Shown here piece after piece: positions 1 to 64,000 of a DNA stretch of 64,000 bases. The translations under genes and the position numbers were made by a program. Origin of the DNA: Natronosalvus vescus (GTDB taxonomy: Archaea; Halobacteriota; Halobacteria; Halobacteriales; Natrialbaceae); contig NZ_CP099546.1 in assembly GCF_023973145.1 (NCBI RefSeq), forward strand, positions 2,046,001 through 2,110,000, given 5' to 3'. The stretch's first letter is position 1. Each line of letters begins with the position of its first letter. The notes beneath the pieces are model-generated. The model did no database searches, was not told the DNA's origin, and saw only the letters and a program-made list of their open reading frames with translations.

Positions 1-291
1 TACAATCGGTCGACCGCTTCCAGAGTCCGTCCCTTCATCAGTTGGGGCATCCAATTCGCGTGTGTACTGTCTTCCACCCAGCTCGAGTTCAACCGTGCCT
101 CGATCGGTGTCTGATTTTGGACGTGCCATCGTTCCCCCAAGGCCGCCGTTGATGGCCCGGAGGAGGGACGTACGGTTTGTGGCGTTCTCACCGACGAGAA
201 GCGTTAATCCCGGCTGAAACGTGAGTGTCGTCCGGTCAATCCCGCCGATGTTCGATACTTCAATCTGCCCATCGCTGGTACTGTGGCTCAT
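1..291 (-). CDS. Archaeal SMC/RecF-like ATPase, N-terminal part (cut by window edge)
   Basis: The reverse strand from 291 to the left edge is open for 97 codons with no stop. After a short beta-strand start it shows the P-loop-like string GENATNRTSLL (about residues 34-44). The usual Walker lysine is replaced by arginine, as I remember for the haloarchaeal family annotated as archaea-specific SMC-related proteins. Such proteins have ATPase ends joined by a long coiled coil, and some sit beside cell-shape or DNA-segregation genes. Only the first ATPase lobe is in the window, so the family call is good and the exact role unknown. It is transcribed away from the repeats at 491-1073. Confidence 0.7.
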   Translation of the reverse strand, partial: MSHSTSDGQIEVSNIGGIDRTTLTFQPGLTLLVGENATNRTSLLRAINGGLGGTMARPKSDTDRGTVELELGGRQYTRELDAPTDEGTDSGSGRPIV

Positions 292-490
292 CCTGGCCAG
301 GGTCGACGACAGCGTCAGTATATAACTCCTGGTGTGGGCTCAGTTGCTGCGGATTCTACGCTCAGCACTGATCGGTCTCTCGTGCGCTGCTGATTCTGAT
401 TCTCACTGTTACGGTTACTGGTCACAAAATCCGTTCCTGTGAACGTGATTCTCTGCGGTTGATAGCCACATAGCATCCGTTTCACGATAG

Positions 491-619
491 GGGAGGGGGA
501 GGGGGGTTGTCCGCAATTATACCACCACCGTAAGCGGGAATCCCTATTCATCTCCTTTTACGATACGAGTAGATAGAGGGGGAGGGGGGGGGGGGGTTGT
601 CCGCAATTATACCACCACT
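491..619. repeat. Tandem 90-bp diverged duplication with G-runs
   Basis: A purine-rich G-run followed by TTGTCCGCAATTATACCACC occurs twice, at 501-526 and 584-616, offset by 90 bases. The second copy has 13 consecutive G (584-596), the first six. A related inverted copy, reading TAATTGCGGACACCCCC on the plus strand, is at 4750-4766. The right copy is interrupted by the element at 620-1065. No gene is seen in 292-714. Confidence 0.7.
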
Positions 620-1065
620 GAGGGTGTCATAGAATACTTCCCATGGAATTGATTGCGTCGGCTTCTGCGGTAGATAAGCCGATACATACAGATGCGAACT
701 GAACAAACAATTTCCTAAAAGAGGCCGACTCTCATGGTCGGGCCCCATACGAATATTACCCATAGACCAACCAAAATAGAGAAAATACCTCCGACACGGT
801 AGAGAAGAACGCCTGTTTCGTTCAGACCGGATTCAGATGTTACTGAGACTGGATGACGCAGTTTGAACAGTAATTGCGGACGTGCAATCCCAAGCGTACC
901 GAGTCCGATAGCAAACAATCCAACGAGAACATCAAGCATATGTAATCGAAAATTGGCATCTCATATAAGTTTCAATCATTAGCTGGATATGCTCACTACT
1001 TCGCCTGTACTGATCGTTTGTTGGTAGCCGTATAGAGGATGTGAGAACGATTCTATGACACCCTC
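620..1065. mobile_element. 446-bp non-autonomous element with perfect 16-bp TIRs and 8-bp target duplication
   Basis: GAGGGTGTCATAGAAT at 620-635 is matched exactly, inverted, at 1050-1065. The element is flanked by the direct repeat CCACCACT at 612-619 and 1066-1073. No transposase is inside; the only plausible gene is a 74-residue membrane protein on the minus strand. An 8-bp duplication is typical of the IS1595 group (family knowledge), which is known to carry passenger genes, so mobilisation in trans by such a transposase is an inference. Confidence 0.8.
715..939 (-). CDS. Small two-helix membrane protein (element cargo)
   Basis: A 74-residue protein with two hydrophobic segments (about residues 2-20 and 46-64), joined by a short loop with basic residues. 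This layout is common in small haloarchaeal membrane proteins that begin just after a start codon. It is the only credible open frame inside the 446-bp inverted-repeat element, so it is either a passenger gene or a captured neighbour. No function can be assigned. Confidence 0.5.
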   Translation of the reverse strand: MLDVLVGLFAIGLGTLGIARPQLLFKLRHPVSVTSESGLNETGVLLYRVGGIFSILVGLWVIFVWGPTMRVGLF

Positions 1066-1148
1066 CCACCACTAGTAGCGGGAATTACTGACCATCCGCT
1101 GTTGTAACATGAGCGTGTTTGCAAGTATGACTTCTTTCGATTCACCAG

Positions 1149-1181
1149 ATTGGGCTATGAGACGTGTTCTATGACACCTAG
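1149..1181 (-). repeat. Solo terminal repeat of the GTGTCATAGAA family
   Basis: The reverse strand reads GGTGTCATAGAACACGTCTC, nearly the same as the ends at 1938 and 23082. It lies 115 bases beyond the complete element and has no partner of its own nearby. The rest of 1066-1258 shows nothing else. Confidence 0.55.
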
Positions 1182-1258
1182 GTTGGTTAGCTAATTATGA
1201 GGGAAAGTGGTAAGATAGCCGTCAAGATTAATTCACATGACTGAGAAGTCCACCTGTA

Positions 1259-1918
1259 ATGTCAAACTCAGAAAAAGATAGCGGCAATGGGAGACGACCG
1301 GCTGGTCAATCTAATGCTGGGCAGGAACGTTCATTTCTGGATGATGTACCCTGGAAGCGGGCGCTCTTATTTGGGATCGGGGCCTTCGTTGTCGGGATGG
1401 TTCTCTTTACTGGCCTCATCTTTGTTGAGGGAGCGATAGGTGACGATCTATCAGAGGATCCATCCGATGAAACTGCCGAGGACGACGAACCAGGGGTTGC
1501 CACGCTTGTCGGTTGGCTCTACTTTGGCGGACAGTTTGTTGATATCGAGATGTCGTGGGCGTTAGGCACAGAGAGTATGAACCTGCTTGACGAAACGTCT
1601 GCGGATCTGACGATTCCAACGGTAGTCTATTATCTAGTACCCGTACTGGTTCTCATCGCCGCTGGCTACAAGTTGGCCTCACAAACACTCGCTGAAGGTT
1701 CAACACCAGAAGAAGGAGCAAAGATTGGTGCTACTATCGCAGCGGGTTACATGGTTGCTGTCGTATTTGCCACTCAAATATTCACGTGGAGCATTCAGGA
1801 CGGGAGTACGACTGGAAGCGTAAACGTGGCGTTCACGGAAGCGATTCTGATATCCGGTCTGATGTATCCACTACTCTTCGGAGCGATTGGTGGGTATCTC
1901 GTTTTCCGTGAGAACTAA
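1259..1918 (+). CDS. Haloarchaeal integral membrane protein, unknown function
   Basis: A 219-residue protein. It has a charged, Ser/Gly-rich tail (1-28), a first membrane helix (about 35-57), an acidic extracytoplasmic loop rich in D/E (60-80), and three more hydrophobic segments (about 120-137, 154-172, 194-214). This four-helix layout with an acidic loop is common in Halobacteria. The start is the first ATG of the frame. It stands alone between two repeat-rich gaps and I recognise no enzymatic motif. Confidence 0.65.
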   Translation: MSNSEKDSGNGRRPAGQSNAGQERSFLDDVPWKRALLFGIGAFVVGMVLFTGLIFVEGAIGDDLSEDPSDETAEDDEPGVATLVGWLYFGGQFVDIEMSWALGTESMNLLDETSADLTIPTVVYYLVPVLVLIAAGYKLASQTLAEGSTPEEGAKIGATIAAGYMVAVVFATQIFTWSIQDGSTTGSVNVAFTEAILISGLMYPLLFGAIGGYLVFREN

Positions 1919-1935
1919 GCCTTCACAATGAGTCT

Positions 1936-1996
1936 GCGTGGCATAGAACACGTCTCATACTCTCCACCTGACGATTATACGCCACCCTGTTCGTGT
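1936..1996 (+). repeat. Diverged copy of the GTGTCATAGAA terminal repeat (about 55 bp)
   Basis: TGGCATAGAACACGTCTCAT, followed by a CTCCACCTGACGATTATAC-like stretch, parallels 23082-23143 with scattered mismatches. It is a left-end orientation copy just after the membrane-protein gene. The rest of 1997-2302 holds no recognisable gene. Confidence 0.55.
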
Positions 1997-2302
1997 ATGA
2001 CCCTATAATTTCGCCAGCCATTGATTTTGGACAAAACGAGATTAAGGACGGTAGCCTTAATGATCTACATTGATGGCGATTTCACTTGTGTGGGTTGAGA
2101 CCGGTCAGGACAGATTCCAAACACGATTCACTCCTGATTCCAAGGAATGCAACAGATTTCCTATCCAATTAGCTCATTTTCTCCCCCGCTAATGGAAACC
2201 GGAACCCGTAATTCCACACCACACTACCATAACACCCCGTTGATTCACACTTACTGGCATTCAAGTGTTGGGGGTTCAAGATCGAACCGTAGATTGTATT
2301 AA

Positions 2303-2887
2303 ATGGGCCAAATGTCCACTTCTGGGCAAATGCTTATGCGCTTCCGGACAAAATATGAGTCAATGATTCATCAGAATAAGAATCTAACAGAACAGGATGT
2401 TGTAGCAGCTGTACGTAAGCATGGTTCAGAGCAAGTTCTTTCTCATGTAAAGGATGCTAAACGGCACAAGATTGACCCTGAGGTTGTTCGCTTTGTCGTA
2501 GAGGATACAGTATCCATCTGGTCGAAACTTCAATTGGAAGTGCCTTACCATACAACAGACCCGACGTTCATAGAAATTTTATCACACATTAGCCTCGATA
2601 TGGCGGAAGATCGCCTCAACTCACTATTCACTGACACGGCGCAGATAACCGTACTCGAGAGACTGAATGAATCGGCAACGATCGCAATTGGCGAGAGAGA
2701 TGGCCACGTAGGAGAATTCTTGGATGATTGCTATCTAGTTTCTCAATCATTGTTGGTAGAAGCCCATACTGAGATGGCCAGTCAGTGGGGTATTGATGTG
2801 TGTTTGTATGATGGCTTGGTCTTCAGTGTGCCAATTGAGGAGCTTGAGAGGGTAGAAAATGCTAAATACAACGTTCCAAGCTTGTGA
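2303..2887 (+). CDS. Orphan soluble protein, unknown function
   Basis: A 194-residue, mainly alpha-helical, moderately acidic protein without signal peptide or membrane segments. The start may be codon 1 or the Met at codon 4 or 10. No family motif was recognised. Its codons are more AT-rich than those of the core genes at the right of the window, as for other orphan genes of this island. It is flanked by gene-poor DNA on both sides, so no operon context helps. Confidence 0.5.
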   Translation: MGQMSTSGQMLMRFRTKYESMIHQNKNLTEQDVVAAVRKHGSEQVLSHVKDAKRHKIDPEVVRFVVEDTVSIWSKLQLEVPYHTTDPTFIEILSHISLDMAEDRLNSLFTDTAQITVLERLNESATIAIGERDGHVGEFLDDCYLVSQSLLVEAHTEMASQWGIDVCLYDGLVFSVPIEELERVENAKYNVPSL

Positions 2888-3614
2888 TCATCATATCGTA
2901 ACGGGCTTCGCAGGGTATTGCTTTTGGTACCAGAAGCTCTTCTTCAATCCTTCGTAGGAGATACCCGCCGTCGACGGTGCTTTTCACTCATAGAAGGGTT
3001 TTGCTATTGATTCAAGCTTCTCGAGAGTGATAAACCAAAAATGAAAATCCGTTTGCTGCCAAGCAATCTGCCTCATAAAATCCTGAGCGTACACTGGTCA
3101 GAGTTTATCCTTTCTGAACGAAAGTCACAATGTCAATCTCCGGGAAATCGAGTAGTTTCGCACGATCCCAATTCCCGACATGGAATCGAAATACTTGATG
3201 GAATAAATTATAACGGGATCAACAGCCACTCGCTGAAAGACCTATTGGTGCAGAAACTTTGTATCCAGAGAAGGGTGACCTTCAACAAATAATGGGGTCG
3301 CCTCGAAGACAGATGCCAGTTGCTGAACTCGGACGGCTTCCAAAACAATAGTGAAGCGGATTCAGTACTTTTTAAAGCACCTTTCAACAGGAGATACGAA
3401 CTCAAAGATCTTTATAGGTGGTCTATTCGGTTCTAAGGCCGCGCTGTCATTCACGCAGAACTATATAAGCGTAGAACACTCTGAGATTATTATGTAATGA
3501 CATCATTACTAATTCAGAACAGTAGTGTTCTGGAAAACATTAGTAGAGAAACGAGGTTAACAGCGTTCACAGCCAACGAACAGACCACTCCTGAAGTCGT
3601 GTATGGGGGATTAA
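2888..3614. other. Gene-poor stretch
   Basis: Several short open frames occur here, the longest 83 codons (3041-3292), but none has convincing composition, start context or similarity I can name. The palindrome CCGTCGACGG at 2968-2977 resembles the longer palindrome at 6662-6681; both lie shortly after a gene end. I see nothing else to annotate. Confidence 0.4.
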
Positions 3615-4388
3615 GTGGTGAGTCATATGCTTGCTGAAGTAAATAACGATCCCCGAGTCTGTTGTCCTATCATCTGTGGGGAGTATATGAGAGCTACTGG
3701 GTTCTTCTATACTACTGGCACAGAGAACTACTTAATTACCGCTCGTCACAATGCGTTGCCAACAAAAGCCACCATTTTGAGTCCGTTCACTGGAGGAAAG
3801 TATTACTCGATCACCACTAACGACTTTCTGCCGGTGATTGATATCTATCTCCGAAGAAAGGACGAGTGGTTCCATCATCGGTTAGATCTGCGCGATATGC
3901 CGAACGGTCATGTTATCACCATTCCGAAGCTGGATCTGCTGGCGATTCGGATCCCGTTCGACCCAACCACATTCCAATACTCCGTGTTCACTGGCCAGGA
4001 TGTCACGCTCCCATCGGAGGAGGAAAACACGCTATCGGGATATGGATTTGGAGGTGGAGCCTTTTCTGACGAAGAGGAGTGTCACGATGTAACTGACCCG
4101 GGTAGTTATATCTCAAACCCTATGGAGATAACCCTCGAGAATACCGCGATTCACGTACCAGAGAAAGCAAAGCAGTTTGAGCCAGTTTTTGGTATTAGTT
4201 GTGACCCCACACCGGAGATCGACTCAATATACAACGGCATGAGTGGGTCACCAATTATTGGAGATGGCCTCGTAGGGGTGTGGTCAGGTACTGCCAGGGT
4301 TCCCAGCGTTGATGATCCCAAACATGAGACGTATCTTCGTGTTCACTACTTTGGCGTGGAACTACTCAAGCGGGCCTTCAACTCCTAA
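3615..4388 (+). CDS. Trypsin-like serine protease domain protein
   Basis: A 257-residue protein (GTG start; an ATG at 3627 would shorten it by four residues) with the pattern of a chymotrypsin-fold protease. It has GFFYTTG...LITARHN with the candidate catalytic His45, then KLDLLAIRI with candidate Asp107, and NGMSGSPIIG with candidate Ser210. The last string matches the GxSGxP signature. There is no signal peptide or membrane anchor, so it should act in the cytoplasm. Stand-alone trypsin-like proteins occur in prokaryotic defence islands, often as effectors with a sensor protein. No such partner is adjacent here, so a defence role is only inferred. Confidence 0.7.
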   Translation: MVSHMLAEVNNDPRVCCPIICGEYMRATGFFYTTGTENYLITARHNALPTKATILSPFTGGKYYSITTNDFLPVIDIYLRRKDEWFHHRLDLRDMPNGHVITIPKLDLLAIRIPFDPTTFQYSVFTGQDVTLPSEEENTLSGYGFGGGAFSDEEECHDVTDPGSYISNPMEITLENTAIHVPEKAKQFEPVFGISCDPTPEIDSIYNGMSGSPIIGDGLVGVWSGTARVPSVDDPKHETYLRVHYFGVELLKRAFNS

Positions 4389-5947
4389 TAAACGGCATAC
4401 CTTCTCAACGTTCATACATCATCTCACTGTGATCGACTAATAGCGAACTGGTACCAGGTGAGAACGAACGAGTGAAAGACTTAACTCCGAACATGAGTTA
4501 TTTCTCTGATTAATATTTCGAGGGTGGATGGTGTCCAGACGGGAGTAGATCGGATCAGATGGCAAAAGTTTGCATCAAGACCGCATGTGAACTATGCAAT
4601 TGCTATGATGTAAGCGAGGCCATAAGAGCTTCTTTGAGCATATCACATCAGCTTCATTTGAAGGTGCAGAGGTTGAAGATCGACTCGATGATCTACAAGG
4701 CCAACCTGACTAAAGCGAATACCGCCGTCGGCGGCGGCTTCGTGTAATAATTGCGGACACCCCCGTGTGGGAGAGTTAATCGAAACCCACATTCGGCTTT
4801 CCCACACCGCTGATCACGAAAAGAGGGGTACCTACACTGAGCCAAAATCAGTCTGCCATCTCTCCCATCTCAAAAGTAAGTGGACTTTTGGAATATCTTA
4901 TTCGTGGCACCTCAATTTATACTGAAACGGTTGACAGACTGGACACAAGCTTTGCCCGAAACCGACAATTCTGCGCTGGATTTAGGCGAGTCACCACGAG
5001 CAGGTGTGCAGTGACTCTCAGTGGCTACGATAGCGGGTTTGTCGTCCCTGCCGAATTGCCGATAAAACGAACGCTATTTCTTGAAATGTTTTTTGCTACT
5101 ATTTTTTGTGTCTGCTGATCTACGATACCCTTTGTAATTGTGGAAGCTGCTGTCGATGAGGTCGGATACCAACATTACTTTTCCATCGAATATTCCTTCC
5201 CGTAATAGTGTAACTTTGTGTTCGTCTGAAACCTTAAGATCGGAAGTAGAACACTCGGTATGGCCTCGGCAACGGCCACTGAATCAACATGGACAAAACA
5301 CAACGTGGCCGATCATAACTGAAGCAGAAGGAATTGTCGAACACTACAATGAGGACGGTGGGGGAATGAAATTCTAGAAATATGCATTTATAAATGCAAC
5401 AAGTATAAGTCAATACTACTCGTACTTTACCGTATGACGCCTAGTAGAGCGTAACGAAGGGGGTGGTTGCCCGAGGACGCTCTAGTGGCAACAGAAAAAC
5501 TCCACCAAATTTCACGTTCTATTTACTTCTGCTTGATTCTCGAGATCGACTGTCTGAGTGGACTACATAGTCGATTTGAGTTCATACGTTCGTTACTACG
5601 ACAGCCGTTTCCAGATGGCCTCGTCTGCAATGGCGACGGAGTCGAAAGAGTCGGAGCCTATAACGTGTTACAAAAAATTTTATATGAAAACCCGCTTCGA
5701 TTTGAGTTGATAATTGGTTTGACTTCGAATCGAATTGTTGCTATACCAATTGAACAGTTGTTACTCCTCTTGGTGATTCACCAATCGATTTAACGAGGGT
5801 TGATTGAATTCGATAATCACGTGAACCACTTCAAGGGCAGGTCTTGGAATATTCCGTCATAATCTTCACAGAGTTACGATAGTCCGCTAATAATATTTTC
5901 CAAATATGGCTAATGCTTTTCTTCATTGACTTCGTATATTATCATAT
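4389..5947. other. 1.56-kb gene-poor stretch with possible gene remnants
   Basis: No intact gene is supported. Short open frames at 4559-4747, 5138-5377 and 5467-5793 have island-like codon use and could be remnants, but I recognise none. The stretch contains the inverted relative (4750-4766) of the 507/597 repeat and a perfect 16-bp palindrome, TGCATTTATAAATGCA, at 5383-5398. AT-rich DNA precedes the next gene. Confidence 0.4.
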
Positions 5948-6634
5948 ATGAGTGGTATAACTCTCTCTGACGAATTGCTTTCAAACTTTAACCAGGTCGC
6001 TAACGAACGGGGTGACGATCCGGATGCTACCTTAGAGCGGATGCTTCAGGATTACATCAATCGTTCAGACATGACGAGGAAGATTGACGAAATCCACGCG
6101 GTGCTGGTCGTGGAAGGGGAAGACGCTGATGTGACTACATTCACTGAATCACTCTCCGATTACGATCCAGAAGATCCTCAACCAGTCTCTAAATCTGCAT
6201 TGACAGAAATTTCGGAGTACGATGCCTGTGAGATTCAGATCGATCGCAATGATGTGAACGAGATACCCGGAACAAGACTGGAAAGGCGACGCCTTATTCG
6301 TGCTATCGCAAGATATGAGTGTGATGCCATCACAAAAGCCGAACTCACAGCTCTCGCTGATGATCTCATAGGTCTCGAATCGGATTATTACCGAAATGAG
6401 TACGTCGACAAGATCTGGGAGAAACTGATCAGAAGCGGGTTTGATCACAAACTTCGGTTCACGGACAACAAGGCCGCGCTAGCGTATATGGATCAACTCC
6501 TGGAAGATGATGATGAGGTGAATCCGGTAGAGATTGACCAGATAACTGGTCTATTAGCTAGAGAATACCGTGATAACTACGAGATGGCCGTTTTGAACGA
6601 GTATCGAGAACAGGTGAACCTCGACCCAATGTAG
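5948..6634 (+). CDS. Orphan protein with ribbon-helix-helix-like N-terminus, upstream of BREX
   Basis: A 228-residue acidic protein. The first 40 residues (ITLSDELL ... then a helix ending in MLQDYI) look like a ribbon-helix-helix or antitoxin-type DNA-binding N-terminus. The remaining 180 residues are helical, charged and unrecognised. It is co-directional with the BREX operon and ends 187 bases before brxA, with a 20-bp palindrome in between. That would suit a regulator of the cluster, but the position is the only evidence for such a role. A toxin partner is not visible. Confidence 0.5.
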   Translation: MSGITLSDELLSNFNQVANERGDDPDATLERMLQDYINRSDMTRKIDEIHAVLVVEGEDADVTTFTESLSDYDPEDPQPVSKSALTEISEYDACEIQIDRNDVNEIPGTRLERRRLIRAIARYECDAITKAELTALADDLIGLESDYYRNEYVDKIWEKLIRSGFDHKLRFTDNKAALAYMDQLLEDDDEVNPVEIDQITGLLAREYRDNYEMAVLNEYREQVNLDPM

Positions 6635-6661
6635 GAGCGGTTGGTATCGGTCTCGTTCTTC

Positions 6662-6681
6662 ATCCGCCGTCGACGGCGGAT
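6662..6681. promoter_or_regulatory. Perfect 20-bp palindrome between the orphan gene and brxA
   Basis: ATCCGCCGTCGACGGCGGAT is fully self-complementary. It begins 28 bases after the stop of the preceding gene and ends 140 bases before brxA. It could be an operator for a dimeric regulator or form a transcript hairpin that ends the upstream gene. A shorter relative is at 2968-2977. There is no U-run after it. Confidence 0.5.
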
Positions 6682-6821
6682 TGATTTCTCTATTCACCCT
6701 GAAGAATTGCACTCTGATTTGATTACTACCTCACATCACCTGAAAACAATTGTCGGTCGGTGCCTCTGAGGGGGGCTGAGTCTATCCTCATAAGCCCGAC
6801 CATATCAAATAAGTGTCCTCA

Positions 6822-7679
6822 ATGGCTCGAGAGAGTATGAACAATCGTAGGGACGATCATCGGGCGGCCATTCCATCACTCGATGGTGCCTTCTCTCGAG
6901 ATACCGTCTCGATGGATCTGACGATGTGCGGCCTCCTTGTCGACAAGGCAGAGGAGATGGCGCGCCTCTACGCGACACATCGAGACTGGACGACTGTAGA
7001 GGATAGATGGTTCGACGAGCGCCGTGATGGTCGAAGCACTCGAGGCAGCTCGCGCAAAGTCTATCGCGTCTTGAGTTCACGCTTCAAAACTGCTGATCGT
7101 AAACTGCCTGCGATTACGCAACTCCCGTCAGTCTTTAAACAGTGTGAAACCACACGCGATAAAGCACAGGTTCTGTACTTCTATCTCGTCGAAGAGGATC
7201 CGCTGGTTCAGTATGCTATTCACACATATATTAACCGACTCCTCGAAGACGGAATCGAGGCACTCCAGTTCGATCAAGAATCCATCGAGGCAATTCTCAA
7301 CGGCTTCAGCTACGCTGATGGGGGCGAATTTGACTACGCTGCGTCAACGACAGTTCGATGGGGCGAAGGGTTTCGCGGAGTCCTCCGTGAGATTGGCGTA
7401 ATTGAATCCCAACAAGCACTCGGTGGTCAGGTTCCCACCATCGGTACAATCCCACTCTTAGTCGCCTCAGGATATTCGTGGGAGCAAGATGGTGAAGAGT
7501 GGCTCACACAGCCACTGGGATGGCTCTATCTCTTCCAGCAGCACCCATACTGGGAGTCATTGGCCGAACGACTCAGTCAACATCCAAGTTGGGACGCGAG
7601 CGGGCTTCATGGTGAAATCAAGTTGCAGCCTGTTGGTGATACGTACGGATGGGCAGACGTGTCGGAGGTGGAGAAATGA
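6822..7679 (+). CDS. brxA: BREX protein BrxA (DUF1819-like)
   Basis: A 285-residue protein from the ATG at 6822; an in-frame GTG at 6813 is possible. The middle part, RDKAQVLYFYLVEEDPL followed by helices, resembles the DUF1819/BrxA family of small DNA-binding all-helical BREX proteins, which are usually about 200 residues; this one has an N-terminal extension. It is the first gene of the cluster, and its stop overlaps the next start (ATGA). A dedicated promoter probably lies in 6682-6821, but the TATA candidate there is weak. Assignment rests on partial motif likeness plus strong context. Confidence 0.75.
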   Translation: MARESMNNRRDDHRAAIPSLDGAFSRDTVSMDLTMCGLLVDKAEEMARLYATHRDWTTVEDRWFDERRDGRSTRGSSRKVYRVLSSRFKTADRKLPAITQLPSVFKQCETTRDKAQVLYFYLVEEDPLVQYAIHTYINRLLEDGIEALQFDQESIEAILNGFSYADGGEFDYAASTTVRWGEGFRGVLREIGVIESQQALGGQVPTIGTIPLLVASGYSWEQDGEEWLTQPLGWLYLFQQHPYWESLAERLSQHPSWDASGLHGEIKLQPVGDTYGWADVSEVEK

Positions 7680-10600
7680 GGAACGATGAGTGGTTCGCCG
7701 CCAATATTGGGGCTACGTTCGAAGAGTCTATCCGAATTGACCGGGAGGATGATGAACGCGACCACCGATTGGAGTCGATCCAGACCTACCACATTACCGA
7801 TGAGGCTGAAGACTTCCTGGAGGACATTTTCTCTCGTCTGCTCGGTCGATCCGAGGATCTCCGTTCGGGAGCGAACTACTGGCTCTACGGCTATTACGGA
7901 AGTGGGAAGAGTCACCTCCTTACCGTCCTTCGGGGGCTGATGGATAGCGAGTGGAGCCACCAGCAAGACGCGCTCTGGAGTCAGTTGGCAGACAGCCGTG
8001 ATTTGCCCACACTGGAGGCGACGTGGGACACGATCCATACAGACTACGACGTTATTCCGATCTCGGTAAACCTACTGAAATACCAGGGGCAGAAGCAACG
8101 TAGCTTCAGCGAGATCGTCCTCCGTGCCGCCCATACCTCGGATCGACTGACTGGGGTCGAAGGCGGTTTCTCCTCACAACTCGAGGTGGCGTTCTTCGAA
8201 GATTGGTATCGGACAACCGATTCGTGGAATGATCGAACCACGCACACGCGCACTGCCCTCGAGGGAATCGTCGACGACCCTGAAGCCTATAGCTGGCAAG
8301 ATGTTCAGCGCTACAGCGCCCTCGCTGACGTGGTTCTGCCGACATTATTCGAAGCCGAAACCGGGACGGTGGATGGACTCGATGATCTGACGCCATCCGA
8401 CCTTGATCCGGAAGCGATGGTGGAACGACTCGAGGAGTTACGACAGGAGCGAGAACGTGAGCAAGAACAGCCGGTTAAACTCGTCTTGCTCCTCGACGAA
8501 GTGAGCCTCTTCATCGGGACGGACTTCGATCGGTTGACTGAACTGCAGACCCTGGCTGAGAGTGTTGACGAAATCGGAGACGGCAACATTCAGCTTGTTG
8601 CAACTGCGCAGGCCAAGATTGAGGACGTACAACCCCAGTTCGCCGCACAGGGGGCCGACTTCAGTATCGTCAAAGATCGCTTTCCCCACCGCTTCGGCCT
8701 TCCGAGTCGCCACGTGGGCGAGATTTCGACTCAGCGATTGTTGAAGAAGACGGATGTCGGTGAACAGGAGACCGAGCAACTCCTCGAGCGAGCAAGTAAC
8801 GATCCCGATACATTGCTCGTATACTCTGGGATCGAGCAGAATACCGAACCTCCACTCAACACGATCGACCACGACCTTCTCATCGATTTCTATCCATTCC
8901 TTCCCTACCAACCAGCGTTGTTCCTGGAAGTCCTCTCAAACCTCCGGCAAAAGGCCCACGATCCCGCGAAGTCAATCTTCTCGGGGACGGCACGCGCAAT
9001 CTTAGCACTTGTTCACGGCCTTCTCCAGACGTGGTTCCAAAAGGGTGAAGAGGCACACGTCATCTCCTTAGTTGACTTTTACAATCTGATCGAACCGGAA
9101 CTCGAGGACATCACGCCACGAGATGTCGAAGTCGTCTCCGAAATAGAGGAGAAATACGAAGACGGCGACTTAGAGGCGATCGATGTGTCGGTTACAAAGG
9201 CGGTATTACTCCTTCAACACATCCCGGGGACGATCCCACTGACGGAGCGGAATATCGCTGTCGCCATCCTGACCGACCTAGATGGGCCGACACAGTTCCA
9301 GATGGAGAATCGTGTCGAAGAGTCGCTCCACCGGGTTCGGAAATTCATTCGTCCAACCCACGACGACACCGGCCCACGATATACCTTTGCGAACCAAGAG
9401 GAACGCGAGATATACGAGTCGACCGAGGAACGCCTCGCCAACCCGGAGTGGGATTCGATCATTGATGCCGTCGACCACTATCTGTGGGACGACATCGTGC
9501 GCGAACTTCCACTCCCAACATCTGCAACGTACGGAGAGACGACAGATGAGTATCCAGTTCGCTACGAGTTTACTCTCGACGGCCTCGAGCTTAAGACGGC
9601 AGTAGAGACGGATGACGCACTCGAGATACCAGTCGCCATCGAGGGAATTGTCCCGACAGCCGGGGATTTTGACTACGATGGCCATCCACTCGAGTGGACG
9701 GTTGGGGAGGATGGCCTCGACGACCTCCGTGATAGCCTCATCGAGTGGTGGGCTCTCAGAGCAGCTGTGGGGGATCACGAGCCACCACGATCCGTTAAAC
9801 GCGACCTCGCGGATCGAGCAAGCCGCGTCCAAAGCAAGGTCACCGGGGCACTCACCAGTGGCACGCACACTGTCAAGGATCGAACGGACATTCGAGGCCT
9901 CTCAACCGCAGTTGAGGAAGTTGTCTCCGTTCGCTATCCTGACGACTTCCATCCAAAGATGTTGCAAATCAACGAAGGGCACCTTCAGGAACTTCAGCGA
10001 CTCACGGCTCAAGACCCACTCCCCGAGTGGGCGCGACAGATCGAAGTTGCAACAGAAGATCCTGAAACCCACGGTGGATCCATCCAGAACAATGTTCGGG
10101 CGTACACCGGGCAGCAACTCACCCATCGGGGTGGTAACCTCGCGATGGCGACCATCCTCGACGGCATTATCGAGCGCCAACCAATGTACAAAAACGCGAA
10201 ACCTGCGCTGTGTGCGATCATCTGGGGACTCTGCCGGAAGGGCGACTTCCTACCGGTCGATGAGACTGGTGCCTCCATCGAGTTGGATGCCGTCATTGAT
10301 CTAACGGCGGTGACAACAACACGGCTGAAAATTAGCGGTGGTGGGGACATCCGAGGAATCCTCGCAAGCGGTGGATTCATCGATAGTACAGAAACCGTTC
10401 CTGATGGGGTTGTCAGACTGCAAAATGCGAACGACACGCTTGCGGGCCGCCTGGGAAGTCTCTCCGAAGACGTAGAGTTAGTCGCAGAGGGAGACATCGA
10501 GACCAACGCTGTTCGTGATCTACTGGACGCCTTCACGGAGGGACTCGAAACACGAACACAGCAAGCTGTCGAGCGACGCAATGCCGTTAAATCTCGCGAC

Positions 10601-11356
10601 ACGGATTGGGAACAGACAGTCGAAGCGACAAACACCGCTCGTGAGTGGTATGAAGAGGTCGCTGAAGTCTGGGAGTTGCGGTTGCCTGCACTCGTCCAAC
10701 TCGATGCGCAACTCGTCGTCTCCCAACAGTCGTTCGAGTGGCTAACTGATGAATGCGAAACGGCCTCTCAGCAACTCCGAGATGAACTCCGCCAATTCGA
10801 CGATACATGGTGGACACACGATGGCTGGGACAGGTTCAATGACGTGCAAACGCTCTCGCCCTCGATTGATGGCGCACTTGAATCCGCGTGGAGTGACTTC
10901 CAAGCAGCAACAGACGTTGACTCGCTCGTTGCTGACCTCCGTGAGCATGAATGGGTTCGCTCCGTCGGCCAGTACGAAGCCAATATTCGGCCAGCTTTCC
11001 AAAACCAGTATCTGGCCCCCCTTCAGGCCACTGTTGACTGGTTCGAGACCATCTCCGATGCTCTCGATACGGTAACAAGCGGGCTGACGACGACGGACGT
11101 AGGCGACGTTATTCGGGCAACTAGTTCGATCACCGATACTCGACCGCTTCTGGAAGTCACTGGTTGTGAGGTAAGTGAACTGCAACCGCTCTTTGAAGAC
11201 CTCCAGACTATCGTTGGCGAGCGGTCGCTGTCTGAAGTGACCATGATTGGAGTTCTCCCCTCCGATCGGGCTTCGATCGATAGCGAACTCGAGTGGTTGG
11301 TTGACCAGCACGAACTCAATATCGAGCAAACTGAGACGGGGGTGATCATTCGATGA
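7676..11356 (+). CDS. brxC: BREX ATPase BrxC, first copy
   Basis: A 1226-residue P-loop ATPase. Walker A is GYYGSGKS at about residues 72-79 and Walker B LVLLLDEVSLF at about 270-280, both in the N-terminal third. A long, mostly helical C-terminal region follows, as in the BrxC/PglY family of large AAA-type ATPases. BrxC is essential for BREX defence and methylation in studied systems. The start chosen is the ATG overlapping the brxA stop; an upstream in-frame start at 7649 would lie inside brxA. The stop overlaps the brxB start. Together with the copy at 11949 it gives the two-BrxC layout reported for type 5 BREX. Confidence 0.88.
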   Translation: MRNDEWFAANIGATFEESIRIDREDDERDHRLESIQTYHITDEAEDFLEDIFSRLLGRSEDLRSGANYWLYGYYGSGKSHLLTVLRGLMDSEWSHQQDALWSQLADSRDLPTLEATWDTIHTDYDVIPISVNLLKYQGQKQRSFSEIVLRAAHTSDRLTGVEGGFSSQLEVAFFEDWYRTTDSWNDRTTHTRTALEGIVDDPEAYSWQDVQRYSALADVVLPTLFEAETGTVDGLDDLTPSDLDPEAMVERLEELRQEREREQEQPVKLVLLLDEVSLFIGTDFDRLTELQTLAESVDEIGDGNIQLVATAQAKIEDVQPQFAAQGADFSIVKDRFPHRFGLPSRHVGEISTQRLLKKTDVGEQETEQLLERASNDPDTLLVYSGIEQNTEPPLNTIDHDLLIDFYPFLPYQPALFLEVLSNLRQKAHDPAKSIFSGTARAILALVHGLLQTWFQKGEEAHVISLVDFYNLIEPELEDITPRDVEVVSEIEEKYEDGDLEAIDVSVTKAVLLLQHIPGTIPLTERNIAVAILTDLDGPTQFQMENRVEESLHRVRKFIRPTHDDTGPRYTFANQEEREIYESTEERLANPEWDSIIDAVDHYLWDDIVRELPLPTSATYGETTDEYPVRYEFTLDGLELKTAVETDDALEIPVAIEGIVPTAGDFDYDGHPLEWTVGEDGLDDLRDSLIEWWALRAAVGDHEPPRSVKRDLADRASRVQSKVTGALTSGTHTVKDRTDIRGLSTAVEEVVSVRYPDDFHPKMLQINEGHLQELQRLTAQDPLPEWARQIEVATEDPETHGGSIQNNVRAYTGQQLTHRGGNLAMATILDGIIERQPMYKNAKPALCAIIWGLCRKGDFLPVDETGASIELDAVIDLTAVTTTRLKISGGGDIRGILASGGFIDSTETVPDGVVRLQNANDTLAGRLGSLSEDVELVAEGDIETNAVRDLLDAFTEGLETRTQQAVERRNAVKSRDTDWEQTVEATNTAREWYEEVAEVWELRLPALVQLDAQLVVSQQSFEWLTDECETASQQLRDELRQFDDTWWTHDGWDRFNDVQTLSPSIDGALESAWSDFQAATDVDSLVADLREHEWVRSVGQYEANIRPAFQNQYLAPLQATVDWFETISDALDTVTSGLTTTDVGDVIRATSSITDTRPLLEVTGCEVSELQPLFEDLQTIVGERSLSEVTMIGVLPSDRASIDSELEWLVDQHELNIEQTETGVIIR

Positions 11357-11952
11357 CAAGTGACCTCTCGAATAAGAGTGCAGATCCGCTCGCCGAATTC
11401 AAGAAACGGCTCTCTCGGTTCGCAAGTGGAAGTCGAGGGATTCGGAATCCGTTCGTTATCGTCCCGGTTCAACCGAGGTACGAACTGCGTGTCGCGGATT
11501 CGTTGCTGGAGTGGGTCGAAGATCCACACGATTCAGAAGACTTCCCCGAAACCGGAACCGCCCAAGTTCTCCGACTGGACGAACTCTTCGTCGAAACGCC
11601 AGTGTTCGATCTCGCTATCGACCTTGGATCACACTCAACGCCTGAAACGATCACGGATACGATGCAAGATCGATTGGCCGAAGAACTCGTCGACGTATTG
11701 TATTCACAGATTACGGCACCCGAGGAACAACACCACGTCGTTGTACTGACCCACCTTGGGAGTTTATATCCGTTTACCCGAGCATCCGAACTTCTCGATG
11801 AACTTGACCGACGAAACGTTCAATCAACGATCGGCATCCCCTTCCCGGGGGACATAGTTGGCGGCAAACTGAATTTCTTCGGTGAGGAATCGCGCAACTA
11901 CTACCCGGCCCACCAGATCGAGGGCCGAATCGAGGAGGAGCATCTCCAATGA
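11353..11952 (+). CDS. brxB: BREX protein BrxB (DUF1788)
   Basis: A 199-residue protein typical in length for DUF1788. The hallmark stretch VVLTHLGSLYPFTRASELLD, followed by IPFPGD, GGKLNFFGE and a tyrosine pair (RNYYPAHQI), matches the BrxB family. BrxB is a small non-enzymatic component thought to take part in the BREX assembly. Here it sits between two brxC genes with ATGA overlaps on both sides, so the three products are probably made in fixed ratio. Confidence 0.88.
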   Translation: MTSDLSNKSADPLAEFKKRLSRFASGSRGIRNPFVIVPVQPRYELRVADSLLEWVEDPHDSEDFPETGTAQVLRLDELFVETPVFDLAIDLGSHSTPETITDTMQDRLAEELVDVLYSQITAPEEQHHVVVLTHLGSLYPFTRASELLDELDRRNVQSTIGIPFPGDIVGGKLNFFGEESRNYYPAHQIEGRIEEEHLQ

Positions 11953-14900
11953 GCGATACTCGAATTCACGACATCTACCAGCAGTCACCGACTCGCGAAC
12001 TCGAAGAGGTACAGAAAATTAACGCTCGTGAGCAGGCACAGAATGACGTTCGCGAGTTCTATGAGACGGAAAGTGCCCGGAACGTTCTCACTACGCTTGG
12101 CACCCTCATCGATAAATACCCACACGAGGAATCGCGTTTCCTCTATATTTCGGCGACGTTCGGTTCGGGGAAGACACACCTGCTCAAACTCGCTGGATTC
12201 GCTGCCGATACTGAGTCGGAGTATGCTGACCTTGGTGAAGAGTTAGGTAATCGATGGGCGGGCTTTCAATCGCTCAGACAGAGCATTGCGAACTCCCACG
12301 TTGATCGGCTGAAACCCGTTTTCCTCAACCTCCTCAACCGGGATGCTTCACAGGAACCACCACTTCCGTATCTCATCTACGAGGCAATCGGGCGGGAACT
12401 CGGCTATCCGACCGACCCGAACTGGCTCCTCGAGTGGGCGTGGCAACTCGACATGAACGAAGAGTGTTGGGATGCCCTGCTCGACCTCGAGTATGATGGA
12501 AAGACGTTCGCGGATGTGTACGCCGAGCGGGCGACACTACGGAGCTGGTTGTACGACGCGGTACCGACGCTCGATGACTCACCGTTCACCTCACCTGCGG
12601 AGGTGAAGCAGTCGATCGATGACGCTATCGACGAAGTCGATCCGGACGAATTCAGTCCTTCGGACTTAGTCGACCGAATCGAGCAAGCCCAGGCAGCACT
12701 GAGTACACCTGAGACGACAACTGAGTTGCTGATCGGGCTCGATGAAGTCGCGCTGTTTATCGGTGATGGCCGCCACCGATACCGTGAATTCCAGCGGACG
12801 ATGGAAGCACTCACTGAAGTGGGTGGCGGGCCGAATCCACCAATTGTTGGCACGGGTCAGTACCCAATCGAGCGTATTCACGGTGAGTTCGAGGACAGTA
12901 ACGTAACGTCGGAGTCGTGGTTCGGGAAACAAGAGCCCCTCGAGGGTGCGGATACGGAGATCATCGTCCGCAAGCGGTGGTTACAAAAAACCGGGGAGGG
13001 GAGGGATGCCGTCCAGACCGCTCTCGAGCGTGTACCTGATCTTACCCTGCACACGTACGGGGACGTTGTAGGCTCGGATCCCGACTCAGTCGAGTCGTAT
13101 CCGTTCCGAGAGTACGATCTTGCACTCCTTCGGAAGGTAATTCAGCAGTTGATGCCTCGTGGTCGGGTTACAGAGGATGAGTACGTCCAGGGACGGGCGC
13201 TCCTCATTCTCGTCCGATCACTGTTCACGCGCTTCGACTGGAGCGAGAAGTCCGTTGGCACGCTCGTCACCTGGGACGAACTATTCGACTTGCTCGTAGA
13301 GGAGACGACATACGTACCGCTCTGGGTACAGGAAATGCTGGATCGAATTGAGCAACTCCCGTCCGGAGACGACCCTGAATCGATCGATCCAGTCCGTGTT
13401 GCGAAGACCCTCTATCTCTTGAATCAGGTACGCTCGACCGTCCCATCGACCCCTGAGAACGTAGCCCGGTTGATAGGTGACTCGGCGGACGTGTCACTGG
13501 ACACGCTTGTTGATTGCGTCGAGGATGCACTCCAAAATCAGGAGTACGGACTTGTCGAACACAGATATGTCCTGGCCGAGACGAACGAACAGGGTGAGAC
13601 CGAGTATCTCCTCGTCTCTGAAGAGCAAGAAGACATTCTTGGGCGAGCGAAAGCGCATGCCCAACAGATCTCCTCACATCGTCTGTCGGCTAAACTCCAC
13701 ACCACGTTCCAGGAGGCCAGCAGTCATCTCCTCTCAGCGGGCAGTCGGCACGAGATTGACCTCGAGGGTGAACGTAACGTCCCGATCCGGTTCGAATACT
13801 CAGTTCTAGATCCGATCGAACGGGCACCAATACCGGAGTTCGACGCTGTTCGGGTTCGGCTCGTCGCTGATCATCCTAATAGGGTTGCTGATCAAGTGAA
13901 GGCGTGGCAATCAACAAACGAAGGACGTGACGGTGGTGAACACATACTCATTGCAGTATCCGTCTCGAAATCACTCGTCGACCGCCTTCGCGAGGTAATG
14001 GGAATGCAGGAGGTGCTGGACAATGAGACCGAGACACATGCAGACCTCCGAGCAGACCACCATGACGACCAGCGAGAGTTAGAATCCACCGTTCGCGAGC
14101 AGCTCGCTGACGCGGATGTATTCGGACGCACTGGAAGTGCCCGTGGTCGATATGAGACTGCCTTCACAAAACTCGTGAGCGAAACGGTACAGGCAGCCTT
14201 CGGGCAAACTCGGTATGTATTGACGAACGGTATCACAGAAGTCCCCGATTCGGAACAGATGGGTCGGTTTTTCCGTGGCGCTGACGACTGGCCACTCTCG
14301 ACCGAGGATGCCGTCATGCTGGGTGTCGATACACCCAATGGTGACTTCGGTGAGGGATGGTGCCAGGACTTCCTCGACGCATACGATACCCGTCAATCGC
14401 TACGCGCTGAAGACCTTCTCGCAGAAACCGTCCAGCGTGGCGGGAAGTATCGCGGAACGCCCAGGGAATCGATCGCCGCCCTCCTCATTACGCTTGCGAC
14501 GGCGAACAAAATCGCGCTCAAGCGTGACGATGAGTACCTGACTGACCCCAAGGCGATCGGTCGGGCTGTTAGAAACAAAACCAAGCTCGTCAACGTCACA
14601 ATTCGGTTCGAGTCGCTGGAAGGAATCGATCCCGATCAGATCCGTTCAATCGTTACAACGCTTACCGGTACGTCACCATCAGGGAGCGATCCCGACGCAT
14701 GGCTTGCTGAATTAGGCGAGTGGGCGAACGAACACAGCGTGCTGGTCAAGCGAACCTTGCGTGGCGTTCGTCGAGAGTTTGGTGACGAGGCATTGGTTGA
14801 TGCGTTGTATGAGGCACTCGAACCCGCGCTGAGCGGTGAACCACTCGCGACCGAGGACTTCGCATCGGATGAGGTCGAGAAGCAAGCCAAGCGGTTTGCC

Positions 14901-15803
14901 CACGCGACAGATTTGTTCCGCCCAGACGAATCCAGTGAGACGCTGTGGGATCGCTTTACCGACCAAACAGCGGAAATGCAGCGTCTACACTCGGGTGCTG
15001 ATATTACGGGTGAGATGCAATCGATTGTCGCCAGTGACGACGTACCGAGTTCCGAGCGGTTGCGAGCGACGTTGGATGACGCCGACGCCCATCGCCGGAC
15101 AGTCGTTCGGGAACAGTACACACGTATTATAGGTGAGATACCGGATGAAGACGAGCCAGAGCAGGTCGTCTCGAGTCTCGTCACATGGCTCTTCACACAC
15201 GATGAAAGCAGCAAAGAGATAGCAGATCAGGTATCCGTAGAGTTCGAAGGGGTACAGATCGATGAGCTGTACGCCCTCCTCGAACGAGCATGGGATGGCG
15301 ATACGTTCACCGAAGCTGAGCTTGTCGACTCATCGGTCATCGACCAAACGAAGCGGTACGCGAACGCCCGCCAGCTCCTCGCAGGTACGGCCGGTGAACC
15401 AAGTCTCTGGTCGAAACTTCGCGATGCGTCGCGGCGTCTCGAGGAGGACTACCCAAATCATCCGACGACGAAGAAGGTACAATCGACACTCGTCCGGTCA
15501 CGTCCCCCAAGCTTTGATGAAGTAGAGCAACTCCTAGAGGAGGCAAAGAATCCGTTCGAACTTTACGAGCGACTTGGAGATCTTGCTGAAGAACTACAAG
15601 CGGAGTATCCTGGTCACGAAACAACGGAAGTTGTCGTCGGGGCTGTCGAAGCAACCGAGCCACCACGAGATGAGCGACTCCTCGAACTGATTGAAGAGGC
15701 GGAACAGATACTTGAGGGGACGGGGGAACAGTTACGGCAGATCCGAGAACTGATGGGCGAATTGGAAGATGGTTCCACCGTATTGATCGAATCACTCGAA
15801 TAA
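11949..15803 (+). CDS. brxC: BREX ATPase BrxC/PglY, second copy
   Basis: A 1284-residue P-loop ATPase. Walker A is ATFGSGKTHLL at about residues 69-79 and Walker B LLIGLDEVALFIGDG at about 260-274. It shares domain order with the first copy but is clearly diverged in sequence, so this is an old paralogue pair and not a recent duplication. The C-terminal 400 residues are highly charged and rich in heptad-like Leu/Glu patterns. The gene overlaps brxB by four bases. The next same-strand gene, pglX, starts 546 bases downstream, behind an antisense lipoprotein gene. Confidence 0.88.
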   Translation: MSDTRIHDIYQQSPTRELEEVQKINAREQAQNDVREFYETESARNVLTTLGTLIDKYPHEESRFLYISATFGSGKTHLLKLAGFAADTESEYADLGEELGNRWAGFQSLRQSIANSHVDRLKPVFLNLLNRDASQEPPLPYLIYEAIGRELGYPTDPNWLLEWAWQLDMNEECWDALLDLEYDGKTFADVYAERATLRSWLYDAVPTLDDSPFTSPAEVKQSIDDAIDEVDPDEFSPSDLVDRIEQAQAALSTPETTTELLIGLDEVALFIGDGRHRYREFQRTMEALTEVGGGPNPPIVGTGQYPIERIHGEFEDSNVTSESWFGKQEPLEGADTEIIVRKRWLQKTGEGRDAVQTALERVPDLTLHTYGDVVGSDPDSVESYPFREYDLALLRKVIQQLMPRGRVTEDEYVQGRALLILVRSLFTRFDWSEKSVGTLVTWDELFDLLVEETTYVPLWVQEMLDRIEQLPSGDDPESIDPVRVAKTLYLLNQVRSTVPSTPENVARLIGDSADVSLDTLVDCVEDALQNQEYGLVEHRYVLAETNEQGETEYLLVSEEQEDILGRAKAHAQQISSHRLSAKLHTTFQEASSHLLSAGSRHEIDLEGERNVPIRFEYSVLDPIERAPIPEFDAVRVRLVADHPNRVADQVKAWQSTNEGRDGGEHILIAVSVSKSLVDRLREVMGMQEVLDNETETHADLRADHHDDQRELESTVREQLADADVFGRTGSARGRYETAFTKLVSETVQAAFGQTRYVLTNGITEVPDSEQMGRFFRGADDWPLSTEDAVMLGVDTPNGDFGEGWCQDFLDAYDTRQSLRAEDLLAETVQRGGKYRGTPRESIAALLITLATANKIALKRDDEYLTDPKAIGRAVRNKTKLVNVTIRFESLEGIDPDQIRSIVTTLTGTSPSGSDPDAWLAELGEWANEHSVLVKRTLRGVRREFGDEALVDALYEALEPALSGEPLATEDFASDEVEKQAKRFAHATDLFRPDESSETLWDRFTDQTAEMQRLHSGADITGEMQSIVASDDVPSSERLRATLDDADAHRRTVVREQYTRIIGEIPDEDEPEQVVSSLVTWLFTHDESSKEIADQVSVEFEGVQIDELYALLERAWDGDTFTEAELVDSSVIDQTKRYANARQLLAGTAGEPSLWSKLRDASRRLEEDYPNHPTTKKVQSTLVRSRPPSFDEVEQLLEEAKNPFELYERLGDLAEELQAEYPGHETTEVVVGAVEATEPPRDERLLELIEEAEQILEGTGEQLRQIRELMGELEDGSTVLIESLE

Positions 15804-15826
15804 CGCAAACGAGTTGACTGAGCTAC

Positions 15827-16204
15827 TCATTCCTCTGCATATTTGACTTCTACTGCTGCCTTGCTCATCCCATAGACTTTCAGTGTATACTCTGCACTTC
15901 GTCCGGCTGTGTAGGCATATGTCTGTTCTACCATCTCAAACGGGAAACTCCACTCCTCAACTATTCCCTCTGCAACTGTTTCAAGTTCAATATGTGTTTC
16001 TTCATATACACTACCGCGTTCTATCACTTCGACATGAATCTGAACTGACTCTCCTTCTTCAAGCTCAAACCGCCAATGCTGACGTGAATGAGCTTCTCCA
16101 TCAACAATTGTATCATCACTTGCAAGGCAACCTGAAAGCAATGTAATGCCCCCAACAACAGAACCTGCAAACTGTCGTCGTGTAATCTTAATATTGTTTC
16201 CCAT
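15827..16204 (-). CDS. Tat-exported lipoprotein, antisense inside the BREX cluster
   Basis: A 125-residue protein with a twin-arginine signal (TRRQF, residues 8-12), a hydrophobic stretch and a lipobox (LLSGC, Cys26). It should be anchored outside the membrane by a lipidated cysteine. The mature part is about 100 residues of predicted beta-strand, acidic, with no recognised family. It lies on the opposite strand between the second brxC and pglX. The gene is more AT-rich than its neighbours, suggesting later insertion. A link to BREX function is not shown. Confidence 0.7.
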   Translation of the reverse strand: MGNNIKITRRQFAGSVVGGITLLSGCLASDDTIVDGEAHSRQHWRFELEEGESVQIHVEVIERGSVYEETHIELETVAEGIVEEWSFPFEMVEQTYAYTAGRSAEYTLKVYGMSKAAVEVKYAEE

Positions 16205-16349
16205 GTGGATTGTCTACACTCGAGTCTATTATTTATTTCTGCTATTCCACTTCTGCCGGATTACACTTCAACCGGGAGGACGCCGAACCAGGGATGGACA
16301 ATCTTCAAGATACCTCCATGTCTCTGATTGAGACATCACTGACTCTCGT

Positions 16350-19300
16350 ATGGAAGGGGAACCTACTCACTTGCGAAAGGCTCAACTCGACAAAGAAGAG
16401 CGCGAACATCTCGAGGATGTCGTCACCGAGATGCGCGATCGCGTCGAAGCGAACGTAAGGTACCAACTTGAAGATGTTCACAATATCGAGGATCGACCCA
16501 GCAAAGATGCTTCGCTAACTGAGGAGCAGGAAAAGCTCATCGAGGCGATTAAACTCGAAGCCGTCGAAGGCGCCGAATGGGAAGATGGGTTCGAGCAGTA
16601 TCTGACCGGTGTCGGGTATACAATCGTAAACCGTCTCGCCGCGCTGCGGTGTATGGAGGTTCGTGGTTTTATCGACGACGAGGTCACAGCGTTCCGTGAC
16701 GACGGGCTGACGCCTGCTGCCGACCGACTGGTCACTGAAGAGTTCATGCTCGAGGAGGAAGCCGTCCTCGAAGCGTACCATAGAGCCTGCGAGAAGCTGG
16801 CCGAGGAGATTGAGATTCTGTTTGATCGCTCGACTGCGTATAGTCTTCTCGACCCAGACGACGATACATTCGAAGACCTCTGTCGGCTGCTTGATGAGGT
16901 TCCTGACCAAGTTTGGCGAGCCGACGACGTGCTGGGCTGGGTCTATGAGTACTACAATGTCAAACTCCTTGACGATCTCCGTCAAAAGGGTGAGCAAGTC
17001 GGCCTCGACCCTGAGGACGTTCCTCCGGCAAACCAGTTCTATACTCCCCACTGGGTCGTGCGGATGCTCACTGACAACTCTCTCGGAAAACTGTATCTTG
17101 AGGACACGGGCGAACTTCAGACCGTTGTCGGAGCGCAGGAGTCGCTTTCGCCAGAAGAACGGAAGAACCGGCCACTCTCGCCCGATGAATCACCGGGTAT
17201 CGTCGATTTCTGCACATATCTTGTTCCCTCTGGGGAAGGGGGGGAGCCACCGGCGTTCGAAAGTCCCGAAGACATTCGTGTTATCGATCCTGCCTGTGGA
17301 AGCGGTCACTTCCTACTGTATGCGTTCGACGTATTGGAGCGTATCTGGCGGGCCGAAAGCGACCTCGACCATGCCAAAATTCCCCGAGAGATTCTGCGCC
17401 ACAACCTCTACGGCGTTGACCTCGATATGCGAGCATGCCAACTCGCCGCATTCAACTTGTACCTAAAGGGACGAACTCGATCCGAGGCTGAAGGTGCTGA
17501 CGGTTTCGAGATGCCGAAGGTAGGGATTGTCTGTGCCGACGCGAAGGTGGCCGATATCGAGGGTGTTGAGGAAGTGTTTGACGAGGTTTCTGCCGGAAAA
17601 CCCGAAGTGGAAGACGCACTCCGGCAGATTCTCGACGCCTTCGAAGAGGTTCACGGTCTTGGTAGTTTACTGGACGTTCGAGGGACACTTAGAGATCTGT
17701 TTAAGGATGGAATAGACGAGAAGAGCGTACAGATTACGTTGAGTGATGACCCTCGAGAAGATCATACCCTTGGCCAAATCCTTAGTAGTCTGCGTGAAGC
17801 AGTGGACGGGCAGCGCGAATCAGATTCGTTCTTGGCACAAGATTTGCGGAGCTTCGTCCGGTTGCTGGATGTGCTGGCACAGGATTACGATGTGGCGTTA
17901 ATGAACCCGCCGTATGGCTCTGGTGGTTTGATGCCTGATCCTGTCCAAAATTATGTTGAACAGCATTATAGGTACCAACCTCAATTTTATGTGAATTTCT
18001 TTGAGGCCTGTGAGAACCTCACAAAAGAACGAGGGAGGATTGGTATGTTGATCCCACGAACGTTTATGTTTAAACGTAGTTTCGAAGATTTCCGAGAAGA
18101 TTTTATTGGCCCTCTTGGAAGCTTTGACTTTCTAGCCGAATTCGGATTGGGGATTTTGGACAATGCTACAGTTAGAACAGCAGCTACTGTTGTGAAAAAA
18201 GAGACACACATGTCACAAAATCAAATGTCTGCTTTTCTTCGCTTGCATGACGTACCTGCAAACGAGAAGGAACGGACATTTTTAGACTCTCTATTCGGTG
18301 ATTTGGAGCAATCTTCAGAGCAAAGGCTATACAATGTAGACATTAACGAATTCTCCAAAATACCTGGCGCACCGATGTCGTATTGGGCTCATCCTGGTCT
18401 CCGAAGTCTATTTGACTCCGAATATGTGTTAGACTCTAAAAATGCCAATTTAAATAGAAAATCAGGTGGATCGGTAAAAGCTGGTCTGAGTACCGGAAAC
18501 AACGACCGATTCGTATCTTACTTCTGGGAAAAACGACCAGGGAACTGGGTTCCCCTTGCAAAAGGTGGTGGTGAAAGTTGGCATGTCGCATTGACGCAAC
18601 ATCTTGTAAATTGGAATTCAGATGGGAAAGAACTGAAACGTCTTGGGAACTCGTATGTTCGAAACGAGGACAGATATTTTTCAGAAGCTTTGACATATCG
18701 CTACCATGGAGAGGGAGGTCGACGTTTTGGCTATATTCCTGAGGGTGCTGTTTTCCACCACTCTGGCAAGGTTTTCATTCCTAACTCTGACCCCTGGGCA
18801 TTTCTCGGGTATTTGAATAGTTCATTAGCCACATATTTGATGCTTTGCCAAACTCCTGAGAGGAGGTGGGAAGTCAGCCAAGTATCAAAAATTCCATGGT
18901 TCCCAGAATTAACGGAGAGTGAGGAAGTTAGGAAAAACACTCGCCACCTTGCCACGCTCTTAATGGAGTTATACACGAGTGACTTCACGTCTTTCAATTA
19001 TTCTGGGGCACAACTCTTGAAACCTCTAGGAGTCGAAAGCTCCTTCCAGTGGCACACATCACACGACTTCGTTTCGCTTTCCGATGAGCTTCCAGAACCC
19101 ATTCAAATAGAACAACACCCACCTTCCACACCGATATCTCAGTTAATCCAGGTAAACAAAAACCACATTCAACAGATCAAATCTGAAATAATAGCCACAT
19201 TAGAAAAACTGGACAATGCAGTTCTGTCATCAATTGAGATTTCGGATGATTTAGCAGAGGTTGTGAAGCAGGAGGTGGCTACACAAACGCCTGCTAAAAA

Positions 19301-20642
19301 CGGTTATGAAGGGGAAATTGATTATCTGATAGATATTCCTGAGCCAACTGAAAAAAATCAAGCTCGTGAACTTGTACATCACTTTGCACTATTATCGCTG
19401 AAGGAAAAAGAAGATGGTATTATACCTCTTGAAAGCGCTGGAAATCAGCCGAACATGCACGATCTAATAATAGATCGGTTTAGAGAGATCTATGGGAAAC
19501 ATGCGGAAGACCGCCTTGTAGAGGTGGACGAAATTCTCGGTGCAAAATCCGCCGCCGACGAGGCCTACCCTAACCTCCGTGCGTTCATCACCGACGACCT
19601 CTTCGAGCATCATATCGAACGAATGGAAAAAACACCCATCCTCTGGAAGGTCATCTCTAAACGCATGCTTGCCGACGAAACAGGAGAAGGCTTCGCCTGT
19701 TTCGTTGACTACCACGAGATTGATGCAAGTCTTTTTGATCGATTGAGTAACCAGTACCTCGAGCCGCGAAAGGCCGACCTCCGAGAGCGACGCTCAGCGG
19801 CGAATCAGCGCCGGAACGACGAGTCGCTGTCGACAACCGAGCAGGCTGAAGCAACAGAAGAGTTCGCGTTTTGCACGAGCGAACTTGAGCAGATTGCCGA
19901 ACTCGAAGAAGTCATGCAGGAACTCGAGAGTACTACCGAGCGGGCGTTCGACGCTGACGACCGCGCACGTGCGGAAGAACTCGCACCAAAGATCGCCGCG
20001 TTCCGAGCGGAGACGGCCCAGCGCATCGAGACACTAGCGGAACTTCGAAAGCGCCACGGTGAGGAGTGGTTCCAGGATACCTTCTCACCCGGCTTCTGGG
20101 ACAAAATCGACGACTGGCGAGAGGAGTGGCTCGACGCGCTTGAGGAACTTGAGTATGCCTGCAAAGAGTACGCTAAGCCAAGTGACGAGCCGGTTGAGGC
20201 GCATCTGGCCGACCTCTTCGACTATTTCAATTGGCGACTCAAAGGATCTGGCCATTACTCGAGTTCGGGTATCCTCTTCATGACCTACTACTTCGAACGC
20301 GAAGGTGCTGATTTGCTGGACGAGGACGGCGAGCCATTCGACACGCTGACCAAGGACGAACAACTGCTTGCCTCGCTTGCAATGGGATTAGACGATCCTT
20401 CCATTCTGGACAGCGATGTTGACGACTCCGGACTCGAGGAATACAAACAACTCGCTGAAGAGATCGGTGAGGGCTGCAAGACAATCCACAAACGAATCCC
20501 GTCTGACTGGGCGGATCGCGCCCTCTCCGAGATCACTACTGACGGGTATCGGCCAAATCACAAACACGGTGTCGCAATCAATATCACCCCACTCAGTGAG
20601 AAGCGCATCGTTCCAGACATCGTCGAGGACAGAGTCTTGTAG
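16350..20642 (+). CDS. pglX: BREX adenine-specific DNA methyltransferase PglX
   Basis: A 1430-residue N6-adenine methyltransferase. Motif X-like NQFYTPHWVVRML is near residue 230, SAM-binding motif I (DPACGSGHFLL) near 312-322, and catalytic motif IV NPPYG at 519-523. PglX marks host DNA at a non-palindromic site and lets BREX tell self from phage. The region after motif IV (about 17,940-19,480; residues 530-1045) should hold the target recognition domain. It is strikingly AT-rich: 18 GC of 60 at 18421-18480 and 19 of 60 at 19141-19200, against 38 of 60 at 19921-19980. The frame is intact. The start is the ATG at 16350, 145 bases after the antisense lipoprotein gene. Confidence 0.93.
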   Translation: MEGEPTHLRKAQLDKEEREHLEDVVTEMRDRVEANVRYQLEDVHNIEDRPSKDASLTEEQEKLIEAIKLEAVEGAEWEDGFEQYLTGVGYTIVNRLAALRCMEVRGFIDDEVTAFRDDGLTPAADRLVTEEFMLEEEAVLEAYHRACEKLAEEIEILFDRSTAYSLLDPDDDTFEDLCRLLDEVPDQVWRADDVLGWVYEYYNVKLLDDLRQKGEQVGLDPEDVPPANQFYTPHWVVRMLTDNSLGKLYLEDTGELQTVVGAQESLSPEERKNRPLSPDESPGIVDFCTYLVPSGEGGEPPAFESPEDIRVIDPACGSGHFLLYAFDVLERIWRAESDLDHAKIPREILRHNLYGVDLDMRACQLAAFNLYLKGRTRSEAEGADGFEMPKVGIVCADAKVADIEGVEEVFDEVSAGKPEVEDALRQILDAFEEVHGLGSLLDVRGTLRDLFKDGIDEKSVQITLSDDPREDHTLGQILSSLREAVDGQRESDSFLAQDLRSFVRLLDVLAQDYDVALMNPPYGSGGLMPDPVQNYVEQHYRYQPQFYVNFFEACENLTKERGRIGMLIPRTFMFKRSFEDFREDFIGPLGSFDFLAEFGLGILDNATVRTAATVVKKETHMSQNQMSAFLRLHDVPANEKERTFLDSLFGDLEQSSEQRLYNVDINEFSKIPGAPMSYWAHPGLRSLFDSEYVLDSKNANLNRKSGGSVKAGLSTGNNDRFVSYFWEKRPGNWVPLAKGGGESWHVALTQHLVNWNSDGKELKRLGNSYVRNEDRYFSEALTYRYHGEGGRRFGYIPEGAVFHHSGKVFIPNSDPWAFLGYLNSSLATYLMLCQTPERRWEVSQVSKIPWFPELTESEEVRKNTRHLATLLMELYTSDFTSFNYSGAQLLKPLGVESSFQWHTSHDFVSLSDELPEPIQIEQHPPSTPISQLIQVNKNHIQQIKSEIIATLEKLDNAVLSSIEISDDLAEVVKQEVATQTPAKNGYEGEIDYLIDIPEPTEKNQARELVHHFALLSLKEKEDGIIPLESAGNQPNMHDLIIDRFREIYGKHAEDRLVEVDEILGAKSAADEAYPNLRAFITDDLFEHHIERMEKTPILWKVISKRMLADETGEGFACFVDYHEIDASLFDRLSNQYLEPRKADLRERRSAANQRRNDESLSTTEQAEATEEFAFCTSELEQIAELEEVMQELESTTERAFDADDRARAEELAPKIAAFRAETAQRIETLAELRKRHGEEWFQDTFSPGFWDKIDDWREEWLDALEELEYACKEYAKPSDEPVEAHLADLFDYFNWRLKGSGHYSSSGILFMTYYFEREGADLLDEDGEPFDTLTKDEQLLASLAMGLDDPSILDSDVDDSGLEEYKQLAEEIGEGCKTIHKRIPSDWADRALSEITTDGYRPNHKHGVAINITPLSEKRIVPDIVEDRVL

Positions 20643-20769
20643 AAATTTTCTCGTGAGTCTGCTGGAATAGTATTCAAACTGTTGAACATACCAATGAGCA
20701 GCGAAGCAATTAATACCCCTACGGTTCGCTTTTTCATAATGAAAGCTGGCGAACCGGATCTTCTCTAGT

Positions 20770-22965
20770 ATGTACAAAACACGACCCCTTCCTGACGCGG
20801 CTACGGAGATCATCGAACGTGAATTCAAGCGGGCAGAGTCCGTTACGCCAACCGTTCTGTGGTGGGACGACGGGAACCATCTTGAAGAAATTATTAGACG
20901 AGCGTGTGACGACCTCGATGTCCACTTGAAGATAGCGACAGAGACACCATTAGAGCTTCGCGCAGATCCAGTTGACGACAAGCAAGTGTGGTATGTTCCA
21001 CACGCCAAAGATCCAGACGAGTTCGAAGGGAACTACGATTGGTTCCGTGATGTACAGAACACTGGTGGGGAGGTCGAGATGGCCATCGAAGATCTCGCCG
21101 TCCGCGTGTTCAAGGGCAACACGCTCGATGCGTGGGAGTTGAAGAACGTAACTCGAGCTGACAACCCAGAAAAACGCGAGCAGGTTGCACGCATCCTCAA
21201 GGATCAACTCACCGGTGGGCAACTGCCGACGCTCGAACAACTCGAGACACAGATCGTTACCGGCGGGTACGCCGATTCGGTCGCGTTCGTCCTCGAGAAC
21301 GGGTGGGGAGACCTCGATCACAGCGACAAAACGATCGAGCAGATGTCAGACCTGCTGGTCGCTGAAGGAGTCGATCCAGTTGCCCACGAAGTCGACCCAA
21401 ATGGTATCGTCACGACCACTCGTCGCTGGGCAGTCGCAGAGTGGCTCATCCACGCTGGTGTCGATCCCGACTTCTTCCCGTCGGAGTATCAGGCAAACAC
21501 CGCTGGCCTTCGAGCGATCCCGAAACTCAAATCGGTATTAAACAATACGAGTTCGAGAGCCCACATTGCAGATCGCTATCTTGACGAACTGATGTGGCCA
21601 GAGGTTATCGACGATCTTGAGAACCCATGGGAGGTAGCAGACTGTCTCGTCGACGCTGCACTCGAACATCGACTGTGGAATGAGTGGCTCGCATCCTACG
21701 AGGATGGGGACTATCAGCAGTGTCTCACCAACGCCGAGCAACGATTTGAGGCACTTCGGGGCACCAAGGATCACACCGGCTACTTCAAGGGTGCCTATGG
21801 TGCTGACAGCCCATGGACGCAAACGTGGGAACAGGCCACCCAAATCGCTCGCCTTGCCTATAGGCTCGATACGTGGGATGACGAACCCACAGACGATGTT
21901 GTATCGCTGTATGCAGACGCCGAAGATGGCACATGGCAGATCGATAATGCCGTCCTCAATCTCGTCGTTTCGGGTGAACCGGAGGCGGACTTGTCCCACG
22001 ATCATCCCGCTCGAGATGCACTCGAAGAGTTACGGCAACAGCTCCAGTCAGCATATCTCGAGTATCTCGAAGATCTCGGCGATCTGGTTACTGAGACTGT
22101 TGAAGCCGGAGCCCCGTTTGTCGACGAAGATCACGCTTACCAATTTTTCGCGAAAGAATCCAATGGCCTTGAGAGTGGCCAAACAGTTGCATTGTTCGTC
22201 ATCGACGCATTGCGCCTCGACCTGGCTCGGAAACTTGCAGAGGAACTTCGTGAATACGTCGCACTGCTTCCATCCAGTGGGCCTGATTTTACGGTCGATG
22301 AAAGCGTGTGGATCGGTACGCTCCCCTCTGAAACTGTATTCGGCAAGGCCGCACTCACACCGGGAAAGGCTCGACTGTTCAAAATATCGCTCACCGAGGA
22401 TGGCGACCTCGAACCGCTTCGAAACAGTCGGCCTGTAACACCTGGTCGGCGAAAATCCTTGCTCAAGGGAGACGGCTGGACGGAAACACGCAAGAAAGAC
22501 GACGGGTGGAACAAAAAGCGAGTCGCCTATTTCAAAAACGATCTTGACAATATCGGCGAGAAGGAGTTGAGCGAACTCGAGGAGTTGCTTGACCGTCGGG
22601 TTGAGTCGCTCGCAGCGTTCATCGGTGACAAAATTGAACAGGGCGAGTGGGATCAAGCGTATGTCCTGACCGATCACGGCTTCGTTCTCCTCCCGCACGA
22701 GGCTACTCCGGAGGCGATCAATCGTCCTGCGGAGGAAACCGATTCTGGACGGCGATGGATCGCTGGCAAAAACGTCGATGAAGATTCACCAGGAGTACTG
22801 CTCGACTCGAGTACCCGACTGGGATACCTTAATGCCAACGTGAGTATTCTCGCCAGCCCCCTCAAGCGATTCAAGAAACGAGGTGTTGGTGATGCTCGGT
22901 TCTATCACGGAGGACTACTGCCTCAGGAATTCGTGTTGAATTTCATTAGTATCACACAAGAGTAG
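20770..22965 (+). CDS. pglZ: BREX alkaline-phosphatase-superfamily protein PglZ
   Basis: A 731-residue protein with the PglZ domain in its C-terminal half. The metal-site strings are VIDALRLDLA (about residues 476-485) and LTDHGFVLL (about 632-640), as in alkaline-phosphatase-fold enzymes. PglZ is part of the BREX core and interacts with PglX in studied systems. The N-terminal half is helical and acidic. The gene starts 127 bases after pglX; the intervening AT-rich DNA may carry its own promoter. It is the last core gene before the exported-protein insertion. Confidence 0.92.
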   Translation: MYKTRPLPDAATEIIEREFKRAESVTPTVLWWDDGNHLEEIIRRACDDLDVHLKIATETPLELRADPVDDKQVWYVPHAKDPDEFEGNYDWFRDVQNTGGEVEMAIEDLAVRVFKGNTLDAWELKNVTRADNPEKREQVARILKDQLTGGQLPTLEQLETQIVTGGYADSVAFVLENGWGDLDHSDKTIEQMSDLLVAEGVDPVAHEVDPNGIVTTTRRWAVAEWLIHAGVDPDFFPSEYQANTAGLRAIPKLKSVLNNTSSRAHIADRYLDELMWPEVIDDLENPWEVADCLVDAALEHRLWNEWLASYEDGDYQQCLTNAEQRFEALRGTKDHTGYFKGAYGADSPWTQTWEQATQIARLAYRLDTWDDEPTDDVVSLYADAEDGTWQIDNAVLNLVVSGEPEADLSHDHPARDALEELRQQLQSAYLEYLEDLGDLVTETVEAGAPFVDEDHAYQFFAKESNGLESGQTVALFVIDALRLDLARKLAEELREYVALLPSSGPDFTVDESVWIGTLPSETVFGKAALTPGKARLFKISLTEDGDLEPLRNSRPVTPGRRKSLLKGDGWTETRKKDDGWNKKRVAYFKNDLDNIGEKELSELEELLDRRVESLAAFIGDKIEQGEWDQAYVLTDHGFVLLPHEATPEAINRPAEETDSGRRWIAGKNVDEDSPGVLLDSSTRLGYLNANVSILASPLKRFKKRGVGDARFYHGGLLPQEFVLNFISITQE

Positions 22966-23454
22966 CCAGTCCCCTCAACTGAGTGGAATTACCGTAGATT
23001 CTCATACGTTCCAGTCTATTAGATAAAAATATGTTGAACCGATGTACAAGAAGTAAAGATCGTATTCCTCAAATCTATAGCGTGTCATAGAATACGTCTC
23101 ACACCCTCTACCTGGTGATTATACAACTCCCATTTCGTTCGTAACCCAGTGGTTCACGCCAGTCGTGGGTTCTACTCAGAATAGGGGGGTGTGAATAGTG
23201 TCTGTTGAGAACCATTGTATGACACGCTCCCGAGAACGAAAGGAAGAAGCTCGATCATGAAAAGTACAGCGTCCCCATCACCGCCGTCCGGTTCAACTAC
23301 TACGATGATGACGGGCACGAATACATCGGCCGCAGCTGACTCATCGACCCGCACACCACCCCTGAATCCCCTGAGTTTATATTGAAGTCGTTGATTCGAA
23401 TTTCATTGTTGCATCAACATCCCATAATTAGTTGGTGGATTGACCACTTGATAG
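22966..23454. other. Intergenic stretch with a MITE-like repeat and a possible gene remnant
   Basis: Apart from the inverted-repeat unit at 23079-23228, the plus strand from about 23233 reads as a short open segment, including KYSVPITAVRFNYYDDDG and HEYIGRS, before a stop near 23339. This looks like the broken end of a gene but I cannot name it. No intact gene is seen. Confidence 0.35.
23079..23228. mobile_element. 150-bp MITE-like unit of the GTGTCATAGAA family
   Basis: AGCGTGTCATAGAAT at 23079-23093 pairs, inverted and with one mismatch, with 23214-23228. No flanking target duplication remains. The left end continues as a 60-bp relative of 1936-1996. It lies just downstream of pglZ and is too short to code for a transposase. 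Confidence 0.55.
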
Positions 23455-23463
23455 GTTTAAGAA
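23455..23463 (+). promoter_or_regulatory. TATA-like box for the exported-protein genes
   Basis: GTTTAAGAA lies about 25-30 bases ahead of the ATG at 23486, the usual archaeal spacing for a leaderless transcript. It supports that start over the in-frame GTG at 23471 and suggests that the three genes 23486-26672 have their own promoter. Confidence 0.5.
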
Positions 23464-23485
23464 CAGGTTCGTGGGCCGTACTAAC

Positions 23486-24406
23486 ATGGCCCACACCAGA
23501 TCTCCGGAGGAAAAGCGGGAACTGGAGCGTCTAGCAGAGACAAATCTTACCACGATCACTGTTCTCGGGGCGTTGACTGGGCCTTTTGCGTACCTATGGC
23601 TTGGAAAACCACGGCTCGCACTATTCAATATAGTGACCCTGAACTGGGCGCTAACCGGGTTAGTAACGGTACCACTGCATACACGGAAACTGGTACGGAA
23701 TGCACGGACAGAACTCGCAGAGGCTGATTTTGAACATGACGAAGATGGAGTCAGTGCTGAATCTGGTGCAGCATCATCCCAGTCTGTCACAGGTAGCGGA
23801 AACGATACCGCGTCTCAGAACTACTGGGTGGAGCGTTGGAATGTTACTCGACGGCAAGCAATAATCGGTACCGTTGGAGTACTTGGCGGGACGGCGATAC
23901 TTGCGAGTCTCCCTGATGAAGAGGAATTGGAAGGGCCGGGCGATAATGAAGCGAGCGGTGAACAGTCGATCGGGTCATCCAATGATCAAGATACCTCTGG
24001 CGATGCGTCAAATGACGGTAACGAAGATGAAGTTTCAGAGTTACTGACCGAATGGGCTACCCTAATTGAACAGAATCATGGAGTGGAGGTGCTTGAAATC
24101 AATGATGCAAGCACCCATTCTTGGTACTTCTACTTCCACACAGAGGGAACTTCTGACGCCACCGAATACGAGATTGGAGCGGTTGCAGATGCGTACGCCT
24201 GGTTTATTGGGGAAAATCCTACCGAGGCTCCAGAGAATCTACTCGTGTACGCTGTGAGTGACCCTACCGCAGACCCACTCAGCGACGAGGCTATTGGTGC
24301 GTTCTATATCGAACAGGAGTGGGCACGGGACTGGCTCGATGGAGCAATCTCAGATGAGGAGTACGTAACGTGGATTCTGGCGACATACGAAACAGACCCA
24401 CCATAG
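23486..24406 (+). CDS. Membrane-anchored protein with a C-terminal domain shared with 25320-26672
   Basis: A 306-residue protein. An N-terminal hydrophobic part with two segments (about 29-46 and 48-62) resembles TM2-type small membrane domains (AYLWLGKPRLALFN). A charged linker, a third membrane helix after NVTRRQA (about 126-142) and a long acidic low-complexity linker follow. The C-terminal domain of about 110 residues (EIGAVADAYAWFI ... EWARDWLDGAISDEEY) is visibly homologous to the C-terminus of the protein at 25320. It should sit in the membrane with this domain outside. Function unknown; first of three co-directional genes placed inside the BREX cluster. Confidence 0.65.
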   Translation: MAHTRSPEEKRELERLAETNLTTITVLGALTGPFAYLWLGKPRLALFNIVTLNWALTGLVTVPLHTRKLVRNARTELAEADFEHDEDGVSAESGAASSQSVTGSGNDTASQNYWVERWNVTRRQAIIGTVGVLGGTAILASLPDEEELEGPGDNEASGEQSIGSSNDQDTSGDASNDGNEDEVSELLTEWATLIEQNHGVEVLEINDASTHSWYFYFHTEGTSDATEYEIGAVADAYAWFIGENPTEAPENLLVYAVSDPTADPLSDEAIGAFYIEQEWARDWLDGAISDEEYVTWILATYETDPP

Positions 24407-24415
24407 GTGAGACAC

Positions 24416-25309
24416 ATGAAAACGAACGATAAGACCAACTCAAAACCAAGCAGACGAACGATCTTAGGCGCGATAGGTACCCTAACTGGATCACTTATCG
24501 CTACGGGTAGTGCTACGGGCGACGACTGTCCTGAACGGGATCCAGCAGAACGAGGACGAACTGGTTCGCTCATGTGTGGTGAACTCCCAGCGGAACACCA
24601 CGAAGGGAGTAATGAGTCCTGGTATGAGTCATCAATCACGTTCCAAAATTGCTCGTCCTGTACACGCTCTATAGACACTCGCGTCACGGACGGGCACATT
24701 CACGAGGATAAAGAAGAAGAACCGCACGAGTCTGACCAAACGAGTGTTCTCACCGATCGTCTCGAAGGGGGTGAACGGAAGACGTTCTGGTTCACAGGCA
24801 GTATCAACAATTTCGATCTTGGAGCAGCAGATATGAACGTCGCCCTCAGCCAACGTTCAGTTGAACACGCGCCAGATGTACATTGCTACCGTTTGGCTGA
24901 TGAAACGGATGATAGAACCGATTCCGATGATGAGTGCCCAGAGGGAGATCCAGCAGAGGGTGGTCGAACCGGCTCGCTCATGTGTGGTGAACTTCCAGCG
25001 GAACACCACGATGGAGGTGATGAGCCCTGGTATGAGTCGTCAATCACGTTCCAAAACTGTTCGAGTTGTACTCGGCAGATATCCGTTGGGATCAGCGGTG
25101 GACAGATTCACGAGAATAAAGACGTAGAACCGCTCGAAGACGATCAATCAAGGAGCCTGTCATATCACATTGAGGGCGGTGAACGGAAGACGTTCTGGTT
25201 CACTGGAAGTGTCGGTTACCTTGACTTATCCGAGCCTTCGGATATGAACGTCGCCATTAGCCAACGCTCTATCGAACACGCACAATCATCACGGTGCTAC
25301 CGACCCTGA
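24416..25309 (+). CDS. Tat-exported cysteine-rich protein with two tandem repeats
   Basis: A 297-residue protein from the ATG at 24416 (an upstream GTG at 24407 directly follows the previous stop). A Tat signal (SRRTILGAIG) is followed by two near-identical units of about 125 residues. Each has the pattern CPE.DPAE.GRTGSLMCGELPAEHH, then WYESSITFQNCSSC, then GGERKTFWFTG, and ends in a final Cys (HCYR or RCYR). That gives five cysteines per unit, including a CSSC pair, suggesting disulfides or a metal site outside the cell. The two units are also similar at DNA level, so the duplication is fairly recent. No family recognised. Confidence 0.65.
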   Translation: MKTNDKTNSKPSRRTILGAIGTLTGSLIATGSATGDDCPERDPAERGRTGSLMCGELPAEHHEGSNESWYESSITFQNCSSCTRSIDTRVTDGHIHEDKEEEPHESDQTSVLTDRLEGGERKTFWFTGSINNFDLGAADMNVALSQRSVEHAPDVHCYRLADETDDRTDSDDECPEGDPAEGGRTGSLMCGELPAEHHDGGDEPWYESSITFQNCSSCTRQISVGISGGQIHENKDVEPLEDDQSRSLSYHIEGGERKTFWFTGSVGYLDLSEPSDMNVAISQRSIEHAQSSRCYRP

Positions 25310-25319
25310 CACCATTGAT

Positions 25320-26672
25320 ATGACCATGAACCGCAGGAATTACCTCTCGACAGTCGGAACAACGGTCGGCCTGGGTGGATCGGTCAATTTGCGGCAAGCG
25401 TTCCTCTCAAATGGTTCACCTTCGATCAATATTACTGAGACAAACGCACCGCTTGAAGGTGGTGACCTGCTCGAAGTAATAGCTACTGTGGAAAACCAGG
25501 ATAACAGCCGACACACTTTCGACACCAGGTTATTCATCGACGAAGAGAAGGCAGTAAATGAAACGGTGTCCATCGATCCTGATGAGACTGAAGAGATTGA
25601 GTTCGAATACCGGACGTATCCAGTAATAGCTGATATTGACATTACTGTTCGCGTTGATGCTGATGGGTTTGCAGATCAAGAGTTAATCGAGCTGTCTGCT
25701 GTTGAGGAACTCCATGATGAGGATGTGAAACCCGACCTTGATCTAACGGTACAACCGGGGGCTAAAATGGTGTTCGAAGTTGATGAGACTCTCACGGACG
25801 ACCCTGATTACGGAAATACACACTGGTTCATTAACGGTGAGTACACCCATCAATCAACGGAGCCCTGGTTCCACGAGAGGCAAACCGAGCGTTATGAATA
25901 CTGGCCCCATACGTTTCAATCCAAAGGCGTCTATGATATTGCCGCTGCCGTCGACAACGATGAGCAGAACTACACCTACCAATGGGTGATCTCAGTTGAC
26001 GAAGACGGTATTGAACCCCCAACTATTGAGAATATTGGGTCAGAAACAATTGGGGATGACTCAGGGAGTAGTTACGATGTCGAAATTGAGGTCTCCAGCC
26101 CAAGCGAAGATATTGATCGCATTATTTGGTGGGACGAGGATGGATCCAGTATTGAAGCGGTGACCGAGATAAGTGGAAGCGAAGATACGGTCGCAAGATC
26201 AATACCAGGAGGATTCGCTCCAACCATCTGGGCGATTACGGAAAACAACGTGGTTACGGAAGCCAATCCATGGAGAGTAGAAACGACAGAGGATGAGCGT
26301 GACGAGCCCAGCGAAGAACGACCTGTTGAGGAACTCCGATCCGTTACAGAGTTCAGATGGCGACTAGAACGAGAGGGTATTATCGTAACCTACCTCCAGA
26401 TGGTTATTGATCAGATAAACCTCGACTATCAAACACGAGCAACCACACAAGATGAAAAATATCTCGAAATTGGAATTGTAGCATCAGCGTATGTTGATCT
26501 CGTTGCATCCGGACACGAGTCCCAATTGTTACACGTAATATTTGTAGATAATTATGGATTTGATCTAGGGGGATACTTCATCATGTCCGAATGGGCTCAA
26601 GCGTATGCTGACGGGCACATCACCGGACAAGAATTCTCCGATCTGATTCTAAGCACATTCGGGTATGAATAG
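25320..26672 (+). CDS. Exported multi-domain protein: CARDB-like, PKD-like and shared C-terminal domain
   Basis: A 450-residue protein with a Tat-like N-terminus (NRRNYLSTVG). A first beta domain of about 90 residues (ATVENQDNS ... DPDETEEIEFEY) resembles CARDB adhesion modules. A second (FQSKGVYDIAAAVDN) resembles PKD folds, and a third beta domain contains IIWWDEDG. The C-terminal domain (EIGIVASAYVDL ... EWAQAYADGHITGQEFSDLI) is paralogous to that of the protein at 23486. The gene begins 10 bases after the preceding one, so the two are probably co-transcribed. It is extracytoplasmic; role unknown. Confidence 0.65.
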   Translation: MTMNRRNYLSTVGTTVGLGGSVNLRQAFLSNGSPSINITETNAPLEGGDLLEVIATVENQDNSRHTFDTRLFIDEEKAVNETVSIDPDETEEIEFEYRTYPVIADIDITVRVDADGFADQELIELSAVEELHDEDVKPDLDLTVQPGAKMVFEVDETLTDDPDYGNTHWFINGEYTHQSTEPWFHERQTERYEYWPHTFQSKGVYDIAAAVDNDEQNYTYQWVISVDEDGIEPPTIENIGSETIGDDSGSSYDVEIEVSSPSEDIDRIIWWDEDGSSIEAVTEISGSEDTVARSIPGGFAPTIWAITENNVVTEANPWRVETTEDERDEPSEERPVEELRSVTEFRWRLEREGIIVTYLQMVIDQINLDYQTRATTQDEKYLEIGIVASAYVDLVASGHESQLLHVIFVDNYGFDLGGYFIMSEWAQAYADGHITGQEFSDLILSTFGYE

Positions 26673-26913
26673 CGGAGTATCGGTAAGTAGAGTTAGGAAT
26701 TCCACTCATTTCCTAAGATAACAGTGGATGTGAAGTTTGATAAGGGCTTAATTAGATTCTGTAGTTGGTCTACCTTTGGTGACGCTCGTATAGAGTCACG
26801 TCAATGGCATACCTTTATTTGGATCTATTCAGTAAATCTCATCTTTCAATTTCTATAGAGCAATGGAACAAAACTATGGATTGCCTTTCTAATCGCTATG
26901 AGTCTCGTACAAC

Positions 26914-28194
26914 TCACTTCTCCCGAACGTTTTCGACAGCTTCGGCAACGATCTTGTCAACGATCGCCGCCAGGGGTAGATGCTCTTCGAATGCGGTGGC
27001 CAGGGTGGCAAAGTAACTCTCCGGAAGCCCAGCTTGATCGACGTTGTACACCTTCTCCGTGTAGTTTTTCTTTTGTCCTTTGTTTGTAATCTCGTTCTCG
27101 TCGAGAACTGGTTTGAGTTGTTTCTGCCACCGTTCACTATTGTACAATCGGTAGAACTCATTCCGGAGTTCAACTCGAGTTGGTGAACGCAGGAGGAACG
27201 TCAACTCCCCTCGGCTGAAGGACTCTTCCTTCCGTATGAGGTGAACGAAATGCAATCGGAATCCAGTGTTCCCCTGTGTCTCTGAGTAATATCGTGTGGT
27301 TTCGAGGCCGTCATCATCTAAGTACCATCCATCTTTGAAGATGCAACCATACTTTCCGGCGTCTGGTCGCGTATGCCACTCGTCTGTCCATAGCTCGTTA
27401 TCAAGCTGGTTTTGAAACAGCTCTGGCCACTCTTCGATTGACCGTTGACGAAGCGATTCCGCAGCGCCGAGGAGGTCATCAATCTCGTCACGGTACGTAC
27501 TGAGCAATCGAACCTTCTCCTTCTGTATCGTTGTATAGTTATCATCTTCCATGTTTGACACCTGAATTATTGTTGAGAGAAATTCTCGAAGTTGACTTAC
27601 GCTACGTTCCGGATAGGTACCATGTGAGCTTCTGAGTTCGTCGTCAAATGCCTCGACGACGTGCCGCCAATACAAATCAGCGAACCTAGGTGCATTGGAG
27701 TCTGGTGTGTGTTTCTTCGAAAGAAACACGTAATGGTGGCCATCGGGAGGATAGTCGGCTTTTTCTTCGGCACCGAGATGTGCGTCAGTGACGTATCGAT
27801 AGGTCTGCTTTTCGCCCTCAGTTGCATCGACTTTCGATTCGATACATACGAACCACCGCCCTGGGACACGGATCACAATATCAAGGCGATTGTCTGCTGG
27901 TGAGGTAACCTCAGTATCGACCTTGACGAGTTCGAGATCGCGATGATAGTACTCGAGCGGGATGCCTGCTTCTCGCTGTGCCGTATCGAGAAAGCACTTG
28001 AGGAAGTCAACACCGAACCCGTGAGGTTGTGTTGGATCGAGAAAGTACGCTAAGAACGTATTCCATTTCTGTTCAGACCGTGCCGATCCGAGTATTCGTA
28101 GCGTCGATTTTGGCGGCTCCGACACCACCGGAAGGGCTTCGAGTGAAGATTGAAGCTCTCGGAATCGAACCTCCAGTTCATCGCTCATTGCCAT
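26914..28194 (-). CDS. PD-(D/E)XK nuclease superfamily protein
   Basis: A 426-residue protein. The N-terminal half carries RLDIVIRVPGRWFVCIESKV with the nuclease triad Asp105, Glu119 and Lys121. The pattern before it (NTFLAYFLDPTQPHGFG) fits the PDDEXK_4 type of nuclease-fold protein found in defence loci. The C-terminal half is unassigned. It is transcribed on the minus strand, 79 bases after the GmrSD-like gene, so the two form an operon facing away from brxHII. Probably a DNA-cleaving partner; the substrate is unknown. Confidence 0.72.
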   Translation of the reverse strand: MAMSDELEVRFRELQSSLEALPVVSEPPKSTLRILGSARSEQKWNTFLAYFLDPTQPHGFGVDFLKCFLDTAQREAGIPLEYYHRDLELVKVDTEVTSPADNRLDIVIRVPGRWFVCIESKVDATEGEKQTYRYVTDAHLGAEEKADYPPDGHHYVFLSKKHTPDSNAPRFADLYWRHVVEAFDDELRSSHGTYPERSVSQLREFLSTIIQVSNMEDDNYTTIQKEKVRLLSTYRDEIDDLLGAAESLRQRSIEEWPELFQNQLDNELWTDEWHTRPDAGKYGCIFKDGWYLDDDGLETTRYYSETQGNTGFRLHFVHLIRKEESFSRGELTFLLRSPTRVELRNEFYRLYNSERWQKQLKPVLDENEITNKGQKKNYTEKVYNVDQAGLPESYFATLATAFEEHLPLAAIVDKIVAEAVENVREK

Positions 28195-28273
28195 CAGTAC
28201 ATGATTATCGCGGTGTGTGATAAATACACAACCAGAAATGAATGAGGACTATGTCGGATTCGATAGTGTCGTG

Positions 28274-30100
28274 TTAGGTCTCTGTGAAGCGGGATTCTTC
28301 TGTTGACGGTTCACCAAGCACCTCGATTAGTTCCTGCTTGATGAGATCCCCCCGTGCTTGCAGGAATTTATCAAAATTCCCAATCTCGTAGTAGTCAGTG
28401 TTCTCCGGGATCAGATGCCGTTTGTAGAAAGCGTCGTCTCGAGTGGTGATCCACTGCTCAAATGGCTTATCCTGTTTGGCTTCGTTTTCGCGACCGGTGA
28501 GCAGTTGAAGATTTCCGAACTTGTCTGCATGCTCTTCGAATTGAATCGCCTTCTCAGGCTCGACACCTTGTTCAATGAGCTTTTCAGCGGTGAGTCGGTT
28601 GCTCGGGAAAATGTGATCTTGGTGGTACTGAATACTCCCAAAGTCGTGCTGTTCGTACAGGAGAGTTAACGCGAGGAACGTTCGGTTGCCTCCCTTTTCG
28701 TATTCGAGGATGTTTTCAGCAATCTCTTCATCGAATCCGACAATCTTCCCGAGTTGTGCCATCTCGGTGTTGAGGTTGTCAATCGGGAAGTTGTTCCCGT
28801 CATGGTCTCGGATAACGTCCCGAGTGCGGCGAAGAACGGTGTCTGCGCTCCCGGAAAACGTTCCATGAAGGAGTGAGGTGATCAACCATCGTTTGATGTC
28901 ACGTTTGATTTGCACCTTTGATGCTTCATCCGACTGCAGCCGTTCCGCTGTCAACCCGCTCTCTTTGAACCAGTATGCGAGTGGGATAACGGCGTTTCTG
29001 CTAAGCAATGTCTTCTGATGGATCCCAAAGTAGTTTATCAATGTCGCAGCCTCGAGTATAGAGTGCTTGATCGTTGGCCAATTCTGTTCAATTTCGGAGA
29101 CGTTTTCACGTTTGAATTGTCCGACTCGATACTGAACCGGTAGATCGGAGAGAACGAGCGAGGATTTCAGGAGGAAGTCTTTGCCATAGCTATTCGTTTT
29201 TGGGAGTTGCATGTTCAGGTGATCGACAAAGCCAGTGAGTTCCTCCCGGGCGTCGTATTCCTGCCAATTTGCTTGTGCAATCGAGAGCAGTAAATCGGAT
29301 TTTTGTAATTCCGTTCCGCCGTCGTTTGTTCGGATGAATATTTCGAGGACGCGATCGATGTTTTGCTCTTTTTCCTCGAAATACGTGATGTAGGTTTTTT
29401 CGTGGATAGCGTACCGGAGGTCGCGTAAGTTTTGCCCGACCCACCGTTCCTGTTCCGAGGTTAAATCGTACTCCTGCTCGATGCTGGAAATGTAGTCCTC
29501 CAAGTCATTTCGATCGTTGTAGTCGAGTATCGCACCGACTCGAAACCAGTGATCCTCGCCTCGGTCAACGATCTTTCCGGAGTAGGTGCTTTCCGGAAGG
29601 AACATGAATTCGTAACGTGTCTGTCGGTCGCCACCCTCTTCCAACAACTCGCTTGGGTCTGATGTGATGTTCAAGTAGAGGCGAGACCGTTTCCACGCAC
29701 TTGGGTTTCGGTACCATTTCCGATTTTGTTTGTACGTGTACGTGCCCTTGAGTCCGATATAGAACGATGAAAGCCGCTGTTGCCCATCGAGAATGAGTTT
29801 GAGATCACCTGCGCCGTCAGGAATGACCTTCGAATTTCGCGTTTGCGCGTCAGTTTCGATGTATTTTGTAGTAGTGATGTAGTTCTTGATGAACCCGTAC
29901 ATGGTGTACTCGTCACGATTGTCGTCATCCAGATCCCAGTAGAGGAACGTCCCTATCGGATAGCCCTGCAAGACCGAGTCGAATAAGTCAGTAATTTGCT
30001 CGCGTTCCCAGACGATCTCCCGCTGGATTGCGGGTAGCAGATAGTTCTCTTTCTGAATTTCCTCAACGGCCTCCTGGATCGTCGCACCCTTATCGTACAT
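28274..30100 (-). CDS. GmrSD-like nuclease (DUF262 plus DUF1524), BrxU-type
   Basis: A 608-residue protein from the ATG at 30100. A longer frame to 30448 would overlap brxHII and lacks family-like sequence. The N-terminal DUF262 shows LLPAIQREIVW, GYPIGTFLYW and the NTPase motif ILDGQQR (about residue 105), then FIRTNDGGTELQ. The C-terminal DUF1524 part has the HNH-like YHQDHIFPSNRL (about residue 494) and GNLQLLTGRENEAKQ. This is the arrangement of GmrSD type IV enzymes, which cut modified DNA. A GmrSD homologue, BrxU, is encoded in an Escherichia fergusonii BREX locus and protects against phages with modified DNA; a like role here is inferred. Confidence 0.82.
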   Translation of the reverse strand: MYDKGATIQEAVEEIQKENYLLPAIQREIVWEREQITDLFDSVLQGYPIGTFLYWDLDDDNRDEYTMYGFIKNYITTTKYIETDAQTRNSKVIPDGAGDLKLILDGQQRLSSFYIGLKGTYTYKQNRKWYRNPSAWKRSRLYLNITSDPSELLEEGGDRQTRYEFMFLPESTYSGKIVDRGEDHWFRVGAILDYNDRNDLEDYISSIEQEYDLTSEQERWVGQNLRDLRYAIHEKTYITYFEEKEQNIDRVLEIFIRTNDGGTELQKSDLLLSIAQANWQEYDAREELTGFVDHLNMQLPKTNSYGKDFLLKSSLVLSDLPVQYRVGQFKRENVSEIEQNWPTIKHSILEAATLINYFGIHQKTLLSRNAVIPLAYWFKESGLTAERLQSDEASKVQIKRDIKRWLITSLLHGTFSGSADTVLRRTRDVIRDHDGNNFPIDNLNTEMAQLGKIVGFDEEIAENILEYEKGGNRTFLALTLLYEQHDFGSIQYHQDHIFPSNRLTAEKLIEQGVEPEKAIQFEEHADKFGNLQLLTGRENEAKQDKPFEQWITTRDDAFYKRHLIPENTDYYEIGNFDKFLQARGDLIKQELIEVLGEPSTEESRFTET

Positions 30101-30286
30101 ACGACCACACCGTGTAGAATCGTGAAATATCTTTTCCTGGAATGGGACGTAAGGGCCTAGGGTGTCTCTGCGTCCAGATGACTGGGATAGAGCGCCACTC
30201 AAGTGATAACAGCGGATGTCCACCGCCGCTGATAATGGGCCACCAACATTCAAGATTCCATGCTTCGTTGACAGACCCATCACCCG
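30101..30286. promoter_or_regulatory. Divergent promoter region between nuclease pair and brxHII
   Basis: These 186 bases separate the minus-strand GmrSD-like gene from the plus-strand helicase gene and must hold promoters for both. I cannot point to clear TATA boxes. No gene is seen. Confidence 0.35.
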
Positions 30287-33211
30287 ATGACGAACACTAC
30301 ACGGTTCTCGCCCGGTCAACGGGTCGTTCTCAACGGTACGACTGCAGAAGTCATTTACACCCAGACCGTCGGCGATCTGGAATATCTGCGTGCGTATATC
30401 GACGGTGAGGGCATCAAAACCGTCTGTCTTGACGACGTTGACATCCATCTACATCAACAGCCGCTCGAGAACCTATCGGGACAGCACCTCGAGGCTTTTC
30501 ATCCTGGTCACGACAAAACTTCAGCTCAGTGGTTCGATCTCCAGACACAGGCGACGAAACTCAAACTCGCGCATGAACAAGGTCAGCTCCTTTCCATCTC
30601 CAGCTCGCTCGTTCGGCTCGAACCCTATCAGCTCGCCTGCGTGAATTGGGTGATGCAAAAACTTCGCCAACGGGCACTCATTGCAGATGACGTTGGTCTG
30701 GGCAAGACGATCGAGGCTGGACTCATCCTCAAAGAACTCTCCGCCCGTAATCGAGCTGATCGAATGCTCTTCGTCGTCCCTGCGCACCTGCAAAAGAAGT
30801 GGGTTCGGGATATGGAACGGTTCTTCGACATCGATCTAACGGTCGTTGATCGGACGTGGGTCGAAGCCGAACGACGCCGTCTGGGTGAAGAAGCGAATAT
30901 CTGGAATCAAGATCACCAGCAGTTAGTCACGAGTATGGCGTTTCTACGCCAAGACGAATTCCGGCCTGTCCTTCGTGATGCGTTCTGGGACGTTGTTGTC
31001 GTCGATGAAGCGCACAAAGCGTCGAAGCGGGGTGATTCACCTAGTAAAACGGCAAACACAGTCGAAACAGTGGCCGAGACATCCGACTCGTTGCTTTTGT
31101 TGAGCGCAACCCCCCATGACGGCAAAGGTGAGGCGTTTCGTTCTCTCGTGGAATACATAGATCCGTTTCTTGTCGCTGAAAACCACGACCTTTCTCCCGA
31201 GACCGTCGATCGCATTATGATTCGACGAGGGAAGGAGAGCATCTACGACGACAATGGTGATCGGGTGTTCCCTGAACGAGATGTAGGGGCCATCTCTGTC
31301 GATATGACGCACAACGAGCGCCAGTTCTACCGTGAAGTAACAGACTACGTGCAACATGTCTACAACCGGTCTGAGCAACTGAACGAGCCAGCTGTCGGGT
31401 TCGCGATGGCGCTCATGCAGAAACGACTCGTCAGCAGTGTTGGCGCGATTCATGCGACGCTGCGGCGGCGATTGACCGACCTGCTCGATGAGCAGATGGC
31501 CACAGATGAACTGTCTCCTGCGGCAGCCGCTTATTTAGCGGGTGAGGATCTCGATGAAGACGACAAGCAACGGGCTGAAGACGAAATTGCGGGCCTCTCT
31601 CTCGCCGAGACCGATGAACAACTCGAGGAAGAAATCGAGACACTCAGACGATTGGTCTCGCTCGCTGAGGGGCTTCCGGTTGACTCGAAGGCGCAAAAGG
31701 TGCGACGCTTCATTCAGCAACTCCTCGACGATGAACCCGATGAGAAACTCCTCGTGTTCACCGAATATCGGGATACCCTCGAGTATCTACTTGACCTCGT
31801 CAAAGACGAACCGTGGGCTGATGAGATACTCGTCATCCATGGCGACGTTGATAAAAGCGATCGAACGCGCATCGAGGATGAGTTCAACTACGGACAGTCA
31901 CGACTCTTGTTTGCGACCGATGCCGCTAGTGAGGGGATCGACCTCCAACACAGTTGCCACATTATGGTGAATTACGAATTGCCGTGGAATCCGAATCGAC
32001 TCGAACAGCGAATCGGTCGGATTCACCGCTACGGCCAAGACAAGGAGGTCAAGGTGTGGAACTTCCTATTCGAGGACACACGCGAAAGCGAGATTTTCGA
32101 GTTGCTCGAGGAGAAAGTCGAGGAGATTCAATCCAAACTTGGGAACACGGCTGATGTACTCGGGATGCTCGACGACGTTGATGTTGACTCTCTCATTATG
32201 GAGTCTATCCGGAACAACGATCCACCGAGTGCAACGCGGGCAGAACTTGATCAACTGTTGGACGATCGACAGCGAACGCTCGAAGAGTGGTATGAACGAA
32301 GTATGGTCGAGACTAGTACGTTCGATGCCGAAAGCCGCCAGGAAATTCAGAAGGTTGTCGATGAGTCAGAGAATATCTACGGCACTGAAGCCGATATCAA
32401 AGCGTTCTTTGAGCAAGCAGTAACGGCGTTCGGTGGGTCGATCGAGCGTCAGGGGGCAAATCTCTATCGAGCAGAGTTACCGAACGACTTTGAGGCCATG
32501 GAGAGCCAGTCGTCGTTTGGCCCTTTCACGTTCGATCGCGAGTTTGCAATGAAACACGATGGGATCTCCTATTTAGCACCCGACTCGGCTGTACTCGAAC
32601 AGCTGATGGAACAAGTCCTCACCGACGAACGAGGAACCGTCGGGGTGAAACTGCTCCCCTTTGTCGACTCACCAGGCATCACCTACAATTACCGCGTTGC
32701 GTTTGAGGATGGCACCGGTGAGGTGATACGCGAGGAGATGATTCCTGTCTTTATCGACGCAGAACAGCGAGATGCTCAACGGGTACTTGGTGAACGTGTT
32801 ATTGATGGAGATTCGATAACGGCAAAGCCAGATACAGGGAGTCTGCGAACAATCTTCGATGTTGAAGATGAGTTGCGCGATGTGGCTGATCGGTACGTGA
32901 GCGAAGAGATACGGAAAATCAAGTCCACGCTCCGCGCGCAACGCCACGAAGACATCTCCAGTGAACTCGAGAATATCGAGGCTTACGCAGAAGCTGAACG
33001 GGAGCGAATTGAATCTTTCATCGATGAGTATGAGCGGAAAGCAGAGGGCGGTTCCGATATGGGAATCGCGATTCGTGGCCAGCGTGAGCGACTGCAGAAA
33101 CTCGAAAAACGAATCCAATCGAGGCGTACCGAACTCGAACGGCGTGAACGGATTATCTCACTGGCACCGGAAGTCGAGAACTACTGCTTGGCACTTCCAA
33201 TTCAGTCATGA
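30287..33211 (+). CDS. brxHII: SNF2-type helicase BrxHII
   Basis: A 974-residue superfamily 2 helicase/translocase. ADDVGLGKTIEAG (about residues 131-143) is motif I, VVVDEAH (DEAH at 240-243) motif II and LLSATPHDG (about 270) motif III. ATDAASEGIDLQ and RIGRIHRYGQ (about 574-583) are motifs V and VI. The C-terminal 350 residues are acidic, with a long coiled-coil-like stretch near the end. SNF2-like helicases named BrxHII occur in type 3 and type 5 BREX. It lies 7.3 kb after pglZ because of inserted cargo but keeps the cluster's direction. Confidence 0.85.
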   Translation: MTNTTRFSPGQRVVLNGTTAEVIYTQTVGDLEYLRAYIDGEGIKTVCLDDVDIHLHQQPLENLSGQHLEAFHPGHDKTSAQWFDLQTQATKLKLAHEQGQLLSISSSLVRLEPYQLACVNWVMQKLRQRALIADDVGLGKTIEAGLILKELSARNRADRMLFVVPAHLQKKWVRDMERFFDIDLTVVDRTWVEAERRRLGEEANIWNQDHQQLVTSMAFLRQDEFRPVLRDAFWDVVVVDEAHKASKRGDSPSKTANTVETVAETSDSLLLLSATPHDGKGEAFRSLVEYIDPFLVAENHDLSPETVDRIMIRRGKESIYDDNGDRVFPERDVGAISVDMTHNERQFYREVTDYVQHVYNRSEQLNEPAVGFAMALMQKRLVSSVGAIHATLRRRLTDLLDEQMATDELSPAAAAYLAGEDLDEDDKQRAEDEIAGLSLAETDEQLEEEIETLRRLVSLAEGLPVDSKAQKVRRFIQQLLDDEPDEKLLVFTEYRDTLEYLLDLVKDEPWADEILVIHGDVDKSDRTRIEDEFNYGQSRLLFATDAASEGIDLQHSCHIMVNYELPWNPNRLEQRIGRIHRYGQDKEVKVWNFLFEDTRESEIFELLEEKVEEIQSKLGNTADVLGMLDDVDVDSLIMESIRNNDPPSATRAELDQLLDDRQRTLEEWYERSMVETSTFDAESRQEIQKVVDESENIYGTEADIKAFFEQAVTAFGGSIERQGANLYRAELPNDFEAMESQSSFGPFTFDREFAMKHDGISYLAPDSAVLEQLMEQVLTDERGTVGVKLLPFVDSPGITYNYRVAFEDGTGEVIREEMIPVFIDAEQRDAQRVLGERVIDGDSITAKPDTGSLRTIFDVEDELRDVADRYVSEEIRKIKSTLRAQRHEDISSELENIEAYAEAERERIESFIDEYERKAEGGSDMGIAIRGQRERLQKLEKRIQSRRTELERRERIISLAPEVENYCLALPIQS

Positions 33212-33471
33212 GCGACGTGCCACATCTTTCTCGATAGATGTATGAATTCACGGTCTCTGAAGGATCCCTTTTATCCCAGTCCCTTCGGTCTAGCAGCGGG
33301 TTTCGAACCTATGTGTGATGCTGGTTGGGTACGATCGTATGACACGCTGATAAGTTGTATCATGTCCTCTACTCCCTGTGATGCAATTTTATACTAGTGA
33401 ATAGGATCCTCAATTAGTAGAAAGTATTAAGTGATTTTTCCAATTCGGGCATTTCTTGTTTAATGGAAAAG

Positions 33472-33480
33472 GCATATATT
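33472..33480 (+). promoter_or_regulatory. TATA-like box
   Basis: GCATATATT lies about 27-35 bases ahead of the ATG at 33507, consistent with a leaderless or short-leader transcript. It argues against the longer frame from 33456, which would begin upstream of this box. Confidence 0.45.
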
Positions 33481-33506
33481 TGCGAGGAATAAAGATCCAT
33501 ATATCT

Positions 33507-33869
33507 ATGTCGGAAAGAACAGAGATGGAAATTAAGCATCGAACCGAGACAAAAATCGAAGAAGGAGAGGTTCCACTCGAATTTGAAGCTGAGGGAGTCA
33601 AACACAAAATCATTTGTGTCCACCACGACGGACAACTTGATTATGCCGTGCCAGTCTCGTGGGATGGGGTAGAATGGATGATTAGTGCTGATACGAGTGC
33701 AACACCTGGCCCTGGCAGATGGGCGGACGATATCGATCGAACGAACTCGCTTAAAGAATACTTGCATGGGTGCGGTGCTGAGTGGCTTGCCGCCATAACG
33801 CCATGGGCAGCAAAACAGTGTGATGAGTTACCAGAAGGAGTCAAAATCCTCGATATGCAATCGGATTGA
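33507..33869 (+). CDS. Small orphan protein, unknown function
   Basis: A 120-residue acidic soluble protein. The N-terminal half is beta-like (alternating charged and hydrophobic residues, EIKHRTETKIEEGEVPLEF) and the C-terminal half has conserved-looking Trp and Cys residues (GCGAEWLAAITPWAAKQC). No family recognised. It follows the BREX cluster by 295 bases, separated by a solo terminal repeat (33336-33349), so it is probably outside the BREX operon. Confidence 0.5.
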   Translation: MSERTEMEIKHRTETKIEEGEVPLEFEAEGVKHKIICVHHDGQLDYAVPVSWDGVEWMISADTSATPGPGRWADDIDRTNSLKEYLHGCGAEWLAAITPWAAKQCDELPEGVKILDMQSD

Positions 33870-33938
33870 TACAGCAAATCACTGGCATCAACAACTTCAG
33901 ACTGATTTCTGGAGATAGATCATAACGCTACACTCTAG

Positions 33939-34205
33939 GCGAGTGGTCATGTCAATGTACCATTCGAGGCTTTCGTAGGTCTCGAGAGGTTCGCTCGTAA
34001 CGCTGAGAAGGCGGATCCTGGGGCCGGTGAAGAACTCGTTTCAGAGTCACCTGAGGTGGTTGAGGCGGTCAGTGCAGATGAACCAGAAAATATGCAGCAA
34101 GCCATGTTTTGTAAGTTAGTTCGGATGAGCGCCGGATCAAAACGAATGGTGAAGATGACGCATAGGCAGATGAACACGCGAAAAACAGCAGAAACAGAAG
34201 TAACC
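33939..34205 (+). pseudogene. Headless open segment fused in frame to the next gene
   Basis: From a stop at 33936-33938 the plus strand is open without an early start codon and reads well as protein (VNVPFEAFVGLERFARN, then GEELVSESPEVVEAV). Its GC content is clearly higher than its surroundings. It runs in frame into 34206-35033. It looks like an internal fragment of another gene joined here. An ATG at 34104 or 34131 could start a longer form of the next protein. Confidence 0.4.
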
Positions 34206-35033
34206 ATGATAAACAGTAATACGGAAGCAGAATTGGAAGAAGTACAGATTGAAGAATACCCTCGAGAAGACTCAGCAGAAGTACAGGTTGGCCGTACAGT
34301 ACCGTTTGATGGAGTTGCTGAAGAAGCAGTTCCCGCTGGCTGTGTTCCGATTTCGATGATTGATGTGAACGTAGACGATTACACTGTTAAATATGAACCA
34401 GAGGGACTTGGGGGAGTCACCCGGATCGTTGGAGATGGAACATGCGGGCTTGTGAGTGTTATCACAAACCGTCTCAATGATGAGATTGACGTATCAATCA
34501 AAGCCGAAGGATGTGCGTCTCTCGGGGATCAAACCGCTATTCTCCTCGAATCAATATTTGTGGATGGTGCGAACGACAACGGCAATACCGACGAAAATGA
34601 ACCCATTCTGATGACTGACGGCGGCGTCGACGTAGACGGTGAACAGAGAGATAATGAGACAATTGTGGATATTCCACGAAACCCCCTCAAAACTATGATG
34701 AGATTCTCGGTTCTTCGCGATGAAGCCTACGCACTGGGAATCAACGAGGAGGGCGTTTTCACGAGATTGATGACCGCTCGTGACGCGAACCGCTACCAAC
34801 TGGGATGGCACATCAGGATATACGATCTCCCCTTCTCCGTTCAATCATCGCCGCCGTCTGAGTTGTGGTCGGACTACCGCGATGAATACGATTCGCACGA
34901 TGAGTTCCGGAACGATTTTGACGAGAATCTCGACGTTGAGATTGAGAAGGCTGTCCCTGATGTCGGAGAGCGATTCGAACTGAAAACCTCTGATGTGATC
35001 GTTGAGGTAACTGGTGATCGTGATGAGCAATGA
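34206..35033 (+). CDS. Orphan acidic protein, unknown function
   Basis: A 275-residue, very acidic protein if started at the ATG at 34206; the same frame is open to 33939, so the start is uncertain. Beta-rich N-terminal part (VQVGRTVPFDG ... VPISMIDVNVDDYTVKYEP), a middle acidic linker and a helical C-terminus. No motif I can name. It stands alone between repeats. Confidence 0.5.
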   Translation: MINSNTEAELEEVQIEEYPREDSAEVQVGRTVPFDGVAEEAVPAGCVPISMIDVNVDDYTVKYEPEGLGGVTRIVGDGTCGLVSVITNRLNDEIDVSIKAEGCASLGDQTAILLESIFVDGANDNGNTDENEPILMTDGGVDVDGEQRDNETIVDIPRNPLKTMMRFSVLRDEAYALGINEEGVFTRLMTARDANRYQLGWHIRIYDLPFSVQSSPPSELWSDYRDEYDSHDEFRNDFDENLDVEIEKAVPDVGERFELKTSDVIVEVTGDRDEQ

Positions 35034-35370
35034 GCGAAATGGCCACTTCACGATCACCTTGGCCAATTATCCGGGTGACATAGCTAGTCTTTCCAAAGCT
35101 CACACCGACACCACCGTTCTGTACAAGCCATTTCTCTAAATTAAATTTTGCTGGCATTGGATAAGTCTAGCCGTCGATAGAACGTCAATATTTCACCAAG
35201 AATGTATTAAATGGGGATACTAGATCATCTGCCGGTTTAATCGGAGTCTCACGATTACCTGTAAGATTGGCCATCTTGTTGAAAATACTCAGTCGGCGAC
35301 AATCCTCAGAGAGTCTGCTGACTGCAGAGCGCGAATGTTGCACCCAGCAACGATCAACCTCTTATCTCCA
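35034..35370. other. Gene-poor stretch with a copy of the island repeat
   Basis: No gene is supported. At 35314-35343 is CTGCTG followed by GCAGAGCGCGAATGTTGCAC, a diverged copy of the repeat also found at 36773, 38367 and 39552. Confidence 0.4.
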
Positions 35371-36030
35371 TTAGGAATTCCCTCGCCAGACAACATCTCC
35401 AGATGCATCTATTCCGATCGCACGCTCCCTATCATTATTCAGTAAGTACAGTGTGGCTTCTTTCTGAGTTCCTTCGAACTCCATCTCCGGTCTAGCTATA
35501 GAACCCTCATACCGCCCAGTCATTTCACCTGAGATTGTATCGAAGATACAGATATCTCTGTATTCCAGAGCCGCTGCCAATTTACCATCACTCGAAATAA
35601 TACAATCCGAAAGTGATGAATCAAATTGTTCATTAGCAATCTCATTCCCGTTACTATCCATTACAACAAACCGACCAATATAATCAACATCAAATGGGTC
35701 GGATCTATCGGTAATCGCTACGGTGCCATCGTTCGAGATATCCGCATTTATTGCATGACCAAACTCCTTAGCGTATACTGCCGAAAAATTTTCATCTAAT
35801 AAGACCACAGGGGCTTTCTGATCCATATCCGTCATACCGTACAAAAATCGCCATTGTTTATTAGGTGAGTCTATGGCCAGGAGTTCAATCTCATCACCTT
35901 GATATTCTCCATCAACCATACCAATAGCTGAGGGATCGTCCAAAACCAGGTCAGGCATTTGTACATGCTCTTCTGATTCCGAAGGCTCTTCGTCATCCTC
36001 CGAACTTGTAAATCTGTCAAATAATCCCAT
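35371..36030 (-). CDS. Beta-propeller-like orphan protein
   Basis: A 219-residue protein from the Met of MGLFDRF (an upstream frame to 36060 adds ten unlikely residues). After an acidic tail it has repeated short beta units with D-G or S-D-G turns (ISNDGTVAITD, ISSDGKLAAAL, IDASGDVVWRG), as in WD40/PQQ-like propellers, but too few for a full seven-bladed ring. No signal peptide. AT-rich compared with the core genes. Function unknown. Confidence 0.55.
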   Translation of the reverse strand: MGLFDRFTSSEDDEEPSESEEHVQMPDLVLDDPSAIGMVDGEYQGDEIELLAIDSPNKQWRFLYGMTDMDQKAPVVLLDENFSAVYAKEFGHAINADISNDGTVAITDRSDPFDVDYIGRFVVMDSNGNEIANEQFDSSLSDCIISSDGKLAAALEYRDICIFDTISGEMTGRYEGSIARPEMEFEGTQKEATLYLLNNDRERAIGIDASGDVVWRGNS

Positions 36031-36077
36031 GTCAAAGAATATTATGAGAGAACTTATCAAGATTTCTCATCCTGAAG

Positions 36078-36099
36078 AGTGTCATAGAAAGGTTCGCAC
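36078..36099 (+). repeat. Solo end of the GTGTCATAGAA family
   Basis: AGTGTCATAGAAAGGTTCGC lies just ahead of the minus-strand gene that starts at 36030. It is in left-end orientation with no partner detected nearby. It marks former element activity in the island. Confidence 0.45.
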
Positions 36100-36207
36100 G
36101 GTCTGTCTATCCTATACTTGTCAGACTCGCGTGCCAAGATACAAGGCGCATATTCAGCATGCACTGTGGTGAAATTGAGGCGGTTTGAATCAACGGGTAC
36201 AGACTAT

Positions 36208-36654
36208 CTAAATATCGATTGTGGGAAGTGATTCCACGACCCGTTTCCGGATACGCTCGGGGATACTCTCAACGAAGACTTCTTCGTCTTTGTTATTGAC
36301 TGCTACTCCCGGTGCGCGTAGCGTGAGATAGTTCAGTTCTTTCTTTTGACCGGTCGACAATTTCTCTATGTAAATCCCGGAGGGGTTCATTTCTATCTGG
36401 TATTCGCCTCCCCTTGATTTCCCCTTTATATGGATGAAGTAGCCTTCCCTGTTGATTTGCATGGTGGGTGGCTTGAGAATCCCATATTCAGACCCATGAT
36501 CCCAGCTCCCAGCTTTCCATTCTGCTGTCACACTCCGATACCCTTCGACTGTGTTAAAGAAATGTTCAACTACCTCCACGACAATAGATTCAAAGTTTCC
36601 TTCATCAATGGCTTGGATTTCACTTCCATCCCAAGTAACGACGAGTCCTGCCAT
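36208..36654 (-). CDS. Small orphan protein, unknown function
   Basis: A 148-residue soluble protein with an alternating beta pattern in the middle (GYFIHIKGKSRGGEYQIEM). It has no signal peptide, membrane segment or motif I can name. Divergent from the TIR gene at 36909, with a 100-bp island repeat between them. Confidence 0.5.
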   Translation of the reverse strand: MAGLVVTWDGSEIQAIDEGNFESIVVEVVEHFFNTVEGYRSVTAEWKAGSWDHGSEYGILKPPTMQINREGYFIHIKGKSRGGEYQIEMNPSGIYIEKLSTGQKKELNYLTLRAPGVAVNNKDEEVFVESIPERIRKRVVESLPTIDI

Positions 36655-36772
36655 AATGCAATAGATGATATTTCAAGACATAGTTGTTTTGCCGACTTTG
36701 ACCGATGAGTTCGTACACCTATTTACCGGCTGTTCTCCACCCTTCCGCGTGGAAGAAACCATGCAGGCTTAC

Positions 36773-36870
36773 GCCATCCATCTTCTATATTCAGCAGACA
36801 TCTTCTGACAGAACCTGAGTAGAACATTCAGTTTCTGCTGAATAGGAGCGCGAATGTGACACGTCGCTGT
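36773..36870. repeat. Island repeat, copy ahead of the TIR gene
   Basis: About 100 bases with the order GCCATCCATCTTCTATATTC, then GACAGAACC, then CTGCTGAATAGGAGCGCGAA and TGTGACAC. The same order recurs at 38367-38480 and, in part, at 39552-39612, 35314-35343 and 40576-40637. The ACAGAAC/ACAGAGCC core resembles IS6-type ends (GGNTCTGTT inverted). Confidence 0.55.
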
Positions 36871-36872
36871 AC

Positions 36873-36882
36873 CAAAATTAAG
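36873..36882 (+). promoter_or_regulatory. TATA-like box of the TIR gene
   Basis: AAAATTAAGA lies 27-36 bases ahead of the ATG at 36909. This favours that start over the TTG at 36885. It directly abuts the island repeat, which may therefore supply part of the promoter. Confidence 0.4.
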
Positions 36883-36908
36883 ATTTGATTGATCCGGTCA
36901 GTACAGGA

Positions 36909-38285
36909 ATGTCTCATATCACGAAAATCCCTATCTCTACAATGAAATATGAATCTGACATGGGCGGATTTGAACCTATTATTTATAGCTGGATGATCCC
37001 TATTCGCAGTCAAATGTCCAATCACATCACCACTATAGTCTCCGACAAAATCACTCGGAGAATCAAAGAGAACGATTTTGAGAATTATATTCCAGACAAC
37101 ACCTTTCTTAAGCGTTGGACAGAGTTTTCCCCGAATAACATCTTCGCAGACCATCTTGTTCTTGATCTTGATCTCACCGAGCATATCGACGACGCAGAAC
37201 TGCTTGACCACCCGCTAAACCGAATGCTCGGCGGGAAACAACGTGAATTAGCTGAAGTTGATCACAACATTGAGCCGCTGTTGGAGACCTTTCAAGACCT
37301 GAAGAGAGAAGATTACGTCGAGAATTACCTTGACACTGGAAATAATCTGACGGTGATCTACAGCGACCTGACCAAAATCGACAATGGGTCAAGATATAGA
37401 TGGACTCATAGTCATTCTTGGCTGCGGAAATCACAGATCCTTGCCCGAACAATACCTCTGGACGAAGCTAAACTCCGCAAAAAAGGGATCGAGGAGTACG
37501 AGATCGTTACCAAATCTCAACCGATTCATGATTATTTCGACTATGTCGACGGATACACACATATCTTGGACTTCGACGAGATGGCAGATGAAAACCCCGA
37601 ATCCATCGCACTATCCACTGAAGACAACGTGATTGCCGCCTTGATAAGCAAGTATAGAGACGATTCCAAGAATCTCCGTGATATCAACGGTCAATTCATC
37701 CTCTTGCCTCAGCCCACCCGACTTCATCCCAAGCCTCAAGACTTGATCGACGCACTTGTGGAAATCGGACAAGCCAATGACAATAAGGCAAAAGCATCTA
37801 ATACAGACGGTCAACAAACAACCGGATCAGTAGGTGGAGAAATGACACAGCCCGACGATTCCGGTGAAGAGAAATGGGACATTTTCATATCCCATGATTC
37901 AGACGATAGCCAACTCGCAGACTCAATCTACTCCGCATTAGAGGATCGGGACATCAAATGCTGGTTGGATGACGCAGTTCTTGAACTCGGAGACAGCCTA
38001 ACACAGCAGATCGATCATGGACTCACAAATTCGGACTATGCGGTAATCATCGTTTCAGAAAACTTTGTGAAAAATGTGGGTTGGGCTTCCGACGAGTGGG
38101 AAGCTCTTCGATCAAGAGATGCAGGAGAAGATGAAAAAGTGATCTTGCCTGTCTGGTATAACATTTCTAAGAGTGAGGTTATGAGATACTCACCGTGGCT
38201 GGCCGAAAAAATAGCGATTTCGGTATCAAGTTCCGATGAAGGGGAGAAGGTCGCTGAAGAAGTGGCTCAGATAATCACCAACTGA
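36909..38285 (+). CDS. TIR-domain protein with unknown N-terminal sensor region
   Basis: A 458-residue protein. The C-terminal TIR domain (about 322-458) opens with KWDIFISHDSDD and has the DD-loop-like LDDAVLELGDSL. The string VSENFVKNVGWASDEWEAL matches the SxxFxxSxWxxxE pattern; Glu396 is in the position of the NADase catalytic residue. The preceding linker is Gly/Thr/Gln-rich. The first 280 residues are helical, unrecognised and probably sense the trigger. TIR proteins in defence islands often degrade NAD or make cyclic ADP-ribose signals after phage sensing. No obvious partner gene adjoins it, so it may act alone. Confidence 0.78.
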   Translation: MSHITKIPISTMKYESDMGGFEPIIYSWMIPIRSQMSNHITTIVSDKITRRIKENDFENYIPDNTFLKRWTEFSPNNIFADHLVLDLDLTEHIDDAELLDHPLNRMLGGKQRELAEVDHNIEPLLETFQDLKREDYVENYLDTGNNLTVIYSDLTKIDNGSRYRWTHSHSWLRKSQILARTIPLDEAKLRKKGIEEYEIVTKSQPIHDYFDYVDGYTHILDFDEMADENPESIALSTEDNVIAALISKYRDDSKNLRDINGQFILLPQPTRLHPKPQDLIDALVEIGQANDNKAKASNTDGQQTTGSVGGEMTQPDDSGEEKWDIFISHDSDDSQLADSIYSALEDRDIKCWLDDAVLELGDSLTQQIDHGLTNSDYAVIIVSENFVKNVGWASDEWEALRSRDAGEDEKVILPVWYNISKSEVMRYSPWLAEKIAISVSSSDEGEKVAEEVAQIITN

Positions 38286-38366
38286 AAGCTCAGAAGTACG
38301 TAGGAATCTATATTTAGAGATTTCATACTGTCCCATGATCTTAGAGACGTTTATAGACCCTCTGCT

Positions 38367-38480
38367 GAATCCATGCTCTGCATTTTTCACGACTGTCTTA
38401 ACAGAACTTAATTAGTTCGTTCGATGACTGCTGAAATCAGAGCGCGAATGTGACACAAACTGAGAGCCGATCTGCGATGG
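38367..38480. repeat. Island repeat, second copy
   Basis: GAATCCATGCTCTGCATTTT, then TTAACAGAAC, then GCTGAAATCAGAGCGCGAAT and ACTGAGAGCCGATCTGCGAT. It parallels the copy at 36773 in its first 100 bases and the copy at 39552 in its last 55. It follows the TIR gene by about 80 bases. Confidence 0.55.
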
Positions 38481-38543
38481 AGATGATTGATTGTATTTAC
38501 CACGTCGCATGAAGTCAGTCACTTGCCAAAGGTTCAACAGAAC

Positions 38544-38807
38544 CTATTGGTAAAAAATCGCAGAAACCACCGCAGCCACCATCAGGACAGCAATTACACC
38601 GGCGGTAAACCACGAAAATAGCGGGGTCGAAGCCAAGCCTACCCAGATTTCGATGCCAACCATGGCCAATGGCCCTGCGATGACTATGAGTACGATCGCT
38701 CCAATGAAGAACTGGAGATTAATCTGACCTCGGTTTGATCCGACTGTGTTTGTTTTCGAACTATTATTCGGGGATCGTTTCTGCCCAATATCTTGTCTAC
38801 CAGACAT
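38544..38807 (-). CDS. Small membrane protein
   Basis: An 87-residue protein. A polar, Ser/Asn/Arg-rich tail of about 30 residues is followed by two hydrophobic helices (about 32-53 and 62-85). No motif recognised. It is divergent from the winged-helix membrane protein at 38955, with a shared upstream region. Such short two-helix proteins are frequent near defence genes, but no role is shown here. Confidence 0.5.
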   Translation of the reverse strand: MSGRQDIGQKRSPNNSSKTNTVGSNRGQINLQFFIGAIVLIVIAGPLAMVGIEIWVGLASTPLFSWFTAGVIAVLMVAAVVSAIFYQ

Positions 38808-38954
38808 TCGGACGAATATCTGTTAAGTGGGCATAAAAAACGAAAAGGCCGTTCACAGAACCCATACCCCGGGTTTGCGGCCATCAGGGGGGCTCCTTAT
38901 GAGTATAAACCCTCGGCTCAACATTTTTGATTCTCCCTCTCATTACAGAAAGGT

Positions 38955-39518
38955 ATGGCGACTGTTCCTGATGAGTTTCACAAAGAATTTGATAAAAAAG
39001 GAGATACTTTCTTTGAGATTGCTGAGCTGCTTTATACCCAACCTGACCGGGAATTCACACAGGATAAACTTGCAGAAAAAGTTGGCCGATCTAACACGAC
39101 CATCAGCAAACATACCAGTATGATGGAAAAAGAAGATTGGATTAACCGTCAAGATAATCAGACCACATTCACTTGGAATGTGGAGACACATAACCCGGCC
39201 AGGACTGAAGGAGTCGCAGCTGTCAAAATGTTTTATATGGACTTTTTGGATTTATTGAAGAAACACTCAAATACAGTTCCGGGTTCCTTTGCGATAGTTG
39301 GGTTTGCGCTGATTCTCACGGCAATTGTCATGTTCGCGTTTTTTGTAGGACTCTCGTTAAAAACGTCGGTGAGTTCAGGCGTTCCGAACGGAGTATATTT
39401 TGCAATCGCTGTCGGTTCATTCCTGACCGGTGTTATTGTCACGTCACTTTCACCGTTGCAGGCTCATTTGACTCAATTAGTACTGCGCTATTTCCCAAAG
39501 AGTCTGTTGCGAAAATAG
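38955..39518 (+). CDS. Winged-helix protein with C-terminal membrane segments
   Basis: A 187-residue protein. Residues 15-75 form a MarR/ArsR-like winged helix (FFEIAELLYTQPDREFTQDK then GRSNTTISKHTSMME, the recognition helix), likely binding DNA. Two hydrophobic helices follow (about 107-131 and 141-163). A membrane-tethered transcription regulator is the simplest reading. GAAAGGT just ahead of the ATG may act as ribosome-binding site. The last codons (SLLRK) lie against an IS-type end, GGGTCTGTTGCAA at 39518. Confidence 0.6.
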   Translation: MATVPDEFHKEFDKKGDTFFEIAELLYTQPDREFTQDKLAEKVGRSNTTISKHTSMMEKEDWINRQDNQTTFTWNVETHNPARTEGVAAVKMFYMDFLDLLKKHSNTVPGSFAIVGFALILTAIVMFAFFVGLSLKTSVSSGVPNGVYFAIAVGSFLTGVIVTSLSPLQAHLTQLVLRYFPKSLLRK

Positions 39519-39612
39519 GGTCTGTTGCAACCCTCTTTCGGTGATAGGTTTGAACAGTTGTGCTGAATAGAGAGCGCGAACGTGGCACAGACTGAGAGAC
39601 GATCTGCGATGG
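39518..39612. repeat. IS6-like end followed by island repeat, third copy
   Basis: GGGTCTGTTGCAACCCTC (39518-39535) resembles the terminal repeat of IS6-family elements. From 39552 it runs into TGCTGAATAGAGAGCGCGAA, CGTGGCACAGACTGAGAG and GATCTGCGATGG, matching 38428-38480. No transposase remains. Confidence 0.5.
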
Positions 39613-39702
39613 TAGTGTTCGCTAAGTACAGGTGAACGATATCGATGACTGTTTGGTATCACGCCCCGCTTTCCCGAACACCTGTACTGTGACCAGAAAG
39701 GA

Positions 39703-39711
39703 CTTATAAAA
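39703..39711 (+). promoter_or_regulatory. TATA-like box
   Basis: CTTATAAAA is 19-27 bases ahead of the ATG at 39730. It is a strong archaeal TATA candidate, placed for a leaderless or very short-leader transcript. Confidence 0.6.
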
Positions 39712-39729
39712 GCACACAAGTGAAGTGGT

Positions 39730-40455
39730 ATGAGATTTCGGCGAGTGTCAGTTTTCTCAGCACTTGTAATCCTCCTCCTGTTAATTTGCGTTTTTCACGC
39801 GGGAGTACTCGTTCTTAACCCCTATCATTCAAATGAACCGAGGTATGAGGTTGCTCATAACTCGACCGACGCTTTCAACCAAACTAACCAGGACTATATT
39901 GATTGGGCCAGTCCAACTTCTGTGAGCGAACTCTCTGGTGACGCCCAACGGCTCTTTCTCGAAGCCAAAGAGCAACCAGTAGGCTCAACTGGATGGCAAT
40001 CCTACAATATGAAACATTGTAAACCGGTTGTGTATTATTGTGACCAGTATTCGGAACGACCTGAGTTTCCTTCCGACGGGCATGGTGACTATATCACCTA
40101 CAGTCTTCTCGAAGAGAACGGTGAACTCTACATATTAGCAACATCATACCAACATGGGGGCCTAGATTTCACATTTATGCTCGAGGCCGTTCTCAAGGGA
40201 ATAACGCTTATTCCATACGCGCTGATTCTCGGATGGATAGCGGTGGCTTCGAACGCTTCTCCAAAGCAAGAGGTCGCATTTGCAGGAGCTGGCTTAGCGG
40301 TGATCATCGCAGCCTTTGCCTTCCCATACATTCAGATGGCTTTCGGGGTCTTCCAATCAATTTGGCCGCTTCTAATTTGGATAGGATTGACGTGGGTGGT
40401 AATATTCCACATGATCAGGACTGGTGTAACAGGTACGCCTCGTACTGATAGCTGA
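39730..40455 (+). CDS. Haloarchaeal membrane protein with extracytoplasmic domain
   Basis: A 241-residue protein. An N-terminal hydrophobic helix (about 8-29) acts as signal anchor. An extracytoplasmic region of about 110 residues carries ELSGDAQRLFLEA and a Cys pair (CKPVVYYC), and three C-terminal membrane helices follow (about 152-170, 179-199, 207-228). This layout recurs in Halobacteria, but I cannot give a function. The promoter is clear. Confidence 0.6.
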   Translation: MRFRRVSVFSALVILLLLICVFHAGVLVLNPYHSNEPRYEVAHNSTDAFNQTNQDYIDWASPTSVSELSGDAQRLFLEAKEQPVGSTGWQSYNMKHCKPVVYYCDQYSERPEFPSDGHGDYITYSLLEENGELYILATSYQHGGLDFTFMLEAVLKGITLIPYALILGWIAVASNASPKQEVAFAGAGLAVIIAAFAFPYIQMAFGVFQSIWPLLIWIGLTWVVIFHMIRTGVTGTPRTDS

Positions 40456-40823
40456 GTCGCACTACTCATCACCGGAGTGAATACCCTGCTACAGTGGGGC
40501 TTTGGATTCGGTGTGTACGTGTAGTGAACAGATGGTTCACCGCTTTCGGTGTGAAACAAACGGGGTCTTTGTGGTGCATCCATGCTCTATATTCATAACT
40601 CGCTTCCTCTCAACAGTTGAGGATTTCAACAGAGCCAGTTAATTCGAAATCTGACTTCCATCATGTTCCTATAGACTCCCTTGGTGAATTCCTCCCAATC
40701 ATAGACCAGAAACCGTTCTGCAGCATATTCGTGTGGTTCCTGGGGGTCATCCCAGTCTCGAAGGTATCCTTGTTTCGGTGGTCGGATTGAAATGTGCCTT
40801 GTTAACCAAATCGTTTATTATTA
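40456..40823. other. Intergenic stretch with island-repeat remnants
   Basis: GCATCCATGCTCTATATTCA (40576-40595) and TTTCAACAGAGCC (40624-40636) match parts of the island repeat and an inverted IS6-like end. No gene is seen. Confidence 0.4.
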
Positions 40824-41729
40824 ATGACTGATTCGGGTAATGACATGAGTTTAAATCCCTCAACCTATTTCCAAGAAATGCGTAGTGACTATCTGAAACA
40901 TTTGGAAGAAGAACACGGAATAACTTCTCTCTTCGAATACTTTGAAGCCTATGATGTGTTTCAACAAGCAAATGACCCTAATGAATTCAGAGATTATGTG
41001 GCCAGCATTGAGTACGATCTTGGACTGCTGTTTCAGGTTGCCCCGGTTGCTGATCAAGATATTGTGCTAGTGTCGCTCAATCCAGGACTTCAACAAAATA
41101 TGTCTCCATCAATATTTGAGGGGACTCGGGAATTCGCTCGACGATGGCCTTATGAAGATGATTTGGAAGCGTTAGCCCAGACAATTGCTCGAAACCTTGA
41201 TGGCTATCTTACAAGTGCGACCGGATTCAAGAGGATCCTTCCTCGTCTCCACAGTGAGCTTGATATCATATCCTCACCTAATGAAATACCCTACGAGAAC
41301 TGGATTCACACTGAGACGGTCGCTCCAAATGAACCAAACGTGTTGAGTGAGATGTACTTCACTCGGGTGTATAAATTTCCAACCTACGGGAAAGGGCCGT
41401 TAACAACCGATGATATGGCGTTCGGGCGACGGACTTTACAGAACGAACTCCAAACGCTTCTGGATCCACAACTCTACGTGTGTACTGGGATGGATGCGTG
41501 GCAAGCCATCCACGACCTGTTTATTGAGAGGGGGTATGAGATCAAACCTCGTAACGAGTCTACGCTAATCCGAGACTCTTTCAAGTTCTATGAGGAAGGA
41601 GGGGCAAAAGGGGGTCTCTATGAGGTACCAGAGGCTGATTCGTGGATACTGACAACAAAACATGGTAGTTATCCAGTCAACACGGACAGGTTGGAATCTA
41701 ATATCAGGTATCTCAACGCCCATCTCTAA
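40824..41729 (+). CDS. Possible uracil-DNA-glycosylase-fold protein
   Basis: A 301-residue soluble protein. IVLVSLNPGLQQ (about 80-91) resembles the first motif of SMUG/MUG-type glycosylases (GxNPG), and LYVCTGMDAWQAI (about 212-224) fits the following strand-helix. A clear HPS-type motif is missing; TTKHGSYPVN near the C-terminus is the nearest match. A TATA-like TTTATTATT at 40814-40822 touches the first ATG, so the second Met (40845) is the likelier start. A role in DNA repair or defence is only suggested by the fold hint. Confidence 0.5.
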   Translation: MTDSGNDMSLNPSTYFQEMRSDYLKHLEEEHGITSLFEYFEAYDVFQQANDPNEFRDYVASIEYDLGLLFQVAPVADQDIVLVSLNPGLQQNMSPSIFEGTREFARRWPYEDDLEALAQTIARNLDGYLTSATGFKRILPRLHSELDIISSPNEIPYENWIHTETVAPNEPNVLSEMYFTRVYKFPTYGKGPLTTDDMAFGRRTLQNELQTLLDPQLYVCTGMDAWQAIHDLFIERGYEIKPRNESTLIRDSFKFYEEGGAKGGLYEVPEADSWILTTKHGSYPVNTDRLESNIRYLNAHL

Positions 41730-41740
41730 TTCACCACATG

Positions 41741-41757
41741 AGGGTTCAACAGAGCCA
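41741..41757 (-). repeat. Inverted IS6-like end near the tRNA
   Basis: The reverse strand reads GGCTCTGTTGAACCCT, similar to the ends at 39518, 40636 and 38541. It is the last relic before the tRNA gene and the change to core sequence. The rest of 41758-41932 is empty. Confidence 0.4.
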
Positions 41758-41932
41758 TATGTCTATGTCGGTACCACAGATTTATGTTGGTTGAGGGAAT
41801 TGTTGGTTTTGGAGATCGCAAGACTGCGTCGACCCGCGTTACGTGGCGTAACGAACTCTCATCGGTAGTCTGGCACCCCATTTATAAACGCCCCGGTGCC
41901 GTCTATCGATTTTGAATCGTTATGTTTTGTAA

Positions 41933-42005
41933 CGGGCGCGACGGGATTTGAACCCGCGACATCTTGGTCCGGAACCAAGGACTCTGTCCACTGAGCTACG
42001 CGCCC
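41933..42005 (-). tRNA. tRNA-Arg (anticodon CCG)
   Basis: Read on the minus strand: a 7-bp acceptor stem GGGCGCG/CGCGCCC, a D-arm starting TAGCTC, an anticodon stem CTTGG/CCAAG with loop TTCCGGA (anticodon CCG), a 5-base variable loop and a T-arm GCGGG-TTCAAAT-CCCGT. No intron, CCA not encoded. The 3' end faces the island to the left, so the gene is a good candidate attachment site for whatever brought it. Confidence 0.95.
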
Positions 42006-42107
42006 TTACCGGTAGTGACCCACCACGAGCCTATAACGCTTCGGTCACCGGCTATGACTGCGCTCGTCTCGTTTGCGCCGCCCATCTCTGTTCCGAGTTA
42101 CACTGAC

Positions 42108-42821
42108 TCAGTAAGTCCGCACCTCGAGCCCCCCATCGACCCCAACATACGTTGAATCAGCCATCCCGACGAACATCCCATGCTCGAGCACGCCCGGGAT
42201 CGCCCCGAGTTCCTGCCCGAGCGCTCTCGGATCCTCGATCGTGCCGAACGCACAGTCGAGGACGAGGTTGCCGTTATCGGTGACGACCGGCCCGTCCTTC
42301 TGGGATGCCGACCGCAACGTGGGCTCACCGCCCAGCTCGCGAACCCGCTCGGCGACGAGGGTGTGCGCCGCGGGGATCACCTCGACCGGCACCGGAGCCT
42401 CGAGCGTCGCCACCAGTTTCGAGGGATCGGCGACGACGACGAATCGCTCGGCGCTGGCAGCAACCACCTTCTCGCGGGTATGCGCCGCGCCGCCGCCCTT
42501 GATCAGAGCCCCGTGAGCGGGCGAGTCCGGGCTGTCGACGACCTGATCGGCACCGTCGATCGCCAGGTCGACCCCCTCCACGGCGTCCAGTTCGGTCAGC
42601 GGAATCCCAACCTCGATGGCCAGTTGCCTCGACTGAAAGGACGTAGGAATCCCCCGAATCTCGAGGCCGTCCTCGATCGCCCGTCCGAGCGCCTCGATGG
42701 CGTAGGCGGTCGTCGACCCGGTGCCAAGTCCGACGACCATTCCGTCCTCGACGTCCTCGGCGGCTCGCCCCCCGGCACGACGCTTGTGGGCGTCCGACCC
42801 GCCCGACGTTTTCGCGCTCAT
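42108..42821 (-). CDS. rpiA: Ribose-5-phosphate isomerase A
   Basis: A 237-residue enzyme that interconverts ribose-5-phosphate and ribulose-5-phosphate for nucleotide synthesis. The N-terminal GLGTGSTTAYAIEALG and the later ELDAVEGVDLAIDGADQV, KGGGAAHTREK and GVLEHGMFVGMAD motifs are all diagnostic. The start chosen is the ATG at 42821; the frame is open to 43055 but that extension has no family-like sequence. It is the first core gene right of the tRNA. Confidence 0.95.
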   Translation of the reverse strand: MSAKTSGGSDAHKRRAGGRAAEDVEDGMVVGLGTGSTTAYAIEALGRAIEDGLEIRGIPTSFQSRQLAIEVGIPLTELDAVEGVDLAIDGADQVVDSPDSPAHGALIKGGGAAHTREKVVAASAERFVVVADPSKLVATLEAPVPVEVIPAAHTLVAERVRELGGEPTLRSASQKDGPVVTDNGNLVLDCAFGTIEDPRALGQELGAIPGVLEHGMFVGMADSTYVGVDGGLEVRTY

Positions 42822-43165
42822 TGCTACGTACACGAGTGAGCGGAGACGGGAAAAGCGTAGCCTTCTCTTGCCTGGTGGTGTTCGGATCACACGTTTACTG
42901 GCCTGCACCCGATTCGAACACCACGAAAACCCCTGGCCCGTTCGACCCCCCGGGCTCGCTGTGCGCGCTCGCTTCGCTCGCGTGCTTTCGTCGCCCGGGA
43001 GGGATCGACCGTGCCAGCCCCTTTCATTCCCACCCCACGGTGGCTGGTCAACCATCCGACACGTGTGGGAATGAAAGGGGCTTTCGTGGTGGTTGCATTC
43101 CGATTCCTTGCGGTTGCGTCTCCCCCGAGAAGGCTTTTTGCCCCGGCCATCCTGTAATCAACCTA
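42822..43165. other. Divergent intergenic region between rpiA and the ABC genes
   Basis: These 344 bases contain the inverted repeat listed at 43016-43082. No gene is supported; the long frames crossing it are upstream extensions of rpiA and the ABC gene. Promoters for both must lie here. Confidence 0.4.
43016..43082. repeat. 18-bp perfect inverted repeat
   Basis: AGCCCCTTTCATTCCCAC (43016-43033) is matched exactly, inverted, at 43065-43082, with a 31-base centre. Outward flanks differ. It could be a MITE-like insertion or a hairpin in the leader of the ABC transporter transcript, which starts about 80 bases further on. Confidence 0.7.
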
Positions 43166-44062
43166 ATGGATCACCCCGACGACGCGCTGGCGATGACCGA
43201 CGTGCGCAAGACCTACCACGTCGGCGAGCCGGTACACGCCCTCGACGGGGTCTCGTTGTCGATTCCCCGGGGATCGTACACGGCGATCATGGGGCCGAGC
43301 GGGTCTGGGAAATCGACGCTGATGAACCTCATTGGCTGTCTCGACACACCTACCGAGGGAACGGTGGTCATCGACGGCCAGGACGTCGCCCAGCTCTCTG
43401 AACGCGAGCGAACCCGTCTCCGGGGAACTACCGTCGGGTTCGTCTTTCAGACATTCAACCTCATGCCCCGGCTGGACGCTCTCGAGAACGTCGCCCTCCC
43501 CCAGTTGTTCCGCGGCGCCAGTCGAAGCGAGCGACACGACCGTGCCGAAGACCTCCTCGAGCGCGTCGGCCTCGGCGACCGGGTCGATCACCTCCCGAAC
43601 GAACTCTCTGGTGGGCAGCGCCAGCGGGTGGCACTTGCGCGGGCGCTGGTGAACGACCCGGCGATCGTGCTGGCCGACGAGCCCTCGGGCAACCTCGACA
43701 CGGAGACCGAAGCCGAAGTGCTCGACCTCTTCGAGGCGTTTCACGACGCGGGGACGACGCTGATCGTCGTGACCCACGAGCGCCACGTGGCCGAGCGCGC
43801 CGACCGGATCGTCCACCTGCTCGACGGGAGGATCGAACGGATCGAGGAACTCGGTAGCCCTGCCGCTCCCTCGCCACCAGCCGACGGCGCTCGAGCCGCC
43901 TCGAGCGCCCGTGCGAACGAGCCAGCGACTGGGAACCCACGATCGGATACGGATTCGATGCCGACCAGCGACGACACCGACTCGAGGACGAGCAGCGACG
44001 ATACCGAATCGAAGACGGAAAGCGACGACACCACACCAGCGGATACGGGGGAGAACCGCTGA
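43166..44062 (+). CDS. ABC transporter ATP-binding protein, MacB/LolD type
   Basis: A 298-residue ATPase. Walker A is GPSGSGKST (43-51), then the Q-loop VFQTFNLMP, signature LSGGQRQR and Walker B AIVLADEPSGNLD. It starts at the ATG 43166 (the frame is open upstream without family sequence). The last 70 residues form an unusual Ser/Asp/Thr-rich tail with repeats of the type SDDTDSRTSSDDT, absent from typical LolD-like ATPases. Its stop overlaps the permease start (TGATG). Likely part of an export or lipoprotein-type mechanotransmission system; substrate unknown. Confidence 0.9.
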   Translation: MDHPDDALAMTDVRKTYHVGEPVHALDGVSLSIPRGSYTAIMGPSGSGKSTLMNLIGCLDTPTEGTVVIDGQDVAQLSERERTRLRGTTVGFVFQTFNLMPRLDALENVALPQLFRGASRSERHDRAEDLLERVGLGDRVDHLPNELSGGQRQRVALARALVNDPAIVLADEPSGNLDTETEAEVLDLFEAFHDAGTTLIVVTHERHVAERADRIVHLLDGRIERIEELGSPAAPSPPADGARAASSARANEPATGNPRSDTDSMPTSDDTDSRTSSDDTESKTESDDTTPADTGENR

Positions 44063-45348
44063 TGCGCCCACTCGAGTCCCTGCGCCTCTCCTGGCGCTCG
44101 ATTCGTGGGCACCGACTTCGATCGACGCTGACGACCCTGGGCGTCATCATCGGCATCGCAGCGGTGATCGCCTTCGTCGCCCTCGGGGCGAGCCTGCAGG
44201 CGGGCATCATCGGGGACATCAGTCCTGACGACCAGCGCAACCTCTACGGGTGGGCGGCCGATCCCGACACCGAAGGCGGGCCGATGGCCGGAGCGCAGTT
44301 CCTCTTCAGCCAGGACGACCTCGACGGGGTGAGCGACCTCGAGGCCGTCGAGGCTGCCTACGGCTACGCGACCATCGATGCCCAGTCGGTGACCTACGCG
44401 GGTGACACCCGCCTCCAGGGGGATGGGCTGATCGCCGCCGGCCCGTCCTACATCCGGGAGTCCTCGTTACGCGAGGGCCGCCAGTTCGAGATGGGCGAAC
44501 GCGAGGCCGTCATCAACCCGGCCGCCGCCGCGCAGTTCGAGGAGAACGTCAGCGTCGGCGACGAGCTCGAGGTTCGGATCGTCACCGGAGGGACTGAAAC
44601 GGTGACAGTCGTCGGCATCACCGACACCAACGAGGGGCTCAGCCCGTTCGAGGGGTTCGAGGCGGCCCCCAGGATCTACGTGCCGACTGATCCGCTCTAC
44701 GTCGAGCAGGCGGTGGGGCCGGCGGCGGGATCCGATTCGACTGCTGGGGACGAGAACGGTGACACCACCGACGTCCGTTACCTCGCCATCGTCGTCGAAG
44801 CACCCACCGCCGACCAGGACGATGTCGACGCCGCTCGAGACGCTGCCACCGCCTACTTCGAGAGCGACGAGGCGGACGCGGGTGAGTTCCTCGGCGACGA
44901 CCTCGCGGTCACGCTCCAGACGAGCACCGAGTTGCTCCAGCAGCTCGAGAACATCCTGGGGCTGCTCCAGAACTTCATCGTCGGGATCGCCGCCATCTCG
45001 CTGGTCGTCGGCTCGATCGGCATCGCGAACATCATGCTCGTCTCGGTCACCGAACGTACCCGCGAGATCGGCATCATGAAAGCGGTCGGTGCCCAGAATC
45101 GTGACGTCCTCGGGCTGTTCCTGACGGAGGCGATCATCCTCGGCGTCATCGGGGCCATCGTCGGCACCGTACTCGGTCTGGCCGTCGCCGCCCTCGGTGC
45201 GTGGTACATCGACCTCCCGCTGGTGTACCCGCTCGAGTACGTCGCCCTGGCGATCGCCGTCGGCGTGCTCGTCGGCGTCGTCTCGGGGTTGTATCCGGCC
45301 TGGCGGGCGGCCAGCACGGATCCGATCGACGCGTTACGGTACGAGTGA
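44062..45348 (+). CDS. ABC transporter permease, MacB/FtsX family
   Basis: A 428-residue protein with MacB architecture. One N-terminal membrane helix (about 21-45) is followed by a large extracytoplasmic domain (about 50-290), then three C-terminal helices (about 305-330, 350-380, 392-412). The FtsX-like core has VGSIGIANIMLVSVTERTRE, followed by IGIMKAVGA, and the C-terminus ends in GLYPAWRAASTDPIDALRYE. It works with the ATPase encoded just before. The acidic extracytoplasmic loop fits a halophile. The transported substrate is not evident. Confidence 0.9.
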   Translation: MRPLESLRLSWRSIRGHRLRSTLTTLGVIIGIAAVIAFVALGASLQAGIIGDISPDDQRNLYGWAADPDTEGGPMAGAQFLFSQDDLDGVSDLEAVEAAYGYATIDAQSVTYAGDTRLQGDGLIAAGPSYIRESSLREGRQFEMGEREAVINPAAAAQFEENVSVGDELEVRIVTGGTETVTVVGITDTNEGLSPFEGFEAAPRIYVPTDPLYVEQAVGPAAGSDSTAGDENGDTTDVRYLAIVVEAPTADQDDVDAARDAATAYFESDEADAGEFLGDDLAVTLQTSTELLQQLENILGLLQNFIVGIAAISLVVGSIGIANIMLVSVTERTREIGIMKAVGAQNRDVLGLFLTEAIILGVIGAIVGTVLGLAVAALGAWYIDLPLVYPLEYVALAIAVGVLVGVVSGLYPAWRAASTDPIDALRYE

Positions 45349-45449
45349 ACGACGCGCCCTCTCGTTCTTCAGCTGACTTCGTGTATCGCAATCGTTCTTA
45401 CCGCTACTTTCCCGGTCACTGTCTGCATACGGCGGAATCGGTGCGTCCG

Positions 45450-45743
45450 TCACGGCATGGCGTCGACGATGTTCCGAAACTCCTCGAGCGTGAACGCCTG
45501 GAGCGGTTCGACCGTCACGTTGCCGCTTTCCGCAAGCGTGAATGCCGCCTGTGCTGCCGTCGCGTCGTCCGGGAAGTCGGCGATAATCACTCCGTCGTAC
45601 CGACCCATCGTGATGAAGAACTCGTTCCAAGTTCCGCCGAGTGACTCGATCATCTCCCTGGCGTGTTCCGTTCGGCGGGGGCTGTCCCGGACGTTTTCGA
45701 CTCCTTGCCGGGTGAAGCTCGTCAAGAGCACGTACGTGGGCAT
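45450..45743 (-). CDS. GYD-domain protein
   Basis: A 97-residue single-domain protein starting MPTYVLLTSFTRQGVENVRD. MGRYDGVIIADFPDD contains the name-giving GRYD/GYD-like motif. The family is a ferredoxin-like alpha/beta fold with no firm function. The start is the ATG at 45743, since the frame to 45842 adds unrelated residues. Stands alone, converging with the ABC operon. Confidence 0.85.
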   Translation of the reverse strand: MPTYVLLTSFTRQGVENVRDSPRRTEHAREMIESLGGTWNEFFITMGRYDGVIIADFPDDATAAQAAFTLAESGNVTVEPLQAFTLEEFRNIVDAMP

Positions 45744-45824
45744 GACGTGAACGGTACCACGAACGGAACGATAGTCATAGCCCTGGGATCGTCCGGCACT
45801 GCGAAGACGGTATCGTGCGGAATC

Positions 45825-46010
45825 ATGCCCTGTTTCTTCCACGAGTTCACGATCGGCCTCGAGACCGGGGGTGTTTCGGAATCCGATTTGGACGACAACG
45901 CGGACGACGATGTCACAGGCAACGGTGACGTAGACGATGATCCAGAATTGAGCGGTGAGGAGCTGTTATACGCCGGTGCGTCTCTTCTCGGCAAGCAGTT
46001 GCCCTACTGA
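45825..46010 (+). CDS. Possible small acidic protein
   Basis: A 61-residue frame from an ATG with halophile-like codon use and an Asp-rich middle (DLDDNADDDVTGNGDVDDD), ending SLLGKQLPY. There is no recognised family. It sits in the 327-base gap where an E3 gene might have been expected behind the PDH operon, but it has no E3 likeness. It may be spurious. Confidence 0.25.
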   Translation: MPCFFHEFTIGLETGGVSESDLDDNADDDVTGNGDVDDDPELSGEELLYAGASLLGKQLPY

Positions 46011-46070
46011 AGCGGTGCTCCGTGTGTGGTTCGACAGATCCGATAAGAAGAACGATCGCGCCGCCCGTCC

Positions 46071-47654
46071 CTACTCGAGCAAGAGCAACTCGGGGTTCTC
46101 GAGGTACGTCATGACCTCGTTGCAGAACGACGCCCCCTCGGCACCGTCGATCAGACGGTGATCGAACGAGAGCGAGAGCGTCATGACCGAACGGGGTTCG
46201 ATCGACTCGTTGCCGTCCTCGTCGGTGACTACGCGGGGTTTGCGCTTGATCTCGCCGACGGCCAGAATCCCCGCCTCGGGGTAGTTGAGGATCGGTGTGG
46301 CGTACTCGCCGCCGATGCCGCCGATGTTCGTGATGGTGAACGTCGAGCCCCGGAGTTCGTCCGGGGAGATGGTGCGCTCGCGCGCTTTCTGCACCAGCTC
46401 GTTCATCTCCGAGGAGAGCTGGAGCATGCCCTTCTGGTCGGCGTCCTCGATCACGGGCACCATCAGCCCCGCGTCGGTCGCGGTCGCGACACCGATGTTG
46501 TAGTAGTTGCGGTGGACGATCTCCTGGTTCTCGTCGTCGATCATCGCGTTCATCTCGGGGAACTCCCGGAGGGCCGCGATGACGGCCTTCATGATGAACG
46601 GCATGTACGTCAGGGACATCCCCTGCTCCTCGGCGACCGGTTTGAGCCGTTCGCGAGCCTCGACGAGGCGGGTGACGTCGACCTCGTCGTGGTGAGTGAC
46701 GTGCGGGGCGGTGTACTTCGAGCGCTCCATCGCGTCCGCGATGGTCTTGCGGACGCCCTTGAACGGCTCGCGCGTCTCACGCGGCCCGGTTTCGCCGGCG
46801 GCGACGGCCGCGGCGTCGGCCTCCTGGGCCTGCTGCTGGGCCTCGGCGTACTCGACGACCGCCTCGGGCGTGACGAACGCTTCACCCTCGCGCTCTTCGG
46901 TCGCCGGCACAGCGTTGATGTCGACGCCGTGTTCCTCGGCCACGCGGCGGGTCGCTGGTGCGGCCAGCGTCCGCTCTCGGTCGGCCGATTCGACCGATGC
47001 GGGGGCCTGGGTGCTCGAGCTACCAGCACTTGCACTTGCACCTGAACCTGCACCCCCACCCGTAGCCTCGTCGCCGTCCGCGTGACCGCCAGCGGTTGCG
47101 TCGGCTCCGCCGGCGTCGGCCGCTGTTTCGGCGGATTCCGTTTCGGCCGCACCGTCGCCCGCCCCCTCGGCGGCAGCCTGCACGTCGCCCTCCGTAATGC
47201 GACCGCCGGGGCCGCTGCCCTGGACGCTCGAGATGTCGACGCCCTCCTCGCGGGCGAGTCGGCGAACGCGGGGTGGCGCGAAGATGCGGCCGTCGGGGGT
47301 GTCGACCTCCTCGGTCGTGTCGTCGGCTGTCTCGTCGGCTGCGTCGGCTTCCTCGGCTTCGGACGCCGCACTCGAGTCGTCAGCTTCCACCGCAGCTTCG
47401 TCGCCGTCGTCCTCACCGTCGACGTTGAACGTGATGATCACGTCGCCGACGGGCACCATCTCGCCTTCCTCGGCGAGCAACTCCTTGACCGTCCCGTTGT
47501 ACGGCGAGGGCACTTCGACCAGCGCTTTGTCCGTCTCGACTTCGGCAACGGGCTGATCTTCGGAGACGGTGTCACCGGGCTCGACCAGCCACGAGACCAG
47601 TTCGCCTTCCGCCACGCCCTCGCCGACGTCGGGCAGTTTGAACTCCTCGACCAT
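46071..47654 (-). CDS. pdhC: Pyruvate/2-oxoacid dehydrogenase E2 (dihydrolipoyl acyltransferase)
   Basis: A 527-residue core subunit that moves the acyl group from lipoyl-lysine to CoA. The N-terminal lipoyl domain has the ETDKALVEV motif (Lys43). There are two peripheral-subunit-binding-type segments (124-161, PPRVRRLAREEGVDISSVQG; 229-270, ATRRVAEEHGVDINAVP), separated by an Ala/Gly/acidic linker. The catalytic domain ends in the DHRLIDG motif (about 498). The start is the ATG at 47654, one base after the E1-beta stop. Third gene of the operon. Confidence 0.94.
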   Translation of the reverse strand: MVEEFKLPDVGEGVAEGELVSWLVEPGDTVSEDQPVAEVETDKALVEVPSPYNGTVKELLAEEGEMVPVGDVIITFNVDGEDDGDEAAVEADDSSAASEAEEADAADETADDTTEEVDTPDGRIFAPPRVRRLAREEGVDISSVQGSGPGGRITEGDVQAAAEGAGDGAAETESAETAADAGGADATAGGHADGDEATGGGAGSGASASAGSSSTQAPASVESADRERTLAAPATRRVAEEHGVDINAVPATEEREGEAFVTPEAVVEYAEAQQQAQEADAAAVAAGETGPRETREPFKGVRKTIADAMERSKYTAPHVTHHDEVDVTRLVEARERLKPVAEEQGMSLTYMPFIMKAVIAALREFPEMNAMIDDENQEIVHRNYYNIGVATATDAGLMVPVIEDADQKGMLQLSSEMNELVQKARERTISPDELRGSTFTITNIGGIGGEYATPILNYPEAGILAVGEIKRKPRVVTDEDGNESIEPRSVMTLSLSFDHRLIDGAEGASFCNEVMTYLENPELLLLE

Positions 47655-47655
47655 G

Positions 47656-48642
47656 TTAGAACTCCATCGCCTCCCGAATCCCCGTCTCGATGCGGGCCGG
47701 CTCTGGCAGGTAGTAGTCCTCGAGCGCGTACAGCGGGAACGGCGTGTCGAAGCCGCTGATGCGCTTGATCGGTGCCTCCTGGTACATGAGCGCCTCCTCC
47801 TGGATCGTCGCCGCGATTTCGGCACCCATGCCGCCTGTCTTCGGGGCCTCGTGGACGACCGCGCCGCGGCCGGTCTTCTTGAACGACTCGACGATGGTGT
47901 CGATGTCGAGCGGCGACACGGTGCGAAGGTCGACGACCTCGACGTCGATCTCGCCCTCGAGGTTCTCCGCGGCCTCGAGGGTCGGTCGCGTCATCGCGCC
48001 GAAGGTAAACACCGAGATGTCCGATCCCTCGCGCCGGACGGCGGCCTCGCCGAGTGGTACTTCGTAGGACTCGTTGGGCACCTCCTCGCGGAACGCCCGG
48101 TAGATGAGTTTGGGCTCGAGGAAGATGACGGGGTCGGGCGAGCGAATCGCGCTCGTGAGCAGCCCCTTGGTGTCGTATGGGGTCGAGGGGATGACGACCT
48201 TCAGGCCGGGCTGGTGGACGAACATCGCCTCCGAGGACTCGGAGTGGTGTTCGGGGGCGCGGATGCCGCCGCCGTAGGGGGCCCGGATGACCATCGGACA
48301 CGTGAATCGGCCGCGCGAACGGGTTCGCAGGCGCGCGGCGTGGGAGACGATCTGGTCGAACGCGGGGTAGATGAAGCCGAGGAACTGCATCTCGGGGACG
48401 GGTCGGAGGCCGTAGGCGGCCATTCCGATAGCCGTTCCGACGATGCCCGACTCCGCGAGGGGCGTGTCGATGACGCGATCGTCGCCGAACTCGTCGTAGA
48501 GCCCTTCGGTCGCGCGGAAGACGCCGCCGTTTTTCCCGACGTCCTCGCCCATGACGATGACGTCTTCGTCCCGTTCCATCTCCTGATGCAGTCCGTCGCG
48601 AACTGCCTGTACCAGCGTGAGGTTTTCAGATTCTGCAGCCAT
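47656..48642 (-). CDS. pdhB: Pyruvate/2-oxoacid dehydrogenase E1 beta subunit
   Basis: A 328-residue thiamine-diphosphate E1-beta subunit. VIVMGEDVGKNGGVFRATEG, DTPLAESGIVGTAIG, RAPYGGG with GIRAPEHHSES, and PSTPYDTKGLL are typical. It forms the alpha2beta2 decarboxylase with the product of the gene just upstream. It starts seven bases after the E1-alpha stop; the GGAGG ahead of the start lies at the end of the alpha gene, supporting translational coupling. Confidence 0.95.
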   Translation of the reverse strand: MAAESENLTLVQAVRDGLHQEMERDEDVIVMGEDVGKNGGVFRATEGLYDEFGDDRVIDTPLAESGIVGTAIGMAAYGLRPVPEMQFLGFIYPAFDQIVSHAARLRTRSRGRFTCPMVIRAPYGGGIRAPEHHSESSEAMFVHQPGLKVVIPSTPYDTKGLLTSAIRSPDPVIFLEPKLIYRAFREEVPNESYEVPLGEAAVRREGSDISVFTFGAMTRPTLEAAENLEGEIDVEVVDLRTVSPLDIDTIVESFKKTGRGAVVHEAPKTGGMGAEIAATIQEEALMYQEAPIKRISGFDTPFPLYALEDYYLPEPARIETGIREAMEF

Positions 48643-48648
48643 ATTTGA

Positions 48649-49758
48649 TCAGTCCTCCAGTAACGCGTCGTCGCCGTATTCGTCTCGGATCTGTTCGAAC
48701 CACTCGAGCTGTTCCTCGAGTCGCCGCGGCATGCCCTCGTAGACGTGGGCGAAGATCTCCGCGGGATCGGGTCGCTCGACCGCTTCGGCGGCGTCGATCG
48801 CGTCGGCCACCTGGTCGGTGATCCGCTGTTCGAGCGCGTCCGCGGCCTCGTCGTCGAGCATGCCGTGGTCGCGCAGGAACGTCTCCATGCGTGGGATCGG
48901 ATCCTTCTGCTTCCAGCGCTCGACCTCCTCGTCGTCGCGGTAGACGGATGGGTCGTCCGCCGTCGTGTGCGCGCCAAAGCGGTACTGGACGGCCTCGATC
49001 AGTGTCGGTCGAAGCTCGTCGTCCCCGGGGTTTTTGGCCTTGTCGATGGCGTCCCGGGTGACCTTGTAGACGGCGAGGGGATCCATGCCGTCGACCTGGA
49101 CGCCCTCGAAGCCGTAGGCCGTGGCCTTCTGTGCGATGGTCTCGCTGGCGGTCTGGCGTTCGCGGGGCACCGAGATGGCCCACTGGTTGTTGTTACAGAA
49201 GAACACCGCCGGGGCGTCGAAGACGCCGGCGAAGTTCAGTCCCTCGTGGAAGTCGCCCTCGCTCGTCGCGCCGTCGCCGAAGTAACAGAGGAACGCCTTC
49301 TCCTCGCCGGCGAGCCGGGAGGCCCACGCAGCACCGGTCGCGTGGGGGATCTGCGTGGCGATGGGCACGGCGACCGTGAAGATGTTCAGGTCGTCGGGGA
49401 TGGCGTTGCCCGATTCGTGGCCCATCCAGTACAGCAGGGTCTGTTTGAGCGAGAGGCCGCGAACGAGGGCGGCTCCGTGCTCGCGGTAGCTCGGGAACAG
49501 CCAGTCCTCGTCGTCGAGCGCGTGGGCGCTCGCGATCTGTGCGCCTTCCTGCCCCGACAGCGGTGGATAGGTTCCCATCCGGCCCTGGCGCTGCAGACTC
49601 ACCGCCCGCTGGTCGAAGTGGCGGGCGAGTTTCATCTGCTCGTAGATATCGAGGAATTCGTCCTCCTCGAGTTCCGGAACGTCGGCTCCCTCGAGGACGC
49701 GTCCGGCGTCGTCGAGTACCTGTACGCGTTCGCGAGGGTCGTGCTGTAGTGTGCTCAC
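48649..49758 (-). CDS. pdhA: Pyruvate/2-oxoacid dehydrogenase E1 alpha subunit
   Basis: A 369-residue subunit from the GTG at 49758 ([13 protein letters not shown]); the frame runs to 49836 but that part is not family-like. The thiamine-diphosphate motif [15 protein letters not shown] begins near residue 158 and ends in the NNNQWAIS stretch. The phosphorylation-loop-like [17 protein letters not shown] is typical of E1 alpha. First gene of the alpha-beta-E2 operon, with its promoter in 49759-49900. In haloarchaea such complexes oxidise pyruvate or other 2-oxoacids; the true substrate may be a branched-chain acid. Confidence 0.94.
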
Positions 49759-50191
49759 GGATATACCCACCTTCGCATACCCTAATGGTCTATCGCTCAC
49801 GTTAAAGGAGTTTCGTAAATAATTTACTATCAGCACGATTCTTGCGATGCATTGACAAAGTTCCCGGTCGATAGGACGCGAAGTCGATCAGATGTCCAAA
49901 TAAACTCGCGTATGTGCGAATACAGTTGGTAGTATCGCGGAATAGTCACTGGTTACTGGACAGATGGTCGCCACCGATTCGAGGGCACCCATACGGTAAC
50001 ACATGACCTGATGCCATCCATCTCGCCAGTCAGAATCAGGAACCCGGCGTGGTGACCGGCGATATGGTGGGGGACTCGAGTCGTCAGTGGGTACGCTCGA
50101 GGGCCATTTCGTGGCTTTCCAGGTCTGTACTATCGGGCAAAATCGAACGCCACCGCCTGATTTCGCTCAGCAGTCGACGCTTCGAAGCAGA
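49759..50191. other. Promoter-side intergenic region of the PDH operon
   Basis: No gene is seen in these 433 bases. An AT-rich patch at about 49800-49835 (TAAATAATTTACTAT) lies within 80 bases of the E1-alpha start and is the best place for its promoter. The rest shows no repeat or RNA structure that I can support. Confidence 0.4.
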
Positions 50192-50872
50192 CTAGGCTCG
50201 TTCGGCGTCGAGTGCATCGGATTCCGGCGGCCTGTTCTGCACGAGCCAGACCGATCCGGCTGCAACGACGCCGACGCCGATGGCGGTCACCAGCGAGATG
50301 ATGAGGAGGCCGCCGAAGTCGACCGAGAGGCCGTCCACGGCGACCGATGTGAAGATTGCGCTGGTCACGAGGAGTGCAATCGTCCCGATGCCCGTACTGA
50401 TGGCGGCGACGAGCATGGTAGTGGTGTCGTCGGTCTCGAGAGTCGCCCCGAAGTAGAGGCCGATGGCGGCGGCGAGGACGACGCTCCAGAACAAGGCGTT
50501 CTCGGGTGGGAGGCCGAGCATGGTGCCGCCCATCCCGCCCATGCCGTCGAACTCGAACATCGACTCGTCGACGACGTCCAGCAGGAGCATCACGAGGCCG
50601 ATGCCGACGCCGATCAGGGCGAACTGGGACGCCACGAACGTCGTCCAGGTCTTGACGATCGGTTGCTGGGCCAGATCCAGTACTGAGGGATCGTCGTCGG
50701 TCTGTGCGACTGCGTCGGTCGCTACGCCGGTATTTCCGCCGTCCGTCGAGACGGGCTCTCCTGCTGACGGATCGACGGTCGACGGCGACTCGGCTTCGCT
50801 CGAGGTAACCTCTTTGTCGTTCTCGTCGTCCACCGACTCGTCCGCAGTCGACGGTTCGTCGCTCATCGACAC
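50192..50872 (-). CDS. Integral membrane protein with acidic N-terminal tail
   Basis: A 226-residue protein. The first 70 residues are a Ser/Asp/Glu-rich disordered tail; four hydrophobic helices follow (about 83-101, 123-140, 150-172, 182-206), with a Gly/Met-rich loop (FDGMGGMGGTMLG). The alternative start at codon 3 is equally good. Unknown haloarchaeal membrane protein between the PDH operon and lipA; no link to lipoylation is evident. Confidence 0.65.
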   Translation of the reverse strand: MSMSDEPSTADESVDDENDKEVTSSEAESPSTVDPSAGEPVSTDGGNTGVATDAVAQTDDDPSVLDLAQQPIVKTWTTFVASQFALIGVGIGLVMLLLDVVDESMFEFDGMGGMGGTMLGLPPENALFWSVVLAAAIGLYFGATLETDDTTTMLVAAISTGIGTIALLVTSAIFTSVAVDGLSVDFGGLLIISLVTAIGVGVVAAGSVWLVQNRPPESDALDAERA

Positions 50873-51150
50873 TCCCCCGCTACTGCCGTCGATCGCTGAG
50901 GCCAGTCTCGGTTCGTTCGCTCGGATTTACCGATCCGTTCTGGTAACGCTGTTCGTTTCAGGATACGTGACATACCGGCAGTGGGGAACTAACCGCTATA
51001 ACCTTCAGCTATGGCGGATGTAACCGCACAGGTTACCCACACGTAACGTCGTTTCAGCGTCGCCAACAGTTCTCGAGTGCGACACACGGTCTATGCCTCG
51101 CTCGCCGATCAGTGCTCCGCACTACCAGGTACCTGTTTCGCCCCTTTCCG

Positions 51151-52101
51151 TCAGTTCGACACCGCCGACCGGCGCGCCTCCGCTCGAGCGTCCTCGACGC
51201 TCTTTCCCTCGCGAAGTACGGCGTCGACGAATAGCTCGCCCGCCTTGTAGGACGACCGAACCATCGGGCCGCTGGCGCAGTACAGGAAGCCAAGCTCCTC
51301 CTCGGCGACGCGTCGCCAGGTCTCGTACTTGTCCGGATGGTCGTAGCGTTCGACCGGGAGGTGGCTCCGGGAGGGCTGGAGGTACTGGCCGAGGGTGACG
51401 ATGTCGACCCCGCGCTCGCGCAAGTCGGCCAGCGTCTGGTACACCTCGTGGTCGTACTCGCCGTGGCCGAGCATGATCGAGGTCTTCGTGTAGATGTCGG
51501 ACTCGCGCTCGACTTGCTCGAGGACGCCGAGGCTCTGTTCGTAGCCGGCCCGACGGTCGCGGACGGGGAACTGGAGCCGTTCGACGGTTTCGACGTTGTG
51601 GGCGATGACGTCCGGTTGGGCGTCGATGATCTTTCGGACGAGGTGTTCCTCGCCCTGGAAGTCGGGGATGAGGACTTCGACGAGGATGCCCGGATGCCGG
51701 TCTTTTATCTCGCGAATCGTCTGCGCGAAGTGACCGGCCCCCTGGTCGGGGAGGTCGTCCCGGTCGACGCTCGTGAGGACGACGTAGTCGAGGCCGATTT
51801 CGGCGATTGCCTTCCCGACGTTTACTGGCTCGTCGGGATCGAGCGGCTCCATCCCGCCGGTCTCGACGTCACAGAAGTTACACCCGCGCGAGCAGCGATG
51901 GCCCATCAGCATGAACGTCGCGGTGCCGCCATCGCCCGACGCACTCTCCCGGCCGCTCCAGCACTCCCCCAGATTTGGACAGTTCGCCTCCTCACAGACG
52001 GTGTTGAGATCGTGCTCGCGCAGCGTCTCCCTGATTCCGGCGAACTCCCGTCCCGACGGCGGTCGCATCTTCAGCCAGTCGGGCTTTCGCGAGCGGCTCA
52101 T
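51151..52101 (-). CDS. lipA: Lipoyl synthase
   Basis: A 316-residue radical-SAM enzyme that inserts sulfur into octanoyl-lysine on E2 or H proteins. It shows both cluster-binding sets: the auxiliary cluster Cys36, Cys41, Cys47 in CEEANCPNLGECW, and the radical-SAM CxxxCxxC at Cys70, Cys74, Cys77 (RGCNFCDVETGG). GPMVRSSYKAGE near the C-terminus supplies the conserved RSSY serine. The start is the ATG at 52101. Its place near the PDH operon fits, since E2 is its substrate. Confidence 0.95.
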   Translation of the reverse strand: MSRSRKPDWLKMRPPSGREFAGIRETLREHDLNTVCEEANCPNLGECWSGRESASGDGGTATFMLMGHRCSRGCNFCDVETGGMEPLDPDEPVNVGKAIAEIGLDYVVLTSVDRDDLPDQGAGHFAQTIREIKDRHPGILVEVLIPDFQGEEHLVRKIIDAQPDVIAHNVETVERLQFPVRDRRAGYEQSLGVLEQVERESDIYTKTSIMLGHGEYDHEVYQTLADLRERGVDIVTLGQYLQPSRSHLPVERYDHPDKYETWRRVAEEELGFLYCASGPMVRSSYKAGELFVDAVLREGKSVEDARAEARRSAVSN

Positions 52102-52190
52102 ACCACATCCTTGGTGCCGGCGGTGAAAAATCGTGGTGGTTCCGACGTCACCCTCGACCTGATCCACGGGAACACGAACCATATTCCTAA

Positions 52191-52200
52191 ATATTTATAT
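52191..52200 (+). promoter_or_regulatory. TATA-like box of the MATE gene
   Basis: ATATTTATAT lies 35-44 bases ahead of the ATG at 52235 and touches the ATG at 52202. The second ATG is therefore the better start. Confidence 0.5.
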
Positions 52201-52234
52201 TATGGTGGCACACTCTTGTAACAGACCACCGACG

Positions 52235-53632
52235 ATGGCATCAGTACCGCGTGAGGAAATCACGAACGGCTCGCTCCCGAAAGCGCTGCTCGTCCTTGCT
52301 GCGCCGTTGCTCGCCCAGAACCTCGTCCACGTCGCCAACCAGCTCATCGACGTCTTCTGGCTCGGACGCCTCGGCGGCGACCACGTCGCGGCCGTCGGGC
52401 TCAACTTCCCGATCATCGCGTTGCTCTTTACCGCCGCCATCGGCGTCTCCGTTGGTACCCAAGTCGTCGTCTCCCAGCGCGTCGGGGGCGAGAACCTCGA
52501 GTCGGGCCGACGAGCCATCGTCACCGGTACACTCACCGGACTCGTCGCCGGGACGATCCTCGGCCTGCTCGCGTTCGTCTTCGCGCGGGACGTGATGGGG
52601 CTGTTCGCGGCCGAACCCGCCGTACTCGAACTCGCCGCCGCCTACCTCGCGGTCATCGCCATCGGCATTCCGCTCGCGACCGCGAGCGACTCCCTCGAGG
52701 CCGGTTTCGTCGGCTGGGGGGACGCTCGCGCGGCGCTGTACATCAACCTGGCGACGGTCGTCACGAACGTCGTCCTCGACCCGTTTCTCATCTTCGGCTG
52801 GTGGGTGTTCCCCGAACTCGGCCTCGAAGGGGCCGCCCTCGCGTCGATTCTCGGCTACACCGGCGGGTTCCTCCTGGCGATCACTCTGGCGCTGTACGGC
52901 CGGGACGAACTTCGGATTCGACTCCGTGACGTCGGCTTCAGCGTGAGTGACGCCCGCGAAATCGTCGATGTCGGCTGGCCTAACGCTGGCCAGTTCGTCG
53001 CCAGCCAGTCGGTTCGCGTGATCATGGTCGCCATCGTCGCCGTCGCCGGCGGGACGGCGGCGGTCGCCGCCTATACGATCGGTGCTCGCGTCGCCTCAGT
53101 CGCCTTCATCCCGGCGCAGGGACTCCAGCAGGCAGCCCAGAGCGTCATCGGGCAGAACCTCGGTGCCGAGAACCCGGGTCGGGCGACGAAGACGACCTGG
53201 ATCGGCGTCGCCATCGCCGCGGGTGCGCTCACACTCGTCGGCGTGGTGCAGTGGCTCGTCCCCGAGACGCTGACCGTGGTGTTCGTTCCCGACGCGACGG
53301 CGGCCGAACTCGCCTACACGACCGACTACCTGCGCATCCTCGCCTACGGCTACTGGGCCATCGGGGCGACGTACCTGCTGATGGCCGGGTTCAACGGTGC
53401 GCGGCGCACCAGAACCAGCTTCGTCGCCACGCTCTGTCAGTACTGGTTCGTTCGGCTCCCGGTCGCCGCTGGCGGCGTCTACCTCCTCGGCTTCGACGCC
53501 ACTGCCGTCTTCTGGGCAGTCACGTTCTCGAACGTTGCCGCCGCCATCGGCCTCGGGCTCTACTACTGGTACGAGACCGGGAGCGGCATGAACCACCGGG
53601 CCGTCGACGTCGCGACCTCGAGCGCCGATTGA
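52235..53632 (+). CDS. MATE-family multidrug exporter
   Basis: A 465-residue, 12-helix transporter. The first helix motif (GSLPKALLVLAAPLLAQNLVH), WLGRLGGDHVAAVGL and the mirrored second half (GWPNAGQFVASQSVRV, then GQNLGAENPGRA) are typical of MATE Na+ or H+ antiporters. An upstream ATG at 52202 would add 11 residues but sits at the TATA box. It is divergent from lipA. The substrate cannot be told from sequence. Confidence 0.92.
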   Translation: MASVPREEITNGSLPKALLVLAAPLLAQNLVHVANQLIDVFWLGRLGGDHVAAVGLNFPIIALLFTAAIGVSVGTQVVVSQRVGGENLESGRRAIVTGTLTGLVAGTILGLLAFVFARDVMGLFAAEPAVLELAAAYLAVIAIGIPLATASDSLEAGFVGWGDARAALYINLATVVTNVVLDPFLIFGWWVFPELGLEGAALASILGYTGGFLLAITLALYGRDELRIRLRDVGFSVSDAREIVDVGWPNAGQFVASQSVRVIMVAIVAVAGGTAAVAAYTIGARVASVAFIPAQGLQQAAQSVIGQNLGAENPGRATKTTWIGVAIAAGALTLVGVVQWLVPETLTVVFVPDATAAELAYTTDYLRILAYGYWAIGATYLLMAGFNGARRTRTSFVATLCQYWFVRLPVAAGGVYLLGFDATAVFWAVTFSNVAAAIGLGLYYWYETGSGMNHRAVDVATSSAD

Positions 53633-53696
53633 GAGGGAACCGTGTAACCACGCACCGCCGGTTGCTGACCCCGTGTGCGATCACGCCGGAACGCTT

Positions 53697-54311
53697 TCAG
53701 TTCCCCGTTCGGACGACATCTCGACTGCGCTCGTGTTCCATCTCCGTTGCGACCGCCGTCGCCACGTCCGCACCGAACTCGCGCTCGAGGAACCACAGCG
53801 CCAGGTCGATCCCCGACGTCACGCCGCCGGCGGTGAGGATATCGCCGTCGTCGACGACGCGCGCATCGTGGACGTCCGTGAACGCCGCCAGATCCTCGAG
53901 GGCGACCTGGTGGGTGACGGCGGGTCGTCCCTCGAGGATGCCACCGTGGGCGAGCACCATCGCACCCGTACAGACGGAGGCGACCGTCGCGCCCGTCTCG
54001 TGTCGCGTTGCGACGGCTTCGCCCAGGTTGCCGTCGTTCACCACCCGTCGGACGCCGCCGTCTTCGGTCGTCCAGCCGCCGCCGGGGACGACCAGCACGT
54101 CCGGGCTCCCGAGGGTGCCGTCGGGAACGATGATAAGACCGTGACTCGCGTGTACGCGGTCGGTCGGTTCGAGGGTGACGAGCCGGGTCTCGAGGTCGGC
54201 ACCCGCCTCGGTACCGTTCTGAAACACCTCGTAGGGGCCGATGGCGTCGAGTTCGTCGAAGCCGGGAAAGAGGACGATTTCGGCAGTTGTCGTAGACGTG
54301 GTGTCGGTCAT
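53697..54311 (-). CDS. DJ-1/PfpI family protein
   Basis: A 204-residue glutamine-amidotransferase-fold protein. The nucleophile elbow [14 protein letters not shown] carries Cys114, with [13 protein letters not shown] holding the conserved Glu28, and [17 protein letters not shown] follows. This pattern is close to the isonitrile-hydratase or transcription-regulator-like branch, but no helix-turn-helix is attached. The start is the ATG at 54311. Convergent with the MATE gene. Confidence 0.88.
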
Positions 54312-54567
54312 ACTGGCCTCCTCGAGTGCCGCTGGGAAACGTCTTTCGCGCACTCGTGAGGTTGAGTTCGAGGGCCGCCCGGCAGGGCCTCGAGGTCTCG
54401 GGATTGCGCGACTGGGGTCGCCCCGAAGTGGTTACTCGAGTTGGATTCTCGCGAAATCGTCGGTCGAATTGGATTCCCTCGAGCTGGTCGCTCGATCGAG
54501 GTCGCCTCCCGAAGCCCTGCCGAGCGCGGACGGTACACTGAAATCGCTCGCCACGCTAGGGGAGCCG

Positions 54568-56352
54568 ATGAACGGCGAGACGCTTCGAGCGCGGGCGAGC
54601 GACCTCCCCCGTGAGCCCGGCGTCTACCAGTTTCGAACCGGCGGGACGACCCTCTACGTCGGCAAGGCGGTCGACCTCCGTTCGCGCGTTCGTTCCTACG
54701 CCGACCCGCGGAGCGCCCGGATCCGTCGGATGGTCGAGCGCGCCGACGATATCGAAATCGCCGTCACCGACACCGAGACCCAGGCGCTGTTGCTCGAGGC
54801 GAACCTGATCAAACGCCACCAACCGCGGTACAACGTCCGGTTGAAAGACGACAAGTCCTACCCGATGGTGCAGTTCACGGCCCACGAGGCCCCGCGGATC
54901 GAGATCACGCGGGATCCGGAGCACACGGCTCGAGCCGATGGTGGCGCGGCCGCCGGCACCGACACGACGACCGTCTTCGGCCCCTTCACCGACAAGGGTC
55001 GCCTCGAGACGGTCGTCAAAGCAATCCGGGAGACCTACGGCCTGCGGGGCTGCTCGGATCACAAGTACGCGGGTCGAGATCGTCCCTGTCTCGACTACGA
55101 GGTGGGGCTCTGTACCGCCCCTTGCACCCGCGAGATCGACCTCGAGGACTACCGCGAAGACGTCCAGTCCGCGATCCGGTTTTTCGAGGGCGAGACGGGC
55201 GTGCTCGCCGACCCGCTCCGACGGGAGATGGAGACGGCAGCCGAGAACCGACAGTTCGAGCGCGCGGCCCACCTCCGCGACCGACTCGAGACCGTCGAGG
55301 CGTTCCACGGCGATGGCGACGCGGCCGTCCAGTCCATCGGCGACGAACGCGTGGTGGACGTCATCGGCGTCGCAATTCGGGGCGAGGACGCCACCGTCGC
55401 CCGACTCCGGGCCGAAGACGGCAAACTCCTCGAGCGCGATCGTCACACGCTCGAGGCCCCACGGACGGACGACCAGGCGGACAGCGCCGTGCCGGGCGTC
55501 CTCGCGGCGTTTCTCGTCCAGTACTACGCCGAGCGACGCCTCCCCGACGCGCTGTTGCTCCCCGAACGCCACGAGGACGACGAGGTCGCGGCCTGGCTCG
55601 ATGCCGAAGGCGTGTCGGTGCGGGTGCCCGGCACCGGACGGGAGGCGACGCTGGTCGACCTGGCGTTGAAGAACGCCCGCCAGAACGTGGGGCGACGCGA
55701 CGAGTGCGGGATGCTGGCCGACGCGCTCGGACTCGATGGGGCTCGCCGCCTCGAGGGGTTCGACGTGAGCCACGCCCAGGGAACGGCGGCGGTCGGGAGC
55801 AACGTCGCGTTCGTCGACGGGGGTGCCGACAAGAGCGCCTATCGGCGGAAGAAACTGACCGACGAGAACGACGACTACGCCAACATGCGGACGCTGATCG
55901 CCTGGCGCGCCCGCCGCGCCGTCGAGGGGCGGGACGACCGCCCCGACCCCGACCTGTTGGTGATCGACGGCGGGAGAGGCCAGCTCGAGGCGGCGCTCGA
56001 GGCCCTCGAGGACGTCGGCTGGAGCGTGCCCGCGATCGGTCTCGCCAAAGCCGAAGAGCGGGTGGTGACACCCGACCGGGAGTACGACTGGCCCGACGAC
56101 GCGCCCCACCTGCACCTCCTCCAGCGGGTGCGAGACGAGGCCCACCGGTTCGCGGTACAGTACCACCAGACGCTGCGCGACGACGTCTCGACGGTGCTCG
56201 ACGACGTTTCCGGCATCGGGCCGGAGACGCGAAAACGCCTGCTGCGTCGCTTTGGCAGCGTCGAAAACGTGCGGGAGGCGAGCGTCGAGGAACTCCGGAG
56301 CGTCGACGGCATCGGGGAGAAGACGGCCCGCCTGCTCGAGGATCGGCTCTGA
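54568..56352 (+). CDS. uvrC: Excinuclease ABC subunit C
   Basis: A 594-residue nuclease of bacterial-type nucleotide excision repair, acting with UvrA and UvrB to cut on both sides of a lesion. Order: GIY-YIG domain ([18 protein letters not shown], residues 16-33), Cys-rich segment (GLCTAPCTR), UVR motif ([13 protein letters not shown]), RNase H-like endonuclease ([13 protein letters not shown] and later [11 protein letters not shown]), and C-terminal double helix-hairpin-helix ([18 protein letters not shown]). The start is the ATG at 54568; the upstream open frame is not family-like. uvrB lies 5.6 kb downstream. Confidence 0.95.
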
Positions 56353-56406
56353 CCACGCGTCGGCTGCCGGGATAGGTCTTTGTCACTTGGGAACATAGCA
56401 CGCGTT

Positions 56407-56697
56407 GTGCCAGACGATCTCGAGGACTTACTCAACGAACTGGATGCCCAGGACGATCTCACGGTCGCCGAGCAGGTACTCTCGATCCGGGTCGAGAAAC
56501 GACGCTACGGCAAGCCCGTGACGATCATCGAGGGGTTCGACCTCCCCAAATCGGGGCTGCAGACGACCGCTTCGGAACTCAAGGGAGCGCTCGGTACCGG
56601 CGGGACGGTCGAAGAGGGGCGGATCGAACTACAGGGCGATCACCGCGGTCGAGTACCCGAACTGCTCCGAGACCACGGTTTCCGGGTCGAGGAGTGA
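56407..56697 (+). CDS. Translation initiation factor aIF1 (SUI1)
   Basis: A 96-residue protein from the GTG at 56407 (VPDDLEDLLNELDAQDDL). The SUI1 core RYGKPVTIIEGFDLP, TASELKGALGTGGTVEEG and LQGDHRGRVPELL is unmistakable. aIF1 guards start-codon selection on the small ribosomal subunit. It follows uvrC by 54 bases on the same strand and may share its transcript or have a short promoter of its own. Confidence 0.93.
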   Translation: MPDDLEDLLNELDAQDDLTVAEQVLSIRVEKRRYGKPVTIIEGFDLPKSGLQTTASELKGALGTGGTVEEGRIELQGDHRGRVPELLRDHGFRVEE

Positions 56698-56731
56698 GCG
56701 GCGGATCACGGACGCCGGTCGCCTTGCTGGA

Positions 56732-57724
56732 CTACTCGAGCGACTCGAACGTCGACCGAACGCTTTCGAGATCCAACCCCTCCGAACGCCCCAGCCACAG
56801 CGTCAGCCTGGCTTTCCACGCCGAGAGGTCGCCGCCACGAACTGCACCGGCTTCGAGCAGCGTCGCCGCCCCGCCGGGCCCGCCGTAGACGCCCGCAGTG
56901 GTTCCCTCGTAACATCGAGACGTGAGGACGACCAGCACTCCCGCGTCGAGGGCGGTCTCGAGCGCCCCGCCGAGTTCGGCAGTCGCGTTCCCGAGGCCGG
57001 TACCGGCGAGGACGACCCCGTCGATGGCGTCCGCCTCGAGGCCCCGTTCGAGCGCCCAGCCGTCGACGCCCAGGGCGTTCGTGACGAGCATGATGCGAAC
57101 GTCGGGGTCGAGCCGACCGCCCGGGAATCGCGGGACGGGTACGCTCGGGTTCTCGAGGATCCGCAGGCCGTTCGGCGTGCGCTCGGCGACCGCCGTGAAC
57201 CCCGGTGACTGGAACGTCTCGAGGCGACTGGTGTGGGTTTTCGTGGCGTAGCGAGCCGCGTGGACGGTATCGTTGAACGCCACGTACGCGCCGCCGGCAC
57301 GTCGAAACCGATCGTCGGCTGCCGTTCGGACGGCCAGTCGGAGGTTCGTCGGCCCGTCGGTACCGAGCTGGTCGAACGATCGCTGGGCACCCGTGCAGAC
57401 GACCGGAATCTTCGCCTGGAGGACGGATGCGAGGAGGTAGGCCGTTTCGGCCATCGTGTCGGTGCCGTGAGTGACGACGACGCCGTCGACCCCTTCCGCA
57501 GCGGCCCGCTCGACCACATCCGCGAGTTCGTTCCCGGTCGAGGCGTCCATCTGGAACCCCGAGACCTGGCAGACGTCCGTGACCTCGAGTGAGAGGCCGT
57601 CGTCGATCCCAGGAGCGGCTTCGACGATCGCCGATCCCGATTCGGAGGGGATCTTCTCGCCATTATCGGCCGTACTGGCGATCGTTCCACCCGTCGAGAG
57701 GACGCGGATTCGTGGTGGGCTCAT
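56732..57724 (-). CDS. L-asparaginase, type I/II family
   Basis: A 330-residue hydrolase of asparagine. The N-terminal active-site motif is LSTGGTIAST (Thr14) and the second DGVVVTHGTDTMAETAYLL; the substrate-binding Ser-Thr pair lies between them. The length is normal for a single-chain asparaginase without the amidotransferase extension. The start is the ATG at 57724; the frame open to 58228 is not family-like. Convergent with aIF1 and divergent from the small regulator gene. Confidence 0.92.
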   Translation of the reverse strand: MSPPRIRVLSTGGTIASTADNGEKIPSESGSAIVEAAPGIDDGLSLEVTDVCQVSGFQMDASTGNELADVVERAAAEGVDGVVVTHGTDTMAETAYLLASVLQAKIPVVCTGAQRSFDQLGTDGPTNLRLAVRTAADDRFRRAGGAYVAFNDTVHAARYATKTHTSRLETFQSPGFTAVAERTPNGLRILENPSVPVPRFPGGRLDPDVRIMLVTNALGVDGWALERGLEADAIDGVVLAGTGLGNATAELGGALETALDAGVLVVLTSRCYEGTTAGVYGGPGGAATLLEAGAVRGGDLSAWKARLTLWLGRSEGLDLESVRSTFESLE

Positions 57725-57932
57725 ACGGTGGTCGAGGGCTCGAGTCACCAAGTGCGTTTGTGCGGCGTCGGCGAACTGGGGCGGCGCAATGCGTGCAGCA
57801 ACGGGTGGCGACTGCCGACAACAGACGCGACGCCAGCCTGGTCGGCTCTGACAGTCGGAGTGCCCCCGTGTCGAAGACCCAAAACTCCAAACTATTTTGG
57901 CGATGATTTTTCCCTGCGTACTGGCCCTCCAT

Positions 57933-58238
57933 ATGGATATGGACGCGTTCTTCGAGGCATTATCGGATATCGAGCGCCGTCGGATACTGGTGGATCTCCT
58001 CGTCCCCTCCCCGCAAACGGACGGTGGGACGCTCGCTGTGGGCGCCGTCGAGCAGCAGACGACCGAATCACACGTGGCGCTGTACCACACGCATCTTCCG
58101 AAGCTGGCAGACTGTGGGTTTATCCGTTGGGATCGTGATTCCAACGAGGTAACGAAAGGCCCTCGTTTCGAGGACGTCAGACCGCTTCTCGAGGCGATCG
58201 ACGACCAGGCCGAGGAACTGCCGGTCAACTGGATCTAA
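57933..58238 (+). CDS. Small winged-helix regulator
   Basis: A 101-residue single-domain protein. DAFFEALSDIERRRILVDLL opens a winged helix and ALYHTHLPKLADCGFIRWD is the recognition helix and wing, a layout abundant in haloarchaeal regulators. Start at the Met at 57933 or 57939; the frame extends to 57897 but the added residues are unlikely. Divergent from the asparaginase gene, so it may regulate it, though nothing shows this directly. Confidence 0.75.
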   Translation: MDMDAFFEALSDIERRRILVDLLVPSPQTDGGTLAVGAVEQQTTESHVALYHTHLPKLADCGFIRWDRDSNEVTKGPRFEDVRPLLEAIDDQAEELPVNWI

Positions 58239-58487
58239 CCCCTTTTGAGCCAGGTTACGCGGGATATTCGTGGTGTTCACGCTCGGTAGCTCCAGTAATC
58301 ACGCCCGTCCAACAATTCGCTAGCCGCTGCTCGCGTTTGGCATATCGGTTCCCCCTCACGATCGAACCATGGACCGGGTAGCCCGATTCGACGCGCCCTC
58401 AGCGTCTGCCGCTATCGACGCGTTCTTTGTGTGTACGGGGCGATACGTGGATAGACAGGCCTCTCGAGTCGCGAATTACACTCGGGG

Positions 58488-59690
58488 ATGCCCCCACGAC
58501 ACACGATGGATGTGCTGACTCGCTGGCGCTACCGGGACACCGTCCTCGCGCTCTGTACGCTCGCTTTCTTCGCGACGATGGTCGCCCGTCTAGTGATCAG
58601 CCCGGTCGTCCCCGACGTCGTCGAGGAATTTTCAGTCTCGAACACCGTCGTCGGCGTGGCGCTCTCCGGACTCTGGATGACGTACTTTCTCTCACAGTTC
58701 CCCAGTGGCATCCTCGCCGATCGGTACGGTGAACGCCCCGTCATCCTCCTCGCGATCGGCGGCACGGCGGTCACAACCCTCTTCATCGCCCTCGCCCCTT
58801 CGTTCCCGGTCTTCTTGCTCGCGACGCTCGCCCTCGGTGCGCTCGCCGGGTTGCACTACAGCGTCGCGACGACGCTGCTCACCCGCACCTACGACAACAT
58901 TGGATTCGCCATCGGGATGCACAACGGCGGTGGCCCGCTAGCCGGTCTGATCGCCCCCGCGCTGGCCGCCTCGGTCGCCGTTAACTTCGGGTGGCGGTAC
59001 GCCATCGCAATCGGCGTCGTCGCTGCCGTCCCGATCTACGTCCTGTTCGCCTGGCGGGTCGAACCGACCGAGCCGCGACGACCCGACCAGCCAATGCGCG
59101 AACGCTTCGAACTCGAGCCGCTCCTCGAGTTGCTCTCCCGGCCGGCAATCGCGTTCACCGTCGTGTTGGCAATCTGTTGTGCGTTCGTTTGGCAGGCGGT
59201 CGCCTCTTTCCTCCCGACGTTTCTCATCGAACACCGCGGCCAGAGCCAGACGCTCGCGGGAATCGTCTTCTCGGCGTACTTCGTCGTGCAAGCGATCACG
59301 CAGGTCGGTGTCGGCGCGGTCTCCGACCGGTACAGCCGCGACCTCGCCGCCGTCGGCTGTATGGTGCTCGGCTCGATCGGCCTCCTGCTGTTCGTGTTCG
59401 TCTCCGGCACGCTCGCGCTCCTCGTCGCCATTTTCTTCGTCGGAACGGGACTGGGCTGGGGGGCGGCCCTGTTGCCGCGGGTGATGGACAACTTATCGGA
59501 AGCCGAACGCGGCGCTGGTTTCGGCCTCGTGCGAACGGTCTACGGCGTCATCGGTGCCCTCGGTTCCGTCGGGACGGGACTGTTCGCCGACCTCCTCGGC
59601 TGGGACGTCGCGTTTACGATTTTGGCCGGTTTCCTCGCCGCCGTGCTCGTCGCGCTCGTGGCGAACTGGGCGCTCGAGCTGGGGTACTGA
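58488..59690 (+). CDS. Major facilitator superfamily transporter
   Basis: A 400-residue protein with about 12 hydrophobic helices. The conserved loop 2-3 motif GILADRYGERPVILL and its second-half counterpart GAVSDRYSRDLAAVG mark an MFS carrier. The second Met at 58506 (MDVLTRWRYRD) is an equally good start. Substrate unknown; no neighbour suggests one. Confidence 0.88.
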   Translation: MPPRHTMDVLTRWRYRDTVLALCTLAFFATMVARLVISPVVPDVVEEFSVSNTVVGVALSGLWMTYFLSQFPSGILADRYGERPVILLAIGGTAVTTLFIALAPSFPVFLLATLALGALAGLHYSVATTLLTRTYDNIGFAIGMHNGGGPLAGLIAPALAASVAVNFGWRYAIAIGVVAAVPIYVLFAWRVEPTEPRRPDQPMRERFELEPLLELLSRPAIAFTVVLAICCAFVWQAVASFLPTFLIEHRGQSQTLAGIVFSAYFVVQAITQVGVGAVSDRYSRDLAAVGCMVLGSIGLLLFVFVSGTLALLVAIFFVGTGLGWGAALLPRVMDNLSEAERGAGFGLVRTVYGVIGALGSVGTGLFADLLGWDVAFTILAGFLAAVLVALVANWALELGY

Positions 59691-59777
59691 TCCTGGTGCG
59701 GTACCGACGGTAACGCCGCTGTCGGCACCGAATCGGTCGTCGCTGCCGACACTGAATCAGACGTCGCCAGCCCGCCC

Positions 59778-61157
59778 TCACCGTGGTTGCCCGTGTTGTT
59801 CCTCGAAGGGTTCGTGATCGCTACTCGAGCCATCGCCATCCGCAATCGCCGCCCGTGGCGTCCCGCCGTCGGTGTCGGCCTCCGTCAGCGGTGCCGTAAC
59901 GACCGGCTGGCTGGATCCCGCTGACTCGTCGCTGAAGACGGCTCGAAACTGTTCGCCGACGGCGTCGCGAACGAGATTCCAGCTGTCCTGGACGAACGGT
60001 TTGATGTCGTCCGCGACGGCGTAATCGAATCGCGGTTCGGCCACCACGGAACGCGCAACCTCGCTACAGGCCGTCGTCAGTGCGGGCCGTTCGACCAGGG
60101 GGAAGTCGTCGGCGACGATGCTGTGGAGGTAACACAGCTCGCCGCGAATCAGGTGGCCGCCGATGCCGACTTCGTAATCGCCGTCGGCCGTAATCGGCTC
60201 GCCCGTCGCCAGTTCCCAGTAGTGGAGGGGGAAGTCGACGCCCGCCCGGACGGAAAACGGCAACGACGACCAGAAGCGGGGATTGATCTCCATCAGTTTG
60301 AACTCGCCAGTGTCCGGATCGCGCAGGAACTCGACCATCGCCAGGCCGTGCCACTCGAGTTCGTCGAGCAGCGCGAGTCCGGCCTCCTCGAGTTCGGGGA
60401 TGTCGGTCGATTCGCGGTAGGAGCTGGGTCCACCACTGTACTTGTAGCCCCGTTTCTGGCAGTGCTGGAAGGTGGCGACGGGCTCGCCCTCGTCGTAGAG
60501 GGCGAAGAAGCCGTACTCGCTGGAGTCGGGGACGTACTCCTGCACGATCGGGACTTGGCCCCACTCGTTCATGGAAGACTCGACGGCGGGTGGCGTCCCC
60601 GGCTCGTGATAGACGGTCGATCCGATGTCGCTGAGGTCGGAATCGTGTCCCAGATACTCGGGGGCAGCGACCGTGTATCGTGGTTTGATGATCGTCTCGC
60701 GAGACCAGTCGTCCCACTCGTCGAGGAGGGTCGTCTCGGGCGTGGCAACGCCTGCCCGGTCGGCCGCGGCGAAGAGTTCGACGCGATCCTGCACCTGCCG
60801 AAGCGTTTCGAAATCCGGCCACGGCGTCCCGATCACCTCGGCGAACTCGGCTTTGTTCGCCGCGAGGACGTAGATGTCCTCTTCGCGAACCGGGATGATG
60901 GTTTCGACCGAGGGCCGGGCGGCGAGCGAGAGAAGCGTCTGGCCGTAGGTCTCGAGATCGGAGCGAGGGTCGGGAAGGGTGATGAACCGGTCACAGTACG
61001 CCGAGACGGAAGCGGGTGTCGTCCGATGTTCCGAGCCGACGATCGTGTATATCCCGTGAGGACTGAGCGAACGCAGGCAGGCGACGGTGCTCGGTGCCGT
61101 GATCCCCGGCACGATCACGCTCGCCCTGTCCGTACGTCCGTGAGCAGACGACTGCAT
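59778..61157 (-). CDS. ATP-grasp carboxylate ligase-like protein
   Basis: A 459-residue protein. The N-terminal nucleotide-fold part (SVIVPGITAPSTVACLRSL) is followed by an ATP-grasp core with ETIIKPRY, the strand VPIVQEYVPDSSEYGFF and the metal-binding FKLMEINPRFWSSLPF. Such haloarchaeal proteins resemble the carbamoyl-phosphate synthase large-chain fold and join a carboxylate to an amine; the substrate is unknown. The last 40 residues form an acidic linker-like tail. Confidence 0.85.
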   Translation of the reverse strand: MQSSAHGRTDRASVIVPGITAPSTVACLRSLSPHGIYTIVGSEHRTTPASVSAYCDRFITLPDPRSDLETYGQTLLSLAARPSVETIIPVREEDIYVLAANKAEFAEVIGTPWPDFETLRQVQDRVELFAAADRAGVATPETTLLDEWDDWSRETIIKPRYTVAAPEYLGHDSDLSDIGSTVYHEPGTPPAVESSMNEWGQVPIVQEYVPDSSEYGFFALYDEGEPVATFQHCQKRGYKYSGGPSSYRESTDIPELEEAGLALLDELEWHGLAMVEFLRDPDTGEFKLMEINPRFWSSLPFSVRAGVDFPLHYWELATGEPITADGDYEVGIGGHLIRGELCYLHSIVADDFPLVERPALTTACSEVARSVVAEPRFDYAVADDIKPFVQDSWNLVRDAVGEQFRAVFSDESAGSSQPVVTAPLTEADTDGGTPRAAIADGDGSSSDHEPFEEQHGQPR

Positions 61158-61186
61158 ACCTGACTCGAGGGGGCCATACCGCTATT

Positions 61187-61194
61187 GTTATAAG
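61187..61194 (-). promoter_or_regulatory. TATA-like box of the ATP-grasp gene
   Basis: On the minus strand CTTATAAC lies 30-37 bases ahead of the ATG at 61157, the right place for an archaeal TATA box. The remaining upstream DNA to 61406 has no supported gene. Confidence 0.45.
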
Positions 61195-61406
61195 TGCGTT
61201 ACCGGGTTTTGGTTCCCATACGGAGCGATGGTCTGGAGTGTAAGCCGGTCGTACTTCTGTCTCAACAGGAGTAGGCGCTCCGTACGGCCGTTTCGGTTTC
61301 ATCGAGAGGCGTTTTCGTCTCCTCGAGACACTGGCGGTTGCCACTCGAGTGCGTTCGTTTCGGTGACTGTCGCTCGAGCCCCATCGCTTCGATCCGTTCG
61401 AACCGC

Positions 61407-61682
61407 TCAGGCCTGCTCGAGCCCCGTCCGGTAGGACTCGGCGTGCTCGAGGGCGACCTCGAGCCGGTCGGCGGTCTCGCCGGTCGCATCGGTACCGGCC
61501 TGTCGCAGCGTGTTGAGATGGGCGTCGAACGTGGCGTGGTCGGCGTCGCGGTCGGTCGTGGTGAGCGCCGAAAACGCGGCCGCGACGTCCCGCAGGTCGT
61601 CGCGAACGTCGTCGTCGGCCGTTTTGACGGCTGCCTCGAGTTCGTCACGTGCTCGCTGTAGATCGGCGTCTTGACTGGTCAT
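61407..61682 (-). CDS. Small helical protein, unknown function
   Basis: A 91-residue, all-helical, acidic protein (DADLQRARDELEAAVKTADD, repeated Leu and Ala heptads) that could form a short coiled coil. The start is the ATG at 61682; the frame to 61763 is not convincing. Similar small proteins are common in Halobacteria, without known role. Confidence 0.7.
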   Translation of the reverse strand: MTSQDADLQRARDELEAAVKTADDDVRDDLRDVAAAFSALTTTDRDADHATFDAHLNTLRQAGTDATGETADRLEVALEHAESYRTGLEQA

Positions 61683-61772
61683 ATCCGTCCGACCACGAGG
61701 AGGGGCAAATGCGTGGTGGTCGATGCGAGGATTGTCGCCGGCGAACGCGTTCGGATGCTGCACGTATCGTCA

Positions 61773-61858
61773 CTATAGTAGCCACTGCAAGTCAGTACAC
61801 ACCTGATCGCCTGAGGGATCGGCGATCAGTGTGTAAACCGTTTCAGTTGTTGCTATAG
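61773..61858. mobile_element. 86-bp MITE-like inverted repeat
   Basis: CTATAGTAGCCACTGCAAG at the left pairs, with mismatches, with the reverse of CAGTTGTTGCTATAG at the right. The inner arms CTGATCGCC (61803-61811) and GGCGATCAG (61821-61829) pair perfectly. No target duplication is visible. CTATAGCAACAACTG-type ends are, as I recall, found on haloarchaeal IS elements. It occupies the space between the small helical protein gene and uvrB; 61683-61987 holds no gene. Confidence 0.6.
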
Positions 61859-61987
61859 CCGACCTCGTTTCCTCCACCGGCCTCGTCGCGTTCATTCACG
61901 ATCCTCGTCTGCAGATACACCGTCCGTTTTCGCGACGGACGCAGACGAGCGGCTTACATGGATCGAGACCCTGCCTCGAGATAGACA

Positions 61988-64000
61988 ATGAGCGACACTC
62001 GAGGCCCCCTGCAGCCGGATCGACCCGATGCCGCCCAACCGTTCGCGGTCGATGCGCCCTTCGAGCCGGCGGGCGACCAGCCCGCGGCCATCGAGGAACT
62101 GGTCGACGGCTTCGACGACGGGATGGATCGCCAGACCCTCCTCGGCGTGACGGGATCGGGGAAGACCAACACCGTCTCGTGGGTGATTGAGGAGATCCAA
62201 CAGCCCACGCTCGTCATCGCCCACAACAAGACGCTGGCGGCTCAGCTCTACGAGGAGTTCCGCAACCTGTTTCCGAACAACGCCGTCGAGTACTTCGTCT
62301 CCTACTACGACTACTACCAGCCCGAGGCCTACGTCGAACAGACCGACACCTACATCGACAAGGACGCCTCGATCAACGACGAGATCGATCGACTACGCCA
62401 CTCCGCCACCAGATCGCTACTCACCAGGGACGACGTCATCGTCGTCGCGAGCGTCTCGGCCATCTACGGGCTGGGTGACCCGCGAAACTACGTCGACATG
62501 GCGATGCGCCTCGAGGTCGGCGAAGAGGTCGGCCGCGACGAACTCCTCAAGCGACTGGTCGACCTGAACTACGAGCGCAACGACGTCGACTTCACCAACG
62601 GGACGTTCCGCGTCCGCGGCGACACCATCGAGATCTTCCCGATGTACGGCCGCTACGCCGTCCGCGTGGAGTTCTGGGGCGATGAAATCGATAGAATGCT
62701 CAAGATCGACCCGCTCGAGGGCGAGGTCAAGTCCACCGAACCGGCCGTCCTCGTCCACCCGGCGGAACACTACTCCATCCCCGAAGAGCGCCTCGAGCGA
62801 GCGATCGAGGAGATCCGTTCCGACCTGGACTCGCGGATCTCGTACTTCGAACGGGCAGGCGATCTCATCGCCGCCCAGCGCATCGAGGAGCGGACGACGT
62901 TCGACCTCGAGATGATCGAGGAAACCGGCTACTGCTCGGGGATCGAGAACTACTCGGTGTACCTCGACGACCGGGAGTCGGGCGATACGCCGTACACCCT
63001 GCTCGATTACTTCCCGGACGACTTCCTCACCGTGGTCGACGAATCCCACGTCACCCTCCCCCAAATCAAGGGCCAGCACGCCGGCGACAAGTCCCGGAAG
63101 GACTCGCTGGTCGGCAACGGGTTTCGCCTGCCGACGGCCTACGACAACCGCCCGCTGACGTTCGAGGAGTTCGAGGAGCGGACGGACAACACGCTGTACG
63201 TCTCCGCGACGCCCAGCGACTATGAACGCGAGGAGAGCGACCAGATCGTCGAACAGATCGTTCGCCCCACCCACCTCGTCGACCCCGAGGTCGAGGTTGC
63301 CCCCGCGACGGGGCAGGTCGACGACCTCATGGATCGCATCGACGACCGGATCGAGCGCGACGAGCGCACTCTCGTCACCACCCTCACCAAACGGATGGCC
63401 GAGGATCTCACCGAGTACCTCGAGGAAGCGGGCGTCGACGTCGCTTACATGCACGACGAGACGGACACCTTAGAGCGCCACGAGATCGTTCGCTCGCTGC
63501 GTCTGGGCGAAATCGACGTCCTCGTCGGGATCAACCTCCTCCGGGAAGGGCTGGACATCCCCGAGGTGAGCCTGGTCGCCATTCTGGACGCCGACCAGGA
63601 GGGCTTCCTGCGTTCGGAAACTACGCTCGTCCAAACGATGGGGCGGGCCGCACGCAACGTCAACGGGGAGGTCATCCTCTACGCGGACGAAGTTTCGGGT
63701 GCGATGGAGTCGGCCATCGACGAGACGCGCCGTCGCCGCGAGATCCAACGTGAGTTCAACGAAGAACACGGCCACGAGCCGATGACCATCGAGAAGGCGG
63801 TCGGCGAGACCAACCTGCCGGGGAGCAAGACAGACACCTCGAGCGTCGCCGGACGGGAACTCGCGGACGAGGACGACGCCGCACGCTACGCCGCCGAACT
63901 CGAGGAGCGGATGCAGGAGGCGGCGAGCAACCTCGAGTTCGAGCTCGCGGCGGACATCCGGGATCGGCTCCGGGAGGTTCGTGCGGAGTTCGAACTCGGT
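61988..64000 (+). CDS. uvrB: Excinuclease ABC subunit B (runs off the right edge)
   Basis: The frame is open for 671 codons to the window end, nearly the full family length. Walker A is GVTGSGKT (53-60), the beta-hairpin motif [11 protein letters not shown] lies near 110, helicase motifs include [10 protein letters not shown] and [11 protein letters not shown], and [16 protein letters not shown] with [11 protein letters not shown] close the second lobe. The C-terminal UVR motif ([17 protein letters not shown]) is already present, so only about a dozen residues are missing. UvrB verifies damage and recruits UvrC, encoded 5.6 kb upstream. Confidence 0.96.

What the first reader, a model, noticed from the sequence alone, without database searches (positions are those of the whole stretch)
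6822..33211. BREX cluster of type 5 layout with several cargo modules inside
brxA, brxC, brxB, a second brxC, pglX, pglZ and brxHII are all on the plus strand, with no brxL. This matches the haloarchaeal type 5 BREX as I recall it. Unusually, about 8 kb of extra genes sit inside: an antisense Tat lipoprotein, three membrane or exported proteins and a two-gene nuclease operon. Either the cluster has been a landing site, or these are lineage-specific helpers.
Basis: partly seen in the sequence, partly recalled or inferred. Interest (0 to 1): 0.75.

Follow-up and report, generated by a model that had tools for sequence, protein, structure and literature searches.

The report
Archaeal BREX operon with defence cargo slots
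A salt-loving archaeon carries a complete type 5 BREX antiviral operon on a mobile chromosomal island, and comparison with about 50 relatives shows that such operons take in extra defence genes at only three fixed joints, here a recurrent BREX-slot nuclease, a relative of the restriction enzyme BrxU, and three exported proteins that look like passengers.

Summary
Seven intact core genes (brxA, brxC1, brxB, brxC2, pglX, pglZ, brxHII) match type 5 BREX models, and no brxL exists in the whole genome. The cluster lies on a ~74.7-kb integrative island bounded by a 15-nt repeat at tRNA-Arg.

I collected related loci from 391 archaeal genomes. Cargo is confined to three junctions: brxC2-pglX, pglX-pglZ and pglZ-brxHII (92 of 127 filled). 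The front block brxA-C1-B-C2 is never interrupted (0 of 102 junctions). The window's 7.3-kb pglZ-brxHII insert is the largest seen at that junction.

The cargo is mixed. The PD-(D/E)XK protein is a real slot partner: all five closest orthologues lie between pglZ and brxHII. The other nuclease is a full-length homologue of BrxU (PDB 7P9K), but its nearest relatives are not at BREX. The three exported genes and the lipoprotein recur at no other BREX locus examined and look like passengers.

So "landing site" is supported, "helper" only for the nucleases, and the "two-gene nuclease operon" is two separate acquisitions. Embedded BREX nucleases are already published. I found no prior report of the three-slot rule, of Kiwa or CBASS modules inside type 5 BREX, or of a split Type IIG nuclease half there.

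The parts
6813..7679 (+). brxA
   Evidence: PADLOC PDLC02456 BrxA 8e-134; Pfam BrxA 9.5e-4, below its cut-off
7649..11356 (+). brxC1 (BrxC/PglY ATPase, first copy)
   Evidence: PADLOC PDLC02474 E=0, 1-1223/1223
11353..11952 (+). brxB
   Evidence: Pfam PF08747 1.7e-12; PADLOC 5e-101
11949..15803 (+). brxC2 (BrxC/PglY ATPase, second copy)
   Evidence: PADLOC PDLC02473 E=0, a different model from brxC1
15827..16204 (-). cargo in the brxC2-pglX slot: 125-aa Tat lipoprotein (TRRQFAG...LLSGC)
   Evidence: signal and lipobox read from sequence; no homologue at other BREX loci; only weak matches in 81 family genomes
16350..20642 (+). pglX (N6-adenine methyltransferase)
   Evidence: PADLOC PDLC02518 E=0; Eco57I and N6_Mtase in Pfam
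20770..22965 (+). pglZ, type 5
   Evidence: NCBIfam NF033444 BREX_PglZ_5 E=0
23079..23228 (.). MITE-like 150-nt element with terminal inverted repeat AGCGTGTCATAGAATA / TATGACACGCT
   Evidence: 75% identical copy inside the interrupted pglX of another type 5 locus (L119), others in L097 and L082; single copy in own genome
23471..24406 (+). cargo: 311-aa membrane protein, small TM domain plus C-terminal alpha/beta domain
   Evidence: shares its C-terminal domain with the 450-aa protein
24407..25309 (+). cargo: 300-aa Tat-exported protein with two tandem beta-strand domains
   Evidence: 62% homologue outside BREX in G361; strands in the model, fold not assigned
25320..26672 (+). cargo: 450-aa Tat-exported protein with the same C-terminal domain as the 311-aa protein
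   Evidence: 86 of 125 family genomes hold relatives
26914..28194 (-). cargo: PDDEXK_4 nuclease (PDC-S26-like), recurrent partner of the pglZ-brxHII slot
   Evidence: Pfam PDDEXK_4 2.4e-14; PADLOC PDC-S26 6e-22; orthologues at 70-72% in the same slot
28274..30100 (-). cargo: BrxU-like GmrSD-family Type IV restriction enzyme, 608 aa
   Evidence: GmrSD_N 3e-27 and GmrSD_C 4e-7; HEC-05 8e-196; PDB 7P9K 1.4e-110
30287..33211 (+). brxHII (Swi2/Snf2 helicase)
   Evidence: PADLOC PDLC02504 BrxHII E=0
41931..41945 (.). attR core AACGGGCGCGACGGG at the 3' end of tRNA-Arg(CCG); attL copy lies 32,817 nt before window base 1
   Evidence: exact 15-nt repeat plus partial flank identity and matching GC step
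41933..42005 (-). tRNA-Arg (CCG), integration target
   Evidence: ARAGORN

Best explanation
This is an intact type 5 BREX system carried on a tRNA-targeted integrative island. The operon acts as a chassis. PglX marks host DNA, and the BrxA/B/C/PglZ/BrxHII machinery blocks unmarked viral DNA (inferred from the family). The three junctions around pglX and pglZ are tolerated insertion slots that collect accessory defence genes (shown by comparison). In the window, the pglZ-brxHII slot first held the PD-(D/E)XK nuclease, a recurrent tenant of that slot. A BrxU-like Type IV enzyme then entered between it and brxHII, and a three-gene exported cassette and a MITE entered between pglZ and it; this order is inferred from loci that hold the nuclease alone. 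Most likely function: the BrxU-like enzyme cuts virus DNA whose modified bases escape BREX, and the PD-(D/E)XK nuclease is a backup cutter acting with or downstream of BREX (both inferred). The exported genes are probably passengers.
For: Core genes intact and type 5, no BrxL. Front-block gaps of -39 to 0 nt at all 102 measurable junctions, against inserts of at least 300 bp at 35/38 brxC2-pglX, 23/40 pglX-pglZ and 34/49 pglZ-brxHII junctions (counts; gaps). Two loci (G172, G374) show the bare chassis. PDDEXK_4: the window, G134 (beside a decayed pglZ), G290, G248 (Halorubrum persicum) and Halorubrum laminariae (L261) all hold it in the slot, relatives at 70-72% identity; catalytic motifs kept. 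BrxU: full-length match to 7P9K with DGQQR and DHIFP motifs; pEFER brxU sits between brxC and pglX and works complementarily to BREX (PMC8565348). Slot content changes at least 20 times on the PglZ tree. Island ends, integrase and GC step coincide.
Against: No expression or plating data exist. Antisense cargo separates brxHII from its operon promoter, and I did not identify a new promoter for it. BrxU-like nearest relatives are not at BREX loci, so co-function in this genome rests on homology. The PDDEXK_4 substrate is unknown and no solved structure matches by sequence. The order of insertion is inferred. Loci are related by descent, so the junction counts are not independent events.
Confidence: 0.78

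Rival explanations
1. All cargo is neutral passenger DNA: the back half of the operon simply tolerates insertions, and nothing in the slots works with BREX.
For: The exported genes and lipoprotein recur at no other BREX locus examined; a MITE-like element has landed too; the BrxU-like gene's closest kin are elsewhere; the locus is on a mobile island full of other genes.
Against: Slot contents include many nucleases and known defence systems. Two nuclease families are slot-specific at high identity: 5 of 5 PDDEXK_4 and 11 of 11 Type IIG nuclease halves.
Confidence: 0.15
2. The three exported proteins and the lipoprotein are lineage-specific BREX helpers, for example surface proteins that hinder virus entry.
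For: They sit inside the operon, and two of the three share a C-terminal domain. Some other slots also hold membrane or exported proteins (143-aa four-TM family, a Tat protein in G212).
Against: No homologue at any other type 5 BREX locus examined. Relatives occur elsewhere with no BREX beside them. Folds unassigned.
Confidence: 0.08
3. The cluster is a decaying BREX whose operon has been broken by antisense insertions and no longer works.
For: brxHII is cut off from upstream transcription; a MITE and passengers have entered; a decayed relative with only a pglZ remnant exists (G134).
Against: All seven core ORFs are full length without stops and match models end to end; the nuclease motifs are intact.
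Confidence: 0.1

Closest known systems
Type 5 BREX (Goldfarb 2015 class; treated as a Type 1 subtype by Rakesh and Krishnan 2026, PMC12839542)
   Same: gene set brxA, brxC x2, brxB, pglX, pglZ, brxHII; no brxL
   Different: 7.3 kb of cargo between pglZ and brxHII, partly antisense
pEFER BREX with BrxU (Picton 2021, PMC8565348)
   Same: a GmrSD-family Type IV enzyme embedded in a BREX operon; full-length homology to PDB 7P9K
   Different: type 1 BREX on a bacterial plasmid, brxU between brxC and pglX; here an archaeal type 5 locus, antisense, between pglZ and brxHII
Auxiliary nuclease effectors in BREX (PMC12839542) and guilt-by-embedding candidates HEC/PDC (cited in PMC12988326 and PMC11411939)
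   Same: nucleases embedded in defence operons; the window enzymes match HEC-05 and, weakly, PDC-S26
   Different: I found no mention there of a three-junction rule, of Kiwa, of a split Type IIG half or of exported cassettes
TgvAB inside a type I R-M operon of Vibrio cholerae VPI-2 (PMC11411939)
   Same: GmrSD-type enzyme nested in a modification-based defence operon
   Different: a two-protein GmrSD-like system in a type I R-M; here a single-chain BrxU-like enzyme beside an unrelated PD-(D/E)XK gene

Membership tests
Type 5 BREX | brxA, brxB, two brxC/pglY, pglX, pglZ and brxHII in one locus | tested here: met
Type 5 BREX | type 5 PglZ | tested here: met
   NF033444 1080 bits, cut-off 250
Type 5 BREX | no brxL | tested here: met
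   no PF13337 match in the whole genome
Type 5 BREX | PglX methylates host DNA and unmethylated viruses are blocked | not testable with these tools
   needs long-read methylation calls and plating
BrxU / GmrSD Type IV restriction | DUF262 (DGQQR) plus DUF1524 (HNH-type DHI...N) in one chain | tested here: met
   Pfam GmrSD_N and GmrSD_C, motifs aligned, 7P9K full length
BrxU / GmrSD Type IV restriction | nucleotide-dependent cleavage of modified DNA | not testable with these tools
   biochemistry needed
PD-(D/E)XK nuclease (PDDEXK_4) | D...ExK catalytic signature and family match | tested here: met
   Pfam 2.4e-14; D...ExK aligned and kept in all six sequences
PADLOC PDC-S26 | full-length match to the model | tested here: inconclusive
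   6e-22 but only residues 34-225
tRNA-targeted integrative element | integrase near one end, direct repeat of the tRNA 3' end at both ends | tested here: met
   15-nt repeat, Phage_integrase domain in the first gene inside attL, GC step

The most novel reading that the evidence does not exclude
Type 5 BREX is a fixed-slot platform. Its translationally coupled front block is closed to insertion, while the three joints flanking pglX and pglZ are exchange sites where haloarchaea swap interchangeable effector cassettes (PD-(D/E)XK, Type IIG nuclease halves, second PglX copies, Kiwa, CBASS, BrxU), giving one sensing and marking core many killing outputs.
Probability: 0.4. Interest if true: 0.75.

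Novelty: new variant of a known kind. Interest (0 to 1): 0.58.

Why it matters
How BREX actually stops viruses is still partly open, and published work points to back-up nucleases. A slot in which unrelated nucleases replace one another, including the nuclease half that Type IIG enzymes carry fused to a PglX-like methyltransferase, gives a natural set of swaps for testing whether BREX recruits interchangeable cutters. It is also a short list for finding new archaeal antiviral genes: whatever fills these three joints.

Tried and rejected
A single-protein scan of genome contigs with PglZ gave nothing; an alignment query worked. Pfam and NCBIfam found no family for the exported proteins or the lipoprotein. 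AlphaFold models of the 300-aa protein (pLDDT 58) and of the shared C-terminal domain (pLDDT 78) gave no PDB match at E<=0.001. I considered that 22966-23470 might be the remnant of a slot gene; it holds a MITE-like element and no homologue of any slot gene was found there. Short 'GmrSD' hits at most of 31 loci were antisense brxHII caused by the over-long ORF, and were discarded. A PDDEXK-GmrSD unit was considered; only two of five close GmrSD relatives have a distant PDDEXK_4 nearby, so it was rejected. A bacterial promoter scan of the slot gave fewer sites than shuffles and says nothing for an archaeon.

Full report
**Observation.** Each matches a subtype-specific PADLOC model end to end or nearly so, with the two BrxC proteins hitting two different models. 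PglZ matches NCBIfam BREX_PglZ_5 at 1080 bits against a cut-off of 250. Pfam adds BrxB, PglX methylase, PglZ and helicase domains. BrxL is absent from the whole 3.84-Mb genome. This is type 5 BREX. Relatives found by name are all haloarchaea. One genome of the window's own genus appears to be Natronosalvus hydrolyticus (same 224,384-bp contig), so the host is probably a Natronosalvus, family Natrialbaceae (inference; lineage).

**Setting.** The low-GC region ends at tRNA-Arg(CCG) at 41933-42005. A 15-nt exact copy of the tRNA 3' end, with partly matching flanks, lies 32,817 nt before the window, where GC falls from about 0.62 to 0.54 and below. The first gene inside it has a phage-integrase domain. 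BREX therefore rides on a ~74.7-kb integrative island, which also holds Mrr-type, HSDR-type and NucS-like nuclease genes and a TIR protein.

**Survey.** PglZ was searched in 391 genomes of the class; 62 had a match. I fetched up to 20 kb on either side of pglZ for most of them and measured every junction. In the front block, brxA-brxC1 (31 loci), brxC1-brxB (35) and brxB-brxC2 (36) are always overlapping or abutting, from -39 to 0 nt (the counts exclude one locus cut off by its region edge). The back junctions are also tight when empty (about 6 nt for pglX-pglZ, -2 nt for pglZ-brxHII), yet they carry inserts of at least 300 bp in 35/38 (brxC2-pglX), 23/40 (pglX-pglZ) and 34/49 (pglZ-brxHII) loci. 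Tight spacing alone therefore does not explain why the front block stays closed. Two loci are completely bare; 36 of 38 fully measured loci hold cargo. Most named loci from a separate collection overlap this sample, and the additional ones fit the same pattern.

**What fills the slots elsewhere.** The brxC2-pglX slot holds complete Kiwa pairs (KwaA with KwaB) in six loci, a CBASS cyclase with a two-TM effector in one, NucS-like PDC-S11 nucleases, and an HTH plus DUF6036 nucleotidyltransferase pair. The pglX-pglZ slot holds OLD/TOPRIM proteins among others. The pglZ-brxHII slot holds PDDEXK_4, PDDEXK_5, a Schlafen AlbA_2 protein, a uracil-DNA glycosylase-family protein, TATA-binding proteins, second PglX copies (53-74% identical to the first, NPPY motif kept) and, in 11 loci, a 421-425 aa protein. 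All 11 close homologues of that protein in the sample lie in this slot, and its distant homologues are the N-terminal part of ~1,160-aa Type IIG methyltransferase-nucleases. It looks like the nuclease half of a Type IIG enzyme standing beside PglX. On a PglZ tree, slot content changes at least 20 times, so cassettes are swapped.

**The window's own cargo.** (a) The PD-(D/E)XK gene at 26914-28194(-) has its closest relatives (70-72%) in the same slot in G290, G248 (Halorubrum persicum), G134 (where only a pglZ remnant survives upstream) and Halorubrum laminariae, antisense in the three where strand was printed (G290, G248, G134); two further homologues at 65% and 56% are not at BREX. Catalytic residues are kept. 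(b) The gene at 28274-30100(-) is a GmrSD-family enzyme that matches the solved BrxU structure over most of its length at 1.4e-110. BrxU is embedded in a bacterial type 1 BREX locus and gives complementary protection against phages with modified DNA (PMC8565348). Its nearest kin (64-69%) are not at BREX loci, but more distant copies lie a few kb downstream of brxHII in G242 and G212. (c) The three exported genes at 23471-26672 and the small lipoprotein at 15827-16204(-) occur at no other type 5 locus. Relatives of the 300-aa and 450-aa proteins lie together on a contig with TnpB-like genes in G338, and the 300-aa protein beside ordinary chromosomal genes in G361 (gene identities there read from sequence). 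The 450-aa type is common in the family, 86 of 125 genomes. (d) A 150-nt MITE-like element follows pglZ; a 75% copy interrupts pglX in G090.

**Mechanism.** Shown: gene content, intactness, slot positions, recurrence, conserved motifs. Inferred: BREX marking and exclusion as in the family; the BrxU-like enzyme cutting modified virus DNA; the PD-(D/E)XK enzyme as a BREX-linked back-up cutter; the exported genes as passengers. brxHII is now preceded by antisense genes, so it must have its own promoter if it is expressed; this was not tested.

**Prior art.** Rakesh and Krishnan (PMC12839542) already report PD-(D/E)XK, GmrSD, OLD/TOPRIM and Schlafen effectors embedded in BREX loci, and treat type 5 as a Type 1 subtype. 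The guilt-by-embedding approach and the HEC/PDC families are cited in PMC12988326 and PMC11411939. The main text of PMC12839542 does not contain the word Kiwa, and I found no statement of a junction rule in the papers searched; supplements and most subscription papers could not be checked.

Noticed in passing
L032-L052 (G333, G375, G241, G267 twice, G089, G224, G035, G027, G078, G253), pglZ-brxHII slot: A 421-425 aa protein homologous to the N-terminal nuclease part of Type IIG enzymes fills this slot; all 11 copies at 62% identity or more in the sample lie there.
   Followed up: yes
G241, G290, G375, G031, G002, G348, brxC2-pglX slot (for example L094, L097): Adjacent KwaA and KwaB genes (Kiwa system) embedded inside the type 5 BREX operon.
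   Followed up: partly
L123 (G223), brxC2-pglX slot: CBASS-type cyclase followed by a two-TM effector inside the BREX operon.
   Followed up: partly
L039, L043, L045, L048, L056, L062, L080 (pglZ-brxHII slot): A second PglX, 53-74% identical to the first where compared (six loci) and with its NPPY motif; split into two ORFs in G016. Possibly a second methylation specificity.
   Followed up: partly
L069 and L071 (G012, G335), pglZ-brxHII slot, also brxC2-pglX and pglX-pglZ slots elsewhere: TATA-binding protein homologues (Pfam TBP 2.4e-41) inside BREX operons; a basal transcription factor as cargo is unexplained.
   Followed up: no
window 36885-38285: TIR-domain protein (TIR_2 2.2e-19) on the same island, about 3.7 kb downstream of brxHII.
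   Followed up: no
L221-L223, 31.6 kb to 28.2 kb before window base 1: 1,142-aa protein on the minus strand with a P-loop-like motif and a long run of TPR-like repeats (read from sequence), just inside the attL end.
   Followed up: no
L119 (G090) 15418-15569: MITE-like element interrupts pglX, so that BREX is probably inactivated there.
   Followed up: partly
G267, G360, G179 and Halorubrum laminariae: Some haloarchaeal genomes carry two type 5 pglZ loci.
   Followed up: no
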